Source of the DNA: Unio delphinus
Taxonomy: Eukaryota > Mollusca > Bivalvia > Unionida > Unionidae
Direction of reading: 5' to 3'
DNA length: 64,000 nt
Assembly: GCA_029339505.1 (NCBI GenBank)
Contig: JAQISU010000246.1
Coordinates: forward strand, 1,886,501-1,950,500
How positions within the stretch are numbered: the stretch's first letter is position 1; every line of letters starts with the position of its first letter. A model generated the notes under the pieces. That model did not search any database and was not told where the DNA came from. It saw only the letters and a list, made by a program, of their open reading frames with translations. Below are positions 1 through 64,000 of this stretch, piece after piece. The position numbers and the translations under genes were made by a program.

Positions 1-842
<842 letters not shown>

Positions 843-1178
843 CACTCTTGTGGCCTAGTGGGTAGATCTGCCGCGGAAGCGGGAGGTCGCGGGTTCAATC
901 CCAAGCCGAGTCATTCCAAAGACTTACAAAAATGGTACTAACAGCTGCTTCGCTTGGCGCTCAGCTTTGAGAGGTTAGTGTTAGGACTGGTCGGCCTGGT
1001 GTCAGGATAATGTGACTGGGTTGGACTTCATGCTACATGTCGGCGGCATGATGCCCCAGTGCAAGACATCACTATAAACTGCCTCACTGCAGACATCGTG
1101 GCGATATGACTGAAACATTGTTAAAGCTACGTTAAAAATCCTAATAAAACAAATAAACAAACAAACAAACAAACAAAA
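843..1178 (+). mobile_element. tRNA-derived SINE, copy 1
   Basis: The 5' part looks like a tRNA gene with a box A-like GTGGCCTAGTGGGTA and a box B-like GGTTCAATCCC. A conserved body follows (GACTGGTCGGCCTGGTGTC around 981-1000), then an AACA/AAAT-rich tail from about 1140. The same body occurs at 59957-60160 and, reversed, at 62671-62981, so this is a dispersed family. RNA polymerase III would transcribe such an element, and mobilisation would depend on a partner LINE. The family name is not identified here. Confidence 0.85.
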
Positions 1179-1392
1179 GCATCTCTTCTCAAAATTACTT
1201 GAAGGAACGTCATAATATTTGGTACACAGGAGTAACTTAATTTTATTGTTTCATATAATTTCTTCCATAACATAAAAACATAATTGACTATCGCAACATA
1301 TTAAATTGGCAGTTGATTGATCTCATACCTTTCATGGTACCTAAAGGCTTCAGCGATGAATAGGTATTAACTGTTCATTTTGTGGAAACGTT

Positions 1393-1494
<102 letters not shown>

Positions 1495-2465
1495 GTGCTT
1501 GTTGTTTGAAAATGGAAATAAATGTATTAATTTTTAATGTCTAAGTTTACATATCATTCACATTGATTCAAATGTGGTCTGAAGAACAGACGATGTTGAT
1601 TATACTGTGAATACTGTCTCTTTCGTGACAGGATACGAAACCAGTCTCCTCTTGGCCTGTTGATTTATTAGAATGACATTTTCTTCACAGACAGCTTAAT
1701 AGTTCATCCAGAGGTTCAACTGATTTTCGTGCTTTGGATGGTTTCAAGCGAAACCGATAAGCGAAGTAGTCTGAAGAGATACAAACATTACAATTTGATA
1801 AGGTCATGTACAATCAACTGATACAGATTGAATATGAATAATAATCTTTATTGCACATAGGTTATCGACTTTTGCAGCCATACAAATATACAAAATTGAT
1901 ATCGAAAGGAAGTAATGGCAGTCACGTTTAAACAATATGCAATATATAAATCAGTATCATTAGATCACACACTGATGCTGAATACACAATACAACCATAA
2001 TCAAAACATCTGACGTGAAAATATAAATCATTTTGTGTGTTTTAAATAATAAACTAAGAAACAAGATTGATATATATAGAAAGAGAAATTTTACAACAGC
2101 AACATTACCAAATAAAGATAAAGCAACACTGATAAACATATCCAGTTATAATCTTTCATCAGTGGATGAGTAACTTGGGCCGGTATATTGTCCATAAAAA
2201 GAATGGAATATGTATCAGTGTAAATTGGATGAACATGGGCATTTATAGCATCAAGAGGAATTAAACATTGGTATTATTGACCTATGCCCATTCTGACGGC
2301 CTAACTATTTGCAAAATCTTAAATCTACTGACCAACAGCTACATTGAACATTTAGTAAATTCATTTAAAGATCATATTTGCTAGTTCAGAATTCTTTTCT
2401 AAACCATTTTAAAGAATGTATTTGAAATAGGATTTTTATCAAACGTCGTAGGTTCATAACATTAA

Positions 2466-2540
2466 GATATTGCTTAAAGTAGGATATTGCTTAAAGTAGG
2501 ATATTGCTTAACGTAGGATATTGCTTAAAGTAGGATATTG
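2466..2540. repeat. 17-bp tandem repeat
   Basis: About 4.4 copies of GATATTGCTTAAAGTAG, with one copy carrying an A-to-C change. Confidence 0.9.
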
Positions 2541-2599
2541 TGCAAAATAAATGCATATTAGTCAACACATCCTCCGTTTAATTAAGGAAAGTTATTCAA

Positions 2600-2848
<249 letters not shown>

Positions 2849-3043
2849 CATTGGCGAGCCCTGACCAGAAAAGCCTGTTCCTCCTTTGAGGCTGACCGTC
2901 GCCAGCGTCTTGCTGCATCCCGTGAGAGACGCCACAGAAATGTATCCCAGATACCAACAACCACCGGTGTCCCATGCCCCACCTGCAATCGCATGTGTGT
3001 ATCAGAATTTGGACTCCGGAGTCACATGCGCGTCCATCGTTGA
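2849..3043 (+). mobile_element. 3' end of a LINE (non-LTR) ORF2, fragment
   Basis: One frame stays open from about 2852 to the stop at 3041-3043. It encodes an Arg/His-rich stretch and then a C2H2 zinc finger ([21 protein letters not shown] is the pattern, split here as CPTCNRMC plus GLRSHMRVH). LINE reverse-transcriptase proteins in many invertebrates end with this kind of finger. No reverse transcriptase or endonuclease domain remains, so this is a 5'-truncated copy between two TA tracts. No clade is assigned. Confidence 0.65.
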
Positions 3044-3086
3044 AAGAAAGTGCACAACTTGTCTTCCTCGACTCGAGAGACTACCA

Positions 3087-3211
<125 letters not shown>

Positions 3212-5036
3212 CTTCGTATTGTTTAAAAACGGTTCGTCAAACAAAAATTATTGGAGGACTTGATCATCGAAATCAATAGCAAAACGTAGTGTCATCGATT
3301 AGTAAGCAATACTGTACATCTATCATCATCGTCTCTACAATTATCAAAGCTATAATCAGAATCAACTCATCCACTTTCTGCCATTTATCTAGCTGTTAAA
3401 GCTATGATTAAGCGTATGCTATTGTGTTTAAAGGGGAACTGACATCTCTTCTTGTGACATTGTCATATAGTTCAAGTCTGCATCGTTGTGGGTGCGTGTC
3501 ACTTTCAATAATAAACATTTTGGCGAAGGCAAAACCCATAGGAATGAACACCTTTAAAAATTAAACGCATCCAATGAGAATAATGATGAGACAGATGAAA
3601 AAGCCGAACCATTAAATATAAAAAATTACACGTATTAAATGTACCAATCGCTTTCGCAGAAATATTCAAAGTTCTGGGAAATGTGAAATGTAATATAGAA
3701 TATAATAAATCACCAGGTGAAGATTCCATCTTGAATTGATAATTGAAATGATAATTTTTTGTCTTGTTTCTTTTAGTATTTTAATCTAATTTTTAAGGTT
3801 CAGGTATGGTTCCGGAAATCTGGACTTCAGGGTTGTTTAATGGAACGCTACAGCATGAAATGAAACACAAAATCCACAAAACTCCAAGACAATGTTATCC
3901 CTGTAAAACCATGTGAAGTAAATCTTTATAATTTTTGAAAATGAAATATACATATGCGAACAATTGCAGCTGTTACAGTATAGTGAGGACGACCCCATCC
4001 CAGAAAAGAAATTTTTGTTTTGTTTTGAAAACCCGTTTGTATAGACGGGATTAGTTTAATGAAGGAGACGGAGAAAGAATAAATAACTGAAGTACAAAGA
4101 AGGTTGTCTCAAATTAGTTAACTATAAACGCTCGATTTGTTTGATGGTTTCGGTGATACCATTATTTGATGTTTGCAGCAAATTTAAATTCACATAAATT
4201 CAGCAAGTGTTTATGATGCTTATAGTTATAATGAATGTATAATTAGTATTAAATATTAAAATGAAAGTCTTGTAAGTATAGTGATTGTGTGTAGTTAATA
4301 CTTTTATTTCATTATGTTTAGATATATTAAAAATTATTTTGTGTTTCGCATGTCATGAAAGTCTGTTTCATTGAAGATTTTTCTATAATTATTCATAATA
4401 TTTGAAACCTTTTCATTAATTAGTCAAAAATAAATAAATAAACAAATTGTTATCCCCATGTAAAGTTTAAAAAGGCGTGGATTATGTTTCATTTCTGCCT
4501 GTGTGTCTGTCTGTCTGTCTGTCCCTAAGCTAGTAATGCAATTTTTCTCCTACACTATTAAACACACAAATCTGAAATTGTGGGTTAAGATTATGGGTTG
4601 TTTTTGGATATACAGTTTTAATATTTTAATTATAACTCTTATGACAGGACCAGTTTCAGGGAATAATGTTCGTTAAAATCAAGACATTTAAAGTCTTGTA
4701 TGTAGATATCTGAATATGGTTTATGTCATCTTGAGGGACATACTTTATTATTTCAAGGAATTTTTCATTAGTCCCATAACAATTTTTTTTTTTCACTTCT
4801 AGAAATGTAGTACAGAGTACAAAATAATTCCTTTTATATTTTCATGAAAATAACCGGGAGATACTGGACTTTTTTTGTCTGTCTATGTTTGTCCATCTTT
4901 GTCCATCTATGTGTGCAGGTACACCTGTCTTTCATGTCCATGTTGAAATACTTATCCAGCTTAACTTAAACTTGGGATTAGAGTGTGTTACCATTGTGAT
5001 AAAGATGAATGCTCATTCATCCTTCCATCATTTTAT

Positions 5037-5039
<3 letters not shown>

Positions 5040-5116
<77 letters not shown>
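5040..5116. repeat. (GA)n microsatellite
   Basis: About 38 GA dinucleotides. Confidence 0.98.
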
Positions 5117-5118
<2 letters not shown>

Positions 5119-6073
5119 GGGCAACGTAGGAAGTACTATTATTATCACATACATTAATCGGAAGAATAAACATCCACATTCACCATTGGCGATTTAGATA
5201 ACCAGTTTGAACTGTCACTTGACCATATTTCGTTTTGAAAAGCTTTATTTCTTAGCCAAGGAAAGCCATGCACACGTTGAAGTTTGATCGCTTTCAGCCT
5301 TTTAGATCGAAAACAAGGTTAATTACATGATTTTTCGATACTTTGATTTTAGCAGAAAAAATAATTTATACCGCATCTGCAGATAGAGAAACGGAAATAT
5401 ACTTTTGTGTATTATTTTGAAATTACAGTACATTCGGTGTAGGTCAAAATTTATGTATTCCGACCGATAATTGGTTAACCAAATACGCGACCTTACTTAC
5501 ATGAGAAAGCGGGTCGAGAAAGAATAAACGATGGCGACCTCCTATCCACCGTCTTGGTTGCAAATGTGACCTTTCGGCTCTGTGAAGTGAATTCCCTGGT
5601 TGTTACGTGGTCAGAATTTGCTTCCACTTTGACGATTCGTAACATAAAGTGATCTGCTCAGTTAAAATTATAAGTGCAAGTTTTCATTCGATAAAGGAAT
5701 GTGACTTTGAACATGATGCCATATGTCATTATAAAACAGTATAAATCAGAACTTGGATAAACTGTCGATCTGACGTCGATTTATTTCACTTCCTGTTTGT
5801 GTTCAGTGGGTGGGTGGTATGATACAGATCTTGAAAATGGCTTGGCGTCAAGATTTATACTGTATACAATTTAGCAGATGGCACATTACGAAATCCATAC
5901 ATTAAAAGTCATTTGAAAAATATTACAAGAAAAAATTTCACAAAAGAAGATGTTGATCGTGTATGTTAAGTAATATTTAATTATTTCTGAATATCTAGTC
6001 TACGTAAGTGAAATAGAAAATATTGGTTTTAAACTGAATAGATGCGAAAAAAAACTTTATTTGCAAATCAAAT

Positions 6074-6212
6074 ATCCAGCTATTTATTTGATGTTTTTTG
6101 GTAATATTAAGCCAAGTTACTAATGGTTTCCCGTCAAACAAAGATCCAGCTATTTATTTGATGTTTTTTGGTAATATTAAGCCATCATACTAATGGTTTC
6201 CTGTCAAATAGC
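6074..6212. repeat. 70-bp tandem duplication
   Basis: Two adjacent copies of a 70-bp unit starting ATCCAGCTATTTATTTGATG (6074-6143 and 6144-6212). They differ at a few positions near the 3' end. Confidence 0.9.
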
Positions 6213-8869
6213 AGTATCAGATAATATTCATTTACATTATGTGATTTAGACAAAGTTATTGAGTCTACTTTAGTAGACTTCATTTAATCTTGTACGCATT
6301 ACAGGCAAATGTAGCTACATTATGAAGCAAACTAGTGTATAGGGTATAACACCAATTCATGACTGAAAACAAACAGATCTCCTTTGAAACACATGTTTAG
6401 GATGCAAAAACCAACAAAAAACAGTCTATCACTTTTATGTCATGGTAAACAAATGGCGTTAATACTGCCTTGACACCTGAACAATACCATAAATACGGCA
6501 TTTGATACGAACGACGAATATAATATAATAATTTCTACTTTCCAGAATGGCATCTCAGTGCAGTGATAAATCAGATTGTATTGATTTATAAGACTCTGTA
6601 CAACAATTAGATCTTTTATCAATAACTGCAATAGCGGACTTGAATACCACAAATGTGCTGACGCGTATGACCGGATGTAGTCAAAATACAAATCCACTTG
6701 TGAAGAGTGTGTTTGCTCTGTCAGATAAGAAAATAATCGCATGCAATGATCCTAGAAAGTGCTAATTGATTAAAAAGCATACACGTTTATCTTTCTGTAA
6801 AGATTCAAAATGTTCCACCAAAACTGATAAAAAATTTCACTTGTCAAAACTGTTTATGATACAAAAGATTCGACTAAAATTTCTCTCAAGAAAAACAATT
6901 CATAAGAACTTGTGATATTATTTCTTTTGTGAAATTCTTGATAAAGCATTCTTTCAAAAGACTTCATATATGAAATATTTATGTTATTTGCAAGAGTCAG
7001 ACCTATGTCGTGAGAAGTCACAGAATGCCTATTGGCTAAGAAATAAATTATACCGCTCATAAAATTAGCTCAAAACACGAATATAAGCAGCAAGAAGAAA
7101 ATATTTTGGCAAACACTAAAAAAGTCTGCACCTTTTATACTGTACGAAAAAAGAAGAAAAAAGAAAGCTTGTTTGTTATAGTCAATGTAATGATGTCCGG
7201 TTTTAGTTTTTACTGGCATTTACTTTGTACAAATGACTGAGATTCCATGATCAAGAAAATGCTTCCGTAAAATTATCTCTGATCGGCTGATAGTTTAGGA
7301 TTCTAGAAAAAGAAGGCGTTTAAAAACGGTTGATATATTGTTTCAGATAACTAGACATGGTTTACATATTGTTTGTCACATTAATTGTTATGCTTGCTTG
7401 AAACAGACCTTCTAATTGTTCTATAACAATGAACTTTTGATCCTAGTTTGTGTTCTCTTTAATGTCGTAGCTTCCTTTGAAACAATCTTGTTTACTGGAA
7501 TATTATTCATTCATGCTTTACCATCTAAAAAAATCGAGTGCATTGTTGTGCATTATTTTGGTTTGGATGAAAACATTATTTAATTTAAACTATTCTTCTC
7601 TGAAAATATCAATTGCTCCAAAACAGTATTCTTAGACACAGATACTTGGTTTTATAGTGAATTTCAATTAAGGATATAAACTGAGAATGTTTACTTGTGG
7701 CACATCACCACGACACAACCCATTACAGACACATAAACAATTCCAGCGTTAGATTGTTTGAAGTATCAAAAAAGGTGTATTTAGAACTTTTTTCATTAGG
7801 ACGTGTAATGAGCAACACTTGTAACTTACCTATTATTTTGAAAGGGTAATAGTTTTAGAATTCATTGAAAATGTATTCTCTCAGTGGAAATTTAAGGTCG
7901 AAGAAAGACCATATAAGTTTCATTCATAAACCATTCATATGCAACTGAATGAACAAAAGTAAAACTTAAGCATGAAACTCCAGTGATGGTAACATACTGG
8001 TCTCGTTTTAATTTAATCGGACTTGATGTTTTATTTTGTTCCTACTTAAAATTCAAATTCAGTAGGATTTTAACTTAGATCGGACCATGCAATACTCTGC
8101 ACAAATATGACACCTAAATTAATTTATATATATTGTCACGTTGTAGAAGAAACCAGATTTTAACATGGGTATGTTAGACCTTGAGGCTATAATTTCTCGC
8201 CGTCAAACCATATGAAGCTGTCCAGCCAGTTAATTGACATAGCCATAACTAGAGACGAACGGGTTATTTTTGCCAAATCCAGTTACGTAACATTGTTCAA
8301 TGGTAAGTGACGATTTCTTGTTTGGAACAAGGGATCATCCAGTTGTACAATAAACATCCTTGATAGACGGTTGGGAGGGGCGATGTCGGATCATGATGAA
8401 CCAACCTCCAATCGGAATTGAGCAAGGCGTGCCAAACATTAGAATCACGAGTTTAAATATATCATCTAGACAACCAAAACGCAAGTATTGCAACTAATTT
8501 GCGGGATGGAATGCAAATAAATCTACTCCGAGACCATTAGTTATTGGCGGGATTTTTATTCTTGGAATAAACCGGAGCTTCAAGCTGAGTGCAGTGGTAC
8601 GAGTCTCTGGGAGACAAAAGAGAACTAATGTAAGGGACACCAGGGAATTACCCCAGCAACTGGGAGACAAAAGAGAGAATGAAGAACATAGGGAAGAGTT
8701 GAAGGGAGAACGGAGAAGACAAATGAAAAGAGAAGAATAGACGTACAGAGATGAGTAGGACTCAGGACAGAAGGGAAAATTTTACACACTAATTCAAAGG
8801 ATGAAAGAGGCCGCCACTTGGTTAAGTGATATGATTTTAGCTGAATTGTGTTTGAGAGATAACTGTTTG

Positions 8870-8871
<2 letters not shown>

Positions 8872-8962
<91 letters not shown>
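8872..8962. repeat. (TA)n microsatellite
   Basis: About 45 TA dinucleotides, followed by two copies of the short repeat AATGTCTTAAAT. Confidence 0.98.
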
Positions 8963-9365
8963 GTCTTAAATAATGTCTTAAATTAAATAATTTGGGAGCT
9001 TCCCACCCCAAAATGGAAGCAACTGAACCTTCACATGGGCGCTCTTGACCGGAATATGAATTAGACAAATACTTTCTTTAAGATCTAAAGTTACTTGTTA
9101 GGAAGTAGTAGTGAACAGTGTGAGATTTTCCATCCTGTTGTATTTGAAGTTGTTGATTTTTCATCTTCTGTATGTTATATTTTGATATTTGTATGCTTGG
9201 TAGATTTTTTATTACTTGCAGCAATTGTGTAGTAAATATCGAGCAAATATCTTACCTGAAGGAAGTTAGGGGTCGACAGGTGAGTGTTTGGTTAGAAACC
9301 TTAACATCTGTCAATTGTTTAGTAAGCTAAGACAAGGTATCAGTTATTGTTAGTATAATAATAAC

Positions 9366-10610
9366 ATGGGTACTGAAAGACAGATGGTTAAAGAGTACCG
9401 TACCATGGGTGCGAAAAATCTCGGCTACGAGGGAGATCGCCTGTCAGTGTTTATAGAAGAAAATGAAAAGCAGGAAAGGCCGCCAAAAGAAGAACTAGAG
9501 CTGGCCCGCCACAAGGGAACGAGAGCACGCTCACGCTCTCGAAATGGAAAAGGTAAGGGTAGGTGCTAGGGCTAATGATTGGGACGACTCAAGTGCGATC
9601 CTTAGGGGGGGGGGGGAAGCGTACGGCCACTCATCGACCACCGAATGGTACAGATACGTATGCCGTGATTTAATGAAAAAGACGAGTCCATTGACGATTT
9701 CCTCGTGCGATTTGAGAAACTCGCGGCCGCTCACAAATTATACCGCAACATTTGGCGATCAATGTCTCAGAATATTTGCAAGGTGCAGCTCTTGAAGTTT
9801 AACACAGCTTAGCTACCGACGAGGCTGATGACTACGATGCGCTCAAGAAGGCCCTTCTTTGCCATTATCGGCTAACTGCCGAAACGTACCGTAAACGTTT
9901 CCGGGACTCGACGAAAAAGACAATGGAGTCCCACTCTCATTTCAACACCCGCAGCGTGCGAGGGTTATTTGAGAAGTGGATGAAGATGGCCGACGTCGAG
10001 CGATTGTACGACGGGCTACGCGAGGTCATACTCAAGGAGCATGTCCTGAGTACGTACCGTCGTGAATTGACAGTCTTTCTAGCAGAGAGAATACCGGACG
10101 TTCGAAGAAATCTCTAGCATGGTGGAGAGGTACAAACTGCTACACTCGAAGAGTGGAGGTTCTCGAGGCGCGGACCGATCCCGACCCATTGAGTCGCGCC
10201 GTGTGGGGGAGGGAGAGCCGGCTGTCTGTAACCGTCAGTGCGACGGGAAGGTCGCAGGAAAATCATCAGAGAAGGATGCCACATATAGACCTGAACATAC
10301 ATCACCCACGAAAACCGGACTTGCAGTGTGGCGAGGGTTGCCAACTTGTTACAACTGCAATTGCCCCTGGTACTTTGTCAGGGACTTTTTCAAGTGCTGT
10401 CAGAACCAGGTGAATGCCGTTTCTCGAACGGAGTGCGAGCCGGAGGCAAGCTGTAAATTAGCAAACATTGCTGTCAACGGAGAAGGTGCCACCATTTTGT
10501 GCGACACTGGTTGTAGCGTTCCAGCCCTTGTCCACAAGAAATACGTGAGGCCTGAGGCCTACACAGGGAAGGTAATTAAGTCCAATACGCGAACAGCACG
10601 ATTGACTCGT
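9366..10610 (+). pseudogene. LTR-retrotransposon Gag-protease relic with SCAN-like domain
   Basis: Several plus-strand frames carry pieces of one gene. The pieces are a charged N-terminus (9366-9569), a SCAN-like helical segment (9923-10117, containing WMKMADVERLYDGLREVIL), a broken zinc knuckle (CYNCNCPWYF near 10347, missing its His and last Cys) and a retropepsin-like ILCDTGCSVPAL segment near 10497, where DTG is the active-site triad. Gag proteins with SCAN-like domains are known from Gypsy-type elements. Frame changes, a G run at about 9605-9615 and an abrupt end near 10610 show a dead, truncated copy. No LTR was found. Confidence 0.6.
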
Positions 10611-12081
10611 TGCCATTGGCTGCCATGGATTTTGATCACACACATACACATACATACACACTTTGCGCTATCTACATAAAGAACATAAGCTACAATGGAA
10701 TTGAATACGAATATTTCAGTCTTTTGTAACGATATTAAAACCTAAAACTTGAAAATGTGTCAAATTCAAAACGTGCCACGTTATAGACTCTGTATTATAT
10801 ATATGGTAAATTTGTAATCTACGTTAACAGCGAGACCAAACAACTTTAAATTTATTACTCCGCTTTTAAAGCAATTATTGATTTTCATGTTCGTTGTGTA
10901 AGGCAGATGCAAGCGACTAGTTTTGCCCACCACGCGTATTCAATAGCTGTACCATACATCCTATGATTTAATGTTTTTAATCTGTACAGCAAAATTCCTC
11001 AGACAAATTATTGTAATGGTGGAAAATCACACGTTAACCAACTGTTCCTCATATTGATTTTTTTTAAGTGTTTCAGGAGGTAATATTTTCATACGAATCA
11101 TTAACTGTCGTCCTAATTTTGATATTCCATTCAAGAAAGCTATTAAATGGCGAATAAATTTCGTAAGATTCATTATGGTAGACGCTCGTTGTTTTTAAGA
11201 GTGGAATAATGTATAATTAATACAGGAAGTGAATAATGGCGTTTGAAGGGTGGGTGCGCAAATTATAAAAGCTACTTTCTATGATTTAATGAAGATCTCA
11301 ATCACAAAAGATTATCATCGATGAACAGGATTGTGATTCCAGGGGCAGATATTTGCTTTTGTGATATACAACAGATGCAACATTAATATTTGATCAATAT
11401 TATGTTTTCACATCAGACGTTTTTCCTTTGCTGAAAATGCAATCATATACTTATATTAAGAGGTTGTTTTTAAAATCTTTCCCCGAAGACAATCATTTCG
11501 TGCTGATCTTATCATTTATATAGTGATTCATCTAATTCCTCGTAATGCCCGGAATTATCTGCAGATATTAGGTGTATAATTTTTAGTTAGGAATACAAAG
11601 AAACAGAAAAAAAAAAAAAAAAAAAAAGAAACAACACAAAACAACAACATGCAAGTATAAAATGTTTAGAGTTTAGTGGTGCAATTTGCGGTCAATAAAT
11701 TATCTGTGGAAAATTGCTAACCTTTCAGTTGACAGCGACTGTTGTCTTAACTGCCACTGGAAACGGGCAAATGTGGACGATGAAGCTATTCTCACGCAGG
11801 TGTTTGATTCACTCGTGGTGAGATTCCTTGCTTGCAACAATATTATTCAGACACCAACCCGTGAAAAAGTCACGGTGTCTTATTCCCCGTCTAACAGAGA
11901 CACACTCATAAAGTTCCAGAGATGCCCTAACATTTTCATTTAACGAAAGTCACAGCTTTTCAATACATATGAGTGTCGAGTGATGCAAAAATATTACAAA
12001 CCCTGTTTACTATTCAACCGAATTTTTTTCTTACAGTTTCACACAACATTCTTGGAAGCGAAGTTAATGTGGTTACAATTG

Positions 12082-12462
12082 ATCTATTATTCAAAGTAGA
12101 TATCTATTATTCAAAGTAGATATCTATTATTCAAAGTAGATATCTATTATTCAAAGTAGATATCTATTATTCAAAGTAGATATCTATTATTCAAAGTAGA
12201 TATCTATTATTCAAAGTAGATATCTATTATTCAAAGTAGATATCTATTATTCAAAGTAGATATCTATTATTCAAAGTAGATATCTATTATTCAAAGTAGA
12301 TATCTATTATTCAAAGTAGATATCTATTATTCAAAGTAGATATCTATTATTCAAAGTAGATATCTATTATTCAAAGTAGATATCTATTATTCAAAGTAGA
12401 TATCTATTATTCAAAGTAGATATCTATTATTCAAAGTAGATATATATTATTCAAAGTAGATA
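12082..12462. repeat. 20-bp minisatellite, 19 copies
   Basis: The unit ATCTATTATTCAAAGTAGAT is repeated 19 times and is almost invariant. Only the last copy differs clearly (ATATATTATT). Confidence 0.98.
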
Positions 12463-13918
12463 TGCGAGAAAATGGAAAGCTATTTAATCCAGAACCATCA
12501 AGTCATTTCACTATTGACTACCTCAAATAAAATGAACTATTACTAAGCAAAATTGTTGCCACAGCTTAAACAAAAGTAAAAAAAAATCAAACTTATATCG
12601 CAAAATGGTTTAACTTTATTTTAGCTAATAATAACATAATCTTTAACCCGCATACAAAATGACTTATGAAGCGAAAATCCTATTGTTAATACAATTTAGC
12701 ATGCAACTTGAATCTCCACTCTTACTTCTGAATAGAGCATGATTGTGTGGAAACTGTTGAGGTTTACAATTAGTCCACGAGCACGAATGGATATTGCAAA
12801 AGGTGACAAGGTAACCATTCCACTTTCATTTAGTTTAGTTAACAATTGATAACTTTCTAGCACAATAACCTTTTCCAGATTAAATAGTTAATTCAATAAA
12901 TCAGTGCCAAATTGCTACAATTATAGTGTTAATGTAGAGCGTAAAATTCATTTCGGCTTTGAAACAGCAGCCATGATGCCACAAAGTAAAATTCAACTTT
13001 TATCGCAAAACGCATTAAACTTTTGCTCATATAAAACATAAAGGAATGTCGACGAAAAATCAACAATTGATGATTCATTGGGCAGTCAACGAAACACCTG
13101 TCTAAAATTATGTATGAACAAATAAAATTGTTCTTTAATGAAACAGATCCGAGAACATACCATATAGAGGAGAATACTATTTTACTTATTATTTTAAAAC
13201 TCACAGATGTTTTCCATCTATTATGATGTACTCTATAGTCTATCAGCAGTATTAGAGTTTGTAGAATGGAATAGCGTGTGCATGAAGCAAGTATTCGTTC
13301 AAATGTGTGGACCCTGAATGATTAGCAAAAATAGTATTAAACATGATAAAACTATAAACATTACAAAGTTTAACGAAAGTAGGCCAAAACACTTGATTAC
13401 ACTAATGAATAATGTTTCTCATCATTTACGGAATCTTAAAGATGTTTTCTCTCCATATAGATCTACATTTAGTGATGTCGGCACCAATGCATCTACCTAC
13501 CCAGAAAACAAGGTAAACTTAAGAAACCGAGAAAACCTAAACTTTTTTATTTATATCAACCTCAGATGAACCAGGTGAATCAAATAATGCTAGTAGATAT
13601 TCAACGCACATGTGATGGGTTTTAGTGTGCAGTTATGTTACGGGGTTTTGAATATAATCGTGGACGAGGCATGTTTGTTTTGCTTCTGGAACAAAACTAA
13701 CAAGTGGAAGCGGACGGCATAGCACAAGGAACTCAATACCTCAGTGTTATACATCATAACATCATATACATCTGAGCAACATCAAACCTGATTAAACTTT
13801 CCCGAAACAAAGGCAAAGTAAAGCCAAAATATACAAGGTATATCATGTAGTGTATTTGTGTATTTCGATGTACATGGTTAATTAGACGGTAGCAATACAG
13901 CGGTAAACACTTGAAATA

Positions 13919-14769
13919 GAATGGTTGTGGCGGATATTACTTTATTATGTAGTCACGATGCCATTTTCAAGTTGGACGAGTATAGCATTTTGAAAGAACT
14001 AATACAATTTTAAATTGTATTATGAAAGAAAAAGTAGAAAGTTACGATCAGGAAAGAATAATGCAAACACACTGGTACAGAAGCTATATAGTTGCAGTCT
14101 ACGAAAATCAACATTTAGAATACCTTTAAATTCTATATCTTTAAGTTCTATACCTTTAAATTCTATATCTTTAAATTCTATACCCTTAAGTTCTATACCT
14201 TTAAGTTCTAGTTCTAACAAACAATTTTCCATTATATCATTATATTTTTACTCATGTTTTTAGATTTAATATAACATTTGCAAAGGCCTCTGAAGTCATA
14301 AAAGGTGGCAATTAGGAATATGAACGGGACATAATATTTTTATATTTTACGTTCAATACGATTACTTCTGAATGGATCGCGCAGTCAGTACATGATAGAT
14401 ACGCTTATGAAAACATTACGGGAGAGAAAGAGAGAATGATCAACTTCGCAGTCAACAAAATATTACAAAATATTACAAAATCAAGAGTATTTAAGACCGT
14501 GTAAAAGTGATTAAGGTTTTCCAGAATTATATTTTACTTTAACTTGTCTATAAAAGATCGAAGTGACTACATAAACGTCGCCATTTGTTAGGATTTCCAA
14601 ATTATATAACGGGTTGATGAAGCCACAAGCGAGAATGGTTGTGGAGGATATTACTATATTATGTAGTCACGATGCCATTTTCAAGTTGGACGAGTATAGC
14701 ATTTAGAAAGAACTAATACAATTTTAAATTGTATTATGAAAGAAAAAGTAGAAAGTTACGATCAGGAAA
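13919..14769. repeat. Pair of 137-bp direct repeats
   Basis: The segments 13919-14055 and 14633-14769 are almost identical (GAATGGTTGTGGCGGATATT versus GAATGGTTGTGGAGGATATT at their start). They lie 714 bp apart in the same orientation. Confidence 0.9.
14119..14215. repeat. 15-bp degenerate tandem repeat
   Basis: Six to seven units of a TTCTATACCTTTAAG-type sequence. Confidence 0.85.
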
Positions 14770-14838
14770 AAAAATGACAAAACACACAATTACTAAAGTA
14801 GTAAACTAAGTATTCAGACGTTTTATTATGACAATCAA

Positions 14839-14990
14839 TTTATTAAAATCAATAATTATTAATCGTATCAGAGATTTATTAAAATCAATAATTATTAATC
14901 GTATCAGAGATTTATTAAAATCAATAATTATTAATCGTATCAGAGATTTATTAAAATCAATAATGTGCTTGGTATGAGTCGTATCAGAGA
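14839..14990. repeat. 36-bp tandem repeat
   Basis: Three full units and a diverged fourth. Each begins TTTATTAAAATCAATAAT and ends CGTATCAGAGA. Confidence 0.92.
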
Positions 14991-16109
14991 TAACGTGTGA
15001 CGAAAACACGATCATACTAAACATGAAACAGTTCACTGCTGATGTATCAAAATGCAGTTTGCATTCAAGTTGGACCCTTGACTCACGGTCACTTAGACAC
15101 AGTGTACCTTGCATACGTGCCTGTACTGACGTTAATTTCTTCAAATGATAATATCTGGGGTGCTAATGGTAGAAAAAATTATTTAGCGTTACATCTATCA
15201 TCTATTGAAGACGTTATTCAAGGATGAAAATGTTATGTGTTATCGGTTCCGATGAAATATTATATAATTGATTAGAATTGGTTTATAATTACTGTTTGAT
15301 GTTGAACAAATTACACAGATTATGTTTTTGATCGATAACTGGCAAACGTGGCGATGTATGACAGAAAATAACTAATTTAACCAAACTAAGTTGAAGAAAT
15401 TTTGAAATATATTTTACGATGATGTACATAAATTAAAACTCTATTGTAAAAGATTTGCTTCAAAATGTTTTTGAATGTTTCAGGCCCAATAAAGGCAACG
15501 GAAACTGCCTGAAAAAACAACCAGGTTATTACAGACCTAAAGAAAGCAGAAATGAGATTAGAATATCAGTTTTCATTATAGTCTTTATGTCGTTGACTGT
15601 CCTTAAATACAAAGTTATGACTTTACTCTAGATAACATTGTAAATAAAACAACGGTGAACTCATCCTTTAAAAGTAAAGGCAGTTTCTTCTTCTCAAGTC
15701 AAATATTATCTATGTTGTCACTTTGGTTAGTACTCGTGTCATGCATTTTAAAATTTATTTTATAAAACTGTAACTTTCTCGAAGTTAATACCATATTTAG
15801 ATGGGTTTCCAACGCACAAAATAGTTTTGGTTCAGTCAGTTGCTTTTATAATTTGCAATTGTTTACCAACCTCAATGTAAATCTGACAAAATATTTCAGT
15901 AGGAAATAATTTTTCTGAAACCAATGGGTAGTTTTTAATTTGGTTACTTAAATGCAAATATTCTCCATGTCCACTTCTAAAATGCAACATGACTCATCTT
16001 GCATTTGGATCATACCTTCGTCTCTCTAATTTGTTCATAGACTTCCCATCTAAAACATGTTACAGACATTTGTTAGCTTATGGCTCATCAGCTGATGTTG
16101 TAAGAATCA

Positions 16110-16114
16110 AGAGG
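16110..16114. repeat. Outer-element target duplication, left
   Basis: AGAGG directly precedes the TIR and is repeated at 52271-52275 directly after the other TIR. Polinton integrases normally make 5-6 bp duplications. Confidence 0.7.
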
Positions 16115-16370
16115 AGCAGCAGGGGAGAGGGCGAACAGACCAACTTTTACAGGCGTCGACGAGGCAATCTAAGGTCTTCCTCGTAAATGCTTAATAGAAG
16201 CGTCCATTCGCAAAATAGCAGGGGGGGGGGGGGGGGGGGCGAACAGACCAACTTTTATAGGCGTCGACGAGGCAATCTAAGGCTTCCTCGGAAATCGTAA
16301 AAAAAGGCGTCGACGAGGCAAATCAACGCTTGTTCGAAATGGACACCCAAAGTGGTTGGCCTTGCCCCCT
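16115..16370. repeat. Outer-element left TIR
   Basis: It contains two tandem modules (each GCGAACAGACCAACTTTTA then GGCGTCGACGAGGCAATCTA) separated by a long G run (about 16220-16239), plus a third partial GGCGTCGACGAGGCAA at about 16304. The same modules appear reversed at 52010-52270. Similarity to the right arm fades near 16370. Confidence 0.9.
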
Positions 16371-16413
16371 CTGCTGCTATTGGTTAACGATTCTTGTTGA
16401 AATTGTAAACAAT

Positions 16414-17215
16414 TTAAGATTTCACAAACAGACTAATTTGTAGGATCTCACCTCGTAAATCAATCAGATTATTGGACTGGTCAGTGAGTCTAAAATTAAT
16501 TCTTGTTAATGAATCATTATGATATCGGATATAGACTGGATTAGTTGGATCCTCAATAATTAAAAACCCGGGAGAAGCTGTTGGGGCAAATGAGTATAAA
16601 ATATATCCCTGCTGAGCTTGATTTGATAGCTCGAGATTTATTTGATAGCTTCCTTCGATAACATCACATACTAAATTTAGCGCTATCACCGTGGATATAT
16701 TGACGTTGAACAGAGCGATATGCCTACCACCGCCGTCTGGGTCATTATTATGTTTGAGGATTGTTGTTTGTGATGTTGTTTTTTTCCATGCGTCATAAAA
16801 CTTTCTAAATTTTTCATCGATGGTGTCATTGAGTTTTTTTAGTGTTGCTACATCGATGGTGTATCCAGAGAGTTTAAATTTAGATATATTATCCTCTCTC
16901 AACGAAAAATCAGTTAAAATTCATTGTCGTGTTTCTCCTGTGCTGTCAATTACCATTTTTAGTGTTATGTTATGAATATATTCTACGTTGAATATAACCT
17001 GATTTAGTATTTTCATGTGTTTGATGATATTTTTTATTCCCGGGAGTATAAACATCAAATTCGGCTTTTAGTTTATTAAGTTGGCTGGTAAATGTTTTAT
17101 AGATTGCATCAAGATATTCTGTAAAATAGGCATCATTCAACCCACTAAGATTTTGTCTATTGCCTTGTTTATCTATGTTAAAAAAAAAACCAATGAAGTT
17201 CACTACCACTGATAT
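16414..17215 (-). pseudogene. Fibre/penton-type structural protein, broken
   Basis: Two minus-strand open pieces (16970-17209 and 16414-16902) belong to one protein. The join region runs in frame through a TGA near 16930, in a context suggesting CGA-to-TGA. The N-terminal piece has LSGLNDAYFTEYLDAIYKTF, a style seen in fibre-like proteins of such elements. The C-terminus (near TRINFRLTDQSNNLIDLRGE) resembles the last beta-strands of penton-like minor capsid proteins. It is the first gene inside the left TIR and lies downstream of the penton-like gene, in a minus-strand virion cluster. The function is inferred from fold-like patterns and position, not from a firm domain. Confidence 0.45.
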
Positions 17216-17297
17216 AAATTATCATTTCTTTTCCATTGGAGGCTTTCCATTTATCTATATGTCTCTTGATATAAAAATTATATCTATTTTCTATAGG

Positions 17298-17798
17298 CTA
17301 TGTGCCGGTGCCTGTATATTCCTTGGGGTATAATTGTTCATCCGTGACATAATCAGATTTTTGTGGTTCGGGTTTTCGTCGAGGTGGGGTTTCAGGCCAT
17401 CCTAACACGGTTCTTATCGAGCTGTTATAAATATCTACGACATACCCCGGTGAGTTTATCTCAATCGCGGATGATAACGTTGGTTCATGAACTGTTATAG
17501 CGATTTTCGATTCTTTCCCAGTAATGGATTTTATTGTACGCTGCAATTCAGCATTGATTTGTTCGATTTGGTACGACCCAGATGGCAACGAAACGACGTT
17601 CCAGTCTGTAGTCCCGTCTTCTTTATTCTTATACGCGAACACCAAAGAATTATTCGGTTCTTGACCACCAAATGCTACCGACCTAATATTTGGCCAACTG
17701 TGATACACTCGTAGTTTTGCTAGTGTTATCTCCTTCACGGGAATCGGAGTAGGGAAATTCACACTGAAATCAGGATTCGTTGAGGTTATTGAGATCAT
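17298..17798 (-). CDS. Penton-like minor capsid protein
   Basis: The frame is open from the ATG at 17798. An earlier GTG lies at 17828, but it is inside the upstream gene. The segments TNPDFSVNFPTPIPV, YHSWPNIRS and a later SLPSGSYQIEQINAELQ match the pattern of single-jelly-roll minor capsid (penton) proteins of Polinton-type elements. These show F..FP.PI, a WPNI-like motif and a LP.G.Y....IN signature. The predicted protein of about 166 residues ends in a Pro-rich, charged tail. It overlaps the end of the upstream membrane-protein gene by about 30 bases in another frame. It would form the capsid vertices together with the MCP at 20341-21766. It is one of the few intact frames of the outer element. 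Confidence 0.6.
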   Translation of the reverse strand: MISITSTNPDFSVNFPTPIPVKEITLAKLRVYHSWPNIRSVAFGGQEPNNSLVFAYKNKEDGTTDWNVVSLPSGSYQIEQINAELQRTIKSITGKESKIAITVHEPTLSSAIEINSPGYVVDIYNSSIRTVLGWPETPPRRKPEPQKSDYVTDEQLYPKEYTGTGT

Positions 17799-18325
17799 GT
17801 TTGTTTTCACCGGGGTTGTGTTCTCCACTATTCGTTGAAGTAGTTCTTGCGGGGTTGTTATTGTTATTATTATTATTGTCCTGCTCTAATTTCGACATCG
17901 TGGAATCAAACAATTGGACCATTTTCGAAAACTCACTATCTGATATCGATGTATCATCGACCGACGACGATATCATCGAGGACAATTGCGAGTACGCGGT
18001 TGACACAACATGGAACTTGATTACATAATCTTGCAGTTTGCGCTGGCTGCATGATAATATTTTTTCTGTTATAATCGAAATAATCCCCGCTATTGTTGTC
18101 GCCGCTGAAACACAAATTGGAACAGCTATCGGGGCAATCATTGTTACCGAGGAGAGTATTATATCAGCTCCGGTGATTATACCACTCACCGAGTATACAG
18201 TAACATCAACTGCGGTGATTCTTCGTCGGTATTTTTTTTATTTTCATTTGGTACTCCTCAGTGAGGGTTTTGAGTTTAGTTTGAAATTCTCTGACCTGAT
18301 CATAGCGATATTGTTGTGATGACAT
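17770..18325 (-). pseudogene. Membrane/virion protein with hydrophobic hairpin, frameshifted
   Basis: An ATG at 18325 opens a frame that begins MSSQQYRYDQVREFQTKLK. It breaks at a run of A's (plus-strand T run at 18231-18238). The second frame (18189-17770) holds a long hydrophobic, Ala/Ile-rich segment (TMIAPIAVPICVSAATTIAG), then a charged helix and an Asn run. The layout of an N-terminal coiled segment followed by a Gly/Ala-rich hydrophobic hairpin is common next to pentons in this class of element. Without the homopolymer break it would be about 180 residues. Function unknown; a role in virion-membrane interaction is a guess. Confidence 0.5.
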
Positions 18326-18384
18326 TTTATTTATTACAATAGATTTCAATTTAGTTGTTTACTCAAATCCGCTACAAATTCCAC

Positions 18385-19418
18385 CTACCACGATACTGAA
18401 ACCCTAGCTAAATTATCATCATTCGTTGTTATCATGAACTGTTCAGTTATATCCTTGTCAATGATCGTTGATATCATATTGCTGATCCCAGATGAACTCG
18501 ACGATGATATATTAAATTGAGTCGATGTCACCAGTGTTAATCGATAAATACCTTTGACGGTTGCGGTAATACTTAGCGTGTTGTTTGTAGGAGTCCACGC
18601 AAATGATCCGTATTGAATCGTGTATACTACGTTGTTGGTTTTCTCATGAGGAATTTTTGTTTTTTCGAGTATTTTTACCATGCTTGGTAGATCATCTCTG
18701 AATACATCGTTGATTGTTTTAATATCCTCGCGAATGGCTTCTATTCTCCGAGTTATCGCTGTTATTTCATCGAGCTGTGTAATAATATGAGCAAGATTAA
18801 TTTTAACGTCGTCTGGTTTAGCATTTTTTTACCAAAAAATTTATCTATAGAATCGTCGGTCCTGTTAAAGTTTTTACGTAACGTAGCAAATGAGATACAT
18901 GAGTATCATACTCGGATCGGAATTTTATCAAATCATCCATGGAGGTTTTTATTTCTGTGAGTTTCGGTGTGGCTACTGTTGGATCACCAAAAATTCTACT
19001 ACTGGTCTATCAATGTTGTCCACGAGGGAGTTTTGTTAATCTGTACATTTATTAAATGTCTTTATATGTTCGTTGTATTCATCGCGTAGAGTTTTTTATG
19101 GTTCTAAATCGTCAATTCGTTTCACAATAGTTAAAATACTCACCCCTGGTTTAAGTTTACCCTGATCGGAAAATACCGCGATAGCATTTTCTGTTACACC
19201 GTGTTGCTTAACTAAAATATCATCAAGGGAAACATTACTAGTTTCCAATTTACCCTGACGATCTTGGAATACAACTATTTCACCGGGGTCAACACTTGCT
19301 AAGTTCAACATTTCAGCTATTTCATCTTCGATGAATTTTTTTTTATATCACCGGTTGCAACGCTATCGGCGGAAGGTTTCTTCGACGGTGATAGAGGTCG
19401 TCCCCAAATATCTATCAT
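18385..19418 (-). pseudogene. Fibre-like surface protein, heavily broken
   Basis: An ATG at 19418 starts MIDIWGRPLSP, then the frame breaks at an A run (about 19337-19344). The frame 19311-19096 has repeated VFQDRQGKLETSNVSLDDI and VFSDQGKLKPGV units. These 'data-gets-value' style repeats are typical of phage-tail or fibre-like stalks. The region 18682-19095 is degenerate with coiled-coil-like pieces. The open piece 18681-18385 ends in a beta-rich, Ser-rich domain. I infer a spike or fibre protein, the most variable protein of such virions. There is no catalytic motif. Confidence 0.5.
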
Positions 19419-19860
19419 GTTAATATAAAACTAATTATCTCTCTAAAAAAACGACTGCTGGTGTATTCGTTTACGACCACATGTGGTGGTTTTCCAGATG
19501 TTGAAATAGCATCAAGGACATTTAATACTTCGTTGGCGCATATTGGTGGATCATTCATTTGTTGTGTTGGTAGCGTAGAATACCAAGTCTTCATTTTACC
19601 CTGACCAACGGTCAGGCGGTTTATATAACGCATAAATTTCTTCGGCGGGGCTAATCCATATGAATATAAATAGACGATTGCACGTGGATCAATCGCGTAT
19701 GCAACCCAGTGGGTTCCAGCGCCAACACTATCATCGAGGTTAATAATACCGGTTTCAACGCTGTTTGGTTGTGGCGGCAACTGATCTTTCATAAAGACAC
19801 CTCTGAAATGTTTAATCGATAGTTTTTTTTAGCAGCATCAAGTAAATCAAAATTTGACAT
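19415..19860 (-). pseudogene. Adenain-like cysteine protease, decayed
   Basis: The frame 19792-19415 keeps GTHWVAY (catalytic His) and PPICANEVLNVLDA (catalytic Cys in the place of the usual CG..C). The catalytic Asp is missing: the usual Y-F-D-S-F-G stretch reads YLYSYG. An N-terminal piece starting MSNFDLLDAAKK at 19860 is out of frame; the break lies at an A run near 19823-19830. In adenoviruses and Polintons this enzyme matures capsid and core proteins inside the particle. The lost Asp and the frame break argue that this copy is inactive. The upstream core-protein gene may once have read into it. Confidence 0.7.
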
Positions 19861-19939
19861 CGGTGTTATCGGTGTTAGTAAACCGGGCCTAGTCTCAGGT
19901 CTTTTCCCGTGTACCATGAATACGGGGTTCCTGGTAGTG

Positions 19940-20291
19940 TTAGACCCTTTCCCGTTTTTTATATCCTTTTCCAGTTGCTTTCTTTAGTGTCATCCCTGGG
20001 TCTGCGGCTGCAATCAACGCTGGAATCGCAGCTAACAACGGGAATATACCGCCTGATTTTATCATATTTTTTTATCGCGGCTGAAGAGAGTGTAACCTGG
20101 ACGCCTTTTTTATCTTTGAGCGCGTCATTGAAATGTTTTATCTGACGAGTTGTCAGTGACAATTTATTCGCCCCGCCAGTCATCTGTGCAGGTTTCAGCG
20201 TTATTGTGGTTCCACATTTTTTAGCCGATTCCGATTGCAATTTTTTAATCTGACCAGAGGTCAACGTGACATTAATATGACTATATGACAT
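19940..20291 (-). pseudogene. PX-like core/minor virion protein, frameshifted
   Basis: The ATG at 20291 starts MSYSHINVTLTSGQIKKLQS. Two similar segments follow, the second with LSLTTRQIKHFNDALKDKKG, a repeat of short helical units as in core proteins of Polinton elements. Near 20071 the frame breaks at an A7 run. In the other frame a Gly-Gly followed by an Ile/Leu/Ala-rich hydrophobic stretch and a basic tail runs to the stop at 19940. A GG-plus-hydrophobic ending is the hallmark of the adenovirus pX/pVI-like membrane-active family. A DNA-binding or membrane-disrupting virion role is inferred. Confidence 0.55.
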
Positions 20292-20340
20292 TATACAATA
20301 ACAGATTGATTCTAATGGAAAAATCCGAAAGGATTTTCAA

Positions 20341-21766
20341 TTACATGTTTTCCACTGGTGCATCTATTATTCTCATTCGTCCACCAACACCTTCGAGTAG
20401 CATTGATTTATCGCTGAGAATGACAGCAACTGCTCTATAATTAACACTGCCAGGGGCTATACGAGCTCTAAAGTGTATATCAACGACGGATTGTCTTGTT
20501 AAATCAAGATGTTCGAGCAAAAAGTAATAGATCGGATACAGATTCCTAAAATCCAACTGTGATATTTGCAGACCAGTATGAACATTTTGATCGCGTCCCA
20601 TATATGACAACAGACGATGATACACACGTGCTATTTGGTTGGCATCGTAATTCTGTTGTATATCCTCGGATGGTTCCTGTTGTCCGTTTATTCTCAGCGA
20701 GACATCACTAACGCCTAATTGATCAAATATCATATGGCTGTGTTCTTGAGAGTTTAATCGATCTCTATTCTGTAGCGCAACAAATATATGACGCGGAGCT
20801 GAAACGCCCTGTTTTGATGCTAAGTTCCACGTAAATGTACCATCAACATCAGAATCCTTGGTATCTGAACTCGTTGTTAGACAACTCAGCAACGACATTC
20901 CTCCTTGATCCATAAATGATAGTAATCGTTCTTCTGTTGTGATTGACGAAGTCAGTACTGGCATCCACAGTGATAGTTTTGTTAAAATGACTTTACCGGC
21001 AGCAAAACCAGCGTCGCGCCAAATTGCATTATTATCAGTACCCTTTCGCACAAGTACTACTGTATGCTTCGCTCCATAGATAACTTTTCGGACATTTCTA
21101 CAGAATCCAAAATATATGATGCAGTGGAATCGCGCATGAAAACTACCGACGCGGCCTCTTCAATGTTGCTACGCGTGTTGCAAATCCTAGATTGTAATTA
21201 CCATTAACGCTTCTTATAATATCAAACGCATCAGCTGGTCTTGCTTGGTGCTCCGGATCAACTGGTTGATCAGCATCGATTGGAACATTTGGTCTTGCTC
21301 GTAATTTAATATACTGAATGTGATCAGCGTTATCAGTGATATCCTTAGAGAACATCATAGATTGACCCGCTGATCTTGTATAATCATCGGAATATCTCGC
21401 TAACCCGATTATTGTTGTGGCAACATCAACTTCACGCTCAATAGATTCAATTTCTCTTCCACCAATGAGATATCTTGTACTTTCAAATAGCGCCATAATA
21501 CCATTATTGACAAAACCAACTCGAACATTTGGGTCATCTGCGTATGCTGTATTAGCTGCAAAATTTGTTACTAGTTCTCCTTCCACTTCAATAAATGCTT
21601 CACACGGTAGAAAATATTTACTGGTATCATGAGCTTGGAGTTCGATTCTTGATCGAATATCCGGTTGTACTGCGTGATAAGAATATTATTGATAATCACG
21701 TACGGAATCATCGTTGAGCACTGAGGCGTCAATATCAAACGCTGTATCAGGTGACCGTTTGAACAT
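20341..21766 (-). pseudogene. Major capsid protein (double jelly-roll), broken
   Basis: The gene begins at the ATG at 21766 (MFKRSPDTAFDIDAS), meets an in-frame TAA near 21686, then runs open to 21143. It changes frame twice (about 21140 and 21100) and is open from 21051 to 20341. Recognisable MCP segments are FVNNGIMALFESTRYLIGGR, KVILTKLSLWMPVLTSS and FRNLYPIYYFLLEHLD. These match the double-jelly-roll MCP of Polinton-type elements, which forms the hexameric capsomers. The length of about 475 codons is normal. With three lesions this copy cannot make a full protein unless the sequence itself is wrong. Confidence 0.75.
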
Positions 21767-21819
21767 TTATTATATCGTTTTGATTCATCAGCGTCTAAAT
21801 CGTAAAATCCGTAGAATTT

Positions 21820-22241
21820 TCAACGTCGACGGCCTCGTCGTAAGCTACTTCCCGCATACATATTTGCGGTTATATTATCTTGGTCACTTGCTGCCAACGG
21901 AGTCACCAGCGACGCTAGTTTTTGATCTACTGCATCGTTGATTGTTTTACTAACACTTGCAGGCATTTCCGCTGTAGAAGGTAGTGCTCCGAGCGTCCAA
22001 GGGATTTTTGCGCTGGTGGTTTCCTTCGCTGTCGAACTAGCACTGTTAGTTTGTCCCGAGCTGCCGAAAACGCTTTCCAGGCAACATCACCAACAGCGCT
22101 AATACCCTTATCGCGAATAACATCAATGGCTTTCATCGATAATTGATTTGCTAGTGGTGCTACTTTTGGATCCATTCTTGCAAATAACCCTGCAATGTTA
22201 TCACCGAGACCATCACCGTAGTACGCGTTATAAACAGGCAA
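21820..22241 (-). pseudogene. Minor virion protein (pVI-like), one frameshift
   Basis: The start MPVYNAYYGDGLGDNIAGLF at 22241 has the YxG-DGLG opening typical of a small minor capsid protein found beside the MCP. The inner element has the counterpart RQRGHGLGDMFKSAF at 45752-46192. The frame 22241-21927 shifts at about 21995. In the next frame the protein continues to a stop at 21820 and ends in an Arg-rich tail (SLRRGRRR), like the basic tail of its inner counterpart. It lies just upstream of the MCP and is co-oriented with it. Confidence 0.6.
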
Positions 22242-22342
22242 TCATGAGTTTGCTACGTAGACGTTGGCTGGTTTATCATGGTTGTAGTGTATGGTCATTT
22301 CTTTTAAAACACTAGTGTTTTCAAATGATATTTATCTAATCA

Positions 22343-23447
22343 CTATAATAACCGTCCACTAACTCGTCAATGAGTTCTCGATATACATAAATATCCATGA
22401 TGCCACCTTAAATTAACCGCCTGCAGATATCAGCTGCTTCATAAATTATTTCCGGTGAGTTATTTCCAGCTCGGAACCCTCCTATGAGAACCTCTAATCA
22501 TGCTATATCACCAAGAACATTATCAGGACAACTAACTAAACCACTACCTGAAATTCCCTTTGGAGTTCCACTGTGATTTCTTCGAGATTCAGAAAATCCC
22601 TCCCCGGTACTAAAACCGGTTGCGCCTTGTGCATCATCATAATATTTGTTTTCTTTCATAAATTTATCAAGCTGATCTAAATAAGAATCATCTTCAGGTG
22701 GTGTATAAAAATCGTCTCCAGATGGTACAAGCGGACCATGACGTGGTTGTTTTTTTTAGGTGAGAAAGATATTTTCTTTGCTGGTTGTTGTCTTTTTCTT
22801 TGCAGTTGTGTTTTTTTTTTGTTGTTTTAGTTCTTCATATTGATTATATACTTTACCCACCGCATTGAGATATTCAATGTATGATACATTTGTTGGATCA
22901 ATTTGATTCGTTTTAGTTTTGATTTTGTAAATCACATCAGCGTTATGTTGTATATTTTTAATATACCCGCGTTGTTCTGGTTTCAGCATTTTTTTCTGTT
23001 TTCATAAGTTGTAACAACAAACGCAGGAATTTCTGCTGGATCAATTTTATCAATTGCTGCTAACCCCTCCTCGTTAAATCTCCCGCGTAAACCCTCTACT
23101 GTTTTTGGATCAGAAGGGGCTTTTGTTAACAGCTATGATGTCTTTTCAGTTTCTGTTGCTATTTTTTGAAGTACAGGAAGAAGAGGAGCTTCTTTCCTTG
23201 GTGGTTTTCCTTCTTCGGGAACATTTCCGTATATAGCACGCTCAGTTGCTGATATTACCCCCTTCGTTGCCGTGGTTATCGGTTTAAACAGCTCTTCAGA
23301 TCCTGCGGCAAAGTCGGTCTGAAGACGTTGTCGTGCTTGTAGTTTATTTCTGACAGAATCGCGAACAGGTACATACTTTCTAATCGCAGTAAGCCGTTCG
23401 CGAGCCAATCTAGTTGTTGATGCTTCATTGGTCATTATGGAAATCAT
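22343..23447 (-). pseudogene. Conserved Polinton-type protein of unknown function, broken
   Basis: One long minus-strand gene of about 365 codons can be followed through lesions. It is open from the ATG at 23435 or 23447 to an in-frame TAG at about 23131, shifts frame at an A7 run near 22990, shifts again at an A run near 22755, then has a TGA and a TAA before the final stop at 22343. The N-terminal part has LARERLTAIRKYVPVRDSV and FKPITTATKG. The C-terminal part has a GFSTGEGF segment and FRAGNNSPEIIYEA. I recall AGN-type endings in proteins next to Polinton MCP genes, but no function is known. Treating these pieces as one gene is my inference. Confidence 0.45.
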
Positions 23448-23869
23448 TTATGATTTTCCAATTGTTGGTAATTGTAATCGGGAACCATTCAGCATGCAAC
23501 CAACGTTGACCAACGTCAATGTAAAAAAATTGGTAACAGCGATTGGTAACGTTGACCGGTAAATACACCGCGATAACAATCACTGATAACAATCACACGT
23601 TAACATATTGTGTGTGTTAGTGCCAGAAACCCGTGGTCGTTGTTCGCGTATACTATTATTACCGGGATTCGTTCCAGGTATAGTTATCACGGATGTAATT
23701 TCCCGAGTGTTGTTGCCGGTTACTGTTACCTTGTCATGGTTACCAATCACTGTTACCAATTTTTTTGCTTGTTCGAATTAACGATATCACAGTCATCGTT
23801 ACCACATACACGTCATCGTGGAAAATATTTTTTTAATAATTTTTATTGACATGTAAATAAAAACATAAC
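23448..23869. promoter_or_regulatory. Divergent intergenic region with GTTACC repeats
   Basis: It separates the minus-strand virion cluster from the plus-strand HTH gene. GGTAAC occurs near 23532 and 23545 and GTTACC near 23725, 23738, 23751 and 23798, forming several inverted pairs. AACAATCAC is also repeated (23575-23600). The arrangement fits operator or origin sequences, but this is inference only. Confidence 0.35.
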
Positions 23870-24460
23870 ATGCCTAACAAAGACGCGTATTTAACTCCCG
23901 CGCAAGTCGGTGAAATTGTTACGATGCGAGGAAAAGATAAACCGATAAACATCGCCAAACAATACGGTATTGGACTGACACGGTTATATAAAATCTGGAC
24001 TAACGCGACGCCCGATAAAAGATTTCCTGGAGGGTTTGCCGGTACTCAGGCTGGCACACATCTGACCACGGTAGTGGAAAAAGTGAATAAAAATACCGAG
24101 ATTCTAAAGACGCGAATATCGGCACAAAAAATATATGATAAAAATGCCAACCAGGAGCGGACAATACTTAATATGATCGAGCAGCAACAACAACAAATAA
24201 CCGCGTTGACAGTCAAACATAATCAACTAACACAGCAAAAGCAAACACTAACAGCGCTGTTGGCACAGCGAATAGACCTCAGCGAAAAAATATCAGAGGT
24301 AACAGGACAAATAAAACGACTGGAAATAAAATTTGCACAACAACAAGAATTTTACGACAACAATGTAGCAATATCTCGCAACAACGAAAAAATAATAGAA
24401 GATCATCAGGAAAATATAGCGCGGCAAAATAAAATTATCGAAGATAACAAGCGAATATAA
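23870..24460 (+). CDS. HTH plus coiled-coil protein
   Basis: An intact 196-residue frame. Residues 8-45 (LTPAQVGEIVTMRGKDKPIN, then a QYGIGLTRLYKIW helix) look like a homeodomain-like helix-turn-helix of the transposase/resolvase kind, with a recognition helix ending in W. Residues 65-196 form long, Gln-rich coiled coils. It could bind DNA as a dimer and act as a regulator or a replication accessory protein. It is the only plus-strand gene in this half of the element and sits opposite the virion cluster across a repeat-rich spacer. The function is not known, and the HTH call is from pattern only. Confidence 0.55.
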   Translation: MPNKDAYLTPAQVGEIVTMRGKDKPINIAKQYGIGLTRLYKIWTNATPDKRFPGGFAGTQAGTHLTTVVEKVNKNTEILKTRISAQKIYDKNANQERTILNMIEQQQQQITALTVKHNQLTQQKQTLTALLAQRIDLSEKISEVTGQIKRLEIKFAQQQEFYDNNVAISRNNEKIIEDHQENIARQNKIIEDNKRI

Positions 24461-24567
24461 CAGGATTTTATAACTACAATTAACGATAGCTCAAAAAAAA
24501 AACCTTAATACGAATTTCGACGAGTTAACTGACGGTTGATTCACGCATTTATGTATTTGCGGTCGTA

Positions 24568-24897
24568 TTAGCTTGCCGCGCTGGATATCTCTTGTTCGCG
24601 GTTGAATACATCTCCGATAGATTTTAAAAGCTGTTTTATCAGCGTCGACACAGTAGCAAATTCTGGCAACGTTGACTCGTCGCTGTTATTGTAGATTATA
24701 CGATCACGCTCCCGCGATAACATCTTTGCGACACGATACTCTGATCTCCAAGTATGATAATCTAGTCGTCGCGCAGAAACTATCTTTGCATATTCATCGT
24801 TGAGAAATTTACTTGTGAATAGTTTACTATCATGGAATGGTTGTATTAGGTCAAGTTCAGTCGATATCTTTGAGATATTTTCGTCGTTCATGTTCAA
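24568..24897 (-). CDS. Small unknown protein
   Basis: An intact 109-residue frame, charged and helical, with no recognised domain. It starts MNMNDENISKIS. The MNDE-type start is shared with the HNH gene at 26124 and resembles the LLLNDE repeats of the next gene, hinting at a common origin or a recoding of short repeats. It lies in a group of minus-strand genes of unknown function between the HTH gene and the polymerase. Confidence 0.4.
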   Translation of the reverse strand: MNMNDENISKISTELDLIQPFHDSKLFTSKFLNDEYAKIVSARRLDYHTWRSEYRVAKMLSRERDRIIYNNSDESTLPEFATVSTLIKQLLKSIGDVFNREQEISSAAS

Positions 24898-24917
24898 CTA
24901 TATGTCTATAATTATCA

Positions 24918-25560
24918 TAAAAAATATTTATCTAAATTGAAGTATCCGATACTATCTTCGAGTGTTTTCATCAATAGTGGATCTTCATCCATTAACAACC
25001 GGCATCTGTATTTGTTAAAGCCCCGCTACCGTAATAAAACGCATATCGGTATAATCGTCGCGCAACTAGAAAACACGGTAGACGATGAAATTTAGTGTCA
25101 CTAAATAATGAGTGATGAATAGCATCATCGATTAACGGGTCTGTGCTTAGCTCGACTTCGGGGGTGGGGGGTGGGGTGGGGGATTGAGAGCACACAGCGA
25201 ATAACTTCATTGATTAACGGGTCTATGGTTAGTATAAATTTATTTTCGTCGTTGAGAAGTAATCGGAAAAGAATATTATGGTAATCGTCGCTGAGAAGTA
25301 ATTTGAGAATATTATTCTTGTCGTCGTTGAGAAGTAATCGACGAATGGCATTATAGATGTCTTCGTCGTTTAGTAGCAACGAAAGAGTATTAATGTCTCT
25401 GGCGTTGAGAAATACTTGGCGAAGACCATTATAGCGGTAGTCGTTGGAAAGTAATCTGAGAATGGCATCATAGATGCCTTCGTTTATTAATCGGATAATG
25501 GCATCATTGGTGTATGCTGCGACGTCGGCGTATTCGATACGTGTCGGCGAATTTGTGGTT
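24918..25560 (-). pseudogene. LLLND-repeat protein, frameshifted
   Basis: Across 25560-25125 the protein is built of degenerate units such as RLLLNDEDIYNAI, LKLLLSDDYHNIL and RLLLNDENKFIL, spaced about 14-23 residues apart. It then changes frame at a G-rich run (plus strand 25159-25180) and continues in 25210-24992 with more DPLIDDAI-like units and a Tyr/Phe-rich end. A further shift near 25000 would extend it to about 24918. Leu/Asp-rich helical repeats suggest an ankyrin- or LRR-like interaction scaffold. I do not recognise the family. Confidence 0.4.
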
Positions 25561-25621
25561 ATTATATATACGGGAATTTTTTATTTATCTAAATAAAAGG
25601 GTTTGAACAATGAAAATATTA

Positions 25622-26124
25622 CTACCACACGAATGAGATTCTCCGGTCGAAGTTTTTCGAAAAGGTTGTTGTGATTATACCATCCGCGACTTGTTTCACA
25701 GACATCGTATTAATATCAAAATATTTAGCGGCGGAACTCATTGACGGAAATTGTTTAATAATGTTATCACAAGACACTGTAACGGACCTCGGTGAGCGGT
25801 TCGTACTTCCTTGAGGATTTTTATTACAACAATTTTCTTGCTGAGTAACGATTCTTAAGTTGTCAACGCGGTTATCTAATTTATTTCCGTTGATATGGTC
25901 GATTACGAAGCCGCTACCGATATTCCCGTTGAAAATTTCAGCGATAAATCTGTGAGCGTAATAATTTTTTTTAATTGTTGTTTAACGTTACTAACCCTGA
26001 CTCTTATATACCCTGTATTATTAATTTTACCAAGAGGAACTTTTAGTCGTCGATGTCGGATAGTTCCATCTGGTGATGCAGCGTAGTTAACGTAGATCGG
26101 ATGCGAAACGTATTCGTCGTTCAT
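25622..26124 (-). pseudogene. HNH endonuclease with NUMOD-like tail, frameshifted
   Basis: The ATG at 26124 leads into HPIYVNYAASPDGTIRHRR and later a GYIRVRV stretch, the typical entry of phage-type HNH proteins. The frame breaks at an A8 run (about 25969-25976). In the next frame, HRFIAEIFNG, a VIDHINGNKLDNR core (D-H and N of the HNH fold) and LRIVTQQEN follow. A C-terminal segment with FPSMSSAAKYFDI looks like a NUMOD1 DNA-binding unit, ending at the stop at 25622. Such enzymes are usually homing endonucleases of phages and giant viruses. It sits between unknown genes, not in an intron. Confidence 0.7.
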
Positions 26125-26130
26125 TATATT

Positions 26131-26460
26131 TTATACAGGGTTTTCTTTGTCTAAATTATAGTTACAGTTTTTCTTATTTACGTAGTCGTGCGGAGATTTT
26201 ATAACTGCGGCGCGGTGATTAATATGTGTGTGCGTGTCGTAGTATCGTTTAAGCTCTCTGTATCGCTTACCGCCGCAATTTTTACACAATTGAGATTTTC
26301 CTCGCACACCACAGCTGATACAAGGTTGTGGACCGAGGCTTCCAGCGCGTACACGTTGCATATGATACCAACAAAAATCTTTTTTGGTTAATTTGTTACA
26401 CGGGGTTATTGATCCTATCATGAGCCACTTACAATGATTCATTATATAAATTACTTTCAT
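26131..26460 (-). CDS. Small zinc-binding protein
   Basis: A 109-residue frame starting at the ATG at 26460 (alternative ATG 26442). It has two Cys/His clusters: HCKWLM with PCNKL and FCWYHMQR, then CISCGVRGKSQLCKNCGGK. The second is a clear pair of CxxC knuckles of zinc-ribbon type. The stop lies six bases from the HNH start, so the two are probably co-transcribed. A nucleic-acid-binding role is likely but unproven. The frame has no lesion. Confidence 0.5.
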   Translation of the reverse strand: MKVIYIMNHCKWLMIGSITPCNKLTKKDFCWYHMQRVRAGSLGPQPCISCGVRGKSQLCKNCGGKRYRELKRYYDTHTHINHRAAVIKSPHDYVNKKNCNYNLDKENPV

Positions 26461-26483
26461 TTAAATACTTGTCTCAATTATAG

Positions 26484-29400
26484 ATGAAGCCATTTAAGAG
26501 ATTATCGAAAATTACGCCCTCGAGCAGGGGTAAATTTAATCTCGATAGAGTCTTGACTGATAGGCCAAAATAGTTAATAGGTGACCGAACTTTGATACGT
26601 AAAATCAGAGATTGCTTTAACGAGTTTAAACGCGACAGAGCAGCTCATTGTTGGTCAACATTTCGAATTGATGGCGGCGTTAATGCTGTTATGACAGATA
26701 AAGACGCAGCTGTAATAATCTCACATCTTGGGCCACGAATTTAATTTTTCAGAGTAAAATTTATTGTCCAAGTGGAAAACGGAGATTGGATTATCAGAGA
26801 TAAATTTGAACCAATCTCGAAAGATAAAAAAGCTGTCACTGTAAGTCGAGATTCCAAACCAGGGATTTTAACCGGAATCGACAAGCCATACTACGAGAGA
26901 TCTTATCCTGTAACAGCGGTTGTTTATGGAATTTATCCGTTAAATGATAAACCTGATATTGCAAAACTAGCACCGATGAAAACATCAGTGCGGTTGAACT
27001 GCGTAGCAGCGTGTATAATAGAACACTTTACAAATGCGTTACGGGGAAATAAATTAACTGATCTAAGACGTAAAAAAATAAATGATTGGGGGGAAACGGT
27101 GAACGAGCACGGGGCAACAATTCAACATTGGAACGAATATTAAAATTCCCAATACCGGTAACAACGATAACAGGCGAGATATTATATGACCCGAAATATA
27201 CATCAAGAGGAGCTCCAATCAAAATTGTTGATCATATCAAGCACGCGTGGACATCTGCGGTAACAATATTCCCCCGGGGCAGAACAGTAAAATACATCCC
27301 TGGCGAGCTCTCGTCGGAGGAGAAATTATTTGATTTTATTTACCAGTTGAGTAAAGACGATCCTGTGTCAGTGTGGCTACTTTACAGTTTTGAAGACTCA
27401 AAGGGCAGATTCGATCAGTTTGTATGACCAAACGGTGAATTTTACCGTACTGAAGCCCTACATGATGCGATGAAAAAACTAGCTAGTAGTTACTCGAAGA
27501 GTTTCTACGACGAACAATTATTAATAAATTGCTTTACACTTCCGTCGGTTGCAGCTCATTTCACGAGAAAGAGAAATCATTGGAAACCAACGCGAGATGA
27601 GTTTCTCACAGATGTCAGATCAAGTTGCATTGAGTATGGCTATGGTGGAATATGGAATACAAAATATGACAGCGGAAGTATCATTTCCGTTGATATGGTT
27701 GCGTGTTATACAGGACGTTTTCTCGGGTACGGAGAATGCGCTAAGTACTTTAAACGATTTGGACACCCCACACATGAGATGACCCGTGTTGCGATTAATG
27801 GTCCATTGCCCGATTTTGATTTAATCGGATTCGCTCGTGTGGTATCATTTGAACTGGCTACAGGACTTCATCCGTACTGTTATGTTTGGATTGGTAGACA
27901 CATCTCTGAAAAAAACTGGATGCCAATAGTGCTATTACGGTATATGATTGATTGCGGTATGCTAAAATCGTTGATTGTCAGCGAAGCAATTATATCATAT
28001 CGAGCGCAGACTGAGGTCTGGTTACCACAGCCTAATTTAGATGATATAATCAACGAAAACAAATAACAATTTCCCGATCTCGACGAAGAATATATATTGA
28101 AATGGGCCAAACAGCTATTTGAAAGTGAAAATCGACAAGCAAAATGTCTCGGTAGAAGAATAATCGGAAAGTTTACTCAAGGTGGAAAATACGACAATAC
28201 AAGATACTCTTCACGGTTGATTATATATAGCGCTGAGTACGATTTTATAATCGCGGATGTAACAAGTAAGATTATATATGTCCATCGTATAGACGCTTTC
28301 TTGTCCAATGGAACCAAATTAGGTACAATTGTTACTTTCAGCGATGGATACAATCTTCAGTATACACATTTGAGAGCATCTATGCTGGCTTATGCTTCTA
28401 TTAATTTATTTTCGATGATAAACAGATTCCCTGAATTTGCCGTTAGAGTCGCAAATGATTCATTTTACATAAACACGAAACACAGCGAAGCAGTGGCTGA
28501 ATTCACTGGTTGTAACGAGAGTTGGGGGTCGTGGAATATTAAAAAAAGAAACATTAAGAGATTACTCTGAATCAGCAGATGTTACGATTAAAGATAGTTA
28601 TTTACACGGTGAAAATATATCAGAGCGCTCTAATGCACCCTCAATATCTGATCCAATATGCCGATATAAGACCGTTTATTTAAACGGTTGTGGCAGGTCA
28701 GGAAAGACGACTCGTGTAATTGAATTGTTTTGTGGGAAAACCTCTACAAATATGACTGTGCTAACACCGACACACAGACTGGCCAGAGAAATGAAACAAC
28801 GAGGGGTAAATGCCTGTACGTATCACAGCTTCTTTCGCTGGAAAGGCGATGAATGGACCCCTGAACGAATGGGCGAAAAATATATCCCTGAAGTCATTAT
28901 TTGGGATGAGATATGTACGGTATCGTTGCATGTATTACAAAGATTTCTTGATTGGCTGTTACTGGCGAATACAGCGGTGATAATGTGCGGCGATTATGGT
29001 CAACCACCGCCATTTGTCAGTTTATCCCCACATGATTGCTAAAGACTGATGTAAACTATTACGAAGAAATTAACACCGACCACAGAGCACTTGATGACCA
29101 ATTACGTGAGTTCAAGAAGCTAATTAGATTACAACCGGATAAAATTCAATGTGAAATAGCGCGTAAAATAATTTCGGAAACTCCCATGAATGATTTCTGA
29201 GAAACGTGAAGACCAAACGATTTGATAGTAGCAAGTAGAAAGATAGTCAGAGATATACTTCAGATAAAGTTATTCGAATTACATAAAAAAATTCGCAACA
29301 CTTCCAGTGCCGCTGTGTTATAAGCCTTTTGATACACGGCGACAAAATATCGAAGTTGATATTCCTGGGCAGCGCGAAAAGCAGATTCTCGTGCTAAATG

Positions 29401-29639
29401 ATATTGTGTTGGTTGAAATCAGCGTTGTCGAAGATACATTGCGCGATGATAAATCCCCTTGGACGCTAGGTTACGCAGCAACAGTACACTCCTCACAGGG
29501 ATTAACTATATCAGACACAATTGTTTGGATTATAGATAATTGTATATCGTGGTCAAATTTAATTTACTTGTCGGTGTCCAGATTACGAAGAATAAATCAG
29601 CTTCGAAGAGTTGTTCTTGATGATAATAACTTGTCTTGA
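26484..29639 (+). pseudogene. DNA polymerase (PolB-like) fused to SF1 helicase, broken
   Basis: One plus-strand gene of about 1,050 codons is traceable from the ATG at 26484 through in-frame TAG and TAA stops (about 26571 and 26742) and several frame changes. Polymerase-like segments are SVDMVACYTGRFLG (27686, motif A place), THLRASMLAYASINLFSM (28366, motif B place) and RVANDSFYI (28446, motif C with ANDS instead of DTDS). The gene then continues into a P-loop helicase: GCGRSGKTTR (about 28690, Walker A), PTHRLAREM, VIIWDEI (28893, Walker B), CGDYGQPPP, and HSSQGLTI with a VSRL box near the end. A replicase fused to a RecD/Pif1-like helicase differs from the usual protein-primed Polinton polymerase. 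The motif assignment is mine and needs a profile search. Confidence 0.6.
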
Positions 29640-29659
29640 GTGTAACAGACGAAAAGGTG

Positions 29660-30603
29660 CTAGTTAAGACCACGCGGCGGTAATTGAGTATCTTCGGGTA
29701 TCACTTGTAGCTGTTGTCGAGTAAATCCTCGCTGAGGAGCAGTTGAATCCAATTTATAGATTGCTGGTCTACCCGTAGATCGTATTGTGCCGGATATTTT
29801 AAGCGCGGTGACACTCCAAATAGGAGCAGTAGCTCTTTTTTTTACCACCTTCGAGCTCTGGTTTGTCTAAATACCTAACAGTAACATTGCCGAGAATTGG
29901 TTGTTTTGAAAAATCTTTTTGTGGTTTTTCAAGTATATACTTTTTTTAAATCGCGTTGTTAGGTTTCATGTTGATTGTTTTAGTAATCTCATTATTCAGC
30001 GCGGTAATCACAACTGGTAATCTCTTGACCCATTCACGAGATCGTTTATCCTGAATAAATTCCTTCGCATATTGATATCCGAATAACTGCTCAGCAAGTG
30101 TACGATGAAATCGTTCAACAATTGCCTGATCGCGATGTAGTGCAGTATGCCCTCGTCTGATAGTAACATTATGATGTTTCATTGTTGATAACACTGCACC
30201 CTGAAATTCCTTGCCAGGATCAACTTGTAATAGATTTGGCCAGCGCAGAGGATCCCTTCGATAAATCCTTTCAAACGCAGAAGCTACTTCAGTTGATGAT
30301 TTTGTTTTTAGCGGTTCTGCTTGTTTGTATCGACTCGCAACATCAACTACGGTTAGCGCGTATTTGTAAACACCATCATGCGGCAGAAATAATATATCAG
30401 CTTGATGAACTTCATTAGGTACGCTCACATTAAAAACCGAGTAGTTAATTTGTTTAGGCGGAGGTAGATAAATTTGCCATATCGGTTGTTTGGATAACCA
30501 GTCCGCTGCTGTAGTATTTTTCACCTTCGCGGCGCTAGCGAGTTTACCGATTGCTGCCTTTACCCCTCCAGTATCCTTTTGGGGAATAATAAATTTTGTC
30601 CAT
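29660..30603 (-). pseudogene. Retroviral-type (rve) integrase, frameshifted
   Basis: The ATG at 30603 opens MDKIYYSPKGYWRGK, which is typical of Polinton integrases. A one-base shift near 30555 leads into the main frame (30524-29946) with HQADILF (first catalytic Asp), LLQVDPGKEF (second Asp) and QAIVERFHRTL (catalytic Glu). So the DDE triad is intact. Two A-run shifts (about 29945 and 29840) separate the C-terminal SH3-like part (APIWSVTALKI) that ends in VIPEDTQLPP. Unlike the inner integrase, it has no chromodomain. It would have joined the TIRs to target DNA with a short duplication. Confidence 0.8.
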
Positions 30604-30604
30604 G

Positions 30605-31107
30605 TTATATACTATCACCTAACATTAATTTACCTTTCATGGCAGTTTTTATCAACCACGAAGCTAATTTTTCTCTGAATGATTTACCGGGAATTTTATT
30701 TATCGCGTGAATTAAATTTACATCTGCGAGATGACGTTATTGTAAATCGCCGCTTCGATATGCTATATCATGTATTCTACATGCTTCATCGATGGCGTTT
30801 ATTGGTTCTTCACCACGTCGAGGTTGGTTTTGGTCATTGAGTCTGATATCGAATCTAGTTCCTGGTCCACAGTAACTATACCCTGGAAGATGTTTTTCTC
30901 CTGGATACTTCGCCCATGGTGTTCCTGGAAGCTTTACTAACTTGGCTGCAATATCACCTCCAACTTTTTTAAAAAAATCTAAATTTCTTTGTACTACATT
31001 TTACGCACCTACCAAAAAGTGTCGAGCAGTTATTTTTAGTTGAAATTGTCGCCAAGTCGTCTGTGCCAGTACGCGCCTTACATTTTACACAATATAGATC
31101 CAAAATA
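30605..31107 (-). pseudogene. Zinc-ribbon (DUF5679-like) plus phospholipase A2-like protein
   Basis: The frame starts near 31107 without an ATG. It carries YCVKCKARTGT and, further on, CVKCSTKKF, a four-Cys ribbon like DUF5679. After a Phe/Lys stretch come the PLA2 landmarks: YCGPGTRFD (calcium-loop-like) and DEACRIHDIAY (catalytic His-Asp helix). An in-frame TAA lies at about 30735, inside GDLQ-stop-RHL. The stop at 30605 is one base from the integrase start, so the two form a tight pair. PLA2 of this type in parvovirus VP1 opens endosomal membranes during entry, and a like role here is inferred. The stop and missing ATG make this copy inactive. Confidence 0.65.
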
Positions 31108-31124
31108 TTAATAAGTTATATCTA

Positions 31125-31349
31125 ATGAAAGTGATTGATTTCTCAGCTACCCGACGACAGGAACCTATTAAACACCATACGATGTTGCCGAATTCAATTA
31201 GAATGATTATAATCGGACTATCTGGAAGTGGCAAGACACAACTGCTACTTAATTTGATAACAAGATGGATGAAATGGAACAAATTATACTTGGTCGCCCC
31301 GAGTGTAGACGTTTTGCGATGCCACGACGTGTTTAAGGATTACAACGTG
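31125..31349 (+). pseudogene. Outer-element packaging ATPase, 5' part
   Basis: It starts at the ATG at 31125. The N-terminal region has IIIGLSGSGKTQLLL, the Walker A P-loop of FtsK/HerA-type packaging ATPases, then YLVAPS. After 75 codons the gene is cut by the inner element at the AACGTG target (31344-31349), and reading continues into TIR sequence to a stop at 31433. The remainder resumes in the same frame at 51884. The enzyme would pump DNA into capsids. The insertion ends its function. Confidence 0.8.
31344..31349. repeat. Inner-element target duplication, left
   Basis: AACGTG precedes the TIR directly and is repeated at 51884-51889. The duplicated bases are codons of the interrupted ATPase gene. 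Confidence 0.95.
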
Positions 31350-31692
31350 AGTAGTGTATGGGGATACTCTAGCGTCAATGGGAAAATCCTATGTAAAACA
31401 GCTTGGGAACATCTAGCGTCAAGGGGAATTTAACATGGTGGGGACTATCTAGCGTCAAGGGAAATTTAACATGGTGGGACTATCTAGCGTCAAGGGAAAT
31501 TGAACATGGTGGGACTATCTAGCGTCAAGGGAAATTGAACATGGTGGGACTATCTAGCGTCAAGGGGAATTGAACAGAGTGGGACTATATAGCGTCAAGG
31601 GAAATATAACATGGGAAATAAAACAAGGAAAAAAGGGGTGGCAATGAAAGCTACTATCTTTTCGAGACTTATGAGTGGCCCTGAAAAGGACC
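31350..31692. repeat. Inner-element left TIR
   Basis: 343 bp, matching the reverse complement of 51541-51883 except at 31690. Inside are about seven copies of a core CTAGCGTCAA, most in a 35-bp unit (GTGGGACTATCTAGCGTCAA then GGGAAATTGAACATG). The innermost end holds a histone-like stem-loop read on the minus strand. Confidence 0.97.
31677..31692 (-). terminator. Histone-type 3' stem-loop, copy 1
   Basis: On the minus strand: GGTCCT-TTTC-AGGGCC, then ACTCA and, after a short gap, CTCGAAAAGAT. The stem is 6 bp (one G-T pair) and the loop 4 nt. It begins 28 nt after the stop of the minus-strand gene at 31720-31953. The layout equals that of metazoan replication-dependent histone mRNAs. Confidence 0.8.
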
Positions 31693-31719
31693 GTTAGGTG
31701 TAATGTTAACGTTGTCTTG

Positions 31720-31953
31720 TTAACACAGAGGACATCTTACAGATCTTCTTCTCTTCCTTAAACTTCTCCTTACTGTGGGTCCATAGAAGAGAACTCTCTT
31801 CAAGCAACCTTGTCTTTCCACATAGACTCTTCTCTTCCAATAGGCTGTCTCCGTCCTATCAATGACACTCCATGATGATCTGACATACATGGGTATGTCA
31901 GTCCTAAACAGCATACTTGACACAAGGGTTGACGATTCAACATTAGTCCACAT
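31720..31953 (-). CDS. Small basic protein, terminal gene 1
   Basis: A 77-residue frame from the ATG at 31953. No domain is recognised. The C-terminal third is very basic (RRSLRKRRRSVRCPLC) and could be a nuclear-localisation or nucleic-acid-binding tail. A TATAAATA lies on the minus strand at 31996-32003, about 45 nt upstream of the ATG, and a histone-type stem-loop lies 28 nt past the stop, so the transcription unit is well defined despite the small size. It is divergent from the next gene across a 218-bp promoter region. Confidence 0.55.
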   Translation of the reverse strand: MWTNVESSTLVSSMLFRTDIPMYVRSSWSVIDRTETAYWKRRVYVERQGCLKRVLFYGPTVRRSLRKRRRSVRCPLC

Positions 31954-31995
31954 CTTCTGATGAGAACAGGTGAATTGAATGCCGTGTACTGCGGT

Positions 31996-32123
31996 TATTT
32001 ATAGGGGAAGAGCGGATTGAAACGGATTGAGTGTATCCACCAATCCAAACGTGCGTTACAAAAGTCAGACACAGCCATCCAATCGGAAGAGAGCAGTCTG
32101 TGACGTCACCTTTTCTATATAGA
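31996..32123. promoter_or_regulatory. Divergent promoter with CRE and CCAAT-like boxes
   Basis: TATAAATA on the minus strand at 31996-32003 serves the left gene. CTATATAGA on the plus strand at 32115-32123 serves the gene at 32172. Between them are a perfect CRE palindrome TGACGTCA (32101-32108) and two CCAAT-type boxes (32040 and 32077). Confidence 0.6.
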
Positions 32124-32171
32124 GGTACTAGCGCCTGTGCGCAGTCAATCGATTCAAGAGAGTTGTCAATC

Positions 32172-32810
32172 ATGGCGGACAGTAAGAAGACAATGAATTG
32201 GAGTGAGACAGGAGTAGAGACAGCAAGTCATGGACCAACAGTGACTACTAAAGTCACGACAAATCTACATCCAGAAGAAGTGGATTTTAACTGGGATATT
32301 GTGGATTTTTTAACATCGCAAGAATTTATTCCGGAACCTTCGTTGCCTTCTGTATCTTCTTATGGACACGTCGATGATTTTAAGCAGAGACAAAAAGAAG
32401 CATTGGAGCGATTTTTACAACAACAGAAAGTAGAAGAACAAGCTTTTCTTATGCAACAGCAGGAAGAAGAAGAAGCAAGAAGAAAACACCAGGAAGAAAC
32501 AGTAGCAGCAACGGAGAAGAATGAAGACCAAGGACAGAAAGAAAATAGTGAAAATCAAACGGTTACGACGGTACTTTTAGATATTTTAGCTGAGTTAAAG
32601 AGTCTGAAACAAATGTATCAGACTTCTTTATCACGACCGAAGAGAAAAAGACCTTCTCGAGCGAAACAACCCGATCTCTCTGTGACTACGTCTACCTTAC
32701 CACCGTTAGTGATTTCTACCAAATCATTGACAGGAACCACCAGTCCCGAAGTAGGCCTTGGCCGTGGCAAAGGCTTAAGACAGCTCAAGAGGATTTCATC
32801 CCGTTTCTGA
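32172..32810 (+). CDS. Coiled-coil protein, terminal gene 2
   Basis: The ATG at 32172 (MADSKKTMNWSETG) is 55 nt past a TATA box. Upstream in-frame codons lack an ATG, so this start is preferred. The protein has 212 residues: an acidic N-terminus with DFNWDIVDFLTSQEF, which resembles a short acidic activation or binding motif; a Gln/Glu-rich coiled coil (about residues 75-125); a Leu-rich helix (LLDILAELKSLKQMY); then a basic patch (RPKRKRPSRAK), a likely nuclear signal. No family is recognised. It could be a regulatory protein. The transcript likely ends at the histone-type stem-loop 33 nt after the stop. Confidence 0.7.
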   Translation: MADSKKTMNWSETGVETASHGPTVTTKVTTNLHPEEVDFNWDIVDFLTSQEFIPEPSLPSVSSYGHVDDFKQRQKEALERFLQQQKVEEQAFLMQQQEEEEARRKHQEETVAATEKNEDQGQKENSENQTVTTVLLDILAELKSLKQMYQTSLSRPKRKRPSRAKQPDLSVTTSTLPPLVISTKSLTGTTSPEVGLGRGKGLRQLKRISSRF

Positions 32811-32843
32811 GTTTGTTTTGTTTTAAATACACAAAACACCAAC

Positions 32844-32859
32844 GGTCCTTTTCAGGACC
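32844..32859 (+). terminator. Histone-type 3' stem-loop, copy 2
   Basis: GGTCCT-TTTC-AGGACC: six perfect pairs and a TTTC loop, preceded by ACACCAAC and followed by ACTCCA. A purine-rich CGAAAAGAAAT lies at 32873-32883. It starts 33 nt after the stop at 32808-32810. Of 32811-33120, the remainder holds a block shared with 50371-50395 and, on the minus strand, an AATAAA near 33032 for the next gene. Confidence 0.85.
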
Positions 32860-33120
32860 ACTCCAATTATTTCGAAAAGAAATACTATGTCAATTGCCTA
32901 TTTCAATGAAAACTCAAAAGTCCTTTATGTTTTTAAAAACCCATGATGTACGTGTGAGTGAATGAATGTGTGAGTGTAGGTAATTATACTATCAAATCAA
33001 AACCAAGAGACACTTACGTTTTTTCTCTTTAGTTTATTCTAGTACAAACGACACAATTCAATATCACAACATAACATAACACAAGACCACTTTAAAAAAG
33101 TTCATAGGTTTTCTTCTGTT

Positions 33121-33603
33121 TCACTCTTTCTGTTTTTTCATTTTCTTTACTGTCACAGCTTTTTTTTCTTCCTCTTCACTTTCGTTTCGTCTTCTTTTCT
33201 TGTTTTTGTGAACGTGACGGGGTTCTTCCTTGGAGGAGGGTACCTCTTTCTCCTCCTGTTCAGAATTTCTTTCCTCCTCCTCCTCCTCTTCCTCCACCTC
33301 CTCCTCCTCCTCCTGCTCCTGTTGTTTCTTAGGGCAGTTTGGAGACCAATGTCCTTTCTCTTTACAATAATAACAGGTATCTTGACTTTTGTCTCTATTG
33401 TAGCCTTTTTTATTTTTGTTACGATCTGAACATTCTGTAGCCCAATGTCCTTTCTTCTTACAGATATAGCAAGTATCTTGACTTTTATCTCGATAGGAGG
33501 GAGAGTAGGCTGTCGGTTGGTCTGACGAAAACTTTCGTATGACCCCACGTAAAGCTCTAATGAGAAGTTCCACTTGTGTAGGTTCTTCCATCGTTCTGGT
33601 CAA
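33121..33603 (-). CDS. Double CCHC zinc-knuckle acidic protein
   Basis: A 160-residue frame from the ATG at 33603 (alternative 33591). Two zinc knuckles, CYICKKKGHWATEC and CYYCKEKGHWSPNC, each follow a repeated DKSQDTC stretch, so the knuckle has been duplicated. A long Glu run and a Lys/Arg-rich tail (KNKKRRRNESEEEE) follow. CCHC knuckles bind single-stranded nucleic acid, as in retroviral nucleocapsid. A TATATATAAA lies on the minus strand near 33645-33655, and an AATAAA near 33032 may give the 3' end, so this gene does not use a histone-type end. Role unknown; replication or RNA binding is possible. Confidence 0.7.
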   Translation of the reverse strand: MTRTMEEPTQVELLIRALRGVIRKFSSDQPTAYSPSYRDKSQDTCYICKKKGHWATECSDRNKNKKGYNRDKSQDTCYYCKEKGHWSPNCPKKQQEQEEEEEVEEEEEEEERNSEQEEKEVPSSKEEPRHVHKNKKRRRNESEEEEKKAVTVKKMKKQKE

Positions 33604-33642
33604 TGTGAGAGTGAAAGGAATACTGAACCGTTAGACACTAAC

Positions 33643-33699
33643 CCTTTATATATATGCACGGATCGAACATGAATATATAGGGGTTATGGTCTTTAAAAG
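33643..33699. promoter_or_regulatory. Divergent promoter of zinc-knuckle and polymerase genes
   Basis: TATATATAAA (minus strand, about 33645-33655) faces the zinc-knuckle gene. TATATAG (33673-33680) or TTTAAAAGG (33692-33699) faces the gene at 33727. Confidence 0.5.
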
Positions 33700-33726
33700 G
33701 TAGTCATTTGACTTTTTGCAGACAAG

Positions 33727-34146
33727 ATGAAAAGGTCACATCATGCTGTGGAGAAAGGAAAAGACAGTAAGAGACAGAAACGTAATGTATCGCCTAGTAC
33801 AGTAGCTGAAGTCTTGGCTCAAATTCATGCCAGTGATTTTGAAGATGACATGAGTGAGCCCGAATTTACACCTAAGCAATCGACGTCCAAGCAAAGTACA
33901 CTACCCTTAGTTAACCCTGAAAATTACTATCACATTCGAGAGACAGAAAAGCGTTCCTCTCGAAAATTTAGAACAACGGCTTACACGTATGCCGTAAAGT
34001 TTAAAGATTTCAAGTCCAATGTACCTTTGGAGAATACAGAAGGGTTCATTACTGAGGTGTGGGATTCTGTGTTAACTGCACTGAAACAGCAATGTCAAGC
34101 CAAAGAAGACGATCGCTTGAGACTTTTATTCATCACGATAATTTAA
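33727..34146 (+). CDS. N-terminal part of the polymerase gene, in another frame
   Basis: The frame opens at the ATG at 33727 and runs 139 codons, overlapping the polymerase frame by 88 bases. The first 30 residues are basic, then comes a low-complexity linker. Residues 80-137 contain TAYTYAVKFKDF and DDRLRLLFI, the start of a conserved N-terminal region that I know from Polinton polymerases. The second half of that region, SPVWIEF onward, is found in the +2 frame within 34140-34230. I therefore read it as the true N-terminus of the polymerase, separated by a one-base lesion, a recoding event or a small intron near 34125-34146. It could alternatively be an independent small gene. Confidence 0.55.
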   Translation: MKRSHHAVEKGKDSKRQKRNVSPSTVAEVLAQIHASDFEDDMSEPEFTPKQSTSKQSTLPLVNPENYYHIRETEKRSSRKFRTTAYTYAVKFKDFKSNVPLENTEGFITEVWDSVLTALKQQCQAKEDDRLRLLFITII

Positions 34147-37100
34147 AGTCTCCCGTTTGGATCGAATTTACTAGTCCATCAGAACTGACACCTTCTAAAG
34201 TCATTGACAAAATTCAACATGTGCAACAATCCAATGACAAGTTTCACATTGACGATGGAAAAGCCACACTGTTCATGACCCACGTGTCTCTTCCCCAGGG
34301 GACAGGACGCAAAAAAGTATTATTGGTCGACAGCCTTCGCAGCACCAAACTAAGTCTCGTCCGAATTAACAATCCTCAAGACCAGATGTGTTTAGCCCGT
34401 GCTGTCGTCGTGGGACGAACGTATGCCAACAAGAACGACACGGTAGAATGGAAAAGAGCCTGGAAAACTATTCAACAATCGGACCGAGCCAAACAACGAA
34501 GTGAAGCAGAACTCCTGTTACAGCAAGCGGGGATATCCAAAGACACTCCTTGTGGCATTCCAGAAATGCAACAATTACAAGACGTCTTGTCTCCACGTTA
34601 CACTTTGAAAGTACACCCTCAAGAAGTGCGTGGACCTCTTTTGTTTCGAGGCCACGATTTCAAAGACGGAAAATACATTCACGTCTATCATCACGATGGT
34701 CATTTTGATACCATTACCAGTATCACTGCATTCCAGGGATACGGTTACTACTGTGAAAAATGTGACTATGGTTATAACAATCGAGAACAACACAAACATT
34801 GTGGATCAAAATGTGAGGGATGTTTAGCCTCACAACCTTGTCTGGACCAAGGAAAAGAAAGAGTGCATTGCCCTGTGTGTCAGCGCACTTTTGTCAGTCC
34901 TACCTGTTACCAACAACATTTGAAGATGCAAGGTTCACAGCAGAAAAACACTTGTCAACTTCTGAGATTGTGCCCTACTTGTGGACAAGGCATACGTACC
35001 AATAGTGCCAAGTTTCACGTTTGTCGAGGGAAGAAACGATGTCACATTTGTCACCAAATCGTGGACTTGGAACACGAATGCTTCATTCAAAAATACCAAC
35101 CCCATTCAGAAGATACCCAGAAGAAAGGGAATTTTATCTTTTTTGATTTCGAATGCATGCAAGAAACCGGTATTCACATTCCCAATTTCTGCGTAGCTCA
35201 CCGTGCGTGCGAACAGTGCATCCAAGAACCTATCTTTAGTTATTGCCCTCCCTGCAACAAGATTCCTGGAGGACGTGAAAAAATCTTTCGAGGGTCAAAC
35301 ACGTTAGCCAAGTTTGCCCGATGGATCTTAAACCCCATTGACGAAACGTGGAGTACAGAAGACATCGAACGTTACGGTAATTGTCATTGCCATGCTACGG
35401 TCATGGCTCACAATTTTTCGGGATACGATGGGCAATTTCTGCTCAGATACTATGCGGAACAATGTACCGAACGACCTCAAGTGACTTTGAACGGAGCTAA
35501 AATCATTTCTATGCAAGTAGGACAAGTACAGTTTAAAGATTCGATGTGTTACTTGGCCATGCCATTGAGTCGCATGCCTAAAACGTTTGGAATGACAGAA
35601 TTGGTTAAAGGTTATTTTCCACACTTTTTCAATACCGAAGCCAATCAATATGCCGTTCTACCCCATTTGCCGGAGGCTCACTATTACGACCCTGACAACA
35701 TGCGTACCGAACAACGAGAAGCTTTCTTCGCTTGGTACCAGACTCATGCCTCGGACCTTTTTGACTTTCAAGAAGAAATGTTAAAGTACTGTCGATCTGA
35801 CGTGGACATTTTACGACGTTGCTGTGGAAAATTTCGAGAATTGTTCATGGAGTACGGAGGGATCGATCCTTTGAAAGAAGCTTGTACCATTGCCAAAGCG
35901 TGTTCTTTAGTGTACCGAAAACGCTTTATGCCTGAAAATACTCTAGCGGTCATCAGTCCTCAAACGACGAACTTTGTTAAACGTCAATACTCAGTCAAAG
36001 CCCTGCGCTGGCTCCATTACTTGTGCGACAAGGAAGACAAATGGATCCAACACGCTCGCAACGGAGGAGGCGAAAAGATTATTGGAACGTATTCAGTGGA
36101 TGGTTGGGACTTAGAAAACCCTCAGATCGTGTACGAGTTTAACGGATGCTTATTTCACGGATGTCCTATGTGCTACCCTCAGCGTGACATCAAAAATCAG
36201 TTTTTACAACGAACTATGGAAGATTTGTACCAGACCACGTGTCAACGACGTTTGAAGTTAGAACAACAAGGATACCAGGTAGTGGAAATGTGGGAACACG
36301 AGTACGATCAGCGTTTGAAAACCGATCCCGAGTTTAAACGCATCGTAGAAAGTTACAAGTGGGTGGACCCATTGAACCCCCGGGATAGTTTGTACGGAGG
36401 ACGAACGAATGCCACTTGTTTGCTGTACCAGGCGGACGAGGAGAAAGGAGAAGAAATCAAATACTTGGACGTGTGTTCATTGTATCCTTACGTGTGTAAA
36501 TATTGTCACTTTCCCGTAGGGCATCCAGAATTGATGACAGATCACATTGACTTGGACCACATTCGTCAGTACGAAGGATTGATCAAGTGTAAAGTCTTGC
36601 CACCCACAGACTTGTACCATCCCGTTTTACCTCACCATTGCCAAGGAAAACTGATGTTTCCTTTGTGTCGCACATGTGCTGAAACGTGCAACCAAGACCA
36701 ACCTTGTCATCACACTCAGGAAGAACGTACCTTGACAGGAACGTGGGTGAGTGTGGAATTGTTTAAAGCTCTGGACATGGGATACCAACTGTTAGAAGTG
36801 TACGAAATTTACCACTTTCCCAAAACACAACAATACTGCAAGGGCGACGAGAGACAGAAAGGTATTTTTGCAGACTACGTGGATTCCTTTTTAAAACTAA
36901 AACAAGAAGCTAGTGGCTATCCTTCCTGGTGTCACACTCCCGAAGACCAAAAGATATTCAAAGAAAAATATCGGGAGCAGGAAGGTATCACTTTAGACCA
37001 CATCGAGAAAAATGAAGGAAGGCGATCGTTTGCCAAAGTCATGCTCAATTGTTTGTGGGGTAAAATGGCACAACGTCCATCTTTACCCAAGACGGAGTAT

Positions 37101-37796
37101 TTGTCCGAGCCGTCTCGCTACTTCCAGATGATTCACGACCCAACCAAAGTCATGAAACACGTGGACGTCATTCGTGAGGACTTGATCTTAGTCAATTACG
37201 AAGAAGAACTAGACTTTGTAGAAGCCGACAAATTTGGAAATGTCATCATTGCGGCTTACGTGACAGCCCACGCTCGCTTAAAATTGTACGAAGTGTTAGA
37301 ACTGTTAGGAGATCGCGTGTTGTATTTTGACACAGACAGTTGCATCTACATTCACCGACCGAACGATTGTAACCCTGTCATCGAAGGAGACCGTTTAGGA
37401 GCCTGGACCGATGAACATCCCGACGACAAGATTCTAAGTTTTGCAAGTGGCGGTCCTAAAAATTACGGCTACGAATACCGAGACCCCCAAGGAAAAATGC
37501 ACACCAAATGTAAAGTGAAAGGATTGACTCTTAATTATCGCACCAGTCAAGTGGTGAACTTTGACGTGCTTCAAGAAGCCTTACAGTTGGGACAGGATGA
37601 AACGTTTCAAGTGACTACCCACGAACCGCACAAGATTGTCCGTTTACCCACACACCAAATCGTTAGCAGACCTTTGGAAAAAGTCTACCAAATCGTGTAC
37701 CAAAAGAGAGTACGACTTCCCAATCACTTCACTCTACCGTACGGTCACATCGAAATCGGGCAGCATATAAAAAGGGACATTGTCCAAGACCAATAG
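34059..37796 (+). CDS. Protein-primed family B DNA polymerase
   Basis: A 1,245-codon frame. Residues about 229-341 are Cys/His-rich with repeated CxxC pairs (YYCEKCDYGY, VHCPVCQRTF, RLCPTCGQG, RCHICHQ). Exonuclease motifs follow: FFDFECM (about 362), HNFSGYDGQF (about 447) and YCRSDVDIL (about 577). YEFNGCLFHGCPMC (about 691) is the endonuclease-like insert common in Polinton polymerases. The polymerase motifs are DVCSLYPYV (about 803), KVMLNCLWGKMAQR (about 993) and YFDTDSCIYI (about 1089, catalytic DTDS). All catalytic residues are present. It replicates the linear genome from its ends with a protein primer. The real N-terminus probably lies in the overlapping frame from 33727. Confidence 0.95.
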   Translation: MGFCVNCTETAMSSQRRRSLETFIHHDNLKSPVWIEFTSPSELTPSKVIDKIQHVQQSNDKFHIDDGKATLFMTHVSLPQGTGRKKVLLVDSLRSTKLSLVRINNPQDQMCLARAVVVGRTYANKNDTVEWKRAWKTIQQSDRAKQRSEAELLLQQAGISKDTPCGIPEMQQLQDVLSPRYTLKVHPQEVRGPLLFRGHDFKDGKYIHVYHHDGHFDTITSITAFQGYGYYCEKCDYGYNNREQHKHCGSKCEGCLASQPCLDQGKERVHCPVCQRTFVSPTCYQQHLKMQGSQQKNTCQLLRLCPTCGQGIRTNSAKFHVCRGKKRCHICHQIVDLEHECFIQKYQPHSEDTQKKGNFIFFDFECMQETGIHIPNFCVAHRACEQCIQEPIFSYCPPCNKIPGGREKIFRGSNTLAKFARWILNPIDETWSTEDIERYGNCHCHATVMAHNFSGYDGQFLLRYYAEQCTERPQVTLNGAKIISMQVGQVQFKDSMCYLAMPLSRMPKTFGMTELVKGYFPHFFNTEANQYAVLPHLPEAHYYDPDNMRTEQREAFFAWYQTHASDLFDFQEEMLKYCRSDVDILRRCCGKFRELFMEYGGIDPLKEACTIAKACSLVYRKRFMPENTLAVISPQTTNFVKRQYSVKALRWLHYLCDKEDKWIQHARNGGGEKIIGTYSVDGWDLENPQIVYEFNGCLFHGCPMCYPQRDIKNQFLQRTMEDLYQTTCQRRLKLEQQGYQVVEMWEHEYDQRLKTDPEFKRIVESYKWVDPLNPRDSLYGGRTNATCLLYQADEEKGEEIKYLDVCSLYPYVCKYCHFPVGHPELMTDHIDLDHIRQYEGLIKCKVLPPTDLYHPVLPHHCQGKLMFPLCRTCAETCNQDQPCHHTQEERTLTGTWVSVELFKALDMGYQLLEVYEIYHFPKTQQYCKGDERQKGIFADYVDSFLKLKQEASGYPSWCHTPEDQKIFKEKYREQEGITLDHIEKNEGRRSFAKVMLNCLWGKMAQRPSLPKTEYLSEPSRYFQMIHDPTKVMKHVDVIREDLILVNYEEELDFVEADKFGNVIIAAYVTAHARLKLYEVLELLGDRVLYFDTDSCIYIHRPNDCNPVIEGDRLGAWTDEHPDDKILSFASGGPKNYGYEYRDPQGKMHTKCKVKGLTLNYRTSQVVNFDVLQEALQLGQDETFQVTTHEPHKIVRLPTHQIVSRPLEKVYQIVYQKRVRLPNHFTLPYGHIEIGQHIKRDIVQDQ
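37766..37774 (+). promoter_or_regulatory. TATA box of the BIR gene
   Basis: TATAAAAAG inside the polymerase 3' end, 57 nt before the ATG at 37831. Confidence 0.6.
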
Positions 37797-37830
37797 TTCA
37801 TTGTGACTAACACAGCTAAGCGAAAAGAAG

Positions 37831-38379
37831 ATGAATCCATTTAAACAGACATCATTCAAATTTGGGAATTCTCAAGTGGAGTGCGATGCTAAACCTTGTG
37901 ATTGTAGTGATGCCAGGCTCTGTGACGTTAGCGATTCAGCAGGATATCGTAGGAACTTTGCTATGACTACTACCCCTATATCTACCCTGGAAAGTGATGC
38001 TGTACGTGTCAAACCTGAGGGATGTGAAAGCGGTGCCACACGTTATCGTGGACTCCTAGGAATTTCACCGTACCTGCATCGAACTGAAGTGAGGAGAGTC
38101 GAATATTCGTTCCCGACGAGTTTGCCTGAATACTGCCACTTTAAAAGTCGATTTCAAACCTTCAAAGATAAATGGCCAAAATATCTGCCTGGACCAACTC
38201 CTGAAGAATTAGCCAGAGCCGGATTTTTCTACTTGGGCGAAGGGGATAAAGTCAAGTGTTTCAGTTGTGGTGTATCCATTTACGAGTGGGAACAGAAAGA
38301 TTCCGCTTACCTGGAACATGCTCGATGGTCTCCGAATTGTCAATACCTACCTTTAGTGGGACCTAATGATTGGAAGTGA
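37831..38379 (+). CDS. BIR-domain inhibitor-of-apoptosis-like protein
   Basis: 182 residues. The C-terminal 70 residues form one BIR domain: RFQTFKDKWP, LARAGFFYLGEGDKVKCFSC, YEWEQKDSAYLEHARWSPNC. The zinc ligands Cys-x2-Cys, His and Cys are all present. There is no RING finger. The N-terminal 110 residues are unusual and Cys/Ser-rich (ECDAKPCDCSDARLCDVSD). In baculoviruses and other large DNA viruses BIR proteins block caspase-driven cell death. The same role is inferred, since an element that makes particles would gain from a living cell. It lies directly after the polymerase and has its own TATA box. Confidence 0.9.
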   Translation: MNPFKQTSFKFGNSQVECDAKPCDCSDARLCDVSDSAGYRRNFAMTTTPISTLESDAVRVKPEGCESGATRYRGLLGISPYLHRTEVRRVEYSFPTSLPEYCHFKSRFQTFKDKWPKYLPGPTPEELARAGFFYLGEGDKVKCFSCGVSIYEWEQKDSAYLEHARWSPNCQYLPLVGPNDWK

Positions 38380-38391
38380 CACTACTACTCC

Positions 38392-38775
38392 ATGTCGTGT
38401 AACACACCTAGACCAGTATATAATATAAAACATAATATTCAAGGATTACCCTACGAATTGCAAGAGAAGATCTACAAGGACGTTTGGCAAGGCCTTGCTA
38501 AAGAAAAATCTCAAGGGGTGACTGTAGAACTTTTGTGTCGTGAAATTCACAAGAGGAAAGTGACAAAAATTAACCAACGTGTTAGATTTCTCTGGATCAA
38601 GGGTATTTTTTTGCTCTGTTACCAATTTACTACGTTTACCTCTGAAGATACTTTGATCCTTCTTAACCGTTACCCTGAATGGCAGTGGGACGAAATTACA
38701 CGTTATATTAATCACTTTCGCTTTTTGTGCAAATTTAATTCTGTGTTTAATTCTGAGTTGAATCTACACTTGTAA
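38392..38775 (+). CDS. Unknown protein, F-box-like start
   Basis: 127 residues. IQGLPYELQEKIYKDVW resembles the opening of an F-box (LP.EL...I), which would bind SKP1 in an SCF ubiquitin ligase. The rest is helical and Trp/Phe-rich (FPEW-like NRYPEWQWDEITRYIN) and not recognised. It starts 12 bases after the BIR gene stop, so it may share its transcript. The F-box reading is weak and rests on a short match. Confidence 0.5.
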   Translation: MSCNTPRPVYNIKHNIQGLPYELQEKIYKDVWQGLAKEKSQGVTVELLCREIHKRKVTKINQRVRFLWIKGIFLLCYQFTTFTSEDTLILLNRYPEWQWDEITRYINHFRFLCKFNSVFNSELNLHL

Positions 38776-38809
38776 TCTTTGACCTAAAGAAGTATAAAAG
38801 AGAACAACC

Positions 38810-39028
38810 ATGCCACAACCTTTATCATTGGTGATCCAACAGATTCCGTGGAAGGATATCAATGAGAAGATTCACACGGTGAAAGATTACGAACACTTAT
38901 TGCAAGAACTATACCCTATGAATTGGGGTCGACGTGTCGTGTGTGTTTTAGTGACTTGCTTTCTGGGATTTCGTTTACCTGCCGATTCCTTGTGGACACT
39001 TTACGAACACTACCTATCAAAAAAATAA
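38810..39028 (+). CDS. Small unknown protein
   Basis: 72 residues, starting MPQPLSLVIQQIPWKD. A moderately hydrophobic stretch (VVCVLVTCFLGFRL) could be a membrane segment. A TATAAAAG lies at 38793-38800, only 10 nt before this ATG. That is closer than a TATA box would normally be to an mRNA 5' end, so either this ATG belongs to a longer upstream transcript or the TATA drives the next genes. Confidence 0.4.
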   Translation: MPQPLSLVIQQIPWKDINEKIHTVKDYEHLLQELYPMNWGRRVVCVLVTCFLGFRLPADSLWTLYEHYLSKK

Positions 39029-39034
39029 GACAGT

Positions 39035-39283
39035 ATGGTGGTTCCTTTAAATGTCCACGAGAGACTTATTCTGTTCAAAGCCTTACGCTTTCATCTGGAT
39101 ACATCTCGACCTTTCCAAGAAAAAAAGATTCGTCAACTTTTACGTACGGAAGCAGTGTACGAAGATGTGTGTGTAGCTTGTGATTTACACCCTCATTGGA
39201 CAGATGTACGTGACTGGAAAAGTTGGGATTTTGAGGCTTGGACAAACGAAGTATCCCATTATGCCCAAGCGTTGTGTTCCTAA
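39035..39283 (+). CDS. Small unknown protein
   Basis: 82 residues, starting MVVPLNVHERLILFKALRFH. Helical with several Trp (HPHWTDVRDWKSWDFEAW). No domain is recognised. It lies six bases after the previous gene and overlaps the next by 23 bases, so the three small frames form a packed cluster. A TATAAAAG at 38793 could drive it. Confidence 0.4.
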   Translation: MVVPLNVHERLILFKALRFHLDTSRPFQEKKIRQLLRTEAVYEDVCVACDLHPHWTDVRDWKSWDFEAWTNEVSHYAQALCS

Positions 39284-39620
39284 AATGCATCGTCGAGTGA
39301 AAAAAGTCACTTTTAAACCTGTGTTAGTAACAGTACCAGAAGAAGAAGAAAAAAAATCTGTCACCCAAGACAATCCTTCTGTTCAAGACAAAACTGTCAT
39401 GGACATTTCCCCACAAAGACCCTTTAGAGAAGACACGTATGTGACTATACCCCCTGTAGAGGAGACTATAAGAACATTACATACTACCTCTAGGACACCT
39501 TCGTTACCCAAACCACGTTGTACAGTGACTTGTTTATATGCCACTTTGATCGTTTGCCTAGGTATTTTATTCCTGTATTTATCTATTTGGCTTTTATGTT
39601 TTCGTGTTGTTCGAATTTAA
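39261..39620 (+). CDS. Small single-pass membrane protein
   Basis: The start ATG at 39261 (MPKRCVPKMHRR) is preferred over a non-ATG start upstream. 119 residues: a basic start, a Glu-rich and Pro/Thr-rich middle, and near the C-terminus one long membrane helix (LYATLIVCLGILFLYLSIWL) followed by a short basic tail. This is a tail-anchored or type II layout with the bulk in the cytoplasm or virion interior. It could be a virion membrane or egress factor. An AATAAA follows at about 39632. Confidence 0.5.
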   Translation: MPKRCVPKMHRRVKKVTFKPVLVTVPEEEEKKSVTQDNPSVQDKTVMDISPQRPFREDTYVTIPPVEETIRTLHTTSRTPSLPKPRCTVTCLYATLIVCLGILFLYLSIWLLCFRVVRI

Positions 39621-39653
39621 ACATGCATTGAAATAAACTTGTCTTGAAAAAAG

Positions 39654-39660
39654 TATAAAA
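39654..39660 (+). promoter_or_regulatory. TATA box of the ATPase gene
   Basis: TATAAAA, 53 nt before the ATG at 39713. Confidence 0.6.
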
Positions 39661-39712
39661 ACCTCTTGTCTTGTCTGTTTTTGTGTCAATACTGACATAC
39701 CACTACACGACT

Positions 39713-40444
39713 ATGGCTCACTCTACTCTTTCTACTACTCCTTCCTCCTCCACATTCAAAGTCATTGACGAACACTTAGATCAGGCTAGTTGGAAAGCCT
39801 TGTATCTTCGTCATCCTTTTAACATGTTAATTGCTGGACCGAGCGGTTCAGGCAAAACCGAATTTGTCAAACGTTTGATCGAACATAAACATCATTTGAT
39901 CGATCGTCCACCTCAACGCATCGTGTGGTGTTACAAAGAGTGGCAATCGGCATACAGCCTCTTGCAAGAAAGTCAAGGTGATTCCATTGTGTTTGTAGCA
40001 GGCATTCCTAAAGAAGACGAGGGGATCGTGTCTGACCCTAGTCAAACTCATTGGGTTATTTTTGACGACATGTTAGGAGAAGACGAAGAAGAAATTAAAC
40101 TATGGTTTACACGTAAAGGGCATCATCGTAATGCCAGTGTCATTTACATTACGCAAAATTTATTTCAACAAAGTAAAGCCCATCGTACCATTAGTCTCAA
40201 TGCTCATTACGTGGTCTTGTTTAAAAGTCCTCGAGATAAATCACAAGTGCAAGTTTTAGCCAAACAGTTAGGAACACCTTGGCTAACTCATGCGTACGAT
40301 GATGCCACTCAAACGCCACACGCCTATTTACTCGTGGATTTAAAACCCACTACCCCTGATTATTTGCGATTTCGTACCGATTTGTTTCACGACTGGTGTC
40401 AAGACGGAGGACCTGTCGTGTACACGTCCTCCTCGTCGACATAA
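39713..40444 (+). CDS. Packaging ATPase (FtsK/HerA-like)
   Basis: 243 residues from the ATG at 39713. The Walker A is LIAGPSGSGKTEFVKRL (about residues 40-56). The Walker B is HWVIFDDMLGE (about 110-120), followed by KGHHRNASVIYITQN, the sensor/arginine region usual in A32-type ATPases of Polintons and large DNA viruses. It pumps the genome into preformed capsids. It is homologous in role to the outer-element ATPase, which this element interrupts, but the proteins are clearly diverged. The frame is intact. Confidence 0.92.
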   Translation: MAHSTLSTTPSSSTFKVIDEHLDQASWKALYLRHPFNMLIAGPSGSGKTEFVKRLIEHKHHLIDRPPQRIVWCYKEWQSAYSLLQESQGDSIVFVAGIPKEDEGIVSDPSQTHWVIFDDMLGEDEEEIKLWFTRKGHHRNASVIYITQNLFQQSKAHRTISLNAHYVVLFKSPRDKSQVQVLAKQLGTPWLTHAYDDATQTPHAYLLVDLKPTTPDYLRFRTDLFHDWCQDGGPVVYTSSSST

Positions 40445-40466
40445 CACTATGAAGCACTAAAAAATC

Positions 40467-40474
40467 TATAAAAA
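40467..40474 (+). promoter_or_regulatory. TATA box of the basic core gene
   Basis: TATAAAAA, 38 nt before the ATG at 40513. Confidence 0.55.
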
Positions 40475-40512
40475 CCTTGGGTTACTTTGACCTGGTCTCA
40501 TACATCGTCAAC

Positions 40513-41412
40513 ATGACGTCCCTTCAGTCTCATCTTCCGATCAAATTGATTCGTGCCTTGTACGGCATCAGTCGCGAAAAAAATCCACAAAGACGTGCTC
40601 ACGTCTTAGAAGCCAGTCTCAAAGAAGTCTTACGATGGTTTACGGTGACAGCACGTCAAATACTGCAAGGCATCATTCACCTTCCACATCAAACCAAACG
40701 CTTTTTTGACAGAAACAAAGTAGCCTTGACGCAACTGGCCAATCCTCGCCTTGACACTCACACCAAAAAGCAAATCATATTGAAACCTGGAGGCAGTGGT
40801 TCTCTAGGAGGTGTCATCATTCGTTCCCTTTTAAAATGGGATCCTAATACTCCCAAAGTTCACCCCAAGAAGAAAACAAAAAAAGCCAAACAATCCCCTA
40901 AGAAAAAGAACAAGGGTACCAAGACCAAAGCACAGAAAAAGAAAAGCCCACAGAAAAAAGCGGTCACCCGCAAAAGAGGCACTTCGGCCAGGACACAACC
41001 TTACCTTCGTCAACCACGACCTGTAAGAAAAGATCTACAAGGACGTTTGGCAGGGACTACGTTGCCAGTAGCCTCAGGGGCTGCCACTTCTCCGTTGCGG
41101 GTGATGCCAGCCAAACCCAATTTGACACCCGTTTTTCCTAATTTGATGAAACATTGGAAATCTGCGTCTCCCAAAACGTCTCCTCCACCGGAGACACCCT
41201 CGTCCACCTTAGCGTCAGTAGCAGCTGCTCATAAAGTACCTGCCCCCAAAGTCAAAGTCCAAGAAAGATCTGGCATGTTAAAGAGTTTACTAGATTTGTC
41301 CAAACAAGAACTGTCCCGATTGAGTCCATTGCGAACTCCTTCACGACGTGTGTTACCTGCCATGAAGTTGATACGACGCAAAGATAATCAGTGGCGACGC
41401 ATTCCAGTATAA
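40513..41412 (+). CDS. Large basic core/virion protein
   Basis: 299 residues. The first 110 are helical and contain LANPRLDTHTKKQIILKPGG, then GSLGGVI. This is the 'K..IL..GG' signature shared by PX-type core proteins in adenovirus-like elements. A Lys-rich block (KKKTKKAKQSPKKKNKG) and a Pro/Ser/Thr-rich, basic second half follow. The composition fits DNA condensation in the particle. It is larger than the PX paralogues at 41478-42555 but has the same signature, so it may be the founding member. There is no catalytic motif. Confidence 0.65.
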   Translation: MTSLQSHLPIKLIRALYGISREKNPQRRAHVLEASLKEVLRWFTVTARQILQGIIHLPHQTKRFFDRNKVALTQLANPRLDTHTKKQIILKPGGSGSLGGVIIRSLLKWDPNTPKVHPKKKTKKAKQSPKKKNKGTKTKAQKKKSPQKKAVTRKRGTSARTQPYLRQPRPVRKDLQGRLAGTTLPVASGAATSPLRVMPAKPNLTPVFPNLMKHWKSASPKTSPPPETPSSTLASVAAAHKVPAPKVKVQERSGMLKSLLDLSKQELSRLSPLRTPSRRVLPAMKLIRRKDNQWRRIPV

Positions 41413-41415
41413 AAA
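41408..41415 (+). promoter_or_regulatory. TATA box overlapping the previous stop codon
   Basis: TATAAAAA includes the TAA stop of the core gene. The next ATG that gives a family member is at 41478, and an ATG at 41434 opens another frame. Confidence 0.5.
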
Positions 41416-41477
41416 TATGACTTGAAAACCACGATGTCAATCAGTATTTTTTCTGTACCACTGATGAACACTCAAGG

Positions 41478-41699
41478 ATGCCTCCTCAAAAACGTGCACA
41501 CCATCACCCTCGACGTTCTACCGTCCAAAAAGGAAAAGGAACAAGACAATCTCGTCATCTCACCAAAAGCTTTAAAACCAAACATCAACGTCCTTCCCTC
41601 CAAAGACGTAGACCTTTAAAGAAAAAGAAAAGACACCAAAAAGGAGGATCCTTTGACAATTTTGGGAAACACATTGTTACCTTTTTGACAAAGCGCTAG
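41478..41699 (+). CDS. PX-type basic protein, copy 1 (short)
   Basis: 73 residues, about a third Lys/Arg/His. It ends KKKKRHQKGGSFDNFGKHIV: the basic-run plus GG-hydrophobic ending that defines the two following paralogues. It probably binds DNA in the virion core and may be cut by the element's protease. A frame in the +2 register (41422-41619) is a shadow. Confidence 0.6.
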   Translation: MPPQKRAHHHPRRSTVQKGKGTRQSRHLTKSFKTKHQRPSLQRRRPLKKKKRHQKGGSFDNFGKHIVTFLTKR

Positions 41700-41704
41700 T
41701 TCCC

Positions 41705-42190
41705 AAAAAAAGTAAATAAAAGAGAGTGTATACCAAGTCATTGACACTAGTGGTATTGTGAAACGAACAAGCAAAGATGTCACCTCGCAGAAAACATTTT
41801 TCTACACTCCACAAAGGAAAGAAAAGGAAAGGACGTTTAGCCAAACATCGACACGTTCTTCGTCAAAGGACACAAAAGAAAATACCCAAACGTCAAAAGA
41901 AAAAGAGAAGTCACCAAAGAGGAGGCATATTTACTGGTTTTATTAAAGGTATGCAGAAACTAGACAAAGCAGCTAATAACCGAACTGGTATCTTTAGCCC
42001 TGCTTTTGAGGATTTAGCGAAGCATGCCGTTACCTTTTGGAGAAGCCAATAGGAAAAAGAAGATAAAAGAGGGTGTGTACCAAGTCTTTGACATCAGTGT
42101 ATTTCTGAAACGAACAAGCAAAGATGTCACCTCGCAAAAAACATTCTTATTCACCCCACAAAGGAAAGAAAAGGAAAGGACTACCTCCTC
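41705..42190 (+). repeat. Duplicated promoter, leader and first codons
   Basis: The blocks 41705-41850 and 42052-42190 align from a TAAATAAAAG or GATAAAAG box through CCAAGTCATTGACA or CCAAGTCTTTGACA and AAACGAACAAGCAAAGATG into the first about 20 codons of the two PX genes. Confidence 0.85.
41777..42052 (+). CDS. PX-type basic protein, copy 2
   Basis: 91 residues. It starts MSPRRKHFSTLHKGKKRKGR and has LAKHRHVLRQRTQKKIPKRQ, then QRGGIFTGFIKGM. It is a close paralogue of the gene at 42124, and the upstream 70 bases are also duplicated. A DNA-binding core role is inferred from family and composition. It is shorter than copy 3 and lacks its middle helical domain, so it may be a deletion derivative. 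Confidence 0.65.
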   Translation: MSPRRKHFSTLHKGKKRKGRLAKHRHVLRQRTQKKIPKRQKKKRSHQRGGIFTGFIKGMQKLDKAANNRTGIFSPAFEDLAKHAVTFWRSQ

Positions 42191-42555
42191 GTTTAGCCAA
42201 ACACGGAGACGTGTTGTCCGTCCTGTCCAAAGCCTCTCCGTCCATGCGAAAACAAATCATTAAAACAGCCTCCAAAGATGTCATCGATACCGTGTGTGAA
42301 TGTTGTTTGAATGTTTTGAAAGGCACGATACCTTTGTCTCCACACAAGAAAAAATGCTTATCCAAACATCGACACGTTCTTCGTCAAATGGTTCAAAAGA
42401 AAATATCCGTCCGTCAAAAGAAAAAGATGTTGGTGCAACGCGGAGGATTTTTACCCTTTCTTGCTCCTTTGTTGACAGGCATAATACCAGGTTTGCTACA
42501 AGGGGTGACCCAAGGGATATCCCAAGGGTTTAACCAAGGGATGGGTAGAAGATAA
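42124..42555 (+). CDS. PX core protein, full-length member
   Basis: 143 residues. After the same start as copy 2 come LSKASPSMRKQIIKTASKDV, CECCLNVLKGTIPLS, KHRHVLRQMVQKKI and LVQRGGFLPFLAPLLTG. This matches a family I know from many aquatic animal genomes next to Polinton genes: a helical domain that ends LVQKGGFL plus a hydrophobic tail. It is a probable pX/pVI-like virion protein (DNA condensation or membrane disruption). The C-terminal GLLQGVTQGISQGFNQG is a Gly/Gln-rich amphipathic repeat. Confidence 0.8.
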   Translation: MSPRKKHSYSPHKGKKRKGLPPRLAKHGDVLSVLSKASPSMRKQIIKTASKDVIDTVCECCLNVLKGTIPLSPHKKKCLSKHRHVLRQMVQKKISVRQKKKMLVQRGGFLPFLAPLLTGIIPGLLQGVTQGISQGFNQGMGRR

Positions 42556-42560
42556 AAGGA
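42552..42560 (+). promoter_or_regulatory. TATA-like box of the next gene
   Basis: GATAAAAGG overlaps the PX stop codon and lies 44 nt before the ATG at 42604. GATAAAAG also precedes the PX gene at 42124, so it may be the functional form for late genes. Confidence 0.45.
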
Positions 42561-42603
42561 CACTATGGAGCACCACAATCTCAGACATAACCTTTGAAAG
42601 CCC

Positions 42604-43296
42604 ATGGAAGGACGAAAACTAACTTTGGTTCCTTACAAACGATGGATGGAATACCATCATTGGCAAGAACAACGATCCCCCCATTTACCGCCCAATCCCA
42701 ATTTGGCTGAGATGTCGCAATTACAACACGAATTGCAATCCTTGATCCATCGCCACGATTTATCCGAAACCGAAAAATCACAAAAGTACGGTCAACTCTT
42801 GAAACGGCTACAACTCTTTCATCAGAAAGCTGTGGAACAAACAGCTCAACCCACTTTGTCCGATTTTAAGGCTCTAATGAATAACCCGGCACCCTCACCC
42901 TCACCCTCTACAGCAGTTAAAACAGACGTTACCCCACCATTACCCAAGGAAGAAGAAGAACCCCATGATCTCTTTCAAACACCTACTGCTACTCCCATTC
43001 CGAGTAAGATTGCCGCTTCCTTGTTAACCCCTTCCCCCACTCCCCCACGAGAAGAACTCAAAACTTGGGTTAAAAAGATGATGGCTACTCCTTCTTCGAC
43101 AGATGTGAAAAAGAAAGAAAGGAAACCAGAAGTGAGAAAAGAAAAGAAGGCCAAAGAAGCTATCCCATTACCTCCACCACCACCATTACCCTCGACGTCA
43201 ACTCCTGTGGCACATCGGACACGTAAAACCGTTTCCAAACAACCCGCATTTCGTCCCACCCAAAGCAATATCCTCGAAGAGTGGGTCCCTTATTAA
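42604..43296 (+). CDS. Conserved virion-associated protein, unknown role
   Basis: 230 residues. The start LTLVPYKRWMEYHHW and the helix LQHELQSLIHRHDLSETEK, then YGQLLKRLQLF, match a protein I recall in many Polinton-type elements ('LVP...EM..IL....L...EK...Y...L'). The rest is Pro/Ser/Thr-rich with a basic stretch (KKKERKPEVRKEKKAKE) and a polyproline run, and ends ILEEWVPY. It was probably a structural or scaffolding protein. It is adjacent to the integrase, whose ATG lies eight bases after this stop. Confidence 0.6.
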   Translation: MEGRKLTLVPYKRWMEYHHWQEQRSPHLPPNPNLAEMSQLQHELQSLIHRHDLSETEKSQKYGQLLKRLQLFHQKAVEQTAQPTLSDFKALMNNPAPSPSPSTAVKTDVTPPLPKEEEEPHDLFQTPTATPIPSKIAASLLTPSPTPPREELKTWVKKMMATPSSTDVKKKERKPEVRKEKKAKEAIPLPPPPPLPSTSTPVAHRTRKTVSKQPAFRPTQSNILEEWVPY

Positions 43297-43304
43297 CAAA
43301 AACC

Positions 43305-44417
43305 ATGGAGAAGGTCTTAGCCAGCATTTACTACGATCCAGCTCACCCTGCAGGTTACGGAGGCATTCAGAAATTGTATCGTGCTGCCAAAACTCGCCTG
43401 AAAAAGCTCCGTTTACCAGCAGTACAACGATGGTTACAAGAACAAGCGACGTACACTTTACACAAACCCATTCGACGAAAATTTCACAGAAGTCGCACTC
43501 AAGTGGAAGGCATCGATCATCAATGGCAAGCCGATTTAGCTGATGTCTCTCATTTAGCCACCTACAATCGTGGCTACAAATATTTGTTTTGTGTCATCGA
43601 CGTCTTTTCTAAATTTGCCTGGGTCGTACCATTGACATCCAAATCGAGCGGAGAGTTAGTACGAGCTTTGCAACTGGTGTTGAAACAAAGCGGTCGTCAC
43701 CCTCTTCGATGGCAAACCGACAAAGGCACCGAATTTCTGAACCAAGCTTTTCAACGAGAATTAAAAAAACGTGACATTCATTTTTTCACCACCGAAAATC
43801 CTGAAACCAAAGCCAGTATCGTGGAACGTTTTCAACGTACCTTGAAAGAACGCATGTGGAAATATTTTACACATCAACACACTCTCAAGTACATCGACGT
43901 CTTACCACACTTAGTCCAAGCCTACAATCAATCTTACCATAGAAGCATTGGACGTGCCCCACAAGAGGTGACACCTGACAACGAAGTGACTGTTTTTGAG
44001 CGTCTGTTTGGTACGTCCCGGACGAGGGCTGTCCCCAAGAAAGGTAAAGAAGTGTTAACCCCGGGAGATTGGGTACGCATTGGCAAAACCAAACGCACTT
44101 TCGACAAAGGTTACTTACCCAACTGGACCACCGAATTGTTTCGTGTGACTGGACGAGTGCGCGATCGTCATCCTACCGTCTATAAATTGGAAGACATGAA
44201 CGGAGAAGTATTAAAAGGAACATTTTACTTGCCTGAGTTACAACGTGTTACCAAAAAAGAAGACGACGTGTACGACATTGAAAGCATTCTCGAACGAAGA
44301 ACCCGTAAAGTAGGAAAACGTCGTGTCAAAGAAGTCAAAGTACGTTGGAAAGGATATCCTCCTAGTTTTGATTCTTGGATTGACGCTTCGCAAGTCATCG
44401 ACTATAAAAAGAAGTGA
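43305..44417 (+). CDS. Retroviral-type integrase with chromodomain
   Basis: 370 residues from the ATG at 43305; an in-frame GTG at 43281 would overlap the previous gene. Residues 1-65 form the zinc/HTH-like N-terminus (without a full HHCC). Catalytic residues: QADLAD (Asp, about 73), WQTDKGTEF (Asp, about 136) and SIVERFQRTLK (Glu, about 171). Residues about 322-363 (VYDIESILERR, VRWKGYPPSFDSWID) form a chromodomain, which in chromoviruses targets histone marks. It explains the TIR ends and the AACGTG duplication. The frame is intact, so this copy could be functional. Confidence 0.95.
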   Translation: MEKVLASIYYDPAHPAGYGGIQKLYRAAKTRLKKLRLPAVQRWLQEQATYTLHKPIRRKFHRSRTQVEGIDHQWQADLADVSHLATYNRGYKYLFCVIDVFSKFAWVVPLTSKSSGELVRALQLVLKQSGRHPLRWQTDKGTEFLNQAFQRELKKRDIHFFTTENPETKASIVERFQRTLKERMWKYFTHQHTLKYIDVLPHLVQAYNQSYHRSIGRAPQEVTPDNEVTVFERLFGTSRTRAVPKKGKEVLTPGDWVRIGKTKRTFDKGYLPNWTTELFRVTGRVRDRHPTVYKLEDMNGEVLKGTFYLPELQRVTKKEDDVYDIESILERRTRKVGKRRVKEVKVRWKGYPPSFDSWIDASQVIDYKKK

Positions 44418-44422
44418 CCATC

Positions 44423-44842
44423 ATGCCCTTCAATACAGCTTCAGCAACCACAGTGACTACTCCTTCACCCACGTCATCTCTGCAAGATTTACAAAAGCAA
44501 CCCTTGTGGGTGTGGTGTGGAGAACGTGTCCCTAAAACGCAAATCGTTTTTTTCTGTCAAATCTTTGTGGTATATTGTGTCATTGGTGCAGCCATTGCTA
44601 ATTTGAGTTTGCAACAAGGAGACAAACAATTGTGGACCATTTTACTCAGCAGTTGCATCGGGTATCTTCTTCCCAATCCTTCCCTGAAATACTCTTACAA
44701 CGGGAACAACAGTAACAATATTGGGAGCCTTGCGGCCAACGTTAGTCCTTCTCCTGACAGTCACCCTTCCAATCACAATCCTCTTTTAGACACTCCTTTA
44801 ACCTCGAGTGACTCCTCGGACAGAAGAACATTGGAAATATGA
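44423..44842 (+). CDS. Two-helix membrane protein
   Basis: 139 residues from the ATG at 44423 (a GTG at 44414 is less likely). Two hydrophobic segments: TQIVFFCQIFVVYCVIGAAI and LWTILLSSCIGYLLPNPSLK. The second, 'LW..LLSS..GYLLPNP', is a pattern I know from small proteins beside pentons in this class. The rest is Asn/Ser-rich. It overlaps the penton start by four bases (ATGA). A virion-membrane or assembly role is inferred. Confidence 0.7.
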   Translation: MPFNTASATTVTTPSPTSSLQDLQKQPLWVWCGERVPKTQIVFFCQIFVVYCVIGAAIANLSLQQGDKQLWTILLSSCIGYLLPNPSLKYSYNGNNSNNIGSLAANVSPSPDSHPSNHNPLLDTPLTSSDSSDRRTLEI

Positions 44843-45744
44843 ACAACACTATGAACCAATTTTACTTAACGTTACCTAGTGACAGTTCCATGGAGGTGTT
44901 TCCTAACAACACATTGTGTTGTTACACGTCTAAATTACCTCAAGCCATGCATTTGGATCAAGATGATCATTGGGAAGTAGCTTTAGTGGAAATAATACAC
45001 CCGACACAAATCAAAAACATCGTCGAAAATCAAAACACTTTTTCAGTAGAAGTGTATGACGAGAAATTGCAAAAAGCCTTAGACGCACGAGGTCACACTA
45101 GCACACTGCACCCCAAAACTAATCGGCCAACCTATGTGATCGCCATTCCTGCAGGCTATTATTTTAGTGGTCAACATTTAGTGACTACGATTCAAAACAG
45201 GTTCAATGCTGTGTTTGGTAAAGCCCTGGAGAAAGAAAGTGTTACCTTTGAGTACCATAAAGTGGCTCGTCGACTCCTGATAACATTTTCAGAGAAGAAA
45301 ATGATAGCCATTACCTTTTGTCCTGAATTGTATGATATTTTAGGTGGAGACCTAAAGATGTTGGCCAAGAAAAATGAGATACCAGGCATAACCAGTAACT
45401 CGGATTTTGCAAAATATTTTCGATCCCCTGTAGAATTGAACCAAGGCCTCAACTTGATGTTTGTGTACTCCGATGTGGTGGAGTACAACGTGGTAGGACA
45501 CACCTCTGTGCCGTTACTGCGTGTCATTCCTTTCAAAGTGGATTCTGTCACCGCTGACGAGGAAGGTGGAAATACCTATCACGTTCACCGTGAATTTGTA
45601 CATCCTCATTATTTACCCGTCAGTAAGTCGTATTTTGACAGTGTCAACATTACTATAAAAGGAGAACTAGGTCAAAATATTCCATTTACCAAAGGGAAAG
45701 TCACAGTGAAACTCCATTTTCAAAAACGATTCTCCAACAACTGA
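44839..45744 (+). CDS. Penton (minor capsid) protein
   Basis: 301 residues from the ATG at 44839, with an alternative at 44851 (MNQFYLTLPSDSS). FYLTLPSDSSMEVFPNNTLC, then YTSKLPQAM, WEVALVEIIHPTQIKNI and YYFSGQHLVTTIQNRFN match the single-jelly-roll minor capsid protein of adintoviruses and Polintons, which forms the five-fold vertices. The last 60 residues (FDSVNITIKGELGQNIPF, then KVTVKLHFQKR) are the terminal strands. Its length is normal and its frame intact. Confidence 0.88.
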   Translation: MNNTMNQFYLTLPSDSSMEVFPNNTLCCYTSKLPQAMHLDQDDHWEVALVEIIHPTQIKNIVENQNTFSVEVYDEKLQKALDARGHTSTLHPKTNRPTYVIAIPAGYYFSGQHLVTTIQNRFNAVFGKALEKESVTFEYHKVARRLLITFSEKKMIAITFCPELYDILGGDLKMLAKKNEIPGITSNSDFAKYFRSPVELNQGLNLMFVYSDVVEYNVVGHTSVPLLRVIPFKVDSVTADEEGGNTYHVHREFVHPHYLPVSKSYFDSVNITIKGELGQNIPFTKGKVTVKLHFQKRFSNN

Positions 45745-45751
45745 AAAAGTG

Positions 45752-46192
45752 ATGTATCCTGTGTACCAAGGAGTCACTCGACAACGAGGACATGGTTTAG
45801 GAGATATGTTTAAATCAGCCTTTCGTTCCGTAGTCCCTGTTTTAAAACCAATGGTGACACGAGGATTGCACACCTTAAAAGATGCCGCATTGACTCACGG
45901 CAAAGATTTTCTTTACAATGTTCTCATTGACAAACAAAACCCAAAAGAAGCTTTTTTGAGAGCAGGCAAAAATACCTTGCTTCAAACGGGTAAAGAGCTT
46001 TTGGGTCGACGAGAAAGTCCTATAAATGCTCTGAACGGTACCACGTCTGACATTCCTACTTCCCTGACGACACAGCAAGGACAAGGTAGAAAGCGTCGAC
46101 GAAGACACCCTTTCAAAAGTCTCCGTACCTCAAAAGTTCGAAAGACAAAGAAAAAAAGAACCGCTCGAGACTTAGACATTTTTGATTATTAA
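45752..46192 (+). CDS. Minor virion protein (pVI-like)
   Basis: 146 residues from the ATG at 45752, eight bases past the penton stop. A TATAAAAGG lies at 45654 in the penton gene. The opening YQGVTRQRGHGLGDMFKSAF, then VPVLKPMVTRGLHTLKDAA, matches the small protein beside the MCP in these elements. The outer-element version starts MPVYNAYYGDGLGDNI. The middle is amphipathic helix; the tail is basic (KRRRRHPFKSLR). It probably connects the MCP shell with the core. Confidence 0.7.
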   Translation: MYPVYQGVTRQRGHGLGDMFKSAFRSVVPVLKPMVTRGLHTLKDAALTHGKDFLYNVLIDKQNPKEAFLRAGKNTLLQTGKELLGRRESPINALNGTTSDIPTSLTTQQGQGRKRRRRHPFKSLRTSKVRKTKKKRTARDLDIFDY

Positions 46193-46219
46193 AAGTGAAG
46201 AAAAAAACCTAAAGCAAAA

Positions 46220-47564
46220 ATGATGCACCAAGAATCTTGTGCCTGTTCCAAGTCGGAACTAGATCTCTTTGCCATGCCACCCACGATGATGACCATGCAA
46301 GAAGCTCAATGGGTCGAATTTCATCCCGTCTCCTCTTTGACGGATTCAGCTCCCATCGAGTTTGAAATCAAAGGACAACCCGAAGATTACATTGATCTGA
46401 ACAACAGTTACTTGTATTTGAAAGTGAAAGTGGGTAGAACGGACAACGACAACCCGCCGGCAGTCGATGCCCAAGTAGCTCCCGTCAACAATTTTATGCA
46501 TTCCTTGTTCAGCGATGTGGATTTGTACATGAATAACAAACTGGTTAGCAGTAGCATGGATACTTACCCTTATCGAAAATCTCTTGACGTACGGAAAAGA
46601 AGCCAAGAACACTCATTTAGATGCTTGCGTGGTATGGAAACCTGATACAGCAAATGATAATAACGACAATGATAATAACTTTAGCGACACAGTGTTGTCC
46701 GTACCAGCAACCAATGAAAATGCTGCCGTTCCTCACAATGTGGGTTTTAACGAGCGTCGAAAGAAAATTCTGCAAGGACGTAGTTTAGAACTGTGCGATC
46801 GTTTGCATTTGGACATGTGGTTTCAAGAGAAGTATTTGCTGAACGGAGTAGATATTCGCTTGAGACTGAATCGAAGCAGTGCTGCTTTTCATTTGATGGC
46901 TAATGCCAGCACATACAAAACCATCATCCAAGAAGCCAGGTTATACGTGCGTCGTGTGGAAGTGTTACCTAAAGTGGGAAATGACATCAGTCACACCTTG
47001 AGCAGAACGACAGCCAAGTATCCGATACGCCGCGTGGAAGTCAAAACTTTTACCATTGCCGCTGGACTCCAATCAAAGATCGAAGATCATCTGTTTCAAG
47101 GACAGTTACCCAAACGTTTATTCATTGGTATCGTCAGCAATGCAGCCCTCAACGGTGCCCACGATAAAAATCCTTTCGAGTTTAGGCACTACAATGTATC
47201 CAAAATTGAAGTCAGTCGCGATGGCAAAACTTTGTGTACCCGACCCTTCGAACCCAAGTTTGGCTTGAAGAATTACTTGAGGTCGTACTTGTCACTGTAC
47301 GAAGCCACAGGACAGTTAGGAACCAACACCAGTCACGGTATTTCTTACAACGATTATGCAGGAGGTTACACGTTGTGGGCTTTTGATTTCACTCCAGACC
47401 AAGGCAGCGACGAGGGACATTTCCACCCTATAAAATCTGGGCAACTGCGTGTGGAACTTCAGTTTGCAGTACCTCTTCCCCATACGGTGAATGTCATTCT
47501 GTATGCCGAATTCGATAATACCATAGAAATCAACAGTTTGAGAGAAGTCATTCTAGACTATTAG
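46220..47564 (+). CDS. Major capsid protein (double jelly-roll), one frame break
   Basis: Two overlapping frames, 46220-46645 and 46584-47564, make one MCP of about 448 codons. The first holds DYIDLNNSYLYLKVKV, NNFMHSLFSDVDLYMNN and MDTYPYRKSL. The second begins with LTYGKEAKNTHLDA at the point where MCPs of this family continue 'TYGKEAK', so the frame changes by one or two bases at about 46580. Later segments, YLLNGVDIRLRLNRSS and QLRVELQFAVPLPHTVNVIL, are typical. This protein forms the capsid hexamers. The break is at no clear slippery site or homopolymer, so a lesion or a sequence error is more likely than programmed shifting. Confidence 0.9.
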
Positions 47565-47569
47565 ACACT

Positions 47570-48070
47570 ATGGAAGACCCTTGTCCCTCTTTGAATAGTG
47601 GAGAATCCATGGAATGGGAGGTTACAGAAAAAGCAAACCATCAAGACCAAAAAGAAGAAGAAGTAGTGATCATGCAATCCAGATGGCCAGAACAGGAACA
47701 ACAGTTAGTGGCTTGTTTTGCACAACACTTGGAAGATAAAATGAGGGACCTGATTAAAAAAGATTGTTATGGATGTCAAATCGATCATCCCAGTCAAATT
47801 CAACACGATAAATGTATGATGATGAGTCAAGAAGAAAAATTGGATGATTATCTGAACGAAGCTTGGAGTCTCATCTCCGAAGAAGACGTGTTACTTCAGT
47901 GGTATAAAGGCTTACGTGATCATTCCTCTCCTCCATTGTTTGCTCGAGAAATTGATCGCATCGAAGCTCTCTTGGCACAGAGTAAAGAGACGAAGCAAAC
48001 CATCAGTTACTTGTCAGACCGTTTCAAACAAAAAGTCTGGATTGAATTGATGACTTATCATCACCTGTGA
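47570..48070 (+). CDS. Conserved protein after the MCP, unknown role
   Basis: 166 residues. KDCYGCQIDHPSQIQHDKCM, a Cys/His-rich knot, is a motif I recall from proteins next to the MCP in many Polinton elements. The remainder is acidic and helical. It starts six bases after the MCP stop. A TATAAAA at about 47430 within the MCP gene may serve it. Function unknown; the Cys/His set could bind zinc. Confidence 0.65.
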   Translation: MEDPCPSLNSGESMEWEVTEKANHQDQKEEEVVIMQSRWPEQEQQLVACFAQHLEDKMRDLIKKDCYGCQIDHPSQIQHDKCMMMSQEEKLDDYLNEAWSLISEEDVLLQWYKGLRDHSSPPLFAREIDRIEALLAQSKETKQTISYLSDRFKQKVWIELMTYHHL

Positions 48071-48107
48071 AGAAAGGAGAGAAAAACACAAGGCTACAAA
48101 ACAAAAA

Positions 48108-48665
48108 ATGGATACTTGGGAACTTTATTATCTTTTGAACCGTAGTTCGTACACTGCTTCTTGGAATCCTGTGGTGTGTGCTAAAGATGAACTACCTCAT
48201 CGCAAACCTCAAGAGAATCAAGCTTATGTCATCAACACAGATGACAGTCATCTTCCAGGAACTCACTGGGTAGCTGTCTACTTTCCTCAAGAGGGTTGTG
48301 CGGAGTATTTTGATTCGTATGGATTGCCTCCTTTCGAAGATGATATCATTGACTTTATGAGAAGAAATGCCCAGACGACACGATTCAATAATGTGAAATT
48401 ACAAAGCACAGATTCTATGGTGTGTGGACAATATTGTATCTATTATCTGCATCATCGCAGTCTTGGATATTCTTTAGAACATTTAGTGACTTATTTTGAT
48501 CGTCATTCGTCTCGAAACGATGACAAAGTAGATCGATGGTTTTGTGACCATTATGGCTATCTGTTGTCTTTAGCTAGGAAACGTAGTGTACATCAATCGC
48601 CCAATGATTTCCAACAGTGGAAATCTCAATTTAATTCACAACGTTGTCAACCATGTCAAAGATAA
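48108..48665 (+). CDS. Adenain-like cysteine protease
   Basis: 185 residues. Catalytic residues are at PGTHWVAVYF (His, about 52), AEYFDSYGLPP (Asp, about 67), LQSTDSMVCGQYCIYYL (Gln-like position and Cys, about 105), all in the order known from the adenovirus protease. It matures core and minor capsid proteins, such as the GG-containing PX products, in the particle. Compared with the outer-element copy, the Asp and the CG..C box are intact. It is the last gene of the central block. Confidence 0.92.
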   Translation: MDTWELYYLLNRSSYTASWNPVVCAKDELPHRKPQENQAYVINTDDSHLPGTHWVAVYFPQEGCAEYFDSYGLPPFEDDIIDFMRRNAQTTRFNNVKLQSTDSMVCGQYCIYYLHHRSLGYSLEHLVTYFDRHSSRNDDKVDRWFCDHYGYLLSLARKRSVHQSPNDFQQWKSQFNSQRCQPCQR

Positions 48666-48689
48666 TGTAATGGAGTTATGGAAGAAAAA

Positions 48690-48768
48690 TATGTTTGTTC
48701 TTTGAAATGATGTTTGTTCTTTGAAATAATGTTTGTTCTTTGAAATAATGTTTGTTATTTGAATAAAA
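48690..48768 (+). repeat. 20-bp tandem repeat with polyadenylation signal
   Basis: Four copies of a TGTTTGTTCTTTGAAATAA-type unit just after the protease gene. The last runs into AATAAA (about 48763). The repeat may hold the 3' end of the central late transcripts. Confidence 0.8.
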
Positions 48769-48896
48769 ATGTTGTGTTTTGAAAACCAATGTGTCTGTCG
48801 TTTATTTTACATTTGTATTCATATAAATGCTCTTTGACTTTTCTTTCTATCCCTCACATCAAACTATCTAAACGTTTCAAAACCCTAAACAGTCGA

Positions 48897-48936
48897 GGGG
48901 TGTTTTCCATCACGTCCGCGCTTGAACCATATAATG
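48897..48936 (+). promoter_or_regulatory. Shared terminal-gene promoter, copy 1
   Basis: GGGGTGTTTTCCATCACGTC, then CGCGCTTGAAC and CATATAAT. The TATA-like box lies 32 nt after the start of the block and 61 nt before the ATG at 48990. The same block recurs at 49757 and 50857. Confidence 0.8.
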
Positions 48937-48989
48937 CAGGGGTAGTCTCCAGTCTGGCCATCCATTGTTTGACTCATCCTCCTACGAAG

Positions 48990-49358
48990 ATGTGCTCAAG
49001 ACTAGCTAAGCTGAACGAAGCTTATGTCACTCTGCATCGTATCAGACACAATCTGATGCCAAAGCCTGAAGAGATTGAGAATGTGAGAATGCTACAAGTA
49101 ACGGAAGACCTCATAGAAGAACTCTTCAGAGAGGAAATTCAAAAAGAGAAAGAAGAATGGACTGAGAAGTATCGACTTCAAAAGCAGCAGAGAGAACAGA
49201 GAGAACAGCATCAGCAGCAGCAGCAACAGCAACAACATCAGCAGGAACCAGACAGAAGTTTTGTCGACTGTCGTGTGGACACAAAAGAGTTCTCTTTCTC
49301 TTTCCGAAGAAGCAGACCCTATCGTGTAGCCAAACGAGGACGCAATCTTAGACGATAA
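48990..49358 (+). CDS. Gln-rich coiled-coil protein, terminal gene 3
   Basis: 122 residues. I choose the ATG at 48990 (MCSRLAKLNEAYVTLHRIRH) because the shared promoter lies between it and the longer in-frame ATG at 48789. The middle is a Glu/Lys/Gln coiled coil with a run of Gln/His; the end is Arg-rich (RRSRPYRVAKRGRNLRR). Its opening (KLNEAY..LHRIRHNL, then EDLIEELF) resembles in layout the next gene (RELQMHLENARRLLDEL), so the two may be distant paralogues. Function unknown. A histone-type stem-loop lies 40 nt past the stop. Confidence 0.65.
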   Translation: MCSRLAKLNEAYVTLHRIRHNLMPKPEEIENVRMLQVTEDLIEELFREEIQKEKEEWTEKYRLQKQQREQREQHQQQQQQQQHQQEPDRSFVDCRVDTKEFSFSFRRSRPYRVAKRGRNLRR

Positions 49359-49398
49359 AAGATTGTCATCCTTCCTCGTACACACAAACACAAAAAAC

Positions 49399-49414
49399 AG
49401 CCCTTTTCAGGGCT
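49399..49414 (+). terminator. Histone-type 3' stem-loop, copy 3
   Basis: AGCCCT-TTTC-AGGGCT, then ACCCA exactly as in histone mRNAs, and CTCGAAAAGAATT at about 49425-49437 as the purine-rich downstream element. It starts 40 nt after the stop. Confidence 0.88.
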
Positions 49415-49654
49415 ACCCAATATTCTCGAAAAGAATTAATTATTCAATTTGCTTATGGTATGTGAGGAAGTTAGAAAAAAATAGAAGTGAGTCTATAATC
49501 ACTGTCTCATTTTACTTTTGTTTTGAAGTGCGTCTATAAGCACAACGTATTTTTTCAAAATAACTTGTTCAATGTATAATTAATAGGAGTCAAGTATAAA
49601 AGTGAGTGAGTGTTTTATTTTAAAAAGTCAGCTTGTTTTTTTTTTTTTTTTTTT

Positions 49655-49783
49655 GGTAATGATAGGAATAATGTAAGTTTTTTGGATCTAGGGGTGTTTT
49701 CCATCACGTCCGCGTGTTTTGGTAATGATAGGGATACTGTAAGATTTTTGGATCTAGGGGGTGTTTTCCATCACGTCCGCGCT
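49655..49783 (+). repeat. Tandem duplication of the promoter region
   Basis: Two copies of about 63 bp (49655-49714 and 49721-49783) run from GGTAATGATAGG through TTTTGGATCTAGGGG to CACGTCCGCG. Only the second continues into a TATA box; the first is an orphan promoter half. Confidence 0.8.
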
Positions 49784-49798
49784 TGAACTATATATAAA
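49757..49798 (+). promoter_or_regulatory. Shared terminal-gene promoter, copy 2
   Basis: GGGGTGTTTTCCATCACGTC, CGCGCTTGAAC, then TATATATAAA at about 49789. The TATA box lies 32 nt after the block start and 56 nt before the ATG at 49845. Confidence 0.82.
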
Positions 49799-49844
49799 GA
49801 AGCACTCATCAGTCTGGCTACCCATCGTTGGTGAATCAAAGAAG

Positions 49845-50312
49845 ATGAGCAGAGTTCAAAAGTTAAGAGAGCTTCAAATGCATCTGGAAAATGCTAGGCG
49901 TCTCCTGGACGAACTGGCTATGGAGGCCATAGCAGAGCAGGCCAAAATTGAAAAAGAAGAGGAGGAAAGAAAAAAGAAAGAAGAGGAGGAGAAGAAAAGT
50001 CCCATCTTACCTCACCGCATGATGAGACAGACTAGTGAAGTCAAACCCATGGTGAGGGCACCTTCACCACCAGAACCAGTTCGTCCACTACAGGTTCAGC
50101 CCCCACTGCCTCAGACGCAACAACCACAGACTCATCCACGGTTGCGGAATAGAGGCAGAAATGAAGAGACTTTCACTATCCCTCAAACAGAAGATTGGGA
50201 TAGTGAAGCCACTCATTCTCCCTCTGCACTCCCAGTCACAAGAGTGAATTGGGAGAATGATTGGAGTAGGAGATGTGTGTGTGGGGCTAGACCTGGGAGA
50301 TGCCAGCATTAG
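49845..50312 (+). CDS. Coiled-coil, Pro-rich protein, terminal gene 4
   Basis: 155 residues from the ATG at 49845, 56 nt after the TATA box; the in-frame upstream start overlaps the promoter. The first 55 residues form a coiled coil (LRELQMHLENARRLLDEL, then an EEERKKKEEEEKK run). The middle is Pro/Gln-rich (PSPPEPVRPLQVQPPLPQ), and the end has WENDWSRRCVCGARPGRCQH with Cys and His that may bind zinc. No family is recognised. It has a histone-type stem-loop 28 nt past the stop. Confidence 0.65.
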   Translation: MSRVQKLRELQMHLENARRLLDELAMEAIAEQAKIEKEEEERKKKEEEEKKSPILPHRMMRQTSEVKPMVRAPSPPEPVRPLQVQPPLPQTQQPQTHPRLRNRGRNEETFTIPQTEDWDSEATHSPSALPVTRVNWENDWSRRCVCGARPGRCQH

Positions 50313-50340
50313 CCAGGTGCATTTTGAAGTTAAAAAAAAC

Positions 50341-50356
50341 AGCCCTTCTCAGGGCT
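50341..50356 (+). terminator. Histone-type 3' stem-loop, copy 4
   Basis: AGCCCT-TCTC-AGGGCT, then ACCCA and CTAGAAAAGAAATA. The loop has one T-to-C change that the canonical consensus allows. The 25 bases after 50371 match those after 32874. Confidence 0.88.
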
Positions 50357-50453
50357 ACCCAAATAACTAGAAAAGAAATACTATGTCAATTGCCAATGAG
50401 TGTGAGAGAGGAGTAGTGTGATTATAAACACTGACTCTATTTAGATGGTATAT

Positions 50454-50840
50454 GTTGTGATTTTGGATAGTATATAGTAGGGTGTGTTTTGGCTGCTTCC
50501 CCGTGTGTGTGGTTAGTATAGGGTGTGATTTTGGATAGTATATAGTAGGATTTGTTTTTGGCTGCTTCCCCGTGTGTGGTTAGTATAGGGTGTGTTTTGG
50601 ATAGTATATAGTAGGGTTTGTTTTGGCTGCTTCCCCGTGTGTGTGTGGTTAGTATAGGGTGTGATTTTGGATAGTATATAGTAGGGTTTGTTTTGGCTGC
50701 TTCCCCGTGTGTGTGGTTAGTATAGGGTGTGATTTTGGATAGTATATAGTAGGGTTTGTTTTGGCTGCTTCCCCGTGTGTGTGGTTAGTATAGGGTGTGA
50801 TTTTGGATAGTAAATGATAGGGTTTGTGGATAGTATCTAA
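50454..50840. repeat. 68-72-bp tandem repeat, five copies
   Basis: Units of GATTTTGGATAGTATATAGT, GGGTTTGTTTTGGCTGC, TTCCCCGTGTGTGTGG and TTAGTATAGGG. It ends 20 bp before the third shared promoter. Length differences come from the GTGT part. It fills most of the 632-bp gap between genes. Confidence 0.9.
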
Positions 50841-50856
50841 TATGACAAGTGAATGT

Positions 50857-50900
50857 AGGGGGTGTTTACTTTCACGTCCGTGCTTAAGATATATATACTC
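50857..50900 (+). promoter_or_regulatory. Shared terminal-gene promoter, copy 3
   Basis: GGGGGTGTTTACTTTCACGTC, then CGTGCTTAAG and ATATATATAC. A slightly diverged copy with the same 32-nt spacing to the TATA box and 57 nt to the ATG. Confidence 0.78.
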
Positions 50901-50944
50901 AAAGTGACTGACATTAGAACCATTCCACGGAATAACCATAGAAG

Positions 50945-51523
50945 ATGGCAAAAGCATCAAGTTTATTCAACAATTTAAGACACAGCTATTTCTGGATATT
51001 AGACGGGGAATATGAAGTGGAAAAATTACATCATAAATGGAAGATTGCGAAGAGTTTGAACTTTGCAAAAAGACTGAAAATAGCCAGGGAGCTCTTAGGA
51101 GGAATGCTAGAAGAAGAAGCCAAAAAGTTACGAGGCTGCATTAATCCACCCTATGTTAGAGTGGGGACATTGAAGCAAGTAATAGATATTGTCGAAAACG
51201 TCAAGTGTTTTTTGGATAATATCTTGACAGAGTACCCCCATGTCCAAAAGGGTTTGGACCCGCTCAAGAAAGCTGAAGAACTGATGAGAAAGGAACTATT
51301 AGAAGAAGTGAAGAAGATAAAAGATAACTGGAGTAAGGAGAGAAAGGAAAGAAAGGACTATGAAAACCAAAAAAAGAAAGAGGACTTTGAAAGATTAAAT
51401 AACAATTGGATAAAGATACAAGAGAAGTTTAGAGCTATGGGGCATCCTGACTGGATTCCCGACGAAAAGAAGAAGGGAATTTTTGGTAAAATCAAAAGGT
51501 GGTGGAACAAAGGCAGAAAATAA
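50945..51523 (+). CDS. Helical basic protein, terminal gene 5
   Basis: 192 residues from the ATG at 50945. Almost wholly alpha-helical and Lys/Glu-rich. It has LNFAKRLKIARELLGGMLEE, the pattern 'A..L.E..A..LL..' seen in the two preceding genes, then a CINPPYV segment. The C-terminal half is a long coiled coil, ending IFGKIKRWWNKGRK, a basic amphipathic tail that could bind membranes. No domain is recognised. Its stop is 17 nt from a histone-type stem-loop that also begins the right TIR, so the TIR supplies its 3' end. Confidence 0.65.
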   Translation: MAKASSLFNNLRHSYFWILDGEYEVEKLHHKWKIAKSLNFAKRLKIARELLGGMLEEEAKKLRGCINPPYVRVGTLKQVIDIVENVKCFLDNILTEYPHVQKGLDPLKKAEELMRKELLEEVKKIKDNWSKERKERKDYENQKKKEDFERLNNNWIKIQEKFRAMGHPDWIPDEKKKGIFGKIKRWWNKGRK

Positions 51524-51540
51524 AAGAAGAAGTATCCAAA

Positions 51541-51556
51541 GGCCCTTTTCAGGGCC
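51541..51556 (+). terminator. Histone-type 3' stem-loop, copy 5
   Basis: CCAAA (51536-51540) precedes GGCCCT-TTTC-AGGGCC and ACTCA, then CTCGAAAAGAT. The CCAAA, stem and loop match the metazoan consensus well. It is the inner end of the right TIR, inverted with respect to copy 1. Confidence 0.9.
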
Positions 51557-51883
51557 ACTCATAAGTCTCGAAAAGATAGTAGCTTTCATTGCCACCCCTT
51601 TTTTCCTTGTTTTATTTCCCATGTTATATTTCCCTTGACGCTATATAGTCCCACTCTGTTCAATTCCCCTTGACGCTAGATAGTCCCACCATGTTCAATT
51701 TCCCTTGACGCTAGATAGTCCCACCATGTTCAATTTCCCTTGACGCTAGATAGTCCCACCATGTTAAATTTCCCTTGACGCTAGATAGTCCCCACCATGT
51801 TAAATTCCCCTTGACGCTAGATGTTCCCAAGCTGTTTTACATAGGATTTTCCCATTGACGCTAGAGTATCCCCATACACTACT
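51541..51883. repeat. Inner-element right TIR
   Basis: Reverse complement of 31350-31692 with one mismatch (at the position matching 31690). It has the same internal repeats. Confidence 0.97.
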
Positions 51884-51889
51884 AACGTG
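51884..51889. repeat. Inner-element target duplication, right
   Basis: The second AACGTG copy, directly after the TIR end ACTACT. Confidence 0.95.
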
Positions 51890-52010
51890 AGAGCAAAATT
51901 GAAAACCAATGAAGATGTTATTGAGTTTATAACTGATATCAAAGAAGCCCCTTCCGTGGAAGACATTGATGGAAGTATTAACAATTTGGTCGTATATGAC
52001 GAGGGGGTGG
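51890..52010 (+). pseudogene. Outer-element packaging ATPase, 3' remnant
   Basis: This continues the frame broken at 31349. IEFITDIKEAPSVEDI leads to NNLVVYDEGV, the Walker B strand of the ATPase. The frame then runs into the G-run and the right TIR at about 52005, so the normal C-terminal half (sensor and arginine finger, about 100 residues) is missing. The deletion predates or is independent of the inner insertion. Confidence 0.7.
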
Positions 52011-52270
52011 GGGGGGGGTGGGGTGGCGACAACGACATTGGCATCCATTTTTTTTTCGACTTCGAGAAAGCGTTAGTTAGCCCGTGGACGCCTTTTTTAC
52101 GATTTACGAGGAAGCCTTAGATTGCCTCGTCGACGCCTATAAAAGTTGGTCTGTTCGCCCCCCCCCCCCGCTATTTTGCCAATGGACGCTTCTATTAAGC
52201 ATTTACGAGGAAGCCTTATATTGCCTCGTCGACGCCTGTAAAAGTTGGTCTGTTCGCCACCTCTGCTGCT
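52010..52270. repeat. Outer-element right TIR
   Basis: The inverted match of the left TIR, with two modules (GTTGGTCTGTTCGCC and TTGCCTCGTCGACGCCT). The C run between them (about 52158-52169) is shorter than the G run on the left. Confidence 0.9.
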
Positions 52271-52275
52271 AGAGG
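52271..52275. repeat. Outer-element target duplication, right
   Basis: AGAGG, matching 16110-16114. Confidence 0.7.
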
Positions 52276-55144
<2,869 letters not shown>

Positions 55145-55333
55145 CAGAGGTGTAGCTAGGTGGGGACAGGGGGGTACATATGTCCCTGGGCGCCAAGGTA
55201 CAGGGGCGCCAAAATGAGGCTTACAACGTTACATTATAATAAGTAAACAAGGGTAATAAATCGGTCACAAGATCTCTGGGGCGCCAACTTTATAGTTCGT
55301 CCCCGGGCGCAAAATATCATCGCTACGCCTCTG
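55145..55333. mobile_element. MITE-like 189-bp element
   Basis: The ends are inverted: CAGAGGTGTAGC at the left and GCTACGCCTCTG at the right (11 of 12 match). The body is GC-rich compared with its surroundings and repeats the phrase GGGGCGCCAA. It is a likely non-autonomous DNA transposon. No clear target duplication was found. Confidence 0.5.
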
Positions 55334-57980
55334 CTTGAAGTGATAAGTGGACAGTGAGCTATGAAATTGGCGCTCCGATGTCAAAATCGTTAGTCCCAAG
55401 GGTGTCATTTAGGAGTCAAAATGAAGTATTATCACACGATCTTAATGTGAATTAACCAAAAATTAAAAGTGATGTTTCAAAATAATACAGATATTGCCAT
55501 ACCTATCAAATGGTAGGAAAACCTAACCAAAACGCTCACCAATATCTTTCCTTGTCTAATACAATTTGGGAAAACTTTGAAATAAGACTGTGAACACATT
55601 CTGACACTTTTTATTTATCTTTATCTTGCAAATTTTATTTTATTACTAAAGGGTTTTAATTGATTCCTTGAGTTCATACGCGGATTTGAGCTGTCTATTT
55701 AAATAGTTTGTCCATATTCTTAACATAATGGTTTAGCCAATAGCATCTTCTACAATAGACGTTTGAAATTTCACTTAATCATAGTCTTTCTGTGTATCCG
55801 CATCATAAACACTCAAATGATAGTCATATTATTTCATACTTTGAAGCTCCTCAAAACGTTTGAAAAGACAAATATAAAGCCGTATTAACATTTTTCTTTG
55901 GGAAGAACTTGAATGTAATAATAGAGACATTTCAACTGACACTAAAGCCGAATCTACTTCTAAATTACACATCAAGAGATGTGTGGGATTCGACAATGAA
56001 TATCAAGAGCCTTAAGCTTATCTAGTGACAAAAAATAAACGTTAATCACTGCTACAGGAAGAAAACCAAAATGCAAAAGAGAAACAGTTAAAGCGGACAA
56101 GAAAATTTTGATAGAGTACACCTTCAGTTTAATCCGAGATTTTCTGACATGTTAAATAATTTAACGTAATAAGGGAGTCAAAACGGAAGGCATACTTAAT
56201 GATTTATATTAGGCATCAGTTGATATAGATTTTATCGTGTCACACAATATATTTTCAAGCTTGGACAACCCTGCAAACTAACGTTTGAAGTTTTCATGAC
56301 GGGAATTGTACTGCAAACTTTCTTGCATCAGCTAAGGGCTACCAACTTAAATGTAACGTTTGTTAGATTTGTTGGGAGACAGCGTTCACGACCTTACACA
56401 TTGTATTTAGAATGAGAATAAACTAGTGTAGGAGTACTTGAAAATCATTACGCCACACATTGTATTTCGAATGTGAAGAACGTATTTAGGTGTACGATTA
56501 ATTTACTTCGGCACTATATTATTCGTTTCTTTTAAGCTCTGTTCAGAAATGGTTAGTTGTGGAAAATAAAAATGCATGTCAGGAACATTGTCCGTTATAT
56601 TGTGTTTGTATTAACACCATACACACCATTTCACAATACAATCTATCCGTCTCATCAGTGTTGAAGAATTTGGCGTTCCACAATGTTATTCAATAGGCAA
56701 TCAATTAATCATGATCGGAAATTAGAATAAACTGGTTATCATTGTTTCTTCTTTTCTCCTTTTCTTTTTGCTAATTACATTTCTTTTGACTTTGAATATT
56801 AAAAGAAATTTATGGTTTTGTTGATATTATTGTAGTTTTAACTTTGATTATATTAGAATACGTTTGTTTATGATTCTGGCACTCAGTTATATGTTAGGGT
56901 CATGATTGTTGTTTCATTGATAGATGCAAGTACATTGTAAAAATAATAAAATTAAAAAATATAGTAGTAAATATGAGCAAATAGTACGAGAAATCGCCAA
57001 ACAACGAACCGAGTCACCTTAAAAACAAGAGGCACACCAAGTAGTTAATAGAATAAAAAGCTTCGGGAATCGCTTCCAGTGAATGGCGTGGGCGTTTAAA
57101 CACCACCGCATCGAGCAATACAACACAAAAGGTGACGTACATGTGTCCCCGATCTATACAACAGGACATAACATCTGAAGCCTACAACATATGGACAAAA
57201 TCCATTAGATGCGTTGGTTTTAGCGAATACAATTTTATTATATGTTTTAGTTATGATATTTGGCATTTGTATGTCTTTATATCTTTCAAATTAAATTATT
57301 ATTGTTGCAAATGGTTGCAACTTCAAAAATCAAGAGCATTCTGGATCGCTTATATGTTGTTGTTTTCTTTTGCCCTTTAATTGCCGAATGGTAGGGTTCT
57401 TTTTAATTCTAACAATGCTCAGATGATATGTTCTTAGGGCCAGGAAACACTCATTGCAAATATTGGTCTCGGATTATAAATTCACCTTTTCTTACCTAGT
57501 CGCTCTGAAATTACTCTTTTACTCAACTTTTTCCCATGTGACTTTGTCCTTCTCGTAAAGAAACCTCTAGGGCATATGCGTGTCACATCTATCAATTCAC
57601 CTTTCCAATACCTGTGCATGCTTGTATGGTTGGAGGGTGGAGATCTAAATAGTTTAAGTTATGACGCAGAAAATAATCGCATGACGCAAAAGAAAATTAG
57701 AAAAGTAAAGAAATGCCTCATAGACATATGTAGGCTACATCTGTTAGTTCCTGACGCAAATAGTGCTGATGGTCGTATTCTCAATTTTTCACGCATTACA
57801 ACTTTAAATATGGTTACCATGTGTTGATGATAATTATATCAAAGTTATGATCATGAATTCATTTCCATCTGGCCTCTTCCCAGTGATAAGAAAAGCATTC
57901 TAAAGCAGCTGACCTAATCAGCTTTTATATTTTTTTTATCATGCATCACTTTAAATATGCTTAAAATATCCTTGCTATTT

Positions 57981-58017
<37 letters not shown>

Positions 58018-58890
58018 GTCCAAACTCTTTTGTCGATTTGCTGAAAAGTTAAAAACAAATCAGGTATAATCAATGCATGGAGAGACTCTTTCCTCCCTCC
58101 CACATAATGTTTTATCAAAGACATTTACACGTACATCTTTAAATCAACTTTAGAGTCAGATGAACGACTCAATGTTTCATTATGTATGAACTCATATCAA
58201 ACCGTTACTGATATTTTAGAAATAAAAGAGGTGGTGAAATTAGATTTACTAATTGAATTCTCAATGTCTTCTTCTCTTTTTGAGACACAATGGGTATTGC
58301 ACGACATCATTAAGTTAAATTCTTCCCGACATACCAGGACGAAGAAGCTTTGCTGAATACATTAGTTTCCTTATCCTCAACATAAGACGATTCCAAAGAT
58401 CTGCGAATTCAGCTGGTTAAAACACTATTCGGCACATTTTTATGTATGCTACACATTTCCATGCTTGTCTCCCGTGTGACCGATTTCTGACGGCGTGAGT
58501 CTCGTAAAAGTATAATTGTCAAGATTCTATATAAAATATTTTACGCTACCAAGCATCTGAGCCAGTGGCTATATTCAAGTTGAACTTCAGTATAATATTG
58601 CTATATATAATATGCCCAGTCTATGCACCCTTGCATTCTAATGTTTCCTGTCCTAGCTGCCAAAGCAGCTAGATACATCAATTTAACTGTTTCAACTCTA
58701 TGGTCTTTAAATAACAAATACGAGTGAAATCCAACAAGTTTAGTAAAATTCAACAAATAATTTATTCCATATAATACAAAGTGAGAATTAAAACAGAACT
58801 TAGAGTTTTGTTAATTAAATCCCAAATGTGTCCTAAAAGTTATATCGCAAGTCCAAACGTATAGAATATTCCGAATGAAAAATTTCTTAA
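55334..58890. other. Gene-poor flank, no gene seen
   Basis: AT-rich. A (GT)n tract lies at 57983-58016. No gene or structured element is recognised in the rest. Confidence 0.55.
57983..58016. repeat. (GT)n microsatellite
   Basis: Seventeen GT dinucleotides. Confidence 0.97.
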
Positions 58891-59010
58891 TAACAATCTT
58901 AAATATCCATGCTCGTTTGGATAAGAAGAAAAAAAACTAAATAAACTTAAATACGGCCAAGGATAAATCCCCTATGGCTCGTACCAGATGAGCAAGTTTT
59001 AAAGCGACAT

Positions 59011-59015
59011 CCTAC

Positions 59016-59078
<63 letters not shown>

Positions 59079-59304
59079 TAATACTACTACTACTACAACT
59101 ACAACTACAATGAGTTCTTCATGTATGTATGTATGTATGTATGTATGTATGTATGTATGTATGTATGTATGTATGTATGTATGTATGTATGTATGTATGT
59201 ATGTATGTATGTATGTATGTATATGTGTATGTGTGTATGTGTGTGCGTGCATGCATGCATGCATGCATCGATGGATGTATGTATGTAGGTATGTAGGTAA
59301 GTAG

Positions 59305-59389
<85 letters not shown>
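59011..59389. repeat. Compound microsatellite (AAT, ATGT, TA)
   Basis: An AAT/ACT triplet run, then about 25 ATGT units degrading to ATGC/ATGG, then about 41 TA units. Confidence 0.97.
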
Positions 59390-59390
<1 letters not shown>

Positions 59391-59956
59391 CTATACATTG
59401 TCTTAATGAAGGCACTCAATACACTGTCAACCACTCGTTTACCGTCCATATAACATTATTTCATGGACTTTGTGTAGCGAAATGTTAAGCATGACTAGCG
59501 TGCTCGAGTACGACTGACTTGAATTTCACTCATTGCCCTGCATTAATCATTATAAAAAGGGTGCACACAGTTTGGCGTGTTCTGCAGCACTAGATCTGCA
59601 ATTGCCGATGATCCACCCTGTTCTTGAGCTCCTGTGAGTATTTGTCTCTTATTAATGGATTTCTTTGATTTAATTTTTTTTCTTGAGACGATCTTTGATA
59701 TTGTTTCTCTGCAAAATTATAATTACTTTAAAAGTTAATAGTACTGAATTTTTTTTCTTGATTCGGGATTAACTCTAAACTGAAGATGCTAAACAATGAA
59801 GCCTATTTTATATAATCTCGTTTTTTTTACTGAGTATCCGTTGGCAATATTCATATCAGCTCTTTCTATGATTTACTTCTTTGGACAGCCTGTAGGAATT
59901 TTATTTACTATATACACCCCTTACCCGTAATAAAAGTAAAGAATGTGAAACGTGCG

Positions 59957-60160
59957 GCCCACCGTTCCGGTGGCCTTGGCATTAAGAGGTTAGTGTTTGG
60001 ACTGGTCGGCCTGGTGTCAGGATATTGTAACTGGGTAGGACATCATGCTACATGTCTGCGGCATGATGCCCCAGTGGTAGGCATCATTATAAACCGACTC
60101 ACTGCAGACGTAGAAGCAATATGACTGAAACAATTGTTAAAATTACGTAAAAAAAAACCC
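59957..60160 (+). mobile_element. SINE copy 2, deleted in the tRNA part
   Basis: The head CCGTTCCGGTGGCC joins directly to TTGGCATTAAGAGGTTAG. Compared with the copy at 62671-62981, about 110 bp holding box B are missing. The body and tail (GTTAAAATTACGTAAAA) are normal. Confidence 0.75.
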
Positions 60161-60347
60161 CACACACACATCGCGGATTTAGTCTGGACCGCGACACTAT
60201 TTTATCCGCTATTTATATTGTAGGATGTCGCTTTAAAACTATCTCTCATCTGGTCCGAGTCATAGAGGAGTTCTCATTTGCCATATTTAAGTTTATTCAG
60301 GTTTTTTTTCTTCTAATCCGAATGAGCATGGATATTTAAGATTGTTG

Positions 60348-61460
60348 TTTAGTCAAAGCTCCACACCCCATACATTTGCTATCATTTTCGGCATATTTGG
60401 GGAAAATGTAACGAGATATAATCCTAAAAATATTTTTTTGGTTTGAAGATTAACAATTACCCATTTTGCGTTGAAGTATATTTAGTCAAAGTGTTTTTCA
60501 TAAGTCTAGTTTAGCTAGTGTAGGAAGTAGTTCAGACTGCATGGATTTTCTTTTCAAACCACGCATTTTTTGAGTATTTTACAAAGATGTGATTCCTTTC
60601 TAACGACATTCAGTTTATCAAGAGAAATGCCATTAAAATAGTTTGTTTCTTATTGATATGCCCAATATTTTACTTTATATAATAGTTTTGAAAGGCTTGC
60701 TAAAAGTTTAGTGTTTATATAATTGGCTATTTTTTTTAAATTGTATTATATTTATAATAAATTGAATTTTTGACATTATTTACTGATTTTAATATGAATA
60801 CATTCAAGACGTAACGATACAAATCTTGTTTCCATTTTAATAACTTCTGAAATAGATTTTGCAAAATTTGTTATGCATGAAATGTAAGTTTAAATCCACG
60901 AGCATTGCACGATTATTTGTTTATTAGATTTGTTCTAAGAGTTTGATAGTGTTTTTGACTATTATTTAATTTTTGGATTATTACGCTAGTTCTGTTTTGC
61001 ATAAAGAGTTCGATAAGATCAAGAATATTTAGTAGATTTTTGGGAGAAAGCATTTATTGAATTTACTGAGGTAAAAATGTATAATTTACTAGTAAGAAAG
61101 CAAATACATGAATTTAGGTGGAGAACAGTGCGTGTATTAAGTGTTGTTCATTTGATTATTGTCTGTGTGCAATGAAAGACGTTTCCAAGAGTGTATTGCT
61201 GCTGCTAATGATTCTCTAGATTGCAGATGATTGGATTTTGAAACAATTGAACGAAGCTGAAATTGATTACTATAATTTCTGTACAGATTTAATGAGTAAT
61301 ACCATTGTGTGTTTTGCACGGATGTATGTGTATTGCACGGATGTATGTGAGCATTGCACGGATGTATATGCGCATTGCATGGATGTATGGCAATGTTCCC
61401 ACTTTCTCGATATACTCGTGTATATGATTGGTTTATTTATTTAGTGTTCCAATTTGCCAT
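60348..61460. other. Gene-poor flank, no gene seen
   Basis: AT-rich. Short GGATGTATG-type repeats lie at 61320-61390. Confidence 0.5.
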
Positions 61461-61479
61461 TGGAAAAGCCCACTCCTGA

Positions 61480-62000
61480 TTGCTTGATATATTTCCTTAC
61501 TGTACCTTTGTTATAAATGCTGATTTATTGTTTATTGGTATATTTACTTAATGTTCATATTTCCAGCTGGAAATGCTCATTCATGGTTGATTGATAAATT
61601 TACTTAATGTTTCTATTTTCCAATTGAAATGCTAATTTATGATTGGTATATTAATTACTGTACTTTATTTGTTATAAATGCTCATTCATGATTGATTGGC
61701 ATATTTATTTAATGTTCCTAATTCCCATTGGAAATTCTCATTCATGATTTGGTATATTTACTTACTGTACCTATTTGTTTCTAATAAATGCTCATTCATG
61801 ATTGATTGGTATATTTGCGTAATGTTCCTATTTCCCAATTGAAATACCCATTTATGATTGGTATATTTATTTAATATGCCCATTTCTTATTATAAACCCT
61901 CGTTCATGGTTGATTGCAATATTTACCTAATGTACACATTTCTCTTTGCAATTGTTCATTCGTTATTTTGTATATTTACATGGTAAACATATTTTCATAA
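61480..62000. repeat. Degenerate long minisatellite
   Basis: About six irregular units (about 80-110 bp) of TTGGTATATTTACTTAATGT, TTCCTATTTCCCATTGGAAA and TGCTCATTCATGATTGAT. Strongly diverged from each other. Confidence 0.7.
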
Positions 62001-62220
62001 TGTACATTTTCGCCCATGGGTAATTGCTTCTCATTATCTGATGTGGTTCCTACTGTTGTAAGTGAATTGTATAGATTTTGTACATTAACATGTTCATAGA
62101 TGGAATGTCCATCCAGGTATTGCGAGTTCAAATAACTTCGTAGGGGATTGAAATTTCTTTTATTTGTTCTGAATTTGCTTTTAAGTTAATTTAAGCATGC
62201 ATTTCACTTAAACGTCTACT

Positions 62221-62383
62221 AGATTAGTATTATAAACTATATTTGACGTCTAGGTTGTCTGAGATTAGTATTATAAACTATATTTGACGTCTAGTTTGTC
62301 TGAGATTAGTATTATAAACTATATTTGACGTCTAGTTTGTCTGAGATTAGTATTATAAACTATATTTGACGTCTAGTTTGTCT
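62221..62383. repeat. 41-bp tandem repeat, four copies
   Basis: The unit GAGATTAGTATTATAAACTA then TATTTGACGTCTAGTTTGTCT, nearly perfect. Confidence 0.95.
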
Positions 62384-62655
62384 GAGGTTGTATTGTGGCA
62401 ATTAGTCGTAACATGTTTGTTTCAAAAATAAGCGAATTATATTATCAACAACAATCATACGAATGTGGAAAATAACTATATAATGTTTCAATTTCTTCAT
62501 TTGTCTATTATTTGCCTGTTTTCTTCCTGCTTATGCAGGAGGACGATTGAGTAGAACACAAATATTATTTTAACATTTGAAACTAAAAAATTTTCAATTT
62601 TTCAGAAACAAAGAAAAACCAGCAAAATGTAATTGACCTAATCGTGCGCGTACAA

Positions 62656-62996
62656 TTAGTAGAAAAGGTTTTGTTTGTTTGTTTGATTAGGATTTTTAAC
62701 GTAGCTTTAACAATTTTTCAGTCATATCGCTACGATGTCTGCATTGAGGCAGTTTATAGTGATGTCCAGCACTGAGACATCATGCCGCAGACATGTAGAC
62801 CCAGTCACATTATCCTGACACCAGGCCGACCAGTCCTAACACTAACCTCTTAATGCTGAGCGTCAAGCGAGGCAGCTGTTAGTACCATTTTTGTAAGTCT
62901 TTGGTATGACTCGGCCGGGGATCGAACCGACGACCTCCCGCTTCCGGGGCGGACGCTCTAACCACTAGGCCACCGGAGCGGTTAGTAGAAAAGGTT
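62656..62996 (-). mobile_element. SINE copy 3, full length with target duplications
   Basis: The body 62671-62981 is on the minus strand. It is flanked by the 15-bp duplication TTAGTAGAAAAGGTT (62656-62670 and 62982-62996). The tRNA-like head has GGTGGCCTAGTGGTTAGAG (box A) and GGTTCGATCCC (box B). The A-rich tail is at the low-coordinate end. Clear duplications mark it as the youngest of the three copies. Confidence 0.9.
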
Positions 62997-63204
62997 AATT
63001 GTATTCATCGCGAAAAGCTTCCTTCAGTTATAAGCTTTAGAAATCTTTATCATATATGTAGTTTTTATTCAATTTTAGAAATCCTGTCAAATTTGAAGAT
63101 TTTAAAGATTTGGATACGTGATCACACCAGAGATTTAATTTTAAAAATTAAAATTTAGAATATAAAAAATTACTAAAAAGTACATGTGACCATGTCTTGA
63201 GATA

Positions 63205-63390
63205 CCATAAATAAATAAATGAATAAATAAATAAATGAATAAATAAATAATTTAAATTTAAATAAATATTTAAATCGATTTAAATAAATAAATACAAATA
63301 AACTTTATCGGCTGATATGGATTTAAATAAATAAATAAATATTTAGATCGATTTAAATAAATAAATACAAATAAACTTTAACGGCTGATA
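63205..63390. repeat. AAAT-type repeat and internal duplication
   Basis: AAAT/AATA runs. A segment ending TACAAATAAACTTTA-CGGCTGATATGG appears twice (about 63290 and 63365). Confidence 0.75.
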
Positions 63391-63526
63391 TGGTCTATCA
63401 GATTTGCATTATTAACACTCCCATATATACCATTTGATAATTCAGTGTTTTATAAATACTACATGAAATTCAATGTACAAGCTGCAAAACAATGCATGAC
63501 TACTCAGCAATCATTGGCTATTACTG

Positions 63527-63668
63527 TTGTTGTTTGGTTTAACGCCTTTTTCAGCACAAAATAGGCTATACACTGCGGCCAGTATAATGGTGGAGGAAGA
63601 ACTCTGGAAGAACCAGACCCGCGAAAAGCTACTTTCAAGCTCTCACGTACACGCTTTGTCCGAGCCCT
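63527..63668 (+). mobile_element. SINE-like fragment, low confidence
   Basis: GTTGTTGTTTGGTTTAACGCC and CACTGCGGCCAGTATAATGG resemble the start of a repeat family common in molluscan genomes. No clear boundaries. 63669-64000 holds nothing recognised. Confidence 0.3.
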
Positions 63669-64000
63669 GGCTATTACTGTAGGAAATATTAGTCACTGAT
63701 CCATAAACGTAGTGGTTGAGGCTTGATATGTTACTTAGCAGAGTTTGCCACTGTGCTCATCTTCAGAACAAAATAACAGTAACAACTCCAAGGAATGTTT
63801 GCCGAGCGATTTGAAAGTAATTCAGCATACTGTAATATCTCGAAAATTTCAAATAAAAAAGGGTCAACGTTCATTATTTTCCTGTCTTTTGAATATGTTC
63901 CATCCCGATTCAAATTTACTATGGTTTTCATTTTATTAGCGTTTTAACTTGTGATGAAATTTCATTAAGACATTATATCATCTTAAGTGTACGTAGACTT

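Follow-up and report, generated by a model that had tools for sequence, protein, structure and literature searches.

Five accessory genes (gA to gE), located at both ends of a Polinton/Maverick-type element in the bivalve Unio delphinus, carry the cis-signals of histone-type gene ends; from these signals we infer histone-type processing, the use of SLBP and U7, and the timing of expression. The five genes probably form transcription units of the histone type, whose mRNAs lack poly(A) and are coupled to S phase. This reading was first made in an earlier note on the same DNA; it is supported by matches to Rfam model RF00032 (the histone 3' stem-loop), by the signals of the host's own histone genes, by covariation of the stem, by the arrangement in a distant Polinton on a public contig (L008), and by a promoter motif.

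The window is a 64-kb stretch of contig JAQISU010000246.1, in which the element is itself surrounded by an older one. The inverted repeats of the inner element (approximately 31350-31695 and 51538-51883) are 99% identical by self-BLAST, and it is flanked by a 6-bp target duplication, AACGTG, at 31344-31349 and 51884-51889. The element is of the Polinton/Maverick type, as it combines a family B DNA polymerase (PolB), an rve integrase, inverted repeats, the 6-bp target duplication and a packaging ATPase:

31350-51883, no strand: Polinton/Maverick-type element in the Unio delphinus window, delimited by inverted repeats and target duplication
34059-37796, plus: family B DNA polymerase, a core gene without hairpin (PF03175, DNA_pol_B_2 type, E 4.8e-41)
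39671-40444, plus: packaging ATPase (Pox_A32, E 6.1e-7)
43281-44417, plus: retroviral-type integrase with chromodomain (rve E 1.6e-12, Chromo E 1e-7)
48108-48665, plus: gene which we take to be protease-like, followed by AATAAA at 48762 (30% to an L008 ORF)

Further ORFs, presumably capsid-like, have no Pfam match; together with the protease-like ORF they match the corresponding ORFs of L008 at 30-33%. Each of gA to gE is a short single frame in the genomic sequence, with a TATA-like box 50-62 nt upstream of the ATG; the genes and their signals are arranged as follows:

31677-31692, minus: gA hairpin GGTCCTTTTCAGGGCC, with CGAAAAGA at 31657-31664 (RF00032 27.7 bits, E 1.1e-3, over 31651-31697)
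31720-31953, minus: gA, a 77-aa basic ORF of pI 11.1, divergent from gB, TATAAA about 50 nt upstream; homologous stretches occur in other copies
31954-32171, no strand: divergent gA/gB upstream region with two CCAAT boxes, TGACGTCAC and two TATA boxes (from the sequence)
32172-32810, plus: gB, 212 aa (ORF)
32844-32859, plus: gB hairpin GGTCCTTTTCAGGACC, its 16 letters identical to host H1, then TTCGAAAAGA (35.3 bits over 32839-32884)
48900-48921, plus: gC histone-promoter motif, exact to GTGTTTTCMATCACGTCCGCGC (pattern match)
48990-49358, plus: gC, 122 aa when counted from an ATG shortly past the promoter motif, in an ORF that opens at 48789
49399-49414, plus: gC hairpin AGCCCTTTTCAGGGCT, then CTCGAAAAGA (34.9 bits over 49394-49440)
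49694-49715, plus: first copy of the histone-promoter motif upstream of gD, one mismatch (pattern match)
49761-49782, plus: gD histone-promoter motif, exact (pattern match)
49845-50312, plus: gD, 155 aa (ORF)
50341-50356, plus: gD hairpin AGCCCTTCTCAGGGCT, then CTAGAAAAGA (32.3 bits over 50336-50380)
50862-50883, plus: diverged gE promoter motif GTGTTTACTTTCACGTCCGTGC, four mismatches and so outside the three-mismatch search
50945-51523, plus: gE, 192 aa, predicted all-helical; homologues occur in other public contigs
51541-51556, plus: gE hairpin GGCCCTTTTCAGGGCC, then CTCGAAAAGA (37.0 bits over 51536-51582)

The earlier note had placed hairpins at 31692-31677 on the minus strand and from 32844, 49399, 50341 and 51541 on the plus strand, and all five are found there. 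The covariance-model search that it proposed bears it out, as RF00032 matches all five gene ends at E <= 1.1e-3; three of the hairpins (gE, gB and gC) exceed the gathering score of 34, with gD and gA below it. No further match appears in the 64-kb window at E <= 10, the older surrounding element included. A regular expression for six pairs, a T[TC]TC loop and AC, composed after the sites had been seen, matches exactly these five hairpins in the window; over 300 dinucleotide-shuffled windows it gives 0.25 matches per window, and 0.003 with the further demand of a GAAAAGA no more than 28 nt away.

Every hairpin is in the sense orientation downstream of its gene's stop codon, at 27 nt for gA, 33 for gB, 40 for gC, 28 for gD and 17 for gE, which reproduces the span of 17-40 nt given previously. 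Each is followed by ACTCA, ACTCCA or ACCCA, and the purine block GAAAAGA lies 13-14 nt past the hairpin in all five genes; the gA stem contains a T-G pair in the window copy. The gA and gE hairpins each sit at the inner edge of one inverted-repeat copy, so that the two share a single 3' arm and purine-block sequence and do not count as independent there, and gB and gD have about 25 identical bases in common from the purine block onward. All five gene ends that the note described are present, but as independent evidence they amount to about three or four cassettes.

The same layout closes all five genes (H2A, H1, H3, H4, H2B) of a histone cluster of the host, with hairpin, spacing and purine block as in the element. 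The host ends score 29.2-41.5 bits against RF00032, H4 being the lowest at 29.2, and all the element hairpins except that of gA score within this range. GAAAAGA is the purine block in four of the host genes; H2A has GAAAAAGA. A TTGCC box, spotted post hoc, lies 12-13 nt past the purine block in gA, gB, gD, gE and in host H1 and H2A. A search of the host genome for the U7 snRNA gave no RF00066 match at E <= 0.1, with 65 of 695,180 candidates scored.

Upstream, gC and gD have a 22-bp promoter motif in common with host H1, H2A and H2B; at gE the motif is diverged. At up to three mismatches its pattern, composed after both element and host sequences had been seen, matches three times in the window and five times in 9.5 kb of the host histone cluster, with a mean of 0.00 in shuffles of either; within 200 nt, it is found in seven of 27 older gE copies. 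This promoter match with host histone genes is additional support that the earlier note had overlooked. As to the encoded proteins, Pfam scans of gB, gC, gD and gE detect no histone domain; the AlphaFold model of gE is all-helical (mean pLDDT 79) and has no match in the PDB at E <= 0.001.

The stem positions covary. In a set of 22 chosen hairpins, mostly found through RF00032, 94.7% of cells are paired and four of the six pairs show change on both sides; none of 500 shuffles attains the covariation score, the cells paired or the cells doubly changed, and stems slid out of register reach at most 59.8% paired. Weaker measures are attained more often, the number of doubly changed pairs by 15 and the number of pair types by 92 of the 500 shuffles. 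Conservation of the stems in related elements, an expectation of the earlier note, is seen among young copies: the gE hairpin with GAAAAGA occurs in 30 of 30 fetched loci (the window's own included), and the gD hairpin with GAAAAGA in all 29 copies located among 30 loci, again counting the window's own. It is extended by L008, where a zinc-finger-like ORF has a hairpin of 35.8 bits 28 nt past its stop codon; this gene is non-homologous to the element's genes, and the L008 PolB is nearer to other lineages than to that of the window element. A universal presence among Polintons is not supported, as matches are absent from the surrounding older element and, at E <= 1, from six of the seven foreign PolB contigs (3.6-12.7 kb). 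No relative was confirmed in viral_contigs, whether the query was PolB alone, either of two PolB alignments, an alignment of gE, the capsid-like ORF of L008 or either of two hairpin patterns; five exact matches to one hairpin pattern (L001-L005) are ascribed to chance, having no RF00032 match at E <= 0.5.

Three other explanations of the hairpins were weighed. The element may have captured host histone gene ends, together with pieces of promoter, and carried them along unused for 3' processing; the exact identity of the gB hairpin to the host H1 stem-loop, with similar sequence downstream, would fit such an origin, as would the cassette parts common to several element genes and the loss of the hairpin from most older copies of gB (present in one of six readable copies, judged by eye, with six more cut off) and of gC (none of three, also by eye). 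Idle passengers are nonetheless an unlikely account, since paired positions change together, five genes bear the hairpin while gA to gD are without a downstream AATAAA, and L008 has it on an unrelated gene. It is slightly less probable again that the hairpins help to stabilise, export or translate mRNAs that undergo no histone-type cleavage, the true ends being polyadenylated downstream or at an AATAAA. Such a signal does overlap the stop codon of gE (51519), and some histone genes yield both poly(A) and non-poly(A) mRNA; against this, neither AATAAA nor ATTAAA occurs within 1 kb downstream of gB, gC and gD or in the 375 bases from gA to the element end, and cleavage is the simplest explanation for a purine block at histone spacing.

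A role at the level of DNA, in which the hairpins would be parts of the element ends (serving replication, packaging or the function of the inverted repeats) with an incidental likeness to histone hairpins, draws on the two hairpins of the five at the inverted-repeat inner edges. This role was rejected and is considered very improbable: the hairpins of gB, gC and gD lie outside the repeats, each of the five runs in the direction of its gene and follows the stop codon, and flanks and purine block match the host histone genes.

Under the preferred reading of gA to gE as histone-type transcription units, host SLBP would bind the hairpins and host U7 snRNP would pair with the purine block, the histone cleavage complex cutting between the two. 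The resulting mRNAs would be without poly(A); their synthesis and translation would fall in S phase, and they would be destroyed once replication stops. Several observations weigh against this reading: the RF00066 search of the host genome gave no U7, most older gB and gC copies are without the hairpin, a minority of older gE copies have the promoter motif, two of the five covariation measures are weak, gE has an AATAAA at its stop codon, and the older surrounding element and most foreign PolB contigs have no RF00032 match. The protease-like gene closing the core cluster and a zinc-knuckle gene have AATAAA downstream, for which reason their mRNAs are predicted to be polyadenylated. Histone-type expression of gA to gE in S phase would amount to a distinct S-phase regulon within the element, in use at times when copying of the element's DNA is possible; the signals suggest that the element borrows the cell's S-phase gene-expression machinery. 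It is possible, and proposed tentatively, that the mimicry of histone genes is complete, such that an animal Polinton lineage has an accessory regulon with histone promoter and hairpin/U7 3' end, poly(A)-independent, tied to S phase and perhaps recruiting histone locus body factors. This proposal would make the strategy old and recurrent among animal Polintons and related viruses, given that L008, with a PolB nearer other lineages, bears this signal on another gene.

To our knowledge, histone-type 3' ends are seen as an almost exclusive feature of replication-dependent histone genes. Non-histone genes of histone build, carried as a set by a mobile element, provide natural test constructs for the signal's function and a direct way to study how the cell cycle and Polintons may be linked. 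If the reading is true, gA to gE would be missed by poly(A)-selected RNA data; the histone-type 3' end is also a signature by which genes of this kind can be sought in other animal Polintons and in adintoviruses.

With Polinton/Maverick elements and adintoviruses the element has in common PolB, an rve integrase with chromodomain, an A32/FtsK-type ATPase, inverted repeats and the 6-bp target duplication; it differs in its histone-type gene ends, which none of the titles and abstract openings surveyed reports for the others. The earlier note's statement that it knew of no such report holds for discussed reports at that level, but is qualified by PMC12220804, the methods of which describe a scan of 8300 genomes and which counts, without discussion in the available text, six matches to the Rfam histone 3'UTR stem-loop in polinton-like virus/virophage genomes. 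These matches resemble the present case as an Rfam histone stem-loop in Polinton relatives; they lie outside that paper's cryptophyte elements, and for none of them does the available text name a gene, a position, a purine block, a promoter or a function. The replication-dependent histone genes of metazoans differ from the element's genes in that gB to gE encode no recognised histone and the element's genes sit in a mobile element. With these genes, and with the host histone cluster (L043), the element's genes have in common the hairpin, its 3' flank, the spacing of the purine block and a short 3' UTR, and gC and gD further have the promoter motif of host H1, H2A and H2B.

A search of the window with the Rfam model of the histone 3' hairpin (RF00032), the covariance search proposed in the earlier note, matched five gene ends at 37.0, 35.3, 34.9, 32.3 and 27.7 bits, with no sixth match at E <= 10 anywhere in the 64 kb; the hairpins sit where that note had placed them. 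They are carried by five genes, gA to gE, at the two ends of a Polinton/Maverick-type element:

31720-31953, minus strand: gA
32172-32810, plus strand: gB
48990-49358, plus strand: gC
49845-50312, plus strand: gD
50945-51523, plus strand: gE

By 300 dinucleotide shuffles, 0.25 comparable hairpins and 0.003 hairpins followed by GAAAAGA are expected per window versus five observed, under a search expression composed after the sites were known. The five are partly non-independent: the gA and gE hairpins each sit at the inner margin of one inverted-repeat copy, and some 25 bases, starting at the purine block (a GAAAAGA-type element 3' of the hairpin), are identical between gB and gD.

The poly(A) signals AATAAA and ATTAAA are absent from the 1 kb downstream of gB, gC and gD and, in a scan that for gA and gE ran as far as the element's ends, from the 375 bases between gA and the element's end; for gE, an AATAAA overlaps the stop codon, with no further one before the element's end. 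AATAAA follows the protease-like gene (at 48762) and the zinc-knuckle gene (at 33033, minus); the latter, at 33121-33603 on the minus strand, features two zinc knuckles and a long acidic stretch, and no histone hairpin comes after it.

The element spans 31350-51883, with inverted repeats that are 99% alike and a duplicated 6-bp sequence, AACGTG. Among its gene products are PolB, an A32-type ATPase, a BIR-domain protein and a chromodomain-bearing integrase; the ORFs that we take to encode capsid and protease align at 30-33% with ORFs of L008, a distant Polinton on a public contig. The capsid-like gene (46220-47564) lies in two overlapping frames, so the window copy may be broken. Tandem repeats of about 68 bp lie upstream of gE (50448-50827), and others of about 35 bp within the inverted repeats (31404-31614). 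No Pfam family exceeds the cut-off for gB, gC, gD or gE; gE is predicted to be all-helical, and its model has no PDB match at E <= 0.001. The element is surrounded by remains, at 16118-31343 and 51890-52270, of an older Polinton-type element that belongs to a different lineage (28% in the integrase, 29% in the protease) and has no RF00032 match within the window.

37831-38379: gene next after PolB, encoding a BIR domain as in inhibitors of apoptosis (Pfam E 6e-24)
29955-30557, minus strand: integrase of the older element, by tblastn
19418-19798, minus strand: protease of the older element, by tblastn
31344: point at which an ATPase-like ORF of the older element is interrupted, by eye
16118-16338 and 52061-52270: possible inverted repeats of the older element, 89%

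The element's family has undergone a recent expansion in the host genome: a search with the gE protein found at least 150 copies among those scored of 4521 candidates, the window's included, each 96-100% identical. The hairpin followed by CGAAAAGA is present in all of the 30 best gE copies, which are young and include the window's own (four with a T-G pair), and gD, located at 29 of these loci, has hairpin and purine block in all 29. Among older copies, many of them decayed, a recognisable hairpin remains in 7 of 8 for gD (all six pairs in 4 of 8), in one of six readable copies for gB (six further copies are cut off) and in none of three for gC, a loss which speaks against strict retention. 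In an alignment of 22 chosen hairpins, the paired fraction of cells is 94.7%, and changes on both sides are seen in four of the six pairs, the outermost between G-C and A-U and the innermost between U-A and A-U. The covariation score, the cells paired and the doubly changed cells were each matched by 0 of 500 shuffles, the number of doubly changed pairs by 15 and that of pair types by 92, figures which overstate the case because the rows are related and were mostly found through RF00032. The public contigs P0114-P0124, about 600-2000 bp long and possibly transcripts, also encode gE homologues (47-84%).

The cis-signals are present on all five genes, covary and resemble those of host histone genes, and no AATAAA follows gA to gD; the simplest reading, which we consider probable, is that the element expresses gA to gE the way its host expresses histones. 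The hairpin-gene mRNAs would then have their 3' ends formed by cleavage with SLBP and U7, would need no poly(A), and may be expressed with S phase, with whatever benefit this timing might bring; the Rfam U7 model found no host U7 among the candidates scored in the host genome. It is also conceivable, if rather unlikely, that the element captured histone-type signals that lie idle; this gains slightly, and the reading of histone-like expression loses slightly, because the window itself supplies one of the 30 gE loci and because poly(A) signals after gA and gE were scanned only as far as the element's ends.

Seven contigs in prokaryote assemblies, some of which are taken to be mis-binned animal DNA, encode relatives of the window PolB. 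One of them, L008, features an RF00032 match of 35.8 bits located 28 nt past the stop codon of an 89-aa ORF, which by eye resembles a C2H2 zinc-finger protein; the hairpin GGCCCTTATCAGGGCC is followed by ACCCC and then AAAAAAGA. By score, the PolB pieces of L008 are closer to P0016, a sea-cucumber and an oyster sequence than to the window PolB. The other six contigs (3.6-12.7 kb, element ends possibly missing) have no RF00032 match at E <= 1. The earlier note knew of no report of such gene ends in Polintons or adintoviruses, and among the titles and abstract starts listed in literature searches none describes them for these groups; the claim is qualified by PMC12220804, which in the part concerned tallies, without comment, six hits to the 'histone 3'UTR stem-loop' in genomes of polinton-like viruses/virophages. 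The relevant part of PMC4744033 deals with a reporter that carries a histone hairpin and has no bearing on Polintons.

Upstream regions of hairpin genes and host histone genes share a 22-bp motif, GTGTTTTCMATCACGTCCGCGC, a pattern composed after viewing both the window and L043, the host histone cluster in the first 9.5 kb of contig C15 (shuffle mean 0.00 for each). At a tolerance of three mismatches, the window contains it only ahead of gC (an exact copy) and of gD (an exact copy and another with a single mismatch). L043 has five copies: ahead of H1 in two units, without mismatch; ahead of H2B, with two mismatches; and, reversed, ahead of H2A in two units, with one mismatch. A form with four mismatches precedes gE. 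Promoter mimicry does not extend to the whole family, since a slightly relaxed motif (up to three mismatches within 200 nt) precedes only 7 of the 27 older gE copies examined. Four older gE copies (L016, L026, L049 and L053) have CATTTAACGCGGGTGC within 200 nt upstream in place of the histone motif, a candidate E2F-like site. TGACGTCAC and two CCAAT boxes lie in the divergent upstream region common to gA and gB; host H3 likewise has a pair of CCAAT boxes, one in a CCAATCCAA context common with gA/gB, although the likeness is weak.

The host is probably a bivalve: its histone H1 is most similar, at 99%, to an unnamed protein, and among named proteins those of Mytilus coruscus and oysters come nearest. 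An RF00032 search of the 2.5-Gb host assembly gave at least 74 matches, at least 69 over the cut-off, which is a lower bound because only 75 of 434,796 candidates were scored; the window's own hairpins are absent from the 74 listed, and the control search matched one of 14 known genomes, below the cut-off. Nineteen were left out and 49 outside C15 were examined (L013-L042, L044-L062): 42 of these loci have a gA or gE homologue (tblastn E <= 1e-3), L060 is a histone H2B gene, L021 carries a stretch resembling H2B on the opposite strand, and the other five are without assignment, a sample that cannot by itself show conservation because it was chosen by hairpin. At L045, a gA-type and a gE-type end lie within 2 kb and point the same way, as though they stemmed from the joining of two elements or ends.

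The remaining six matches are located close to the beginning of C15, where the host histone genes recur in units, the first two of them 6817 bp apart, and match strands vary along the stretch; L043 contains H2A, H1, H3, H4 and H2B together with the beginning of the second unit. A hairpin ends all five genes (H2A 41.5, H1 37.6, H3 37.4, H4 29.2 and H2B 37.6 bits), and four of the five element hairpins score within this range, gA just below. Alignment of the gene ends gives the same layout, with 29-38 nt from stop codon to hairpin in host histone genes versus 17-40 nt in element genes, and an equally spaced purine block that is GAAAAGA in both, but GAAAAAGA in H2A. A TTGCC box, spotted post hoc, lies 12-13 nt after the purine block in gA, gB, gD, gE and host H1 and H2A, with variants at 13-16 nt in gC, H2B, H3 and H4 and none after the L008 block. 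The gB hairpin is identical, letter for letter, to that of host H1.
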